From contig JAFZRU010000041.1 of NCBI GenBank assembly GCA_017619755.1, positions 1 through 39,268 of the forward strand: 39,268 bases of DNA, written 5' to 3'. A model generated the notes under the pieces. It did no database searches and had not been told where the DNA came from. It saw nothing but the letters and a program-made list of their open reading frames with translations. Made by a program: the position numbers and the translations under genes. Within the stretch, counting starts at the first letter, position 1. Each line of letters opens with the position of its first letter. Shown piece after piece: positions 1 through 39,268 of this stretch. This DNA comes from Prevotella sp. GTDB lineage: Bacteria; Bacteroidota; Bacteroidia; Bacteroidales; Bacteroidaceae.

Positions 1-106
1 TCCCTCACCAAAATGCGCTTCGAACTACAACGCACATGGAGCACGAAACTACGACTCGCCACATGGGCAAGAAACGACAAAACCTTCATACATCATCACA
101 ACAACC

Positions 107-817
107 ATGACAAAACAACTCGCCCTACTTCAGCTGAACTCATCGCAGACGCTCAGCGCACAGCCATCGAAGAGACAGAACGCTTTATCCGTGAATCAGA
201 AATCAGACGGGGAGGCATTCCTCCGCATCTTCCCTTCTGAGCGAGAGGTGCTCGCCTATTTCGCTCCTGCCAAATGGACGGCAGCCCTCGCCAATGCCGA
301 CAAGTGTACCTGCTATTCCTATATGACATTGAAACTGCTCGACAGCACCTATTCGGAGGGGTTGGCCAACCGACTGGTGGAGAACAACATCCGGGGAATC
401 TACTCCTTGGCAAAGCCTGCCGAGCCCATCATCGACAACGCCGTGAGAAGGGTGGCGGAACTCTTCGTCGCCAAATACGGCTCCGAGCTCTCCGTCTTCG
501 GTGCCCTGCTCTATTTCGCGCAGTACATCACCGACCATAAAAGCACTTACGGACAGTTCGACATGATTGACGTGCTCAGGCAGTGCGCCAAGTCGTTCCT
601 GCCGAAATGGCGGCAGCGGATAGGAAAAGTCAAGGAGAGAGATACCAACCAGGAGGAGGGGAGCAAGGAGAGGGGCATGGCCGCCCTCTACACCTACCTC
701 CGACAGGAGTATGTGGCCAAAGGTATCGATATTCGCACCTCACCAATCGTGAAGTGCTTCAAACTTCCCGAAAAGGAACTGCAATTCATCGAGAGCGGCG
801 AGCCACTGCAGTTCTAA
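107..817 (+). CDS. Hypothetical protein, 236 aa, family not recognised
   Basis: I do not recognise this protein. It is soluble-looking, with no signal peptide or membrane segment. The middle (about residues 50-175) is helical and rich in Ala/Leu, with a run reading CTCYSYMTLKLLDSTYSEG. The last 60 residues are charged and helical. The ATG at 107 is the first Met in the frame, but the frame is open to the left edge of the window, so the gene could begin outside. The overlapping frame from 13 to 240 also encodes a plausible amphipathic helix (SAELIADAQRTAIEETERF) that stops at 240. A frameshift in or near 200-240 joining the two frames is therefore possible. A stem-loop follows the stop at 833-863. 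Reality of the gene is likely because of its length and GC-rich third positions; its function is unknown. Confidence 0.6.
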   Translation: MTKQLALLQLNSSQTLSAQPSKRQNALSVNQKSDGEAFLRIFPSEREVLAYFAPAKWTAALANADKCTCYSYMTLKLLDSTYSEGLANRLVENNIRGIYSLAKPAEPIIDNAVRRVAELFVAKYGSELSVFGALLYFAQYITDHKSTYGQFDMIDVLRQCAKSFLPKWRQRIGKVKERDTNQEEGSKERGMAALYTYLRQEYVAKGIDIRTSPIVKCFKLPEKELQFIESGEPLQF

Positions 818-832
818 TCAGATACATTCGCA

Positions 833-863
833 GGCAGGGAGTTGCTTCAAGCAATTCCTTGCC
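833..863 (+). terminator. Stem-loop after the first gene
   Basis: A 15-base arm (833-847) pairs with 849-863, with two G-U wobbles, and is followed by a short T run. It starts 15 bases after the stop of the 107-817 gene, as expected for an intrinsic terminator. The U-tract is weak, so termination strength is uncertain. Confidence 0.5.
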
Positions 864-1075
864 TTTGATGCCTGTTCTTGGCGAAAAGAATTACCTGCGC
901 AATGAGCCTTTTGACTCGCTTGTTGTTAGAATGTTTTTTCTCCTTTTTGTTCCCGCCTTCAGGCGTTTTCCAAAGCGTCCAGCGTTTTGGATTTGCTGAC
1001 GAATATTTTTATTGCTTTTTATATTTTTTTATTAGCGACCAAGCGTTTTTTTTCTTCTTGTTCTTCTTGGCGTTA

Positions 1076-1159
1076 GGAATTATATGAAATAATTCCCTAC
1101 AGCAATGATGGCCTCGTGGCGTTTTGGGAAGCACTTGCGGAAAGATGCGGATAATCATT
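1076..1159 (+). repeat. Dispersed intergenic repeat, locus 1
   Basis: Positions 1076-1096 form a hairpin (GGAATTAT / ATAATTCC). It is followed by about 60 bases (1098-1159) nearly identical to 30773-30836. The same hairpin recurs at 22589-22609. This is the shortest member of the repeat family described at 22487, 29003, 30706 and 37897; the CGCCC/GGGCG module is absent here. The rest of the 818-1232 gap is T-rich, with several GCGTTTT words, and holds no credible gene. Confidence 0.8.
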
Positions 1160-1198
1160 GAATGTTTTTAGCCTCGCTCAGAAAAGTCTTATGGGTCA

Positions 1199-1228
1199 TT
1201 GTTTATTTTATGATTTTTCGTAATTTTG
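1199..1228 (+). promoter_or_regulatory. Bacteroidetes-type promoter of the GH28 gene
   Basis: TTG at 1199-1201, a 19-base spacer and TAATTTTG at 1221-1228 match the Bacteroidetes sigma-ABfr consensus (-33 TTTG, -7 TAnnTTTG). The start codon is at 1233, only four bases past the -7 box. Transcription would therefore begin at or beside the ATG. Confidence 0.65.
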
Positions 1229-1232
1229 CAGT

Positions 1233-2657
1233 ATGAAGCGGTATTCTTTGTTTTTGGCTTTTTTCTTTCTTGCGTTGAGAGGCGTGGCTCAGGACTATCT
1301 TGCTGTGCCGGGAATGGATACGGGCGCACTGCAGGCTTTGATTGACAAGGTGGGTGGCAGTGGTGGCGGTCGTGTCACGTTCAGCAAGGGGAAATACTTG
1401 ATAGGGCAGTTGGAACTGAGGAATGGTGTGGAACTGTACTTGGAAGAAGGGGCGTGTTTGCTGGGCAGCACATCACCCTACGATTATAAGGCAGTTGATG
1501 CCGGCCAGGTTGCTGGTGACCGCTTGAAGGACAATTCACATCGGGGGCTGATAGTCGCGAGGAATGTCAAGGGGATATCCATTACGGGAAAGGGTGTCAT
1601 CGACGGCCAGGGGCAGGCGTTGGCATTGACCATTGACAGTTTGCACCACACGGGAGAGTTGGTGGACCCCAACTACAACGAGCGACGGCACCGGCCCAGT
1701 GAACTGGCTCGCCCCACGCTGTTCAACATCGTCGGCTGCGAGGATGTGCGCATAGAAGGTGTGCGGTTGCGTAACAGTGCGGGGTGGGGGCTGTCCTTCA
1801 ACCGCTGCAGCGGAGTGGTGTTGCGCCACCTTGACATCCATAATCGAGCCTATTGGAACAATGACGGCATCGACCTGACAGACTGCCGTAACGTGATGGT
1901 GGAGGACTGCCGTGTGAACAGCGCGGATGACGGCATTTGCCTGAAATCCTACGACCCGGAAAGCGGCAACGAGGATGTTGTCATCAGCAACTGCGAGATA
2001 AGGAGCAGTGCCAGTGCCGTGAAATTCGGTTCCGCTTCATACGGTGCTTTCCGTCGCATACATATCCGAAACATTCGTGTGTTTGATACCTTCCGCTCTG
2101 CTTTGGCTATTGAGAGTGTGGATGGAGCCACGATAGAGGATGTGGTGGCAGACAGCATTACAGCGGTCAACACGGGCAATGCCCTTTTCATACGTCTCGG
2201 ACAGCGTTCCGGCAACAGAAAGGGTGCCATCCGGCGTGTCCGCATCTCCAACCTTTCGGCTCAGGTGCCTTTCGGGCGGCCGGACATTGACTATGACCTG
2301 CGTGGCCCGGAGGTGGACTATTTCCACAACATCCATCCTGCCCCCATCTGCGGCATCCCGGGCAACTGCATCGAGGAGGTGCTGTTGGAGAATGTCAATA
2401 TCGTTTATCCCGGACGTGCGTCGAAGGGAATGGCCTACGTGCCTCTGTGGCGCAAGGGAGATGTTCCCGAACAGATTGACAAATACCCGGAGTTTACCAT
2501 GTTTGGCGAGTTGCCTTCATGGGGGTTCTATCTCCGGCATGTGCGAGGTGTCACTTTGAGGAATGTGCGGTTGTCGTTGGAGGCAGAGGATTTCCGTCCC
2601 GCCATCGTGGAGGAGGATGTGGAGGGGTTGGTCATGGAGAACTGCTCGACGGAATAA
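1233..2657 (+). CDS. Secreted glycoside hydrolase family 28 (polygalacturonase-like) protein
   Basis: Predicted exported glycosidase with a right-handed beta-helix, acting on pectin-type or rhamnogalacturonan-derived polysaccharide; exact substrate unknown. Residues 1-19 form a signal peptide ending GVAQ. The GH28 catalytic region is visible: NDGIDL around residues 210-215 and ADDGICLKS around 231-239 supply the aspartates of the active site, followed by SASAVKFGS in place of the usual GHGxS segment and SALAIES. Repeated strands of the type V.I.NC/DVRIEGV support the beta-helix. The 474-residue length is normal for the family. No dockerin or T9SS sorting domain is present, so periplasmic or outer-membrane location is more likely than T9SS export. 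The start at 1233 is chosen because it gives the signal peptide; the next Met is at residue 28. It stands alone, not in an obvious polysaccharide utilisation locus. Confidence 0.85.
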   Translation: MKRYSLFLAFFFLALRGVAQDYLAVPGMDTGALQALIDKVGGSGGGRVTFSKGKYLIGQLELRNGVELYLEEGACLLGSTSPYDYKAVDAGQVAGDRLKDNSHRGLIVARNVKGISITGKGVIDGQGQALALTIDSLHHTGELVDPNYNERRHRPSELARPTLFNIVGCEDVRIEGVRLRNSAGWGLSFNRCSGVVLRHLDIHNRAYWNNDGIDLTDCRNVMVEDCRVNSADDGICLKSYDPESGNEDVVISNCEIRSSASAVKFGSASYGAFRRIHIRNIRVFDTFRSALAIESVDGATIEDVVADSITAVNTGNALFIRLGQRSGNRKGAIRRVRISNLSAQVPFGRPDIDYDLRGPEVDYFHNIHPAPICGIPGNCIEEVLLENVNIVYPGRASKGMAYVPLWRKGDVPEQIDKYPEFTMFGELPSWGFYLRHVRGVTLRNVRLSLEAEDFRPAIVEEDVEGLVMENCSTE

Positions 2658-2758
2658 TTGGCGTATGTCTTAACACGAATATGACACTACTGATGGGGAA
2701 AGTTGTATTCAAAATAGAAAAAAAAAGGTTAAGATACCGATGATTCCCTCTTTTTTAT

Positions 2759-2766
2759 TATTTTTG
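2759..2766 (+). promoter_or_regulatory. -7 box for the secreted-protein cluster
   Basis: TATTTTTG, 31 bases before the ATG at 2798, matches the Bacteroidetes -7 consensus; the -33 element is poor. It is the only clear promoter ahead of the run of genes up to 18753. Confidence 0.5.
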
Positions 2767-2797
2767 CAGAGAATATGGCAACAAACATCAATATCCT

Positions 2798-5700
2798 ATG
2801 AAAATAAAATCCTTTTTCACCATTATCTTAATGAGTCTTTGGGGTATGACGACAAGAGCACAATCCTCCAGTGACCAAAACGTCATCCTGCCATGGGGCA
2901 GCGAAACACAATGGCAGATGAAGTATTTCTTCAAAGACCACATAGATGACGTGCCACCGCCTGCTGACAATGCTGGCAATCCTTGGTATACCATCGGATA
3001 TGATGATTCTGAATGGGACACGCTGACAGGTCCCATAGGAAGTAATTATTATGATATCAACCAGGGATATGATTGGAATGTCGATTATAGTAGTATCTAT
3101 CTTCGAGGTAGTTTTATCCTTTCAGAAATATCTAACGATTATTATATATTTCAGGTATTAGCAGACGACATTGCCACCGTTTATATCAATGGAGTGAAAG
3201 TGATGAAAGGCTATACTGACGACAACTACGATGACAATAGCAACATTTCAGTCATTTCCAAAGATTTGTTAAGAATAGGTGAAAACACATTGGCTGTTTC
3301 TGTCAGTGATGATGAGGGATTTGCTCGTTGCTTCGATTATACGTTGTTCACTAGCGATAGTCGCCCCCTTGTCTATACTTATCTTGACAATCAAGGTGTG
3401 ATATACAGATTTGATGATAAGACAGAAACCTATACGGTCACTAACCATGAAGGTGACTTTAATGTGAACCTTGTCATTCCCGCCACGATATATGACTACC
3501 CTGTTACGAAAATTGGTGAGGAAGCCTTGGCATGGTGTGAATTGGAATCGATTGTCTTGCCAGAAGGTATCGAGACGTTGGAGAATTATGCTATGGCAGG
3601 TTGCAATCTGAAATCAATCATTATCCCTGCAAGTGTGACCAATATGCATCTTGACGGGGGTAATCCGATTTCGGACAATGCAGGGTTGAAATACATCCAG
3701 GTGGCAGAGGGCAACACCGTTTACGATTCACGCGACAACTGCAATGCCGTCATAGAAACAGCTACCAACACTCTTGTTTCAGGCTGTAAAAACACAGTCA
3801 TCCCACAAAGTGTCACTTCCATCGGTAATGAGGCTTTCTCAGAATGTGGGTTGTCTTTTATAGCCATTCCAGAGAGTGTGACCAGCATAGGGTCTTATGC
3901 TTTTTCCAGCTGGGAGGATTTGAAAAAGGTTTTTGTGGCTTTCTCTCATCCCATTGAAATTGACGAGGATGCTTTCCCAAACTGCTACGAACACATTTTA
4001 TATGTACCTATTGGTAGCAAGGCCGCTTTTATGGCTGCCGAGGTGTGGAAGGATTTTCAACAAATTATCGAGATAGATGAAGAGGAGGTCTTTGCCATCC
4101 GACCTTACGTCGTAATATCTGATGATGATGGCACACTCACTTTTTGTTACGATGGTGAACATATGTCTCGCAATGGAACCGTTTACGGACTTGAGGAAGT
4201 AGATGGCGAGCCTGAATGGTATGGGGAATGGTTTCAAAGCGTTGTTTTTGAACCCTCATTTGCCAAAGTGAGACCAGAACTAACACATAGTTGGCTGCGA
4301 GAAACGGAATTTTGCTCAGTGGAAGGTATGAGATATCTCAACACCTCCGAAACCATCAACGCTGATGCCATGTTCTATTATTCCCACTTTTCGACCAGCA
4401 TAGACTTAAGGAACTTCAATACCTCCAATATGTTGAAGTTTGGACGTATGTTTGAGGGATGTGATTTTTTGGAAACCTTGGACTTGAGCACGTTTGATAT
4501 GAGCAAAGCCAGAGAGACGCATTATATGCTTGCTGACTGTTATAACCTCCGTGTCCTTAAGGTTTCCGCTTCTATGAGTGGTATGGACAATAATGCTTGT
4601 GAAGGTGTGGGTACCCCTGATAGACCTTGTGTGCTCTATGTGCCAGAAGGCTTTGATTTCGGGGGCATCGACACATCGGGCGACTATTTTGTATGGAAAA
4701 GCGGATATTTCACCCTTGGCGACGAAGGCGATAATGAGGTCGTCGTGATAGATGACAATACTTTCTCTGCCCTTACTTTCGAGGGTGTGCGGATGGTGTT
4801 CAAAATCATCGATCCTGTTGCCAAGACGGTGCAGGTGGGCAATGGCACAGTTTCCATCAATCCAAACACGTGGGGTTGTGTCACCATCCCGTCTGAAGTC
4901 AATGGTTACAAGGTCGTGGGAATTGGACCTAATGGTTTTAATGGGTGTTCTCCAAATTTGTCAGAGGTGCTGCTTCCAGAAGGTTTGGTCTTCATTGGCG
5001 AGAATGCCTTCAATGCCTCCTCTATCAATAGCATTCAGATTCCTGAGACGGTTTGTAGTATAGGGGAGAATGCATTCAATGGATGCCCAATAACGGGCAT
5101 CGACATTCCAGAGGGCGTGACGAGCATAGGAAATGATGCTTTTTCCGGTTGCACCTACCTCAAAGTCGTTAATTGCTATAACCCAATCCCCCCGGCATGT
5201 GGCTCAGGTGTTTTTTCTTCCGTTCCCGTTGATGTGTGTAGGCTCTACGTGCCAGAGGGAAGTGAATGGTCATACTCCACAACCTCTCCTTGGAGTGGTT
5301 TTGCTACCATCCGTCCTTTTGTCACGAGCAGCAGTACCAATAGCAACATCATCACTGATGAGGAATGGGCCATTCTATGCACCATCCGTGAGGAGTTGGT
5401 GGCTAATGGTTGGACAACACCATGGAATATGAGTAAGGGTAAATCTTGTGCAACTTCTTTGAAAGGTGTGACGTTGGTAAACGAGCATGTCGTCAAGTTG
5501 GACTTGTCAAGAAACCAGCTCTCAGGAGGGGGGATTACAAGTATGCTCCAATTGCCTTTCTTGAAAGCACTCGACCTCTCCAACAACAACCTTTCGGGTG
5601 ATGTCGCTTCATATTTTTCTGGTGTTATGGAAGGGCAGGTGCCCGCTGCTGCAAGTTTGAAGAGCATCGACCTTTCCCATAACCAGTTGACAGGTGACAT

Positions 5701-6913
5701 CGACCTCGTCACTTCCCGTTTACCTGCCTTGGAGAGTGTCAACCTTTCCTACAACCAGATGACAGGAAACATCGGTCTCTTTGCCTCCCGTTTCACCTCT
5801 CTTGAATTGCTTGATGCTTCCTACAACCATTTGACGGAGGTCAATCCCACCATATCCAGCAAAGTGGCGAATCTTAATCTCACCAACCAAACTCTCGACA
5901 CCACTTTGCATTTCTCATTGCCTCAGATGACCCTGGAAGAAGAGATACCCTCCATACTCATCTATGACCACGCACTCCAACAGTATTTGGATGGCTACAC
6001 TTTAAAATGCAACGCTGGCAACTGCACCTTCCTCCTTGAATATAAGGATGGGAGCCACTCCATCTCGTTAACCTCTTACAACGCCACCTACCGTACGGCA
6101 AAAGGTGATAACCTTGTTGTTACCAGTCAGACAGGTGAAGCAGTCAACTCCATCCTGGGCATGGTTCTCGACTTTGATGATGGAGATGCCAATTTTGACG
6201 GAATGGTGGATGTGCTCGACCTGCAGACCGTCGTCGACTACATCCTCAAGAACTACAAGAAATTTTTCAACTTCACTGCTTCCAATCTGTGGGAGGACAG
6301 TGTCATCAACCTTCAGGATCTCGTGCGTCTGGTCGATGTGCTCTTGGACCTCGACCATACCGCTGGCGCTCCAGCCCACGTACTTGGCACGAATATGGGA
6401 GAAACCGCTGCGCAGGTGTTCGTGACTGATGGTAGCTTGCATCTTTGCTCTACCGTCCCCGTGGCCGCTCTCGACATTCGGATGGACGGCTGTACTTCTG
6501 CCAGTGGCTATGAGGCGTTCTTCGCTTCCCACGGCTTTGACTACCAGACACGCATTCTTACCGACGGCCTCCACCTCGTGGCATGGTCGTTCGGTGGCAC
6601 CCTCCCGGAGGGCGACCACGTTCTTTGCAATGTGGAAGGCGACAATCCCTCACCCATATATGCATGCTTGGCCAACAGCGAAGCAGAACCTATCGCCGTG
6701 ACCCTCGGCGAAAATGCCACACGATTAACAGACCTCCCGCTAGTTGGACAACGCTACAGCATCCTCACCCTCGACGGCCTCAATATGACAGGAGAGACCA
6801 CGGAAGACTTCAAGCAGGTGGCCAGACGGTTGAGGCCCGGAGTGTATATTATAAAGGTATATCTCGCCAACGGAAGTATCAGTACACGCAAAATCACCAT
6901 TGAAGCACATTGA
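2798..6913 (+). CDS. BspA-like multidomain LRR surface protein with dockerin-like module and T9SS sorting domain
   Basis: A 1371-residue exported protein, probably an adhesin or scaffold. Visible order: signal peptide 1-22 (ending TRAQ); beta-sandwich resembling a carbohydrate/galactose-binding domain about 30-185 (DDIATVYINGVKV); BspA-type LRR_5 repeats about 195-420; a DUF285 block about 428-640 ending in a cap with GVGTPDRPC and DTSGDYFVWKSGYF; more LRR_5 repeats 652-840; plant-type LRRs 890-1010 (LDLSRNQLSG, LDLSNNNLSG, IDLSHNQLTG); a dockerin-like pair 1124-1190 (GDANFDGMVDVLDLQ, and a degenerate second half); a cohesin-like beta domain about 1195-1300; and a C-terminal T9SS type-A-like sorting domain (GVYIIKV, STRKITIE). 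BspA-family proteins mediate binding to host proteins or other bacteria. First gene of the cluster; only 3 bases separate it from the next. Confidence 0.85.
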   Translation: MKIKSFFTIILMSLWGMTTRAQSSSDQNVILPWGSETQWQMKYFFKDHIDDVPPPADNAGNPWYTIGYDDSEWDTLTGPIGSNYYDINQGYDWNVDYSSIYLRGSFILSEISNDYYIFQVLADDIATVYINGVKVMKGYTDDNYDDNSNISVISKDLLRIGENTLAVSVSDDEGFARCFDYTLFTSDSRPLVYTYLDNQGVIYRFDDKTETYTVTNHEGDFNVNLVIPATIYDYPVTKIGEEALAWCELESIVLPEGIETLENYAMAGCNLKSIIIPASVTNMHLDGGNPISDNAGLKYIQVAEGNTVYDSRDNCNAVIETATNTLVSGCKNTVIPQSVTSIGNEAFSECGLSFIAIPESVTSIGSYAFSSWEDLKKVFVAFSHPIEIDEDAFPNCYEHILYVPIGSKAAFMAAEVWKDFQQIIEIDEEEVFAIRPYVVISDDDGTLTFCYDGEHMSRNGTVYGLEEVDGEPEWYGEWFQSVVFEPSFAKVRPELTHSWLRETEFCSVEGMRYLNTSETINADAMFYYSHFSTSIDLRNFNTSNMLKFGRMFEGCDFLETLDLSTFDMSKARETHYMLADCYNLRVLKVSASMSGMDNNACEGVGTPDRPCVLYVPEGFDFGGIDTSGDYFVWKSGYFTLGDEGDNEVVVIDDNTFSALTFEGVRMVFKIIDPVAKTVQVGNGTVSINPNTWGCVTIPSEVNGYKVVGIGPNGFNGCSPNLSEVLLPEGLVFIGENAFNASSINSIQIPETVCSIGENAFNGCPITGIDIPEGVTSIGNDAFSGCTYLKVVNCYNPIPPACGSGVFSSVPVDVCRLYVPEGSEWSYSTTSPWSGFATIRPFVTSSSTNSNIITDEEWAILCTIREELVANGWTTPWNMSKGKSCATSLKGVTLVNEHVVKLDLSRNQLSGGGITSMLQLPFLKALDLSNNNLSGDVASYFSGVMEGQVPAAASLKSIDLSHNQLTGDIDLVTSRLPALESVNLSYNQMTGNIGLFASRFTSLELLDASYNHLTEVNPTISSKVANLNLTNQTLDTTLHFSLPQMTLEEEIPSILIYDHALQQYLDGYTLKCNAGNCTFLLEYKDGSHSISLTSYNATYRTAKGDNLVVTSQTGEAVNSILGMVLDFDDGDANFDGMVDVLDLQTVVDYILKNYKKFFNFTASNLWEDSVINLQDLVRLVDVLLDLDHTAGAPAHVLGTNMGETAAQVFVTDGSLHLCSTVPVAALDIRMDGCTSASGYEAFFASHGFDYQTRILTDGLHLVAWSFGGTLPEGDHVLCNVEGDNPSPIYACLANSEAEPIAVTLGENATRLTDLPLVGQRYSILTLDGLNMTGETTEDFKQVARRLRPGVYIIKVYLANGSISTRKITIEAH

Positions 6914-6916
6914 ATC

Positions 6917-9900
6917 ATGGATAAGCATCATATTAAACCTTTCGTATTAGCGTGGCTTCTCGCCCTCGTTTCGCTCACGACGGCGGCACAGAAGAACCGC
7001 CTGACAGTGGATGATGTTCTGCTGTCTGCAGGGGGACAGGCTACCCTGCACGTGGCGATGGACAACACCCAAGACATCGTGGGTGTGCAGTTCACCCTCA
7101 CCCTGCCCGCTGGCTTTTCACTCGACATCCCCTCCCTCGTAAAGACGGAGCGGTTGGCGAACCACAGGGTGTCCCCCAGGAAGACGGGCAACAACGAATA
7201 TATGTTCATCGTCTATTCCTCAGCCAACCAACCCATCTCGTCCATCGGAGGAGAACTCTTCGCCATCACCTTGCAAGCCGCCAGCAGTGTCGCTGGGGGA
7301 AAAACATATGACATGGTTCTCACCGATGTGGTGATGAGCCTGCGGGGCGGGGAGAACGTGGTGGAGGAGACCGTGGCTGGCCACATTGTGGTGAAAAACC
7401 TGCCCGACCTCCATGTGGTGGCTGTTGACTGTTCCGAAGCCGTCGCGGGGATGAACCTCACCATCCAATGGACTGTACGCAACGATGGAGGAGATACCGA
7501 ATCACAGTCGTGGAAAGACTATGTATGGCTTACACCCGATATCTTGGGAGGCAGCAACGTCACGGGGCGGAGGCTGCTCGCTGTGGTGGACAACCCCGTG
7601 GGACTCAACGCAGGAGCATCCTATGAGAACAGTGTCACCGTCACGTTGCCAGAACGTATGTATGGTCTCTACGACATCGTTGTGTGCACTGACATGTATT
7701 GCGTGGATGACATCGACTTGACACCTGCTGGAGGCACGTTGCCAAGGCCCTACGAACCTGAGACCGCCGATTATGGATTCCTATACGCACAACGAGTGTC
7801 ATCAGACTTGGTGGCGGAAGAGGGAGAAAGTGGTGGAAGAAGTGACAACTTCTTCTATCAGCAAATCGATATCGGCGTGCCACCATTGCCCGACCTCGTG
7901 GTGAGGAGTGTGGTGATTGATAGTCTTTATATCCCTGATACATATTCATATATAGTTAAAGAAGGAAGTAAGTCTCGCGGTGGCAAAGTTAACACGGGAT
8001 TTTTGGTTGACTTGGTTTACTCATATATGGGATTTTATGTGGGTGCTTCCATTGCTAATCAAGGTGACAAGGCCATAGAGAAAACCAAGATTTGGAACAT
8101 TGTCTATATCTCGCACTCGCCTGACCCCAATGCAGAACCTCTTCGTCCTATAGAATGGAGCAACATCTTCATTTCATTGTCGCCAGGAGACAGTACATAT
8201 TGGTCGAAAAGGGTGTATGTCCCTCTGGATTGGTATGGTGACACTTATTTCCATGTGCAGGTCGATGCCGAGGATGCCGTTTACGAACTTGCCAACACCG
8301 CCAACAATTGGGGATGTAGCGAAAAAATGGATGTTCTTCTCACTCCAGGAGCCGACTTGGAAGTGACCAGTGTCATAATGCCAAATAAGGTCACTGCTGG
8401 CGAGCCTTTCAAATTCACCTATGAGGTGGATAACAAGGGGCCGGGTGAACCCAACGAGAAAGCGTGGGATGACAAGGTGTATGCCACGCAGCACGGAAGT
8501 CCGCTGACCGATGACTCTCCCTGCATCGCCACCATCGCCTATGGAAAGAGAACTTCAGGAAGCAGTTCCGGTTCTGGGTCTTCTGGTACCACCTATGGGT
8601 TGGTCCATTCTGAATCGGGTGGATCAAGTGGTGGTGCTATTCAAGTACTACCTTTCACTGGTTATTCAAAAGACGTTGATGTGACCATGAAAGATTTTGC
8701 CCCAGGCACCTATGATATATATTTGATGTTGGATGCCGACAATAAAGTATTCGAATATGAAGGCGAGGATAACAACACATACGGGCCTATCACTATGCAG
8801 GTGGTGCAGGCTGACCTCGCCCCCCAACTGCTCACCGTGTCGGCGGACACTCTGGCCTCCAATGCCAAGGTGGCTTTTTCATGGAAGGTGACCAATCAGG
8901 GCGAGGGAGAGTTGAAGAACGTGAAACTCACCGACCGTTTCTATGCCGCCAAGAATGCCAATGGGGACAATGCCATTCTTTTAGGTCAAGTCACCAATAT
9001 GGTGACCATCGCTGCGGGAGTAGAGAAGACGCTGATGGCCAACCTCACCATCCCCTCCAAAGAAAACTTGTCCGGCTATCGATACATCTATGTAACCACT
9101 AATGTCGACAACCGCATCGAAGAAGTCAGCACCGCCAACAACAAGAGCAACATGATGAGGAAATATTTTCTCTATACCGACGAGACACTACCCACACCTA
9201 TCGACAGTCGGCCCAACCTCGTGGTGAATACACTCACTGCACCAGCCACCGTTACACCTGGAGGACAAGTGACGCTCTCCTATATGGTCACCAACAGCGG
9301 ACTGTCGGCGGTAGGCAAGAACGTGCTACAAGAGGTCTTCGTGTCAAAGAGTTCGGTATTCTCCCGTTCCGAATCCACGCCATGCACCCTCTCTTCGCAG
9401 CAGGCAGCCCTCAACGGCTTGGGCAGTGGGAAAAAGAAAACCATTCATGTGACGGCAATTATACCCGAAAATGTAATGGGTGGCGATTGTTATCTCCATA
9501 TCGTCTTAAATCGTGATGGTATGCTCAGCGAAACTTACACCGATGATGACAACGCTGCTGCGCGTACCTATATATACGGCAACCTTCCTGACCTTGTTAT
9601 TCAGGACATCCAAGTGCCAGCAAACGTCACCACTTCCACTCCCGCGGAGGTGACATGGACGCTCTGTAACAACGGAACTTGGAAGGCTGATGCCAATACC
9701 ATACTGGTCTATCTCTCGTCCGACGGGACGCAGCAAGACATATTGCTGGCCACCCTTGCCACAAGCGAACTGTCCAATGGAGCGACTGTAAGCATGCGCA
9801 CCACCCTCAACCTGCCCGATGACAAGGATGGTGAACAGTACCTCCTCTTCGTCGTCAATCCCAAAAAGTCGATGGAAGAACTGTCCATCGCTAACAATAC

Positions 9901-11632
9901 AGCAAAGGCTGCACTCCATGTGGTGCAAGCCCCATTGTCCGACCTGCAAATCTCCCTCCTTTCAGTGGAGGGACGTTGCCGAGGCGGCGACACCATCACT
10001 GTGACAGCCAAGGTGAGCAACATAGGCGATGACATCACCCATGTGGACAAATGGGCCGATGCGGCATACATCACCAACGGGTATACACTCGACACCAACA
10101 CCGACCGCTCTTTGGGTAGCAAGGCCCATAATGGCAATTTGCCTGTCGGCAAAGACTACACCTTCTCCCTCCGTTTGAGACTTCCCGACAACCTCAGTGG
10201 CTACTATGTATTGCACATCTCTGCCGATCCCACTGGTGCCATGGTGGATAAGAATCGTTCGAACAACACTGCACGTCAGACCCTTATGGTTGAAGGCAGG
10301 CAGGACGCACCCGCCGACCTTGAGGTCTCAAGGGTGACCACCGATGCCCACATCACCGCCGGGGCGCCCGTCACCATCGACTATGAGGTAAGCAATGTCG
10401 GTTATTTCGAGGCCGAAGGAACGTTGCACGATGCCATCTACCTCTCCACTGATGACCGATGGGATGTCAATGACCTCTTTGTGGGGACAGTGTCGGGTGA
10501 AGTGAACATCCTCCCCGGACAGGCCCTAACCAGACACGCCACGGGGCGCATCGCCAATGTCGTGGAAGGTAATTATCACATCATTGTGAAAACCAACGCT
10601 ACCCAAGGCATCTTTGAAAGTGACTATGACAATAACGACGGGGTGCAGACATCGACCAGTGCCATTGAGTTTGCCTATCTCCAACCTGGTACCTCGGCGA
10701 CCGTCAACACCGTCGGTTACTACAAGGTTGCCATGCAGCAGGAAGAGGCGAAATCCACGCTCGCCCTGCGCCTGCAAAGTCCAGACAATGCACAAGCGGG
10801 ACTCTATGTAGCCTACGAGGCGGTGCCTTCCACGGCTCGTTACGACTATGGCACAACAGATTGGAGATCCAATGACCAGCAGATCATCCTCCCGCATACG
10901 CAGGAAGGCACCTACTATGTGTTGGCACAGGCCAATGCCTTCAGCGGGCAAGGGCTGTATGACTTCACACTTGACGAAGGGGAAAGTTCCTCCTCGCAGG
11001 TAACAATGACACTCACGGCCGAGGAGATTCCCTTTGGTGCCTCACGTCTTTCCATCACTGAAGGTGGCAAGGATGGATGGGTCTCCACCGGCATCCAAGG
11101 AGCCTTGCTCGACAGCATCATGGATTTCCGACTGATAAAAGACGACAAGGTCATTCCTGTGGAACGCCTCGTCTTTAACAACAGTTCGTCCACCGATGTC
11201 ACCTTTAACTTGGACAAGGCCGATATTGGAACCTACGACTTGCTCTCTGAATTACCCGATGGCACTCAAGCCACCCTTAAGGATGCTTTCAAGGTGGTGC
11301 CAGCCACCAGTGTGGGGTTGGGCGTGAAAATCGAAGCACCCCACTGGGTGCGCATGGAAGAGTCTGTACCTGTCACCATTTCCTATGCCAATAGCGGGAA
11401 GACCGATATTGTCCTGAGAGCTTTCCTCTTTGCCTCCGAAGATGGCGACTTTGCCACCACCACCGATGGCCTTAAAACCAACCCACAGAACATAATATGC
11501 CTCTATCCCGATGGTGAACAAGATGTTAGGGGATGCATCACCATACCGCCTGGCAAGCAAGGGGTGATGAGGTGCTTCTTCAAACAATATGTGGTTGGAG
11601 CCAGTTACCTTTACCTTTATGTAGTCAAATAA
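6917..11632 (+). CDS. Giant secreted protein: cohesin-like domain plus about eight CARDB repeats
   Basis: A 1571-residue exported protein of unknown function. Signal peptide 1-24 (ending TTAAQ). Residues 25-160 resemble a cohesin fold (VGVQFTLTLPAGFSLD, then GGELFAITLQ). About eight CARDB (cell-adhesion-related Ig-like) repeats follow, starting near 163, 325, 481, 634, 770, 890, 1010 and 1133. Each opens with (P/A)DL.V..V and carries V.N.G...... W, e.g. ADLEVSRVTT. Residues about 1253-1360 look like a pre-peptidase-C-type beta-sandwich and 1360-1571 like IPT/Ig strands including ISYANSGKTDIVLRAFLF. There is no T9SS tail and no catalytic motif. A serine/glycine-rich linker sits near residues 550-575. 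It lies between the dockerin-bearing BspA gene (3 bases upstream) and the RHS gene (10 bases downstream), so it is almost certainly co-transcribed. A scaffold role is inferred, not shown. Confidence 0.8.
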   Translation: MDKHHIKPFVLAWLLALVSLTTAAQKNRLTVDDVLLSAGGQATLHVAMDNTQDIVGVQFTLTLPAGFSLDIPSLVKTERLANHRVSPRKTGNNEYMFIVYSSANQPISSIGGELFAITLQAASSVAGGKTYDMVLTDVVMSLRGGENVVEETVAGHIVVKNLPDLHVVAVDCSEAVAGMNLTIQWTVRNDGGDTESQSWKDYVWLTPDILGGSNVTGRRLLAVVDNPVGLNAGASYENSVTVTLPERMYGLYDIVVCTDMYCVDDIDLTPAGGTLPRPYEPETADYGFLYAQRVSSDLVAEEGESGGRSDNFFYQQIDIGVPPLPDLVVRSVVIDSLYIPDTYSYIVKEGSKSRGGKVNTGFLVDLVYSYMGFYVGASIANQGDKAIEKTKIWNIVYISHSPDPNAEPLRPIEWSNIFISLSPGDSTYWSKRVYVPLDWYGDTYFHVQVDAEDAVYELANTANNWGCSEKMDVLLTPGADLEVTSVIMPNKVTAGEPFKFTYEVDNKGPGEPNEKAWDDKVYATQHGSPLTDDSPCIATIAYGKRTSGSSSGSGSSGTTYGLVHSESGGSSGGAIQVLPFTGYSKDVDVTMKDFAPGTYDIYLMLDADNKVFEYEGEDNNTYGPITMQVVQADLAPQLLTVSADTLASNAKVAFSWKVTNQGEGELKNVKLTDRFYAAKNANGDNAILLGQVTNMVTIAAGVEKTLMANLTIPSKENLSGYRYIYVTTNVDNRIEEVSTANNKSNMMRKYFLYTDETLPTPIDSRPNLVVNTLTAPATVTPGGQVTLSYMVTNSGLSAVGKNVLQEVFVSKSSVFSRSESTPCTLSSQQAALNGLGSGKKKTIHVTAIIPENVMGGDCYLHIVLNRDGMLSETYTDDDNAAARTYIYGNLPDLVIQDIQVPANVTTSTPAEVTWTLCNNGTWKADANTILVYLSSDGTQQDILLATLATSELSNGATVSMRTTLNLPDDKDGEQYLLFVVNPKKSMEELSIANNTAKAALHVVQAPLSDLQISLLSVEGRCRGGDTITVTAKVSNIGDDITHVDKWADAAYITNGYTLDTNTDRSLGSKAHNGNLPVGKDYTFSLRLRLPDNLSGYYVLHISADPTGAMVDKNRSNNTARQTLMVEGRQDAPADLEVSRVTTDAHITAGAPVTIDYEVSNVGYFEAEGTLHDAIYLSTDDRWDVNDLFVGTVSGEVNILPGQALTRHATGRIANVVEGNYHIIVKTNATQGIFESDYDNNDGVQTSTSAIEFAYLQPGTSATVNTVGYYKVAMQQEEAKSTLALRLQSPDNAQAGLYVAYEAVPSTARYDYGTTDWRSNDQQIILPHTQEGTYYVLAQANAFSGQGLYDFTLDEGESSSSQVTMTLTAEEIPFGASRLSITEGGKDGWVSTGIQGALLDSIMDFRLIKDDKVIPVERLVFNNSSSTDVTFNLDKADIGTYDLLSELPDGTQATLKDAFKVVPATSVGLGVKIEAPHWVRMEESVPVTISYANSGKTDIVLRAFLFASEDGDFATTTDGLKTNPQNIICLYPDGEQDVRGCITIPPGKQGVMRCFFKQYVVGASYLYLYVVK

Positions 11633-11642
11633 CCCAAGAATT

Positions 11643-14600
11643 ATGAGAAAAACAATCTTTCTTGTCATATTGGCTTTCGCCATGCTCGTCAGCCACGCAC
11701 AGAACATCATACACCCGAAGATCGCCGGCCCCAACGGTTTGATGGTAAACAGTTACAACGGTGTACTCTTCTTCGCTCGTACCGAAATGCGCACGCAAAC
11801 CTCCCAAATGCCCATGCAACTGGCGTTTTATTACAACAGTTCGGCCAACACCCTTAACTACGGCTACGGGCTTGGTTTCTCCTTGGGCTACGAAATGAGT
11901 TGCACTGTGGCAGAAAACGGTGACGTGATGGTGTCCACCGGCGACGGGCGTTCCGACACGTATCAACGGTTTGGCGACCAGTACCAGGCACCGCCGGGTG
12001 TTTTCAGCACCCTCACGCGGATCAGTGACTATGCATATGTGCTCACCACCAAGGAGGGGATGCGCTATCAGTTTGGCTCGCAATTCTCCATTACGTTGCC
12101 CTATGTGCGCAAGCGCGTCCAATTGGCAAGCACCTACAACCGCACGCATCCTTACGTACGCAAAAAAGTGGATTGCTCGCCTTCTCAGAGCGGCAGTGAC
12201 GACGAGGGCACCAGTCCAGCCAGCCTCTTCATCAAGTTGACGGCTATCGAGGACCGCCATGGCAATCGCACGAGATTCACCTATGATGAAGACCGACTTG
12301 TGAAAATAGAGGATGCCGTGGAACACACCGTCAACCTCACTTACACCAACGGACTGCTCACCCGCACCACCTCGACCTTCCATCCCGGAGCGTTCACCTA
12401 CGCTTACGACGGTAACCAACGACTCATCAAGGTGGTGGACAATATGGGCAATGCCACCCTCTACGGCTATGACAAGGCGAACCATATCAACGCCATCACC
12501 GATGCCAACGGACACACCACCCGCATCACCTATAACGCTTCGGGAATGGTCAGTCGTATAAAGACGGAGGTGAGTGACAAGAGCATCCGCTATGATGACG
12601 ACAAGACCGTCTTTGTCGATTACGAGGAGCCAAAAAGCCTCTATTCCTACTACCGCTGGGATGAGTACGGCCGCGTGGTGGAGAAGGTGGGACTGTGTTG
12701 CGGCATACAGGCCACTCTGGAGTATGACGAGAACGACAATGTGGTGAGGCAAACCGACGCCAACGGTCATGCCAACACCTACACCTATGATGAAAAAGGA
12801 AACATGCTGACGGCCACCGACCCTTTGGGCAACTCTCAGCGATACGCATACGACGAATGGAGCAACCTCACATCATACCAGGATGCCAACGGCAACACCT
12901 ATCGCTTCACCTACAACGACAAGGGCGACCTCACCGCACTCAATGGGCCTGAGGGACTAGCATATACAGTCGTCAACAACGACAAGGGATGGCCGCTGAC
13001 CGTCACCGACCCGCTGAACAACGTGACCCGCCTGACCTACAACGACGACGGTACCACCTCTCAGGTGATGGATGCCGTCGGCAACGTCACCCAATATGCC
13101 TACGACGGACAAGGAAGGCTCGTCAGTGTCACTTCGCCTGCTGGCAACTCTTTCTCTTTGGCCTATGACGCTACGGGGAGGTTGACCAACCTCACCGACC
13201 CTTTGGGGCACCGCACTGCCCTCAGCCACGACAAGACGGGCAAGGTGGTGAGGGTGACCGATGCCAAGAACCAAGTGACGGCCTACACCTACGATGCCAT
13301 GGGAAGGATGGTGACACGCACGGACCCTATGAGAGGTGTTTATAAGGTGAAATACGACGGCAGGGGCAACGTGACGGCCATCACCGACGAACTGGGGCGC
13401 ACGGAGCGTATGGACTATGATGAGCGCAACAAACCCGTGTCGAAGACCAATGGTGCAGGGGAGGTCACACGTTTCGACCACGATGCCGCAGGCAACCTCA
13501 TCAGCGTATTCCTGCCTAACGGTAACACCCTCGCCTTCGAGTATGACGAGACCAACCAGGTGGTACGTGTCAGCGACGATACGGGAACACTGATTCGCTA
13601 CACCCTCGATGCCAACGGCAACACCCTCACCGAAACCGACGGCGAGGGACGCACCACGTCCTATGCCTACGACGGCCTCAGTCGCGTCATCAGCAAGACA
13701 CTGCCGTCGGGAGCCACCACAAACTATAGTTACGATGCCAATTTCAACCTCCTCTCCACGACCGATGCCTTAGGCAATGCCACCACCTACGCCTACGATG
13801 CCTTGAACCGTTTGGTTTCGCTCACCGATGCCCTCAATGCCACCACACACCTATCATACGACGCGGAAGGCAATCTCGTCAAGGCAACCGATGCATTGGG
13901 GCACGCTACCTCCTTTACTTATGATGCTTTGGGGCAGACGACGGCCATCACCTTCGCCAACGGACGCTCCCTCCAATATGCTTATGACGAGGTGGGCAAT
14001 TTAGTGGAAGAGACCGACCGTGCAGGGAGGAAGACGAAAATGGTGTATGACGCTTTAGGAAGACTACTCTCGGCCACCCATAGCGACAAGAGTTCTGAGC
14101 GGTATGCCTACGACGCGGTTGGGCAACTCATGACAGCCACCAATGCCAATGCCAACGTGCAATTGACTTACGACCTTGCCGGTAGGCTCACTTCGGAAAC
14201 ATCGGGCGGGAAAACCACCGCTTACGCCTACGACGTGGCGGCAGGCACACGCACCATCACCTATCCCGGAGGGACGACGGTGGTGGAGCGACGCAACGGA
14301 CGCGGACTATTAGCCTCAGTGACAAGAAACGGAGCAGAATTGGCCACCTTCGACTACAACGGGGCAGGTGACAGGAGTCGGATGACGTATGCCAATGGTG
14401 TCGTCACCGACTACACCTATGATGACAACGGTTGGCTCGCGGCGGTGAATGCCAACAAAAGCGTGATGCAACTCGCCATGACATACGACGCAGCGGGAAA
14501 CATGACGGGACGAACCGATGGGTTGGACAATAGCAGGTCGGAGACCTATGGATATGATGCCATCTCGCAGTTGACGAGTTTCAACCGGAGTGATACTCAC

Positions 14601-15929
14601 AAGTCGTTCGTCTATGACCTCGTGGGTAATCGCAAAAAGGCGACGGTGGATGGAAACACCACCTCCTACGCGGTCAACAACGTGAATGCCTACACCAGCC
14701 TTACCGGTTATGGAGCGACGACACCGCAATATGATGACAATGGCAACCTGACAAATGATGGTGCGCACCGCTATCTCTACGATGTCAACAACCGCCTCGT
14801 AGCACTTGATGGCAATAGCGCCACCTACAAATATGACGCCTTGGGTAGACGAGTGGCCAAGGTCGTGGGGGGAAGGACAACACGCTATGCATACGCTGGC
14901 AACCAGATGATTGAGGAATATGAAAATAATTCACTTATGGATTCCTACATCTATGGCGAAGACATCGACGAGACGTTGATGATGATGAAAGGGAGCAACG
15001 CCTATTACTACCACGCCGACCATTTAGGTTCCACAAGAGCATTGACCAACAACAAGGGCAATGTGTTGGAACGTATCAACTACGACCCCTTTGGCGCACC
15101 AAGGTTCTTCAATGCGAATGGAACAGCCATCAACGCCTCGGCCATCGGCAACAACATCCTTTTCACCGGCAGGGAGTATGATATGGAGTCAAACAACTAC
15201 TATTTCAGGGCCAGAGCCATGCACCCGGGGTTGGGCAGGTTCATGCAGAAAGACCCATTAGGATATGTCGATGGGATGAACGACTATGCGTATGTGAATA
15301 ATAGCGTGATGGCGCTGAAGGATCCGATGGGGAAAGGGTGCGTGGCTATCAGACCTTTAGATCAACAAATACTTAAAAATTTCCCCCCCACAACTGGTAA
15401 ATATAAGCATATAGTTATGGAACATATACTTGCTACAAGATTTGGTGGTTTTAGCGTAATTTATATGGCTTATATGATATATAATAAGAATCCCTTTGAT
15501 AAAAAGGATAATAGTAGATTAGGACATAAAGCTTTATGGTTTACAACTCCTCAAAAAATAACATTAAAGAACAATACATATGTTATTAATAACATTAGTT
15601 ATGGTGACTATCCCAATAATAATAATTATAATACTCTTATAAATGATCCTCTTGCTAATTCATATAAACCTATGACAGATTGGAATTTTAAACCCATTTG
15701 GTTTGATGATGGTATTATGAAAGAAGTATTATCAGATCCCAATAATTGGCCTGAAAATTATGGAGATTATTCTTTAGGAAGTCATAATTGTCAAGATTGG
15801 GTCAATGATATGATGGATAAGTATGATCAATTGGTAGATGAAAAGTTGAAAAATGGTGATTTAAACAAAGATAAATATAATAAGAAGAAGGAAAAAGGGC
15901 AGAAACAATGCAAACAACTTAATTATTGA
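11643..15929 (+). CDS. Secreted RHS/YD-repeat protein with variable C-terminal tip (polymorphic-toxin-like)
   Basis: A 1428-residue RHS protein. Signal peptide 1-19 (ending SHAQ). An N-terminal RHS-associated region (20-170) is followed by dozens of YD repeats (YTYDxxGxL type) to about residue 1110, which in this family form a hollow beta-shell. The RHS core follows: HADHLGSTRA near 1124, then FTGREYD...YYFRARAM, RFMQKDPLGY and ALKDPMG (Asp at 1227). After that the sequence changes abruptly into an unrelated 198-residue tip encoded by clearly AT-rich DNA from about 15345. The tip contains LGHKALWF (His1295) and GSHNCQDWV (Cys1383), the His-then-NC pattern of permuted papain-like LRAT/PPPDE folds, and a Lys-rich end. 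In known systems RHS tips are toxins exchanged by recombination; here that role is inferred. Unlike type VI RHS effectors it carries its own signal peptide. No immunity gene is obvious; the next gene starts 4 bases later. Confidence 0.85.
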   Translation: MRKTIFLVILAFAMLVSHAQNIIHPKIAGPNGLMVNSYNGVLFFARTEMRTQTSQMPMQLAFYYNSSANTLNYGYGLGFSLGYEMSCTVAENGDVMVSTGDGRSDTYQRFGDQYQAPPGVFSTLTRISDYAYVLTTKEGMRYQFGSQFSITLPYVRKRVQLASTYNRTHPYVRKKVDCSPSQSGSDDEGTSPASLFIKLTAIEDRHGNRTRFTYDEDRLVKIEDAVEHTVNLTYTNGLLTRTTSTFHPGAFTYAYDGNQRLIKVVDNMGNATLYGYDKANHINAITDANGHTTRITYNASGMVSRIKTEVSDKSIRYDDDKTVFVDYEEPKSLYSYYRWDEYGRVVEKVGLCCGIQATLEYDENDNVVRQTDANGHANTYTYDEKGNMLTATDPLGNSQRYAYDEWSNLTSYQDANGNTYRFTYNDKGDLTALNGPEGLAYTVVNNDKGWPLTVTDPLNNVTRLTYNDDGTTSQVMDAVGNVTQYAYDGQGRLVSVTSPAGNSFSLAYDATGRLTNLTDPLGHRTALSHDKTGKVVRVTDAKNQVTAYTYDAMGRMVTRTDPMRGVYKVKYDGRGNVTAITDELGRTERMDYDERNKPVSKTNGAGEVTRFDHDAAGNLISVFLPNGNTLAFEYDETNQVVRVSDDTGTLIRYTLDANGNTLTETDGEGRTTSYAYDGLSRVISKTLPSGATTNYSYDANFNLLSTTDALGNATTYAYDALNRLVSLTDALNATTHLSYDAEGNLVKATDALGHATSFTYDALGQTTAITFANGRSLQYAYDEVGNLVEETDRAGRKTKMVYDALGRLLSATHSDKSSERYAYDAVGQLMTATNANANVQLTYDLAGRLTSETSGGKTTAYAYDVAAGTRTITYPGGTTVVERRNGRGLLASVTRNGAELATFDYNGAGDRSRMTYANGVVTDYTYDDNGWLAAVNANKSVMQLAMTYDAAGNMTGRTDGLDNSRSETYGYDAISQLTSFNRSDTHKSFVYDLVGNRKKATVDGNTTSYAVNNVNAYTSLTGYGATTPQYDDNGNLTNDGAHRYLYDVNNRLVALDGNSATYKYDALGRRVAKVVGGRTTRYAYAGNQMIEEYENNSLMDSYIYGEDIDETLMMMKGSNAYYYHADHLGSTRALTNNKGNVLERINYDPFGAPRFFNANGTAINASAIGNNILFTGREYDMESNNYYFRARAMHPGLGRFMQKDPLGYVDGMNDYAYVNNSVMALKDPMGKGCVAIRPLDQQILKNFPPTTGKYKHIVMEHILATRFGGFSVIYMAYMIYNKNPFDKKDNSRLGHKALWFTTPQKITLKNNTYVINNISYGDYPNNNNYNTLINDPLANSYKPMTDWNFKPIWFDDGIMKEVLSDPNNWPENYGDYSLGSHNCQDWVNDMMDKYDQLVDEKLKNGDLNKDKYNKKKEKGQKQCKQLNY

Positions 15930-15933
15930 AGTT

Positions 15934-18753
15934 ATGAAAAAAATTCTTTTGCTCATCATATTATGTCTTGCCATTCAAGCGCAAGCCCAGAATCAATGTA
16001 CAATGGGTGATGACTGTCCCCCCGAGGATCCAGAGCCTTTGACCACCCCTTTGGGTGATACCTCGCTGATGAGTGTCACCTCATACGACCCCAACGAGTT
16101 GTTAGGTCCTGTTGGCGTGGACTCCGTTCGCTGGGTGAGCATCAACGATATCTTGCGTTACACCATCATGTTTGAGAACGACCCGGATTTTGCCACCGCC
16201 CCGGCGCAGACGGTGGACATCCGTTTCGACTTCCCCACCAGAGCATTGATGCAAGGCTTCGGCATTGGTAGTTATAGTTTCTCCAATATGTCATTTGTGG
16301 TGGACAGACCCTCCAATGCCTACCAAACTCGCATCAACCTACGCGACACTTTGGGCTACTGTGTGGACTTGATTGCTGGTCTCGATATGAAACGCCGACA
16401 AGGGTTCTGGCATTTCTACACCATCGACCCTGCCACGGGTCATGCACCCACCGATATCTATACGGGAATGCTGCCGGTGAATGACTCCACCCATGTGGGC
16501 GAAGGCATGGTGACCTTCCAACTCACCCCTGACGAAGAAATGCATACCGGCGACACCATCAGCATCTTTGCCAAAATCCTCTTCGACCAAAACGACACCA
16601 TTCCCACCAACCGATGGTGCGTGACTGTGGATGCTGGCGCACCCACCAGCAAGGTGACGGCAACCCCAGACCCTAACGATGACAGCCTTTACCTCCTGCA
16701 TATCGAGGCGAGCGACGACGAGGGCGGCTCGGGCCTCAGCCACTTCCTACTCTATCAAGCCAACATCAACGGCGCATACGAGGAGGTGGACACCTGCCAG
16801 GTGGATGAAGTTGTCGTCTTCCCCGTGGAGAAAGGGCGACAATACCGGCTTTTCACCATCGCTGTGGACCGCGTTGGCAACAGAGAACCGTTGAAGACTG
16901 AACCCGACGTGGTGATCAATTTCAACCTCGCGCCCACCGACCTTGTGCTCAGTGACTCCATCTTCCAGGATGACTTGGAGCAAGGTGGGTTTATCGGCAA
17001 ACTCTCCACCGTGGATACGGAGGAGAACACCGCCTGCGTCTATGAACTGGCGGAGGGCGAGGGTGCCATTCACAACGACCTATTCATAGTGGAGAATGAC
17101 GAGTTGCGCATCAACAACTCCTTCAAATGTGCCGAGGACAGCGTCTTCCTCGTACGCATCAAGACCACCGACGACGGAGGGATGACATTTGCAAAACCAT
17201 TCACCCTCCACCTCCAACATGTGTTGCAACAACCCATGCCCGACTCCGTAGAGGTGACCATCTGTCAAGGTGACGCCTATGACTTCCACGGCAAGACCTA
17301 CGACAAGGCGGGGCTTTACACCTGCACCGTGAGCAACGACTACCAATGTGACAGCATTTACGTGCTGAAACTCAGCGTGCTCAAACCGCTCGACGCGCCT
17401 TCCGTCACCGTGGAGGGCACACACACCCTCGTCTCGTCGGCTGAGACCGGCAACCAATGGTTTGATGAGGAGGGCAGACCCATAGAAGGGGCCGACGGCC
17501 AGCGTTTCACACCCACGGAGGAAGGCGTGTATTATGTGGCAGCCTCCAATGGCGGTTGTTTCTCACAGCCTTCGACAGCCTATCGGGTCATCCTCTCCGA
17601 CGACACACGGCTCACCCTGAACTTGAAAAGCGGGTGGAACTGGTTTTCCTCCAACCTGGCCGACACGGAGTGGCAGGATGCACGTCGCTTCCTACAACCC
17701 ATCACGGAAAGCACCGACCGCCTGGTGGGGATGACTGACGAACTCATCAACGACCCTGTCTATGGACTGACAGGAGGGTTGGACAACATCACGCCAACCA
17801 ACGGCTATAAATTGCACGTCACAGAGGATGTCAACCACACCTGGGAGGGTACGGCGGCAAGTCCTAGTGCGACGCCCGTCACACTCCATGAGGGATGGAA
17901 CTGGATCGGCTACGTACCGATGGGTGAGCGGACGGTGGCCGATGCATTGCAACTGTTGCAGCCTACTGAAAACGACATCATCAAGGGAGTAGATGACTTC
18001 GCCACTTTCAGCAACGGGAAATGGACCGGTACCCTCACGGCCTTGAGACCAGGGGAGGGTTTCCTTTACTACTCCGGGAAAGGTGGGTCGTTCGCCTATC
18101 CAAATTCCAATGCGTATCCCGTCATCGCGGAATCTGCCAGCCATATTAAACAGCATCAAGAGGGAGGATGGACATACGACGCACACCGCCATGCAGACAA
18201 CGTGACGCTCATCGGCCAACCTCTCTTGGACGGCTTCCCCGTGGTGGAGGGTGCTTTTTCCGTGGCGGCCTTCATCGACGGTGAATGCCGGGGCATTGGA
18301 AGATATGTGGAGGGGAGGCTATTTATGACCATCCACGGCGACCTCGCACAGCCAGGCACCATCTCCTTCAAGGCGGTGGAGAACGCCACGGGAAGACCTT
18401 TTGACGTGGAGGAGACCCTCACCTTCGGCAACCAACGTTATGGCACCTTGGCCAGCCCTGTGAAGTTGCATTTGCGCAGCACCACCGACGACGTGGCCAC
18501 AACGGATGCCAACAACCGCTACGTGGTCTATCCACGACCTTTGCACAACAGACTCTTCATCCAGGGCGACACCCGCAACATACTCTCGGTGAACGTCATC
18601 TCCACAGGGGGAGAGACCATGCTCAAGACGCAAGGATATCCGGAGGAGGGCATCAACGTGAGCGGACTGAAACCTGATGTCTATGTCGTGGCCATTGTCC
18701 TGAATCACGGTGCTACATGGTATGAAAAAGTGGTCAAGATCCTGCAAGAATAG
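15934..18753 (+). CDS. Secreted multidomain protein: DPN domain, cadherin-like domain, GWNW repeats, T9SS sorting domain
   Basis: A 939-residue exported protein. Signal peptide 1-19 (ending QAQAQ). Residues about 45-215 match the DPND-type beta-sandwich seen beside CARDB-like repeats in other secreted proteins (SYDPNELLGPVG, TIMFENDPDFATAPAQ). An Ig/Fn3-like segment follows at about 230-320 (DDEGGSGLSHFLLY), then a cadherin-like domain at about 330-430, a TICQGDAYDFHGKTY module at 440-480, an Ig-like module at 490-550, and two GWNW modules (GWNWFSSN, GWNWIGYVP) in 560-740. A domain at about 745-860 contains SVAAFIDGECRG and resembles the N-terminal domain of the 18825 gene product. The C terminus (868-939) is a T9SS type-A-like sorting domain (YVVYPRPLHNRLFI ... 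ISTGGETML ... DVYVVAIV). Located immediately after the RHS gene, where an immunity gene would normally be, but it does not look like one. Confidence 0.8.
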   Translation: MKKILLLIILCLAIQAQAQNQCTMGDDCPPEDPEPLTTPLGDTSLMSVTSYDPNELLGPVGVDSVRWVSINDILRYTIMFENDPDFATAPAQTVDIRFDFPTRALMQGFGIGSYSFSNMSFVVDRPSNAYQTRINLRDTLGYCVDLIAGLDMKRRQGFWHFYTIDPATGHAPTDIYTGMLPVNDSTHVGEGMVTFQLTPDEEMHTGDTISIFAKILFDQNDTIPTNRWCVTVDAGAPTSKVTATPDPNDDSLYLLHIEASDDEGGSGLSHFLLYQANINGAYEEVDTCQVDEVVVFPVEKGRQYRLFTIAVDRVGNREPLKTEPDVVINFNLAPTDLVLSDSIFQDDLEQGGFIGKLSTVDTEENTACVYELAEGEGAIHNDLFIVENDELRINNSFKCAEDSVFLVRIKTTDDGGMTFAKPFTLHLQHVLQQPMPDSVEVTICQGDAYDFHGKTYDKAGLYTCTVSNDYQCDSIYVLKLSVLKPLDAPSVTVEGTHTLVSSAETGNQWFDEEGRPIEGADGQRFTPTEEGVYYVAASNGGCFSQPSTAYRVILSDDTRLTLNLKSGWNWFSSNLADTEWQDARRFLQPITESTDRLVGMTDELINDPVYGLTGGLDNITPTNGYKLHVTEDVNHTWEGTAASPSATPVTLHEGWNWIGYVPMGERTVADALQLLQPTENDIIKGVDDFATFSNGKWTGTLTALRPGEGFLYYSGKGGSFAYPNSNAYPVIAESASHIKQHQEGGWTYDAHRHADNVTLIGQPLLDGFPVVEGAFSVAAFIDGECRGIGRYVEGRLFMTIHGDLAQPGTISFKAVENATGRPFDVEETLTFGNQRYGTLASPVKLHLRSTTDDVATTDANNRYVVYPRPLHNRLFIQGDTRNILSVNVISTGGETMLKTQGYPEEGINVSGLKPDVYVVAIVLNHGATWYEKVVKILQE

Positions 18754-18792
18754 TTGGGATTTATCCCGAATGAGTTGGTTTTTATCCCGAAT
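18754..18792 (+). repeat. Two tandem 18-bp units between clustered genes
   Basis: TTGGGATTTATCCCGAAT at 18754-18771 is followed by a copy with two changes at 18775-18792, period 21; a decayed third unit may follow to about 18812. The first copy includes the palindrome GGGATttATCCC. It begins directly after the stop of the upstream gene. It could be a regulator site or processing hairpin upstream of the 18825 gene; the function is unknown. Confidence 0.6.
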
Positions 18793-18824
18793 TGGAGAAT
18801 TTTTTTTGAATTTCTTTACCGACT

Positions 18825-21800
18825 ATGGACGTTTTTAGAAAATTGTTGATAGTAGTGGCTTGCCTGATGGGAGCCACGACAGTCTTGGCGCAAGAGCATT
18901 GGACCTGCGACATCAGCCGTTACGAATATGATATGACCGTTTTCTTTCATCTCTATGACAATGACCAAAGGGTGTCGGGGGATGACTATGAAGTGGCTGC
19001 TTTCTGCGGAGAGGAATGCCGGGGCGTGGCGAAGGTGCAGTCGGTGGCCTTTTTAGGGAAAGAGGAACGTTATTATTACCTGCGCGTGAGAAGCAACATC
19101 GCCTCGGGCGAGGAAATACACTTCAAAGTGTATAAGAAGTCGGCCAATATGGAGGTTGATGCCCAGGAGTCGTTCACCTTCCATGCACAAGAGGCCGTGG
19201 GGCGCCCCAGCAGCCCATTCATCATCCACATAGGTGATGATGCCGACCGCGAGGCATACGTCGTCCTCTCGCCCGACAGCACAACATTGACATTCTATTA
19301 TGATGGAAAGAAAACGTCACATGAAGGAACGACTTATGACCTGAACACAGGAAATACTTTTCCAGATTGGAATCCTGCTGCATCGTTGATACAGCACGTA
19401 GAGTTCACTCCTTCCTTCGCTGCCGCCAGACCAGTATCCACAAGTGGATGGTTCTATAAAATGGGGTCCATCACGGAGATTGGAGGATTACAATACCTCA
19501 ACACGTCGGAAGTGACCACTATGTATGCCATGTTTACCAGGTGTTCTCAGCTGACTACCCTCAATTTGAACTATTTCGACACGTCTAACGTGACCAATAT
19601 GGCTTTTATGTTTAGCGTATGTGAACAATTGACTTCCCTCGACTTGAGCCATTTTGACACGTCTAACGTGACCAATATGAGTTATATGTTCCAATCTTGC
19701 ACAAGTCTGTCAACTCTTGACCTTAGCCATTTCAACACGTCGAACGTGACCAATATGAGTTGGATGTTTTATTATTGTTATAATTTGACCTCTCTCAATT
19801 TGAGCGATTTCGACACTTCGAAAGTAAAGAATATGAGTTGGATGTTTGGTGCTTGTCAGCAATTGACCTCTCTCGACGTGAGTCATTTTGATACCTCGAG
19901 CGTGACCGATATGAGTGCAATGTTTTATTATTGCAATTATTTGCCCTCCCTTGATGTGAGCCATTTCGACACGTCAAACGTGAACAAAATGGGGAGTATG
20001 TTTCGTGGTTGCAAAAAATTGTCGTCCCTTGATGTGAGCCATTTCAATACGTCGAAAGCGGAAAGTATGTTAGGTATGTTTAGTGGTTGTCAACAATTGA
20101 CCTCCCTCGATTTGAACCATTTCGACACGTCTAAAGTGAAAGATGTGGCAGATATGTTTGGAGGTTGTACAAGATTGTCAACTCTTGACCTAAGCAACTT
20201 CATATTTAACGAGAATGTGAGAACAACAAATCTGCTTTATAACTGCTCCTCTCTTAAATATTTGATAATTTCCTCTACATCCTCATCAATAGATGAAAAC
20301 TGTTGCAAAGGTGTCGGCACTGCCTCCTCCCCCTGCACCATCATCGCTCCAGATGGCTTCAATTTCGGAGTGGATACTTCCGGCGACTTTTTCCAGTGGA
20401 AGAACGGCTACTTCAAACTTGTGAAAGGGGAGGCATACGTCATCCTCTCACCCGACAGTACTACGCTGACTTTCTATTATGATGATATGAAAGCGACACG
20501 TGAGGGAACGGCTTATGGATTGAACACCGGGTATTCTTATCCAGGATGGCGAAATGCCGCCTCATCGATTCTGCATGTGGTGTTCACCCCTTCCTTCTCA
20601 CTTGCCCAACCTGTGTCAACAGCATCATGGTTCAGTCTAATGGAATCCATCACGGAGATAGAAGGATTGCAATACCTCAACACGTCGGAAGTGACCAATA
20701 TGTATTGTATGTTCTATCATTGTTACAATCTGCAAAGCCTTGACTTAAGCCATTTCAACACAGCAAAAGCTACTGATATACATATGATGTTTGATTCTTG
20801 CAAAAGTCTGACAAGCCTCGACCTCAGTAGTTTCGACACAGGAAATGTAACAAATACCAGTCAGATGTTCTATTATTGCACCAATCTGACAAGTCTTGAT
20901 ATCAGCCATTTCAATACTTCGAATGTGACTGATATGATGAACATGTTTTCTCGTTGTAGCAATCTAACAACCATTGATCTCAGTAGTTTCGACACAAGAA
21001 AAGTTACCACGATGTCGCAGATGTTCCAATATTGCACCAGTTTGACAGATATTGACGTGAGCAATTTCGACACATCCAACGTTATTTATATGAGTTTTAT
21101 GTTCTGTGGTTGCGAGAGTTTGACAAGTCTTGACTTGAGTCATTTTAACACATCAAATGTAACAAGCATGCTTGGCATGTTTGAAGAATGCTATAACTTA
21201 ACAAGCATAGACTTGAGTCATTTCGACACTTCGAATGTGACACGTATGGATCGAATGTTTGGAAGCTGTATAAAATTGACTTCCATTGACGTAAGCCATT
21301 TCGACACCTCGAAAGTGACCCGTATGGAGGGTATGTTTTCTATTTGCCAAAGTTTGTCATCACTCGACGTGAGCAATTTCGACACCTCTAATGTTACTCA
21401 CATTTATTCGATGTTTAGGTATTGTATCAATTTGTCATCCCTTGACCTTGGCAACTTCACATTCAATACAGGAATGGATACCCAATACTTACTTTATAAT
21501 TGCACCTCGCTCAAAACCTTGACCATTCCCTCCACCTCGACGTTAATCAATGATAATGCTTGCAATAGGGTCGGCACCGCCTCCTCCCCCTGCACCATCA
21601 TCGCCCCCGAGGGCTTTGACTTTGGCGTGGATACCTCTGGCAAATACTTCATTTGGAAGAGTGGCTATTTCAATTTGGGTTCCGCCTTCCTGCTGGGCGA
21701 TGTCAACCACGACGGCGCGGTGAACATCACTGATGTGATGTCGGTGGTGAACTATATCCTTGGTCAAATGCCCGTTGTGTTCTTCATAGAGAATGCCGAT

Positions 21801-22385
21801 ATGAACGGGGATGGCAGCATCAACATCACCGATGTCATGCTCATCGTGGATGCCATCCTCCACGGTAATGCGGCTATGGTGACGGAGCATATGCGCGAAC
21901 AACTGATGGATCACTTGGCGGTGAAGCCCGATGCCAATGGCTATGTCATCTGTTTGGACAACCACGAGCCATACACCGCTCTGCAGATGGATGTGGTGTT
22001 GCCTGAAGGAATGGAGTTGACTGCAATCAAACTGGAGAACAGCCGTTCCGACAACCACAAGGCATTTCGCGAGAGGGTGGCTGGCAACCACTACCGTGTC
22101 GTCGTGTATTCCCAAGAGGGAAGTGAGATAAAGGGTTCGGAGGGTGAACTCCTGCAACTGGTGACCCAAGGCAAACGACACGGAGGTATGGCTGTCAAGG
22201 ATGTTATGCTCACCAACGCGCAATTGGTAACGGTGGTCATCCCCGAAGCATCTATAGTGACGGGCATCGGTTCACCCGCCATCGAGGATGATGACTCGCC
22301 ATCGTTCACCATACAAGGAATTCCTGCCGAAAAACACAAACGTGGCGTCGTTGTGAAGAAGGGAAGCAAGTACGCTGTGAAATAA
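18825..22385 (+). CDS. BspA-family surface protein with two DUF285 repeat blocks and a dockerin-like module
   Basis: A 1186-residue exported protein, probably adhesive. Signal peptide 1-22 (ending VLAQ). The N-terminal domain (23-140) contains EVAAFCGEECRG, matching a domain of the preceding protein. Two homologous modules follow, about 145-540 and 545-950. Each has an opening cap (VLSPDSTTLTFYYD), a run of 26-residue DUF285 units of the form DTSNVTNM..MF..C..L.SLDLSHF (about nine in the first, ten in the second), and a closing cap with GVGTASSPCTIIAP and DTSG. Then come a dockerin-like pair at 957-1010 (GDVNHDGAVNITDV and MNGDGSINITDV), a cohesin-like beta domain (ALQMDVVLPEGMELTAI, GELLQLV) and a short tail GVVVKKGSKYAVK resembling abbreviated Bacteroidales sorting tails. 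The 71-base gap upstream could allow separate control, though no good -7 box is seen. A terminator follows at 22392. Confidence 0.85.
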   Translation: MDVFRKLLIVVACLMGATTVLAQEHWTCDISRYEYDMTVFFHLYDNDQRVSGDDYEVAAFCGEECRGVAKVQSVAFLGKEERYYYLRVRSNIASGEEIHFKVYKKSANMEVDAQESFTFHAQEAVGRPSSPFIIHIGDDADREAYVVLSPDSTTLTFYYDGKKTSHEGTTYDLNTGNTFPDWNPAASLIQHVEFTPSFAAARPVSTSGWFYKMGSITEIGGLQYLNTSEVTTMYAMFTRCSQLTTLNLNYFDTSNVTNMAFMFSVCEQLTSLDLSHFDTSNVTNMSYMFQSCTSLSTLDLSHFNTSNVTNMSWMFYYCYNLTSLNLSDFDTSKVKNMSWMFGACQQLTSLDVSHFDTSSVTDMSAMFYYCNYLPSLDVSHFDTSNVNKMGSMFRGCKKLSSLDVSHFNTSKAESMLGMFSGCQQLTSLDLNHFDTSKVKDVADMFGGCTRLSTLDLSNFIFNENVRTTNLLYNCSSLKYLIISSTSSSIDENCCKGVGTASSPCTIIAPDGFNFGVDTSGDFFQWKNGYFKLVKGEAYVILSPDSTTLTFYYDDMKATREGTAYGLNTGYSYPGWRNAASSILHVVFTPSFSLAQPVSTASWFSLMESITEIEGLQYLNTSEVTNMYCMFYHCYNLQSLDLSHFNTAKATDIHMMFDSCKSLTSLDLSSFDTGNVTNTSQMFYYCTNLTSLDISHFNTSNVTDMMNMFSRCSNLTTIDLSSFDTRKVTTMSQMFQYCTSLTDIDVSNFDTSNVIYMSFMFCGCESLTSLDLSHFNTSNVTSMLGMFEECYNLTSIDLSHFDTSNVTRMDRMFGSCIKLTSIDVSHFDTSKVTRMEGMFSICQSLSSLDVSNFDTSNVTHIYSMFRYCINLSSLDLGNFTFNTGMDTQYLLYNCTSLKTLTIPSTSTLINDNACNRVGTASSPCTIIAPEGFDFGVDTSGKYFIWKSGYFNLGSAFLLGDVNHDGAVNITDVMSVVNYILGQMPVVFFIENADMNGDGSINITDVMLIVDAILHGNAAMVTEHMREQLMDHLAVKPDANGYVICLDNHEPYTALQMDVVLPEGMELTAIKLENSRSDNHKAFRERVAGNHYRVVVYSQEGSEIKGSEGELLQLVTQGKRHGGMAVKDVMLTNAQLVTVVIPEASIVTGIGSPAIEDDDSPSFTIQGIPAEKHKRGVVVKKGSKYAVK

Positions 22386-22391
22386 TTTAAA

Positions 22392-22421
22392 ATGGAGTTC
22401 ACTTGAAAAAGTGGACTCCAT
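22392..22421 (+). terminator. Intrinsic terminator ending the secreted-protein cluster
   Basis: A 13-base stem (22392-22404 with 22409-22421, one G-U pair) and a GAAA loop, followed by a T-rich run beginning near 22430. It lies 7 bases after the stop of the 18825-22385 gene. Confidence 0.85.
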
Positions 22422-22486
22422 CTTCAAAAATTTTTAATTGTTAATTCGCTAAATAATTACATTTTTGGCGATTGCCTCTTGGCGGA

Positions 22487-22638
22487 CATTCGCCCTGTCG
22501 GGCGAGTGGATGGATATGTAGGGGCAGACTTTATGTCTTCCTACCCCTACGGGCGCATCGGGATTTTGGCGATTGCCTCGTGGTGTAAGGAATTACATGA
22601 AGTAATTCCCTACGTGAATATCGGCCTGGTGGTGTTGC
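22487..22638 (+). repeat. Dispersed intergenic repeat, locus 2
   Basis: Contains the hairpin CGCCCtgtcGGGCG at 22491-22504, then a variant second module with GTAGGGG/CCCCTAC arms around a GACTTTATGTC core. The GGAATTAC/GTAATTCC hairpin follows at 22589-22609, then a decayed copy of the 'agcaatgatggcctc' module. It abuts the 3' end of aguB. Short open frames across it are not genes. Confidence 0.75.
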
Positions 22639-23523
22639 TTAGTCGCGGAATCTTTTCGTCAGGTCGTTGTAGGCATCGATACGCCGGTCGCGGAGGAAGG
22701 GCCACCACCGCCGGACTTGCTCGCTGTGGTCGAGGTCGATGCAGACTAAGGCTTCTTCCTCCTTCTCTTGGCTGGCTCGGAAGAGGATTTCACCTTGCGG
22801 GCCGGCCACGAAACTGCTGCCCCAGAACTGGATGCCCCCCGTCTGGTTGGAGGGGTCGGGCTCATGGCCTACGCGGTTGACGGTCACTACGGGAAGGCCG
22901 TTGGCTACGGCGTGTCCCCTCTGCACGGTGGTCCATGCCTCCCGTTGGCGTTGTTGCTCTTCGGGCGTGTCGCTACTCTCATACCCTATGGCGGTGGGGT
23001 AGATGAGGAGTTCGGCTCCGGCCAATGCCATCATGCGAGCCGCCTCCGGGTACCACTGATCCCAACAGACGAGTACGCCCAGTCGTCCCACGCTGGTGTC
23101 GATGGGTTGGAAGCCGATGTCTCCGGGTGTGAAATAGAATTTCTCATAATATGCCGGGTCGTCGGGGATGTGCATCTTGCGATATTTGCCGGCGATGGAA
23201 CCGTCGCGCTCCATCACCACGGCGGTGTTGTGGTATAGTCCCGGTGCCCTTCGCTCGAAGAGAGAGGTGACGATGACTATTCCCAATTGTTTGGCCAATG
23301 AACCGAAGAACTCCGTTGACGGCCCAGGGATGGGTTCCGCCAGGTCGAAATTGCGCACGTCCTCCGTCTGGCAGAAATAGAGTGAGTTGTGCAACTCCTG
23401 CAAGACGACCAATTGTGCGCCTTGCTGAGCCAAGCGGGTAACTCCCTCGCCCAGTCTTTGTATGTTGTCCTCACGTGAGGCCACGTTGTGCTGCTGAAGC
23501 AGTCCTATTTTTATTTCTTTCAT
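22639..23523 (-). CDS. aguB: N-carbamoylputrescine amidohydrolase
   Basis: Hydrolyses N-carbamoylputrescine to putrescine, CO2 and ammonia, the last step of the agmatine route to putrescine, in the cytoplasm. It is a nitrilase-superfamily protein of 294 residues, the normal length. The Glu-Lys-Cys triad is visible: E43 in LQELHNSLYF, K116 in YRKMHIPDDP and C153 in LVCWDQWYPEAA. The substrate-type signatures GYESSD and the end WPFLRDRRIDAY are typical of AguB. Its partner aguA is just upstream on the same strand, 227 bases away. That gap is filled by a repeat element that may carry its own promoter, so aguB need not be co-transcribed with aguA. Confidence 0.95.
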   Translation of the reverse strand: MKEIKIGLLQQHNVASREDNIQRLGEGVTRLAQQGAQLVVLQELHNSLYFCQTEDVRNFDLAEPIPGPSTEFFGSLAKQLGIVIVTSLFERRAPGLYHNTAVVMERDGSIAGKYRKMHIPDDPAYYEKFYFTPGDIGFQPIDTSVGRLGVLVCWDQWYPEAARMMALAGAELLIYPTAIGYESSDTPEEQQRQREAWTTVQRGHAVANGLPVVTVNRVGHEPDPSNQTGGIQFWGSSFVAGPQGEILFRASQEKEEEALVCIDLDHSEQVRRWWPFLRDRRIDAYNDLTKRFRD

Positions 23524-23559
23524 TTTTTATCGTTACTTAGGAAATATTACTAATATGTT

Positions 23560-23742
23560 GAGATGAGTATGCAAGATATATTTTAACACGAATTACCACG
23601 CGCTCGACTTTGTCGCTTCGCTCGTCGAAGAATTATCCATTAATTTATTGATTTCCAAAATTATATGACTAATTATATGGTAATTATATGTTAAAAGTTT
23701 ATACATTAGAATTAACACGAATATCTGCAAACATTTAAAGTG
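23560..23742 (-). repeat. Upstream repeat element, copy A (before aguB)
   Basis: About 185 bases that, read on the minus strand toward aguB, align with 25779-25963 read on the plus strand toward the nuclease gene. Shared landmarks in order are ACTTTAAATGTTTG, GTGTTAATTC, AACATATAATTACCAT, AATTAATGGATAATT, GCGAAGCGACAAAGTCGAG, GTGTTAAAATA and TTGCATAC. The last word lies about 50 bases before each start codon, so a shared promoter or leader is possible; the -7 match is weak. The core GCGACaaaGTCG is palindromic. Confidence 0.8.
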
Positions 23743-23750
23743 TCAGTTCA

Positions 23751-24779
23751 TTAGTGATATTGCATCGTCAGACAGTGCAGCGAGCCATGCTGAAGGATGA
23801 CCGTGGTGGCGTCGATGGGGATTGCCTCCCTTCCGGGGAAGGCACTTGCGATGGTCTGAATGGCCTGTTGGTCATTGGCTGGCTGTCCGTAGGTGGGTAC
23901 CAGCACCGCGCCGTTGAGGATGAGGAAGTTGGCGTAGGTGGCCGGAAGTCGGAAGTCATCATCGTAAATGGCATCGGGCATGGGGAGTGGCAGCAACCTG
24001 TAGGGGCTACCGTCGAGCGTCCGCAGGCTTTCCAGTTGCCTTTCGAGTGCTTTGAAGTCGTCGTAGTGCTTGTCGCCCTTGTCATCGCAACTCACGTAGA
24101 GCAGCGTGTCGTCGGGTGCGCATCTGACGATGGTGTCGATGTGGCCGTCGGTGTCATCGCCGGCGAGAATGCCGTGTTCGAGCCACACCACGCGTTGTGC
24201 GTGGAGGCGTTGCAGCAACTGCCCCTCGATGTCGGCGCGGCTCAAAGGTTGGTTGCGGTGAGGGGCCAAGAGACAGGCGGTGGTGGTGAAGACGGTGCCA
24301 TGACCGTCGCTCTCCACGGAGCCTCCCTCCAAGACGAAGTCGTTGTGGTCCTCCAAGGGGTGGGGGAGACGTCCAGCTTTTGCTAATCTGCTGTTGATGG
24401 CATTGTCGAGAGCGGCGGGAAACTTGCACCCCCATCCATTGAATTGGAAGTCGAGCAGTCGCGCACCCTCCTTCCCGTCGCGTGTGAGAAGGGTGAGCGG
24501 GCCGTGGTCGCGTGCCCACGTGTCGTTGGTGGGGCACTCGAAGAGCGTCACCCTGTCCATCGCCTCGGGGGTCAGTCGTGCGGCGAGCGTGTCGTGGGTG
24601 GCTTCAGTGTGGGGCGTGACGATGAGCAGTGGCTCGAAGCGGGTGATGGCTTGCGACAGTTGGATGAACGTCTCGGTGATTTCGTCCAAGCAGTCGGCCC
24701 AGTCGGTGCCGCCATGCGGCCAGGTGAGTTGGATGCCTATCTGTGGCTCCCATTCCGCCGGAAAATACAGGTTGTCCAT
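23751..24779 (-). CDS. aguA: Agmatine deiminase
   Basis: Converts agmatine to N-carbamoylputrescine and ammonia, feeding AguB; cytoplasmic. It is a peptidylarginine-deiminase-family (guanidino-group-modifying) enzyme of 342 residues. Signatures seen in order: LTWPHGGTDW near the N terminus, NDTWARDHGP, NGWGCKFP, FVLEGGSVESDG, AGDDTDGHIDT and, at the C terminus, GSLHCLTMQ with the catalytic cysteine C336. All expected active-site motifs are present. The start at 24779 follows a good minus-strand -7 box at 24803-24810. It is divergent from the L,D-transpeptidase gene, sharing a 144-base promoter region. Confidence 0.95.
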   Translation of the reverse strand: MDNLYFPAEWEPQIGIQLTWPHGGTDWADCLDEITETFIQLSQAITRFEPLLIVTPHTEATHDTLAARLTPEAMDRVTLFECPTNDTWARDHGPLTLLTRDGKEGARLLDFQFNGWGCKFPAALDNAINSRLAKAGRLPHPLEDHNDFVLEGGSVESDGHGTVFTTTACLLAPHRNQPLSRADIEGQLLQRLHAQRVVWLEHGILAGDDTDGHIDTIVRCAPDDTLLYVSCDDKGDKHYDDFKALERQLESLRTLDGSPYRLLPLPMPDAIYDDDFRLPATYANFLILNGAVLVPTYGQPANDQQAIQTIASAFPGREAIPIDATTVILQHGSLHCLTMQYH

Positions 24780-24802
24780 GGTCGGGGTTGTGGTTGGTGA
24801 TA

Positions 24803-24810
24803 CAAAAATA
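24803..24810 (-). promoter_or_regulatory. -7 box for aguA
   Basis: On the minus strand this reads TATTTTTG, a match to TAnnTTTG, about 24 bases before the aguA start codon. Confidence 0.6.
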
Positions 24811-24894
24811 GGAAAAACATTTCACACCACCAACTCCTTGGCTCCAAAACATCAAAAAAAACATGTTTGTCTTGCTTGTTGTGCTTTTTTTTCT

Positions 24895-24902
24895 TATTTT
24901 TG
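24895..24902 (+). promoter_or_regulatory. -7 box for the L,D-transpeptidase gene
   Basis: TATTTTTG with a TTG about 20 bases upstream (24872-24874) fits the Bacteroidetes promoter. It places the transcript start after 24902, which excludes the in-frame upstream start at 24867 and supports the ATG at 24924. Confidence 0.65.
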
Positions 24903-24923
24903 CAAACCATAAACCAGTCAAGC

Positions 24924-25733
24924 ATGACAAAGAAGATGACATACATAAAGAGCAGATGCCTTGCCCTGGCGCTTGTGGCTGTCGTGACGGCCTGCGGTGG
25001 GGGAAGTGGGAAGACGGAAGGAAATGCCTACCTCGACGAGCAAGGCAATCAGGTGGAGGCCGCTCAGGCGGTGGAGCAGGCGTTGCCCTTCTCCGGCGAG
25101 GAGGCTGCCGAGCGGTTGCATGACGAGTTTGGTGTTCAGACCATCCGCTTGGTGAAAGACGAGAGTTTCAGCCATCCCGAGTTGATGAAGCAGCAGGACA
25201 ACTGTTTCATCGTGATGTCTAAGAAGGACTATTATCTATATGTCTATGAGGCGCAGGGAGCCGACACCGTCATGCTGGCGCGGTATGACTGCTGCTTCGC
25301 CCTTCGCAAGGGCGACAAGGAGAAGGAGGGCGACATGCGCACGCCTCACTGCACGATGGACAACCCCTTTGTCATCACGGAAATCAAGGACGCTTCCACG
25401 TGGGAGCACGACTTTGGTGACGGGAGGGGGAGCATCCTTTCCTACGGTCATTATTTCCACCGTCTCGACACCCATGGCCACAAGGGCATCGGCATCCATG
25501 GCAGCACCAACAACGAGGAGAGCGTGCCGGGAAGGGCCAGCGAGGGGTGCATCCGTCTGCGTGACAGCGACATCATCGACCTCCGTGAGAACTATGCTTA
25601 CGTCGGTATGCCGGTGGTGATCAAGTCGGAGTTTACCGACGACCTGCCTTTTGAGATCCATGCCATGAAGAAGCAGGGCATCAAGAGAAAGCGGCATCTC
25701 GACCCCGCCAAAGTTATTCAACAGGAACAATGA
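24924..25733 (+). CDS. L,D-transpeptidase (YkuD-type) lipoprotein
   Basis: Probable cell-envelope L,D-transpeptidase that would cross-link peptidoglycan or attach protein to it. From the ATG at 24924 it has 269 residues. The N terminus is a lipoprotein signal with lipobox VVTAC (Cys24) followed by GGGSG. The catalytic YkuD signature is intact: GIHGS with His192, then 16 residues on SEGCIRL with Cys209. A Cys-containing strand (ARYDCCFALRKGDKEKEGD) and TPHCTMDNPF precede it. A longer frame to 24867 overlaps the promoter and would bury the signal peptide, so it is rejected. Length and motif fit the family. The N-terminal 80 residues are not recognised. Confidence 0.9.
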   Translation: MTKKMTYIKSRCLALALVAVVTACGGGSGKTEGNAYLDEQGNQVEAAQAVEQALPFSGEEAAERLHDEFGVQTIRLVKDESFSHPELMKQQDNCFIVMSKKDYYLYVYEAQGADTVMLARYDCCFALRKGDKEKEGDMRTPHCTMDNPFVITEIKDASTWEHDFGDGRGSILSYGHYFHRLDTHGHKGIGIHGSTNNEESVPGRASEGCIRLRDSDIIDLRENYAYVGMPVVIKSEFTDDLPFEIHAMKKQGIKRKRHLDPAKVIQQEQ

Positions 25734-25778
25734 ACCAACGGAACTGACGCTAAATATAATTTGCAAATGAGAACAGAA

Positions 25779-25963
25779 ACTTTAAATGTTTGTAGAAATT
25801 GGTGTTAATTCAATATGAAGATTTTCAACATATAATTACCATTTAATTAGACATATAATTTTGAAAACAAGGAATTAATGGATAATTTGTGGTAATTCTT
25901 CGACAAGCGAAGCGACAAAGTCGAGTGCGTGTTAAAATAAATTTTGCATACACGTCTCAATAT
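25779..25963 (+). repeat. Upstream repeat element, copy B (before the nuclease)
   Basis: Partner of 23560-23742 in inverted orientation, so the two copies bracket aguA and the L,D-transpeptidase gene. The match runs through an AT-rich body and the palindromic GCGACAAAGTCG core to TTGCATAC at about 25944. Together with the 45 bases before it, it fills most of the 267-base gap between the transpeptidase and nuclease genes. Confidence 0.8.
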
Positions 25964-26000
25964 AAAAGTTAAATTAGAAACAATTCCTAACTGCAAAGCC

Positions 26001-26990
26001 ATGGGAAAAACGAAAGGAAGGAGAAAGAAAAAAGGAATATGGGGAGTGCTGGGTAAAAAGCGCAACATGCAATTGTTGGCGCTGGTGCTTGTCCTCGCTC
26101 TGTTGGCGTTAGGCAGATACTACGGCATCGGCTTCGGTGGCGGCAATGACAATGGGGAAGGGGGCATGGTACCGGAATTGTTCGACCAAAGCGGGAATGT
26201 GGAAAGCCCGGGGAACTCCGTGGGAAACACGGGGAATGCCCGGAACGGACGGAGGGAGGAGAAAATGGAATATCCGGCTCCGCTCCAAAACACCAATGAA
26301 ATCTTGCTTGTCAGAGAGGGGTACACCGTTTCCTACAACAAGGAAAGAAAAATACCCAACTGGGTGGCTTGGCATCTCACTGCGGCGCACACCAAAGGAG
26401 GAAACTACAGGGATGGGATGGATTTCTATGAGGATATGGAAGTGCCTTCTCCAAGGGCCACTGCCGAGGATTATCATCGCTCCAAATACGACAGGGGGCA
26501 CATGTGTCCCTCGGGCGACAACAAATGGAGCGAAAAGGCGCAAAAGCAGACGTTCCTTTATTCCAACATGTGTCCGCAGAACCACGAACTCAACAAGGGT
26601 GACTGGAACGACTTGGAAATACAATGCCGATACTGGGCCAAGCAGATGGGTGACATCTACATCGTCACCGGTCCGGTGTTCTACAATGGGGTGAAACACA
26701 CCATTGGCAGTCACAAGGTGGCGGTGCCGGATGCTTTCTTCAAAGTGTTGCTCGACGACAACAGGAAGACTAAGGCCATCGGCTTCATCTATCCCAACAA
26801 ACCGGGTCACAAGGATATGAACGAGTATGTTGTCTCCGTCGATGAGGTGGAGCGCATCACAGGTATGGACTTCTTCTCCATGCTCGACGACCGCGTGGAG
26901 GATAATGTGGAAGCGGCCTCTTACAAGAAGATGGTGGAGGAATGGAAAGTGGAAAAAGCTGTGGATTATTTTAACGAAAGGAACAACTGA
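26001..26990 (+). CDS. DNA/RNA non-specific endonuclease (NucA/NUC1 family), membrane-anchored or exported
   Basis: Predicted Mg2+-dependent sugar-nonspecific nuclease. The beta-beta-alpha-metal active site is visible as YDRGHMCPSGD with His167, followed by SNMCPQNHELNKGDWNDLE supplying the metal-binding Asn. VTGPVFYNG and VPDAFFKVLLD are also family-typical. From the ATG at 26001 it has 329 residues. Residues 1-17 are strongly basic (MGKTKGRRKKKG), then one hydrophobic helix at about 30-45, then a Gly/Asn-rich linker (50-90). The enzyme domain would thus face the periplasm or the outside. The frame extends to 25944, but that runs into the repeat element, so the Met at 26001 is preferred. Possible roles are nutrient DNA breakdown or competition. 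Confidence 0.92.
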   Translation: MGKTKGRRKKKGIWGVLGKKRNMQLLALVLVLALLALGRYYGIGFGGGNDNGEGGMVPELFDQSGNVESPGNSVGNTGNARNGRREEKMEYPAPLQNTNEILLVREGYTVSYNKERKIPNWVAWHLTAAHTKGGNYRDGMDFYEDMEVPSPRATAEDYHRSKYDRGHMCPSGDNKWSEKAQKQTFLYSNMCPQNHELNKGDWNDLEIQCRYWAKQMGDIYIVTGPVFYNGVKHTIGSHKVAVPDAFFKVLLDDNRKTKAIGFIYPNKPGHKDMNEYVVSVDEVERITGMDFFSMLDDRVEDNVEAASYKKMVEEWKVEKAVDYFNERNN

Positions 26991-27004
26991 TTTTCTGAAA
27001 GAGG

Positions 27005-27037
27005 ACAACCGATTTTGCTGATTTTACTGAAAAGAGC
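27005..27037 (+). repeat. 33-bp direct repeat, left copy
   Basis: Matches 28909-28940 with three substitutions and one gap; a shorter third version overlaps the nuclease stop at 26983-27004. The two copies bracket the 27077-28916 genes. Confidence 0.6.
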
Positions 27038-27076
27038 TGTATTCCCATTTTGGTTTATAATGAATAAGAGGTGACT

Positions 27077-27493
27077 ATGAAACAAATAACAGAAGAACAG
27101 GCAATTGCCCTTATCAAGGAGTTCCAGGATCATAGTCTGATAAATCTCGATTTGAATGAAGCCGAGGTTTTTGTGTTTCATGAGCAAATGCAGGACCAAA
27201 AATATGCTTATCTCTGCGAGGCAAGCCTTCATGAGGCATACACTGAAAAGGATAGCCGTATTGATAAACTACTCCAGATGCTGAAGCCGGAGATTGATGC
27301 GCTTAGCCATCCACCACGTTATTTCCAGATTCAGATACTTTTCTCTCAAGATGCAATGTTGATGATGGATGAGTTAAATTCGATGCAAGACTTTCTCAAC
27401 TGCTATGAGGGAATTGAGATTAAATGGTCGCTGAAATCTGTTGAGAATGAGACAAACTATATAAAGATGCAAATTATTACCGTAACGCAGTGA
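27077..27493 (+). CDS. Hypothetical protein, 138 aa
   Basis: Not recognised. It is a soluble acidic protein with no signal peptide, mixed helix and strand (PPRYFQIQILFSQDAMLMMDEL; IEIKWSLKSVENETNYIKMQ). The ATG at 27077 is chosen over the GTG two codons earlier because the sequence AGAGGTG at 27067-27073 makes a good ribosome-binding site. The coding DNA is AT-richer than the flanking nuclease and nif3 genes. A small hairpin (TGATGT / ACATCA) overlaps the stop at 27491-27506. Confidence 0.7.
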   Translation: MKQITEEQAIALIKEFQDHSLINLDLNEAEVFVFHEQMQDQKYAYLCEASLHEAYTEKDSRIDKLLQMLKPEIDALSHPPRYFQIQILFSQDAMLMMDELNSMQDFLNCYEGIEIKWSLKSVENETNYIKMQIITVTQ

Positions 27494-27613
27494 TGTTATG
27501 ACATCAATCCACTTTAAAGGTTAATTATCATAAAAGGAGCATAATTGATAAGAGATAATAGAGAATATTCTTAAGGAAATTGAAACTTTAAAAGGAATTG
27601 TAAATCTGTAGAT

Positions 27614-27796
27614 TTGTTTCTCACAAGGAGAAAAGAAAAATACATAGCCTCTGCTCCAAACAGGCAGAGGCTTCGTCTATCTTTGCAACACAAACAAATT
27701 ATCATTATTGAAGTGGATGATGAGCCATATTACCTAGTATTTCAAAAAGCCATTGAATTGTGTCGATTACTTTTAGAAGAAAATGGTAATACATAA
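27614..27796 (+). CDS. Doubtful short ORF or gene remnant, 60 aa
   Basis: The frame starts only with TTG at 27614. Its second half (IIIIEVDDEPYYLVF followed by QKAIELCRLLLEEN) reads like a real protein C terminus. The first half crosses a hairpin (27646-27672) and a -7 box (27678-27685), which argues against translation there. Just upstream another frame (27552-27611) reads IIENILKEIETLKGIVNL before a stop. Both suggest a decayed small gene. No function is assigned. The 355-base gap 27494-27848 holds nothing else. Confidence 0.25.
   Translation: MFLTRRKEKYIASAPNRQRLRLSLQHKQIIIIEVDDEPYYLVFQKAIELCRLLLEENGNT
27646..27685 (+). promoter_or_regulatory. 9-bp hairpin immediately followed by a -7 box
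   Basis: Perfect arms AGCCTCTGC (27646-27654) and GCAGAGGCT (27664-27672), then TATCTTTG at 27678-27685. It may serve the LRR gene starting at 27849, giving a long leader of about 155 bases. Whether the hairpin is an operator or a terminator of upstream transcription is undetermined. Confidence 0.45.
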
Positions 27797-27848
27797 TGAG
27801 ACCCAATCTTATTGTGATAATATTTACTAATAATTCATTGAAAAGGTA

Positions 27849-28916
27849 ATGAACAAAACTTTTACGTGTACACATGATCTTCCTCTGCGGATGCAGTTGA
27901 ATGATGAAGAACTCCTGAAGATGAGTGAAATCCATTTGAAGGGCTTTATAGATGGTGATGATATGCTGCTCTTGTCAAAAATGTCAAAGTATGGACGTTT
28001 GCGATTTCTTGATATGGGTGGCGTGACAGAGTTGGCCGTTTCTCACTTATACGAATTAGACGATGGCGAATGTTCGGGAAACCACATACCTTTTTATCAA
28101 AATGACAGATTGGAAGAGGTGATTTTTCCTCATGTCAAGATGATTGACGCACAAATGTTTGTTGATTGTAAAAAGTTGAGAAAAGTGGTGATTCCTAAAA
28201 CGCTCCATGAATTGGGTGAAGAGATTTTATCTGACTGTCCCAATGTTGAGGAAATTTATGTGCCAAGTAATCTCATTTTACCTACATCTCATGATTGGAA
28301 TTCTTTTTTCTTTCCAAGTTATAGTTTTATGGGAAGCGGAAAGCGGTTTGTATCCGACAATGAAGGATGGCCGGATGATGAGGGATCCCATTGTTTTTTT
28401 GCGTATGATGGCGTATTGTATCATATTGGTGATGGCGTTGGGATAGAACTTTATCGCTATCCTGCAGGAGACGAGAGAACAGAATTCGTTATTCCAGATG
28501 GTGTGACCCACATTTGCAAGTTTGCATTTTTAAATGCTCAGCATCTAAAAAGTGTCACAATGTCATCCAGTGTGCGGTCTTTTGAAGAAAACCCGTTTGA
28601 GAAATGCCATTCACTTGAGACCATTATCTTCAAGAGTGAGGATTACCGTATGTATTCATTGGAAGATGTATCTAATCTTGGAAGCCAACTTGGCCTAAAG
28701 GATCTTCCTCATCTCAAACACATTTATCTGTATGCTAAAAGACCAGAGAATGTGTGTTTTGATATGTTTCATAGTTTGGATAATCTCGGGGAAGTGACAC
28801 TTTATGTGCCTCGGTCCTGCAAGAAGGTTTATGAGGATTTTGATGTGGAATGGATCGACGGTAGTGTGAAAAAGTCATATCGCAGGTTTCACCATATCGA
28901 AGAATTTGACAACTGA
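27849..28916 (+). CDS. BspA-like leucine-rich repeat protein without signal peptide
   Basis: A 355-residue LRR_5-type protein; repeats are seen as LEEVIFPHVKMI, LRKVVIPKTLHELGEE, VEEIYVPSN, TEFVIPDGVTHICKFAFLNA, LKSVTMSSSVRSF and LKHIYLYAKRP. Unlike the BspA proteins in the 2798-22385 cluster it has no signal peptide, dockerin or sorting domain, so it should be cytoplasmic, and its binding partner is unknown. A purine-rich stretch AAAAGG precedes the ATG at 27849. The gene is AT-richer than neighbouring core genes and sits in the accessory stretch between the nuclease and nif3. Confidence 0.75.
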   Translation: MNKTFTCTHDLPLRMQLNDEELLKMSEIHLKGFIDGDDMLLLSKMSKYGRLRFLDMGGVTELAVSHLYELDDGECSGNHIPFYQNDRLEEVIFPHVKMIDAQMFVDCKKLRKVVIPKTLHELGEEILSDCPNVEEIYVPSNLILPTSHDWNSFFFPSYSFMGSGKRFVSDNEGWPDDEGSHCFFAYDGVLYHIGDGVGIELYRYPAGDERTEFVIPDGVTHICKFAFLNAQHLKSVTMSSSVRSFEENPFEKCHSLETIIFKSEDYRMYSLEDVSNLGSQLGLKDLPHLKHIYLYAKRPENVCFDMFHSLDNLGEVTLYVPRSCKKVYEDFDVEWIDGSVKKSYRRFHHIEEFDN

Positions 28917-28940
28917 TTTTATTGATTTTACTGAAAGAGG
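28909..28940 (+). repeat. 33-bp direct repeat, right copy
   Basis: Second copy of 27005-27037. It overlaps the last codons and stop of the LRR gene; the similar 26983-27004 element overlaps the nuclease stop in the same way. Confidence 0.6.
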
Positions 28941-29002
28941 TTTGGTGCAGCCGTAGGGTCAGATTTTATGCTGTCGTAGAGTTATGAACCGATATCCTGT
29001 TG

Positions 29003-29085
29003 TAAACATTCGCCCTTTCGGGCGAGCGGATGGACATGAAGTCCACCCCTACAGCAGCACCAAGTTCTCGGAACGGCATTTTGGA
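29003..29085 (+). repeat. Dispersed intergenic repeat, locus 3
   Basis: Hairpin CGCCCtttcGGGCG at 29011-29024, then TGGACatgaaGTCCA hairpin and CCCCTAC at about 29031-29052, then a diverged 'agcagcacc ... ttttgg' tail. Same module order as loci at 30706 and 37897. Confidence 0.85.
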
Positions 29086-29314
29086 ATGAGGGCTCGTAAG
29101 GTGATGAAAGACAAGAAGAAAAATTTTATCAAGAATTTAAGAATTCGAGAATTTATGACCAAGACTACGAATTGTCCATTAATTCTGACGCACAGCAATT
29201 TGCGATTAATTATATGGAAATTCACGTTTAATTGTTATTCGCCGAACTGTTACATTTTTTAATCTTAAAATTTTAATTTTTCATTTTTAATTTGTTACCG
29301 GTGTTTCCTCAAAC
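29086..29314. other. AT-rich intergenic DNA
   Basis: No credible gene. The stretch 29172-29235 shares the words AATTGTCCATTAATT and TAATTATATGG with the repeat elements at 23560 and 25779, so a decayed third copy is possible. The end is an A/T run near 29255-29295. Confidence 0.4.
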
Positions 29315-29376
29315 CCTAAAATAAGTTAAACTAAGGGGTGAAATGGTGGATGTTTCGGGGAGATGTGCTATCTTTG
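29315..29376 (+). promoter_or_regulatory. Repeated promoter cassette, copy 1 (before the ATPase gene)
   Basis: 62 bases ending in the -7 box TATCTTTG (29369-29376). They match 30904-30965 with two substitutions and two one-base gaps. The copies precede different genes in the same orientation and bracket the ATPase gene. Confidence 0.85.
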
Positions 29377-29402
29377 TATTCCCATCAAAAAATGTATTAT
29401 GT

Positions 29403-29489
29403 AGGAAAATGCGGAGTTGTACTCCTGATTTTATAGGAAAATACGGAGTTGTACTCCCGATTTTATTGGGAAATACGGAGTTGCGTACC
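29403..29489 (+). repeat. Three 32-bp tandem units in the ATPase leader
   Basis: Units start at 29403, 29435 and 29467. The first two contain the perfect palindrome GGAGTtgtACTCC (29413-29425, 29445-29457); in the third it is altered. They lie between the predicted transcript start (about 29383) and the ATG at 29505, so they would form serial hairpins in the mRNA leader or act as operator sites. Confidence 0.85.
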
Positions 29490-29504
29490 ATAAGAAACAT
29501 CATT

Positions 29505-30668
29505 ATGATAGAAAGAATCCATCAAATAGAAGACGTGAAAGAGGGTAGTGTGTTCCTATTTGGGGCTCGCCAGACAGGGAAAACGACATTACTTTTAAAA
29601 CTATTCCCACATAGCAGATTCTATGACTTGTTGGAAACAGATGTATATGAACGTATGCATCGCAATCCTTCCCTGCTTAGGCAGGAACTGGCCAATGCCA
29701 ACAAAGGGGAGATTGTCATCATCGACGAAATACAACTGATTCCAGAGTTGCTCAACGAGGTGCATTGGCTGATTACAAGACAAGATATTCATTTCATCTT
29801 GAGTGGTTCCAGCGCAAGAAAACTGAAACGTAAGGGAGTGAATTCGCTTGGAGGACGTGCAGTCAGAAATATTCTCTATCCGTTGGTAAGTGCGGAAATT
29901 CCTGATTTTGACCTCATCAAAGCGGTCAATAGAGGGATGCTGCCCACCCATTACTTGGCTGGCAATGAAAGGACTTTGATGAAACGTTTGCAGGCGTATG
30001 TCTCTGTTTATCTCAAAGAGGAGATTGCAGCGGAAGCGTTGGTTCGCAAACTGTCTTCCTTTAGCAGGTTCATGGAGATTGCCGCCCTTACAGATGGTGA
30101 AATGGTGAACTATAGCAATATCGCACAAGACTGTGGAATAGACGCCAAAACGGTAAAGGAATATTTTTCCATTCTTGAAGAGACCCTTGTTGGTTATATG
30201 ATTCCTGCTTTCACGCATACAGTGAAACGCCGGTTGAACCAGGCCCCTCGTTTCTATTATTTCGATGTTTCATTGCCCAATTATCTATTGCATCGCCATC
30301 AGATGCAACCTGGTAGTGATGATTTCGGACACGCTTTTGAGCATCTAATGATTCAAGAAATCGTTGCTTATCTTGGTTACCATGATGTGGAAGGTGTTCT
30401 TTCTTATTGGCATACTTACAATGGATATGAAGTAGATGCCATATTGGGGGATGGGGAAGTGGCCATAGAGTTCAAGTCATCTAAAGAAGTGCAGTCTAAA
30501 CATCTCAGGGGATTAAAGGCTTTCAAAGAAGAGCATCCTGATGCAAGGCTCATCATCGTGTCTCTTGATGCCGCTCCACGATTGTTCCATGAAGTAGAGG
30601 TCTTGCCTGCCAATTCCTTTTTAAAGAAACTGTGGGATGGGGAAATATTCCGAAGAGAACATCCATGA
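29505..30668 (+). CDS. AAA-family ATPase with C-terminal DUF4143 domain
   Basis: A 387-residue cytoplasmic P-loop ATPase of the ATP-binding/DUF4143 family common in Bacteroidetes; cellular role unknown. Walker A is GARQTGKT (Lys26), Walker B is IVIIDEIQ, and a sensor-like segment reads FILSGSSARKLKR. A winged-helix-like middle (NYSNIAQDCGIDAKTVKEYF) follows. The C-terminal part has YEVDAIL and VAIEFKSSK, the D...ExK arrangement of PD-(D/E)xK nuclease folds. The start at 29505 gives the usual family N terminus; the frame extends to 29343, but that would translate the promoter and the tandem hairpins. The gene lies between two copies of a 62-bp promoter repeat, suggesting acquisition next to nif3. 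Confidence 0.85.
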   Translation: MIERIHQIEDVKEGSVFLFGARQTGKTTLLLKLFPHSRFYDLLETDVYERMHRNPSLLRQELANANKGEIVIIDEIQLIPELLNEVHWLITRQDIHFILSGSSARKLKRKGVNSLGGRAVRNILYPLVSAEIPDFDLIKAVNRGMLPTHYLAGNERTLMKRLQAYVSVYLKEEIAAEALVRKLSSFSRFMEIAALTDGEMVNYSNIAQDCGIDAKTVKEYFSILEETLVGYMIPAFTHTVKRRLNQAPRFYYFDVSLPNYLLHRHQMQPGSDDFGHAFEHLMIQEIVAYLGYHDVEGVLSYWHTYNGYEVDAILGDGEVAIEFKSSKEVQSKHLRGLKAFKEEHPDARLIIVSLDAAPRLFHEVEVLPANSFLKKLWDGEIFRREHP

Positions 30669-30705
30669 CGTATCTACGCACGTAGTTTCTGGCTTCATGT
30701 CGTCG

Positions 30706-30836
30706 TGGCTTCAAGAAGCCGTATGTCAAACATTCGCCCTGAGGGGCGAGCGGATGGACATAAAGTCCACCTCTACAGCAATGATGGCCTCTTGGCGTTT
30801 TGGGGAAGCACTTGCGGAAAGATACGGATAGTCATT
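30706..30836 (+). repeat. Dispersed intergenic repeat, locus 4 (longest form)
   Basis: Serial hairpins: GGCTTCaaGAAGCC (30707-30720), CGCCCtgagGGGCG (30735-30748) and TGGACataaaGTCCA (about 30754-30768). They are followed by about 60 bases nearly identical to 1098-1159. The 326-base gap 30669-30994 holds this repeat, a GC-rich stretch and the promoter cassette at 30904, but no gene. Confidence 0.85.
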
Positions 30837-30903
30837 TCGCTACGCTCGTACCGCCCGTTTGCTGAGCGGCAGCCGCTTTGCGGTCTTGGTGTGACGCAGG
30901 TTT

Positions 30904-30965
30904 CCTAAAATAAGTTAAACTAAGGGTGAAAATGGTGGATGTTTCGGGGAGAAGTGTTATCTTTG
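30904..30965 (+). promoter_or_regulatory. Repeated promoter cassette, copy 2 (before nif3)
   Basis: Copy of 29315-29376 with -7 box TATCTTTG at 30958-30965, 30 bases before the nif3 start. Confidence 0.85.
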
Positions 30966-30994
30966 CAGTTCAATCCAAAAAAAGCTTGTAAAGC

Positions 30995-31780
30995 GTGAAA
31001 ATAAAAGAAGTGGTGAATGCCCTTGAAGAGTTCGCGCCTCTGCCCCTGCAGGAAGACTATGATAATGCCGGCCTGCAAGTGGGATTGACAGAGACGGAAG
31101 TATCAGGGGCATTATTGTGTCTTGACGTGACGGAGGAAGTGGTGGACGAGGCGGTGGCCAAGGGCTGCAACCTCATCGTGTCGCACCATCCTCTCATCTT
31201 CCGCGCCCTCAAGCGAGTGACCGGTGCCAACATGGTGCAACGCTGCGTGATGAAGGCCATCATTAACGGTGTGGCCATCGTGTCGATGCACACCAACTTG
31301 GACAATGCCGTGGGCGGTGTCAATTACAAGATGGCCGAGAAGTTGCACTTGCGCGACATCTCCATCCTCGCCCCCCGCGAGGCGGGAGGTGCGAGTGGCG
31401 GAAGCGGTGTGATAGGCACGTTGGAAGCGCCGATGGAAGCCTCCGAGTTCATCGCCATGCTCAAGGAGACGTTCCAAGTGTCGTGTGTCCAGACCAATCA
31501 GTTGCTTCGCCGGTCCATCAGCCGCGTGGGACTATGTGGTGGAGCCGGTGCCTTCCTCCTTGGAGATGCCATGGCCGCCGGTGCCGACGCCTTCATCACT
31601 GGCGAGATGCATTACCATGACTTTTTCGACCATGAGCAGGAGGTGCAGGTGTGTGTCATTGGGCATTATGAGAGCGAGCAATACACCACCGAGATTTTCA
31701 AGCAAGTCATTGAGGAGCGGTGTCCGGGCGTGAGGTGTGTCCTCACCGACGTGCACACCAATCCCATCGTTTATATGTAA
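30995..31780 (+). CDS. Nif3-like dinuclear metal centre protein
   Basis: Member of the NIF3/YbgI (DUF34) family, a hexameric metal-binding protein sometimes labelled GTP cyclohydrolase I type 2; the true reaction is not settled. Metal-ligand motifs are visible: IVSHHPLIF near residue 65, SMHTNLDNA near 100, and near the C terminus GHYESEQ, with EMHYHDF before it. The 261-residue length is that of the short family form without the middle insertion. It starts with GTG at 30995, where the family N terminus (MKIKEVVNALEEFAPL) begins. The zinc-ribbon gene follows after 21 bases, an arrangement usual in Bacteroidetes, so they form an operon. Confidence 0.92.
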   Translation: MKIKEVVNALEEFAPLPLQEDYDNAGLQVGLTETEVSGALLCLDVTEEVVDEAVAKGCNLIVSHHPLIFRALKRVTGANMVQRCVMKAIINGVAIVSMHTNLDNAVGGVNYKMAEKLHLRDISILAPREAGGASGGSGVIGTLEAPMEASEFIAMLKETFQVSCVQTNQLLRRSISRVGLCGGAGAFLLGDAMAAGADAFITGEMHYHDFFDHEQEVQVCVIGHYESEQYTTEIFKQVIEERCPGVRCVLTDVHTNPIVYM

Positions 31781-31801
31781 CCCAAACCAGAAGATATCAA
31801 T

Positions 31802-32623
31802 ATGGCAAAGAAAGACCCAACAGATTTAACCGTGGAGAAGAAACTGGAAGCTTTGTTCCAGTTGCAGACAACCTTGTCTCAAATCGATGAGAAGCGAGCC
31901 CTCCGGGGAGAGCTTCCCTTGGAGGTGCAGGACCTTGAGGACGAAATCACCGGCCTTCGGACGCGTATAGAGAAGATAGAGAGCGAGATACAGGAGTTCA
32001 AAGCCGCTATCAACCAGAAGCGTGGCGACATCGAGGAGGCTCAGGCCATCGTGGCTCGCTACAAGGAACAGCTCAACGATGTGAAGAACAACCGCGAGTA
32101 TGACATGCTGAGCAAGGAGATTGTCTTCCAAGAGTTGGAGATAGAGTTGTGCAACAAGAAAATCAACGAGGCCTTGGTGAGGATTGACGAGAAAGATGCC
32201 TTGCTGAAGCAGAACCAGGAGCAGGTAGAGTACAAGTTGCAGACGCTTGAGGAGAAGAAGAGCGAATTGGACTCCATCATGCAGGAGACCCGTGATGAGG
32301 AAGACAAGCTCAAGTCGAAGGCCAAGACCTTGGAAGACAAGATAGAGGAGCGTCTTCTTAACAGTTTCAAGCGCATTCGCAAGAACGCCCGCAACGGCCT
32401 TGGCGTGGTGTATGTGCAGCGCGACGCCTGCGGCGGCTGCTTCAACAAAATCCCTCCCCAGCGTCAGCTCGACATCAAGATGCACAAGAAGATCATCGTG
32501 TGCGAGTATTGCGGCCGCATCCTCATCGACCCCGAACTTGCCGGAGTGAAGGCTGTCGCCTCTACTGACGAGAAGACCAAGAAGCGGTCTTCAAAGCGTA
32601 AGAAGGCAGAGGGAGAAGGTTAA
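31802..32623 (+). CDS. Coiled-coil protein with C4 zinc ribbon
   Basis: A 273-residue cytoplasmic protein. Residues about 15-190 are a long charged coiled coil (e.g. IEKIESEIQEFKAAINQKRG). Residues 205-245 carry a zinc ribbon with cysteine pairs ACGGC and CEYC, and the tail is Lys/Ser-rich (KKRSSKRKK). It matches the family often annotated 'zinc ribbon domain-containing protein, possibly nucleic acid-binding', found next to nif3 in many bacteria. Function unknown; the ribbon and basic tail suggest nucleic-acid contact. A strong terminator follows at 32713. Confidence 0.9.
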   Translation: MAKKDPTDLTVEKKLEALFQLQTTLSQIDEKRALRGELPLEVQDLEDEITGLRTRIEKIESEIQEFKAAINQKRGDIEEAQAIVARYKEQLNDVKNNREYDMLSKEIVFQELEIELCNKKINEALVRIDEKDALLKQNQEQVEYKLQTLEEKKSELDSIMQETRDEEDKLKSKAKTLEDKIEERLLNSFKRIRKNARNGLGVVYVQRDACGGCFNKIPPQRQLDIKMHKKIIVCEYCGRILIDPELAGVKAVASTDEKTKKRSSKRKKAEGEG

Positions 32624-32712
32624 AGCTCTTCTTCAAAGACCATAAAAAATCCGTGCTGTTCGGTTGAAAACGGCCTTGCAGGTCGTCTTTGTACAAATCC
32701 ATCCGCACAACG

Positions 32713-32742
32713 AAAAAATCCCGCCCATCGGCGGGATTTTTT
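32713..32742. terminator. Bidirectional intrinsic terminator between convergent genes
   Basis: Perfect 13-base stem (32713-32725 with 32730-32742), CATC loop, an A run on the left arm and a T run on the right. It serves both the zinc-ribbon gene (plus) and the dockerin-tailed gene (minus). Confidence 0.92.
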
Positions 32743-32775
32743 ATGGTGGTAGGCCGAAGCCTACGTTGTTTTCCT

Positions 32776-35652
32776 TTACGGGTTGAGGATCATGCCCACG
32801 ATGAGGGAGGCGTCGGTGATGTTCACTTGTCCGTCACCATTGACGTCGGCGTTCTGGAAGTTGAAGGATGCCGCCTTGCCGCTGAGCACGTATTCCACCA
32901 CCAAGGTGGCGTCGGAGATGGTCACTTGTCCATCGTTGTTGGCGTCGCCGAGCAGGCTGCTGCTGTCAACCTTCTTGTAGATGCTTGTGCGTGGCATGCT
33001 GGTGTTCTCCGGGCTGTAGCAAGCGAAGAGTGCCGTGCCGCCGTTGTAGTTGAAGCGCATGTCGCAGTTGGTGTTGGTGCCTTGGAAGGTGATGGTGGCC
33101 ACACCCTCTTCGATGGAGATGGCAGCCAATGCGTTGTTGTTCTCATCCTTCACGGTCTCCGTGCGCAGGTAGTTGCTCTTGTTGGAGCCGGCGGCATAGA
33201 GATATTCTCCACCCACGTTGAAATACCATCCCTCTTCGAGGATGATGGCCTGCACTTGATCATTGGCGGTAATGGTTCCGTCAGCCTCCATGACGACGGA
33301 GACAGCCTCGCGGTTGTTGCTCTTCTGGTTGGTGCCAAGAGCGTAGTAGTTGGTCACTTCATCTTCGCCCTCAGCCACCTTCGGCGTGTTGGAGCCCACG
33401 ATGATGATCTCGTCACCGGGAGCCAGCGTGGAGACGTCGGTCACGAGTGTGTAGCTGCCGCTGGCCGGATATGTCGGTTTCGTCACGTTGACGGTGTAGG
33501 ATGCACTTCCTCCGAGGAATGTCTTGCTGGCGGGTGCCGTGGCAGTGATGACAGCCGTACCTGCTCCTACGATGGCGAGTGTGCCGCTCTCGTTGATGGT
33601 GGCCACGTTGGTGTTGGAGGAGCTATAGGTCACTGTTGAGAGGTCGAAGCCTTTGGCGGCGCTCAACGTAGGTGCGGTGAACTCTTCTCCGAGGACGACT
33701 TCGAGTGTCTCCGCGCTCCATGCCAGCTGCGGGTCGGCCAGTGCTTCGCTTCCGTAGGTGACGGTGACGGTGTTGACATAGATGGTGCCGCTGGGCGAGT
33801 AGGTGAAGACGACGCTCTGTGCGTTGCCATTCCATGTGCCATCGGCATAATCGCCGGTGCTGGCGATGAACTGATTCACCTTGAGACCATCGATGACGAT
33901 GCTGGTGATCACCTTGCCTGCGGGTACGGAGATGGTCATCTTGGAGGTCTGCACCTCGTCCACCACGTTGGTGTAGAAGCGGAGGGTGTTGCCGTTGGCG
34001 TTCATCCACCAGCGGAACTTTCCTTCGCTGACGAGGGTGACGTTGCCGGCAGTCCATGTGACGGGGTTGGTGAGAAAATCGTCGCTGGTGTTGGGCTTGA
34101 GGCCGGTGCCGTAGTCGGTGAGGTCGGTGAAGTCGAAGACGCCGTCCACCACCTCGTGTGTGCCTTGGGCCTTGATGACGGTGATGGTGTAGGAGGCTGT
34201 GGCACTCTTGTAGGTGTCGGTCTCCGATGCGGTAGCGGTGATGACGGACGATCCTTCAGCCACGATATCGACCACGCCGGTAACTGGGTCAACGGTCACG
34301 GCATCCTCATTGTCGGAGGAGTAGGTGATGGTTCCGTCGCCGTCGTATGTAAGTTCGGGAACTTCGAAGTCCTCGCCTTCCTCAATGGTGTAGTAGGTTC
34401 CGCTGAACTTCATCGTCGGGGTGAGTTTCTCGGGGGGAGCCTCGCCTGACTGGTAGGTGACGGTGACGGTCTTCACTGCCACGTTGCCGCTTGATGCAGC
34501 ATAGCGCAGGGTGACGCTCTGGGCCTCGCCCTCCCATTTGCCGTTGCTCGATGTATAGAGGCCGTCGTCGCTCACGAACTGCTGTCCGCCGGTGATGCTG
34601 ATGGCGGTGATGACGTAGCCATCAGGTACGGCGATGGTCATCCTTGAAGTCTGCACCTCATCGACCAAGTTGTTGTAGAAACGGAGGGTGTTGCCAGCAC
34701 CCGCGAGCCACCAGCGATATTTGCCGGAGGTGGTGAGTGTTACATTGCCGGCTGTCCAGGTGTTGTCGTCGTAGATGTAGCTCTCGGCGCTGCTGTTGCT
34801 GTTGGGTGACAGTCCTGTGCCGTAGTCGGTGAATCCTGTGAAGTCGAAGACTCCGTCTTCCACCTCGCCTCCTTGCGATTCCACAACTGTGAGTTTGTAG
34901 GCGGTGGAAACACCCTTGTAGTTGTCGGTTTCCGATGCCGTGGCCACGATGTTGGTGCTACCTGCCGCGATGGGTGTCACCTCACCGGTGGAGGCGTTCA
35001 CGGTGGCGATGGTCTCGTCCTCGGAGGAGTAGGTCACTGTTCCGTCACCATCGTATGAGAGCACTGGCTCGGTGAAGTCTTTACCGATGATGGCCGTGGT
35101 GGTGGTGGGGTTGAAGCTCATGTTAGGCACGGGTTTCACGGTTTCTCCACCCGCCTTGTAGATGTTGATCTTGGTGATTTGGGTGTTGTGGGCGGAGAGC
35201 ACCTTCAGCGTGTAGATGTTGCCGGCAGCCTGATAGGCAGACGCAATCGCATAGACGTTGGTGCCTTGCGCCCCTTTTGTCTGCGAGCTGACCTCCGCAT
35301 CTCCCACGAAGATGTTTTGCAAGACGGCGGCGGAGGCGGCACTGTTGCCCACCACCTCGATGGAGCCCACGGCGAAGTCAAAGGCGGGGAGGGTCAACGT
35401 GGAGCCGAGCTTTCCGAGCATGAGGTAGCCCGAGGTGTTGAAGTAGTATCCGGTCTCGGCGGTGAGGGTGATGGAGTAGCCGTCGTTGTTGGTGAAAGTG
35501 GCGGCTTCTGTGGCTTTGTTGCCGCTGCCCTCGGGCAGCTGCCATTCTTCGTTCGTGGTGAAGTCAAGGGAGACTTCTGGTGACTGTGCCCAAACCGGGC
35601 CGAGCACTGCGCAAAGCAGTGCCGTCATGAGTAATCGTAGGTTTCTTTTCAT
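32776..35652 (-). CDS. Secreted Ig-like protein with repeated DGVFDF modules and C-terminal dockerin-like module
   Basis: A 958-residue exported protein of unknown binding target. Signal peptide 1-22 (ending PVWAQ). After an N-terminal beta domain (25-165), a unit of about 205 residues is repeated. Each unit has a BIG2-like Ig domain (LSYDGDGTVTYSSEDETIA near 200; LTYDGDGTITYSSDNEDAV near 425) followed by a beta-sandwich opening DGVFDFTGFTDYGTGL or DGVFDFTDLTDYGTGL with TWTAGNVTL and DEVQTS. A third Ig-like segment (TVTYSSSNTNVATI) and a domain at about 735-890 precede the dockerin-like pair at 900-958 (GDANNDGQVTISDA; VNGDGQVNITDA). There is no T9SS sorting tail. BIG2 and dockerin-like tails are common in Bacteroidales secreted proteins. 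Transcribed from its own promoter (35713-35720). Confidence 0.8.
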   Translation of the reverse strand: MKRNLRLLMTALLCAVLGPVWAQSPEVSLDFTTNEEWQLPEGSGNKATEAATFTNNDGYSITLTAETGYYFNTSGYLMLGKLGSTLTLPAFDFAVGSIEVVGNSAASAAVLQNIFVGDAEVSSQTKGAQGTNVYAIASAYQAAGNIYTLKVLSAHNTQITKINIYKAGGETVKPVPNMSFNPTTTTAIIGKDFTEPVLSYDGDGTVTYSSEDETIATVNASTGEVTPIAAGSTNIVATASETDNYKGVSTAYKLTVVESQGGEVEDGVFDFTGFTDYGTGLSPNSNSSAESYIYDDNTWTAGNVTLTTSGKYRWWLAGAGNTLRFYNNLVDEVQTSRMTIAVPDGYVITAISITGGQQFVSDDGLYTSSNGKWEGEAQSVTLRYAASSGNVAVKTVTVTYQSGEAPPEKLTPTMKFSGTYYTIEEGEDFEVPELTYDGDGTITYSSDNEDAVTVDPVTGVVDIVAEGSSVITATASETDTYKSATASYTITVIKAQGTHEVVDGVFDFTDLTDYGTGLKPNTSDDFLTNPVTWTAGNVTLVSEGKFRWWMNANGNTLRFYTNVVDEVQTSKMTISVPAGKVITSIVIDGLKVNQFIASTGDYADGTWNGNAQSVVFTYSPSGTIYVNTVTVTYGSEALADPQLAWSAETLEVVLGEEFTAPTLSAAKGFDLSTVTYSSSNTNVATINESGTLAIVGAGTAVITATAPASKTFLGGSASYTVNVTKPTYPASGSYTLVTDVSTLAPGDEIIIVGSNTPKVAEGEDEVTNYYALGTNQKSNNREAVSVVMEADGTITANDQVQAIILEEGWYFNVGGEYLYAAGSNKSNYLRTETVKDENNNALAAISIEEGVATITFQGTNTNCDMRFNYNGGTALFACYSPENTSMPRTSIYKKVDSSSLLGDANNDGQVTISDATLVVEYVLSGKAASFNFQNADVNGDGQVNITDASLIVGMILNP

Positions 35653-35712
35653 AATAAATAGTTGTTTGGGTTATAAGTTGAGTGTTTTATGCTGTCTTTT
35701 GGTATTCCCGTG

Positions 35713-35720
35713 CAAAGATA
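35713..35720 (-). promoter_or_regulatory. -7 box for the dockerin-tailed Ig-like gene
   Basis: Reads TATCTTTG on the minus strand, giving a leader of about 55 bases before the start at 35652. A short CCCCTGGGG palindrome lies just upstream near 35743. Confidence 0.65.
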
Positions 35721-35800
35721 GCAAATTATCCGATAGGTTGTACCCCTGGGGGCAAGTTTATTTTTCCATTTTTTCAATAGTTGACATGATGGGTGGCGTG

Positions 35801-36949
35801 TCATGGCGTCTCCATCAAGTATTCCTCGATGCCCTTGTTGTGTTTGGCGAAGAGGTCTCTTGTGGTTTTTAGGAACGTCTCCCGCTTGGTGCGCTCAGTG
35901 GTGGTGAGGCCTTCCGTGGGGTGGCTGGCGGGATATACCACATATCCTTTCTTGCCTCCTGAGTCGGCAGGGCGCGACACCCAGTAGAGGTTGTAACCGC
36001 AGTCGGTGAGGGTGGTTTTCCCCTCTTTCTTGGTGAGTGTCATGCGTATCATGGTGCCCCCGTAGGTGTTGGGGCGCGACTGGTTGCTGACGATATTTCC
36101 CAAGGAGTAGGCCAGGAGGTGTTTTCCGATGCTGTCTTCGCGCACCTCGATGGGCTCCACCACGTGCGGGTGTCCGCCGATGATGTGGTCCACGCCCTGT
36201 TGGAAGAGCCAGTCGGCCAGTGTGCGCTGTGTGGCGTTGGGCAGCAGTTTGTATTCGTCGCCCCAGTGTGGGATGCAGATGATGACGTCAGGTTGCATGG
36301 CCTTCGCCCTGCGTATGTCCTCTGCGATGACGGCGGTGTCGATGAGGTTGACGATGTATGGTTTAGGCACGGGTATGCCGTTGGTGCCGTAGGTGTAGTT
36401 GAGGAGGCAGATGCGTATGCCGTCGTGCTCGACGATGAAGGGGTAGAGGCGGTCGCGCTCTTCCTGGTTGCGGTAGGTGCCAAGGTGCTTCACTCCGAGG
36501 GAGTCCATCATGGTGATGGTTCGGTCGATGCCCCTTCCGTAGGTGTCCACGCTGTGGTTGTTGCAGGTGGTGAGCACGTCGAAGCCGCAGTCGATGCATG
36601 CTTGTAGGTAGGCGTCGGGTGCGCAGAACTGTGGGTAGCCTTTGTAGGGAGGCCCTCCGAGCGTCACCTCGAAGTTGGCAATAGCGATGTCGGCCTTCTT
36701 TATTTCCGGCGCCATGAGGTCGAACACGCCGGTGTAGTCGTATGTTCCATCGGGTCTGGCAGCCGACTTGAATTGTCCCTCGTGCTGCATGAGGTCTCCT
36801 CCGAAAATAAGTGTTACCGAACGCTCCGGCTCCTCGGGTGGGGTGTCGCCGCCTTGTGTCTTGCCGGTGCAGCAGCATGTGGTCATGGCTACGAGGAGCA
36901 GGCTCATCGTGCGCATGTGGGTGATGAATGTTGATTTTGTTAGCAACAT
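35801..36949 (-). CDS. CapA-family (PGA_cap) metallophosphatase-like lipoprotein
   Basis: Envelope protein of the CapA/poly-gamma-glutamate-capsule family, a calcineurin-like metallophosphatase fold; physiological substrate unknown in Bacteroidales. From the Met at 36949 it has 382 residues. Its N terminus is hydrophobic with a Cys-rich lipobox region (LLLVAMTTCCC), so it is a probable lipoprotein. Family motifs seen: FGGDLMQHEGQ, IANFEVTLGG, TTCNNHSVDTYGRGI, CIPHWGDEY, GGHPHVVEPIE and AYSLGNIVSNQ. The frame extends to 37033, but a -7 box at 37001-37008 places the transcript start inside that extension, supporting 36949 (36913 is a second possibility). Nothing nearby suggests a poly-glutamate capsule operon. 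Confidence 0.9.
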   Translation of the reverse strand: MLLTKSTFITHMRTMSLLLVAMTTCCCTGKTQGGDTPPEEPERSVTLIFGGDLMQHEGQFKSAARPDGTYDYTGVFDLMAPEIKKADIAIANFEVTLGGPPYKGYPQFCAPDAYLQACIDCGFDVLTTCNNHSVDTYGRGIDRTITMMDSLGVKHLGTYRNQEERDRLYPFIVEHDGIRICLLNYTYGTNGIPVPKPYIVNLIDTAVIAEDIRRAKAMQPDVIICIPHWGDEYKLLPNATQRTLADWLFQQGVDHIIGGHPHVVEPIEVREDSIGKHLLAYSLGNIVSNQSRPNTYGGTMIRMTLTKKEGKTTLTDCGYNLYWVSRPADSGGKKGYVVYPASHPTEGLTTTERTKRETFLKTTRDLFAKHNKGIEEYLMETP

Positions 36950-37000
36950 GTCTTTTAACGTTTTTCTTTTGACAAATGATAGATGGTGGTAAAGCACAGC

Positions 37001-37008
37001 CAAAGTTA
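37001..37008 (-). promoter_or_regulatory. -7 box for the CapA-family gene
   Basis: Reads TAACTTTG on the minus strand, 52 bases before the start at 36949. Confidence 0.55.
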
Positions 37009-37069
37009 ATGGTTTTTTCCGAAAGGGCGGCAAAAATACCTCTTATAAATGAGTTTTTAGGCTGTTTTT

Positions 37070-37131
37070 GACAAAATGGCAGTTTTGTGTGACATTTTGT
37101 CTTGGTTTTTTGACTTGGTATGCTAATTGCA
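37070..37131 (+). promoter_or_regulatory. Sigma-54-like promoter with upstream palindrome for hsp20
   Basis: TTGGTATGCTAATTGCA at 37115-37131 has the -24 GG and -12 GC dinucleotides separated by exactly 10 bases, the sigma-54 (RpoN) spacing. No TAnnTTTG box is present here. Upstream lies the perfect inverted repeat GACAAAATG (37070-37078) / CATTTTGTC (37093-37101), with a second nested palindrome ACAAAA/TTTTGT. This could be an activator site. The transcript would start near 37142. Confidence 0.5.
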
Positions 37132-37209
37132 ACTATGGGAGTGAGCGCGACGATGAGTGTGGTGCTTGGAAAAGAAATTTAACAATTAAAAAAATAGGAG
37201 ATTAATAAA

Positions 37210-37635
37210 ATGAGAACGATGAACAGAAATTATTGGTTGCCCGAGTTGTTCAACGACTTGATGAATGTTGGCATTCAGGCCACGAAGCCTTGCGCCACGG
37301 CACCTGCCACCAACGTGATGGAGAATGATGAGATGTATGTGGTGCAGCTCGCCGCCCCCGGTCTGAAGAAGGAGGATTTCTCCGTCAACATCAACGATGA
37401 AGGCAATCTTGTGGTGAAGATGGAGCAGAAGACCGACGAGAAGGCCAACGACGAGAAGACCCACTACCTCCGCCGTGAGTTCTCCTACACCAAGTATGAG
37501 CAGACACTCATCCTCCCGGAGGACGTGGACAAGAACAAGATCGAGGCCAAGGTGAACGACGGCATCCTCACCGTCAACCTCCCCAAGGTGGAGGAAGCCA
37601 AGGTGAAAGTGGCCCGGGCGATTGAAATCAACTAA
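37210..37635 (+). CDS. Small heat-shock protein, Hsp20/alpha-crystallin family
   Basis: ATP-independent holdase chaperone that binds unfolding proteins in the cytoplasm. It has 141 residues, the typical length. The alpha-crystallin domain spans about 35-130 (YVVQLAAPGLKKEDFSVNI, LRREFSYTKYEQTLILPEDVD, IEAKVNDGILTVNLPK). The C terminus ends IEIN, an I-x-I motif used in oligomer assembly. A ribosome-binding site AGGAG lies 10-14 bases before the ATG at 37210; a second Met at 37219 is possible. Monocistronic, with a hairpin after it. The promoter region looks sigma-54-like. Confidence 0.93.
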   Translation: MRTMNRNYWLPELFNDLMNVGIQATKPCATAPATNVMENDEMYVVQLAAPGLKKEDFSVNINDEGNLVVKMEQKTDEKANDEKTHYLRREFSYTKYEQTLILPEDVDKNKIEAKVNDGILTVNLPKVEEAKVKVARAIEIN

Positions 37636-37661
37636 TTGCCAAATAAAACTGCTTGATTATG

Positions 37662-37689
37662 CGGGGGAGACGTGAAAACGCCTCCCCCG
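37662..37689 (+). terminator. GC-rich stem-loop after hsp20
   Basis: CGGGGGAG (37662-37669) pairs perfectly with CTCCCCCG (37682-37689), 26 bases after the stop. No long T run follows, so it may act as an mRNA 3'-end hairpin as much as a terminator. Confidence 0.6.
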
Positions 37690-37896
37690 TATGGTTGTTA
37701 TCTATTGTGATTAGGAATCGCTGTTTTCTCAGTAACAATAATCGTAAAAGATAGACAATCAATGATTTGCCTATTACGCATTTTTTCGTTACGACTTTTT
37801 TCGTAATGGATGTAGGATGTAATAAAATCCTGATGCACAACTTTTTGCAACTATATAAGCAATCGTTTTTTTCAACTTTTCGCCATATTCGGTTGC

Positions 37897-37997
37897 ACCT
37901 TACAAGAGGCCGTGTGTCAAACATTCGCCCTGACGGGCGAGCGGATGGACATAAAGTCCACCCCTACAGTAGCACCGACCTCTTGGCGTTTTGGTTG
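37897..37997 (+). repeat. Dispersed intergenic repeat, locus 5
   Basis: CGCCCtgacGGGCG at 37926-37939, then TGGACataaaGTCCA and CCCCTAC, then 'cctcttggcgttttgg'. It matches locus 4 from the shared 'gccgt.tgtcaaacatt' lead-in onward. The flanking DNA 37690-37896 and 37998-38133 is AT-rich with no credible gene. Confidence 0.85.
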
Positions 37998-38133
37998 TCA
38001 CCGAGGAATTTATCATAAATATGATAATCATATTTTCGATAATTGTTTGGAGATTACATGAATAAACGTTATCTTTCTTCTAAGGAAAAGAAAATTCTTT
38101 ATCCCTACTGTCTTCTAATTCGCTTTTTTTATC

Positions 38134-38141
38134 TAATTTTG
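38134..38141 (+). promoter_or_regulatory. -7 box for gpmI
   Basis: TAATTTTG, 49 bases before the ATG at 38191; the -33 element is weak. Confidence 0.55.
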
Positions 38142-38190
38142 CAGACTGAATTGGACATCCAACATCAAAAGCATAAAAAATAAAATAATT

Positions 38191-39268
38191 ATGGCAAAGA
38201 AAGCACTTCTTATGATACTCGACGGCTGGGGTATCGGCAAGCATGGAGACGGCGACGTCATCTTCCGCACACCCACACCCTACCTCGACTATCTCAATGC
38301 AGTGAGCGCACACGCTCAGTTGCAAGCCTCCGGCGAGGACGTGGGTCTTCCCGACGGACAGATGGGCAACTCCGAGGTGGGGCACCTCAACATCGGTGCC
38401 GGCCGCGTGGTCTATCAGGACTTGGTGAAAATCAACCGCGCCTGCCGCGACAACTCCATTATGCAAAACCCCGGCATCGTGGCTGCTTACAGCTATGCCC
38501 GCGAGACCGGCAAGCGCCTCCACCTCATGGGGCTCACCTCCGACGGCGGCGTGCACTCTTCCCTCGACCACCTCTTCAAACTTGTGGAGATTGGCAAGGA
38601 ATACGGTCTTGCAAACACCTTCGTGCATTGCTTCATGGACGGTCGCGACACCGACCCGAAGAGCGGCGTGGGCTTCATCAGCCAACTCGACGAGGTGTGC
38701 AAAAAATGCGGTGCCAACATCGCCTCCATCGTGGGACGTTTCTACGCCATGGACCGCGACAAGCGCTGGGAACGTGTCAAGGAGGCATACGACCTCCTCG
38801 TGGAAGGCAAGGGAAAGCAAGCCACCGACATGGTGAAGGCCATGGAGGAGAGCTATGAAGAGGGCGTCACCGACGAGTTCATCAAACCCATCAACAACGC
38901 CAATGTCGATGGCACCATCCAGGAAGGCGACGTGGTCATCTTCATCAATTTCCGCAACGACCGCGCCAAGGAACTCACCACCGTGCTCACCCAGGAGGAC
39001 ATGCCGGAAGCCGGCATGTACACCATCCCTGGGTTGCAATACTACTGCATGACCCCCTACGACGCCAACTTCAAGGGCGTGAACATCCTCTTCCCGAAAG
39101 AGAACGTGGAGGACACCCTCGGCGAATATCTCTCCAAATTGGGCAAGAAGCAGTTGCACACCGCTGAGACGGAGAAATACGCCCACGTCACCTTCTTCTT
39201 CAACGGCGGACGCGAGGCACCCTACGAGAACGAGGACCGCATCCTCGTGCCGTCGCCCAAGGTGGCCA
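38191..39268 (+). CDS. gpmI: 2,3-bisphosphoglycerate-independent phosphoglycerate mutase (3' end outside window)
   Basis: Glycolytic/gluconeogenic enzyme interconverting 3- and 2-phosphoglycerate in the cytoplasm through a phosphoserine intermediate and two Mn2+ ions. The visible 359 residues show the family signatures: LMILDGWG with metal ligand Asp11, [17 protein letters not shown] with catalytic Ser61, [42 protein letters not shown], and the phosphatase-domain segment [17 protein letters not shown]. The family is normally just over 500 residues, so roughly 150 are missing at the right edge. The frame starts with ATG at 38191. It has its own promoter. Confidence 0.97.

Follow-up and report, generated by a model that had tools for sequence, protein, structure and literature searches.

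How RHS shells that have no T6SS reach their targets is an open question; for bacterial teneurin-like proteins, the available part of one source states that how they are delivered has yet to be worked out (PMC13018210). The question is raised by a run of five genes, W1 to W5, in a contig of Prevotella sp. (JAFZRU010000041.1; the whole 39,268-nucleotide stretch analysed is called the window). The run combines an RHS protein with adhesin-like proteins and with sequences resembling type IX secretion system (T9SS) sorting tails (Table 1). A conserved T9SS-tailed neighbour of an RHS gene would be a concrete, testable proposal for the Bacteroidota.

Table 1. Features of the five-gene cassette, in positions of the window.
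Feature	Position	Strand	Description
W1	2798..6913	+	1371 aa; predicted secreted LRR_5 (BspA-type) protein; dockerin-like C-terminal part; sub-cut-off T9SS-like tail, 6755-6901
W2	6917..11632	+	1571 aa; predicted secreted CARDB protein; weak cohesin-like N terminus, ~7001-7390
W3	11643..15929	+	1428 aa; predicted secreted RHS/YD-repeat protein; DUF6531, ~11742-11963; Rhs core, ~15081-15332
W3 variable tip	15333..15926	+	198 aa; GC 0.286
W4	15934..18753	+	939 aa; predicted secreted DUF7619 protein; C-terminal T9SS sorting domain near cut-off, 18526-18738
W5	18825..22385	+	1186 aa; predicted secreted, modular, adhesin-like; N-terminal domain common to relatives, ~18894-19244; DUF285/PARCEL repeats; dockerin, ~21693-21857
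Terminator-like hairpin after W5	~22392..22421	+	-19.4 kcal/mol; z -5.83; 0/200 shuffles equally good

The preliminary description had reported five same-strand genes with signal peptides, gaps of 3, 10, and 4 bases between the first four, and a single terminator at the end. The coordinates agree with this layout and give a fourth gap, between W4 and W5, of 71 bases; a strong hairpin follows W5. Sec-like N termini are predicted for all five proteins, for W2-W4 by a loose rule, which some T6SS RHS proteins satisfy too, and for W1 and W5 by eye. We found no match to a simple Bacteroidetes promoter pattern upstream of W1, and PADLOC gave no match for W1-W5.

The same five genes in the same order occur in a genome of another genus (G134), with gaps of 8, 15, 40, and 9 bases when the W4 start is taken at 4933. 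Conservation of gene order was the check that the preliminary description had itself proposed and, since the order recurs in another genus, it is more than chance. The flanking genes of the two cassettes differ, as judged by eye. These two are the only full cassettes found, each in a draft genome that is ~86% complete. W2, W3, and W4 are 40-54% identical to their G134 homologues: W2 is 40% identical over its full length, residues 1-1230 of W3 are 54% identical, and W4 is 52-54% identical to its homologues in G134 and in a third genome, G145. The C-terminal half of W1 is 36% identical to the product of the gene that opens the G134 cassette; the front of W1, the RHS tip, and most of W5 diverge, the first ~137 amino acids of W5 alone being kept in G134 and G145. 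There are also partial copies. The W4-W5 pair is present in G145, on a contig that begins just before W4, and in genome G017 a W5-type start comes after a W4-like end. Across 19 genomes of the G134 genus, RHS genes were detected in G134 and, as one distant relative, in G218, and a search of 17 genomes of the G145 genus detected none at E<=1e-30, an empty result that is no proof of absence. Scanning named genomes with W4 yielded four loci, with no close full-length relative among them.

W3 is an RHS/YD-repeat protein (PF05593, E = 1.6e-125; TIGR03696, 62 bits against a cut-off of 32.5). Its earlier characterization as an RHS protein with an unrelated tip held, as it contains DUF6531, RHS repeats, and an Rhs core, and its tip differs from that of the G134 homologue. 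Identity between the two proteins collapses near residue 1231. At the border of the Rhs core and the tip, GC content falls from 54.6% to 28.6% in W3, and at the tip border of the G134 homologue it falls from 0.517 to 0.357. Compared across these two copies, W3 has a conserved shell and a differing C-terminal tip, a feature of RHS polymorphic toxins. The W3 border motifs are DPLG and DPMG, comparable to the two DPLGL motifs of Rhs1 in the available part of its description (PMC8636562). Since the first Asp motif of the G134 homologue is DSLM, self-cleavage of that protein is doubtful. Searches with the W3 tip drew a blank in Pfam, PDB, plasmids, phages, and viral contigs and gave one match in PHROGs (E 0.21), with no convincing relative in the collections searched and no match to a toxin family. 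Two weak matches besides its own genome, from a search of 393 order-level genomes, were rejected on reading as unrelated frames.

Domain scans detected eight CARDB stretches in W2, in keeping with the CARDB repeats described earlier, and a PDB search with most of W2 gave no match. The start of W2 is weakly cohesin-like, with a score below cut-off (18.4 bits versus 24.1; E = 0.0026). This feature and the GC drop at the RHS tip were both missing from the preliminary description.

CARDB, DUF6531, RHS, Rhs core, and DUF7619 follow one another in this order in a single chain, the 4202-aa plasmid protein BBD63171.1 of Nostoc sp. HK-01. This was the one locus (L160) of nine plasmid loci fetched (L160-L168) to unite CARDB, RHS, and DUF7619, the chain being truncated at its beginning in three of the loci (L161, L162, and L166). 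A Hymenobacter protein has CARDB and DUF7619 in one chain, with a sub-cut-off match to a T9SS tail. We also examined 11 giant proteins from the family; nine have a W2-like start and a W4-like end in one chain, most of the 11 having been chosen for this combination. The likeness to W2 lies mainly in the first ~250 residues, and no RHS was detected in any of the 11. All 11 are encoded directly 3′ of a gene whose product has a W1-like C-terminal region, a similarity that may be partly generic because such ends include modules of the dockerin type, which are common here, and a W5-type gene follows the giant in one of nine cases examined. Judged from these domain orders, W2-W3-W4 is best understood as one giant surface protein split over three genes. 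W2 would be the CARDB stalk, W3 the central module, and W4 the anchor made of DUF7619 and a sorting tail, parts that elsewhere can form one chain. Here, the central module would be an RHS shell encoded on its own, so that the tip would lie at a free C terminus and be exchangeable.

Two clear T9SS tails and a shortened one had been described in the cassette. None proved clear in our scans. The W4 tail passed one of three (17.8 bits in the protein scan, cut-off 23; 19.9 bits in Pfam, cut-off 27; 23.6 bits in the genome search, cut-off 23), the W1 tail stayed below the cut-off of 23 in both the protein scan (15.7 bits) and the genome search (20.6 bits), and W5 had no match (TIGR04183, protein scan). 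The case for W4 is the best of these: its G134 and G145 counterparts have tails of 43.5 and 28.3 bits, respectively, both over cut-off, and through them W4 is well supported as a predicted T9SS cargo. W1 is only weakly supported as a candidate cargo. W2 had no sorting-tail match (TIGR04183, protein scan), and W3 had none at its C terminus, an 11.4-bit match in the genome search lying inside the protein. The genome that carries the window encodes SprA (2563.6 bits) and the PorU sortase (996.3 bits), both over cut-off, and a T9SS-tailed protein is encoded directly 3′ of the RHS gene in both the window and G134. A T9SS link of the cassette, as the preliminary description had proposed, is plausible. 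That description did not know such an arrangement to have been described, but a link between RHS and T9SS has already been proposed for P. gingivalis (PMC6775972), and T9SS substrates have been reported near TANFOR polymorphic toxins (PMC7073777), each source being available in part.

The outer proteins, W1 and W5, had been taken for two BspA-type scaffolds with dockerin-like modules. This fits W1, an LRR_5 protein of BspA type, but W5 consists mainly of DUF285/PARCEL repeats. The dockerin is clear in W5 (Pfam, E = 1.1e-12) and indirect in W1, through similarity to W5 and through a match of its G134 homologue that fell below cut-off (1.7e-4). Companions with adhesin-type repeats (CARDB, LRR, and PARCEL, with InlB-type and MBG repeats in W5 relatives) could point to a purely structural surface assembly, with the RHS protein as an adhesin or matrix module and its tip as a ligand-binding end rather than a toxin. 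The lack of both an immunity-like gene and a toxin-family match for the tip agrees with such a role, as does the VWD domain that follows the Rhs core in the one-chain Nostoc form. However, a tip that differs between copies and a sharp GC drop at the border of the Rhs core are the pattern of polymorphic toxins, and tip GC was below shell GC in 22 of 25 RHS genes examined, both cassettes counted. We consider a purely structural role unlikely.

No immunity-like small gene lies directly 3′ of the RHS gene in the window or in G134. W4 or its homologue comes next, after 4 and ~40 bases, respectively, and because W4 is kept where the tip diverges, it cannot be a tip-specific immunity protein. The missing gene weakens a toxin reading of W3, and it argues against W3 being a classical antibacterial RHS polymorphic toxin that sits by chance in an adhesin operon with its immunity gene elsewhere in the genome. 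Such a toxin would account for the low GC of the tip and its divergence between the two copies. Also in its favor, at loci with an upstream partner, a small gene lies directly downstream of 17 of 18 Sec-RHS genes by the loose rule, and ORFs of 308, 178, and 273 aa come after two Rhs-core ORFs on contig C21 of the same genome. With W4 in the place of a small gene in both cassettes, we regard this explanation as quite unlikely. That unrelated secreted genes share an operon by chance or through draft assembly, with no joint function, is very improbable: although an RHS query at E<=1e-60 matched only 2 of 399 family genomes, including the window's own, the same five genes recur in order between differing flanks in another genus and have one-chain relatives.

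We favor a split surface giant with an RHS shell, and give the following account as a whole an even chance of being correct. All five proteins would enter the periplasm via Sec. W4, and perhaps W1, would use its tail to cross the T9SS translocon and would then be anchored on the cell surface. Since neither W2 nor W3 carries a sorting tail, we infer that they are exported in trans, most likely being exported or held through association with W4. W1 and W5, with their dockerin-type modules, would be the adhesin-like partners in this five-protein assembly. Contact would lead the protease of the Rhs core to release the tip, and the freed tip would act on a neighboring cell. As neither copy has an immunity-like gene after the RHS gene, a non-kin or eukaryotic target would be likelier than sibling competition.

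More tentatively, Bacteroidota may display RHS cocoons via type IX secretion by taking the sorting tail in trans from a neighboring gene, a generalization we regard as possible, though short of probable. It would have two forms. In one, small partners carry a lone YD strand, which may fit into the RHS shell, and a T9SS tail; if right, this would be a new way to attach a secretion signal to very large folded cargo. In the other, a CARDB/RHS/DUF7619 giant is split, with the tail on the third protein and a tip open to exchange with no immunity gene involved.

Comparison with known systems places the cassette near several of them. By sequence, W3 resembles T6SS Rhs effectors in its Rhs shell and core (best PDB match, 6.9e-62); it differs in its Sec-like signal peptide, and W1-W6 have no match to PAAR or VgrG. 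TssC was not found in the 86% complete draft, using a model that matched only E. coli among 14 control genomes and may miss a Bacteroidales T6SS. T6SS delivery of W3 was rejected based on the signal peptide, the lack of PAAR and VgrG matches, and the failure to find TssC. Domain scans of W1-W6 detected no TcA or TcB partner families of Tc/ABC toxins.

Bacterial teneurin-like proteins, as described in the available parts of two sources, share with W3 an RHS/YD shell and a variable end, and their single chains can have CARDB repeats ahead of the shell (PMC6425310, PMC13018210). In contrast, W3 is a separate protein with a partial match to the teneurin YD shell (51.9 bits, Pfam), and it lacks the extra gene that follows almost all of these proteins in those sources (PMC6425310, PMC13018210). 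BBD63171.1 of Nostoc HK-01 has the same domain order as W2-W3-W4, but it is one chain, with RTX repeats rather than a T9SS tail at its end.

Two further systems are from the Bacteroidota, each known to us from part of a source. T9SS substrates are enriched near TANFOR polymorphic toxins, secreted Bacteroidetes proteins that share with W3 a variable C-terminal domain and T9SS-tailed neighbors (PMC7073777). Predicted antibacterial TANFOR toxins often have an immunity gene, whereas W3 has none after it (PMC7073777). Domain scans of W1-W5, with libraries that may hold no model so named, gave no TANFOR-named match. The P. gingivalis Rhs locus PGN_1816-1825 also places RHS proteins with variable ends beside a T9SS-cargo gene, PGN_1817, which adjoins the largest Rhs gene, and a mechanistic linkage was proposed (PMC6775972). 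There, the cargo gene is upstream of the Rhs gene, whereas W4 is downstream; toxin/immunity pairs are assumed, and the available part of that paper mentions no CARDB or DUF7619 partner (PMC6775972). What is new beside these systems is the split cassette, an RHS gene followed in both copies by no immunity-like gene, and the small upstream partners that have a T9SS tail and, in most cases, a single YD motif.

The preliminary description placed five large same-strand ORFs, W1 to W5, in one run, and this was borne out. The run spans 2798-22385 with intervals of 3, 10, 4, and 71 bases between successive genes, and a strong hairpin lies 3′ of W5. The signal peptides of all five proteins are predictions, obtained with a loose rule plus N-termini judged by eye. 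The T9SS tails, which had been called clear, were weaker than claimed: W4 exceeded the cut-off in one of three scans and W1 in none. The window comprises all of contig C53, from a draft genome of 3.7 Mb that encodes SprA and PorU; a TssC model, which may not see Bacteroidales T6SS, found no match in this 85.88% complete draft.

Features of the window and of related loci (W1 to W5 from the domain scan)
Feature	Location	Content
GH28 family gene	window 1233-2657	immediately upstream of W1
W1		LRR_5 repeats
W2		8 CARDB stretches, weak cohesin-like start
W3		DUF6531, RHS repeats, Rhs core
W4		DUF7619, T9SS tail
W5		DUF285/PARCEL repeats, dockerin
Gene pair	window 22642-24779	carbon-nitrogen hydrolase adjoining a Porphyromonas-type peptidyl-arginine deiminase family gene; presumably an agmatine-to-putrescine pair
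Low-GC stretch	window 27001-30000	GC 0.355-0.401; LRR_5 protein and DUF4143 ATPase; possibly acquired
Further large protein	window 32776-35652, strand opposite to W1-W5	Big_2 and dockerin domains
Giant	L069 2144-11410	3088 aa; W2-like start, W4-like end, alpha/beta hydrolase at centre
Lone-YD upstream genes	L073 7270-7686; L074 11455-11871; also L110, L114-L118, L120-L125	small, predicted signal peptide, one YD-type motif, mostly a T9SS tail match; directly upstream of Sec-type RHS genes
Rhs-core ORFs, contig C21 of the same draft genome	L070 2520-8474	two ORFs (562, 524 aa), then ORFs of 308, 178, and 273 aa; by sequence, looks like an orphan tip/immunity array
RHS ORFs of genome G226	L092-L093	several, with common start or end sequences; repeated ORFs of 161 and 166 aa lie among them

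Conservation of gene order also held. Searches of 251 family genomes with W3 and W4 identified a second cassette, with the corresponding five genes in the same order, on contig C63 of G134, a genome of another genus. Identity between the two cassettes was 36% for the C-terminal half of W1, 40% over the full length of W2, 54% for residues 1-1230 of W3, 52% for W4, and 46% for the first ~137 aa of W5, and the flanking genes, judged by eye, differed. A wider search detected W3-type RHS proteins at E≤1e-60 in 2 of 399 family genomes, the window's own included. Partial arrangements were found in G145, where a W4-W5 pair begins a short contig, and in G017, where a W5-type start comes after a T9SS-tailed chain that has W4-like parts. 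The bodies of W5-type proteins vary, with PARCEL repeats in the window, InlB-type repeats in G134, MBG in G145, and dockerin in G017.

A search with W2 matched 20 of the 251 genomes at E≤1e-15. Among the 19 places beyond the window and G134, we examined 11 giant one-chain proteins (L069, L140-L149) and left 8 aside. Nine of the 11 had both a W2-like start and a W4-like end, a figure that is no frequency because most were chosen on the strength of a W4-like region already matched in their reading frame. The preceding gene, whose identity played no role in this choice, ended in a W1-like part in all 11 cases (E 1.6e-6 to 9e-25), at a distance of -4 to 16 bases in ten and 140 in one; these W1-like ends contain dockerin-type modules, which are frequent in these genomes. 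A W5-type gene followed in one of the nine with the downstream side fetched; outside this count are G217, where the gene after the giant runs in the opposite direction, and G139, where the contig ends. The central parts of giants showed low conservation, and one of three centres scanned matched an alpha/beta hydrolase (G217), the other two matching nothing. By sequence comparison, W2 and W4 are thus the counterparts of a giant chain's two ends, with RHS at the position where giants vary.

One-chain relatives also occur on plasmids. W4 matched 27 plasmid records, with DUF7619 accounting for most of these matches; CARDB appears in the names of several matched proteins, and one is named a YD repeat protein. 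A protein of 4202 aa from Nostoc sp. HK-01 combines in one chain, in this order, CARDB (12 stretches), DUF6531, RHS, Rhs core, VWD, DUF7619, and RTX repeats. Chains from Gloeothece, Terrarubrum, and Hymenobacter combine W2-like and W4-like parts; RHS was absent from the fetched part of each, the first two having been fetched without a complete start. None of five further records obtained with W3 (four cyanobacterial, one Thiodictyon) united all parts. Thus, CARDB, RHS, and DUF7619 occur together in one of nine plasmid loci, the Nostoc chain versus eight others.

On the best-supported reading, W2-W3-W4 would be a giant chain divided among separate proteins of one surface assembly; the RHS shell would occupy the variable position, and the third subunit would bear the T9SS tail. 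Gene order, the difference between tips, the one-chain relatives, and the T9SS genes are established by sequence; we infer that the parts would be exported jointly to the surface, where the tip, the C-terminal end of W3, would act on a target. The W3-type shell is known in two copies, in the window and G134, whose identity falls from ~55% to ~20% just past the Rhs core. From shell to tip, GC drops from 0.546 to 0.286 in W3, placing this tip in the lowest 0.3% of 591-base segments across the window, and from 0.517 to 0.357 in G134. Counting these two, tip GC was below shell GC in 22 of 25 RHS genes (exceptions L095, L110, and L115). Since identity and GC both drop after the Rhs core and tips of lower GC than the shell recur in 22 of 25 genes, tip exchange is the likely reading, albeit for a shell with only two known copies. 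Searches of genomes, Pfam, PDB, PHROGs, plasmids, phages, and viral contigs gave no convincing relative of the W3 tip; a His and a Cys in it (LGHKALWF, HNCQDW) may be reminiscent of papain-like folds.

RHS genes elsewhere in the family have their own neighbours. W3 matched RHS in 53 genomes; regions were fetched from 37 and neighbours classed by rule. Several regions were of T6SS type, having VgrG-like or repeated neighbours. For 19 Sec-type RHS genes with an aligned upstream neighbour, 16 of these neighbours matched the T9SS tail model (E≤0.01), and 16 had, by reading, a lone YD-type motif, directly after the signal peptide in 14 (degenerate in L073 and L074) and near the C-terminus in two (L111, L112). 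The small lone-YD genes are possible trans-acting sorting partners. In four further loci (L089, L090, L094, L095), the downstream neighbour matched a YD repeat close to its start; a sub-cut-off T9SS match was present in one of these four neighbours, and the neighbour in L095 is only 150 aa long.

A small gene followed RHS in 17 of 18 loci with an upstream partner (L116, at a contig end, excluded; L121 scored as a miss despite an overlapping 173-aa ORF), and such genes may confer immunity. In the six partner-downstream loci (the window, G134, and the four above), the partner itself directly follows RHS, and the four had no small gene between RHS and the YD-start protein. Because no immunity-like gene directly follows RHS in the assembly and the tip has no toxin match, a purely adhesive function has to be taken seriously as an alternative to the split assembly with an acting RHS tip.

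Among the matches listed, no title or abstract start described an operon in which CARDB, RHS, and DUF7619 are split, or T9SS partners with a lone YD motif, in a search covering few subscription papers and no preprints. In the consulted parts of published reports, teneurin-like proteins can have CARDB repeats ahead of the shell (PMC6425310), and almost all are followed by an extra gene, with immunity shown in one case and delivery left open (PMC13018210). TANFOR toxins have T9SS substrates nearby (PMC7073777), and the largest Rhs gene of P. gingivalis has a T9SS-cargo gene upstream of it, with a mechanistic linkage suggested between them (PMC6775972).
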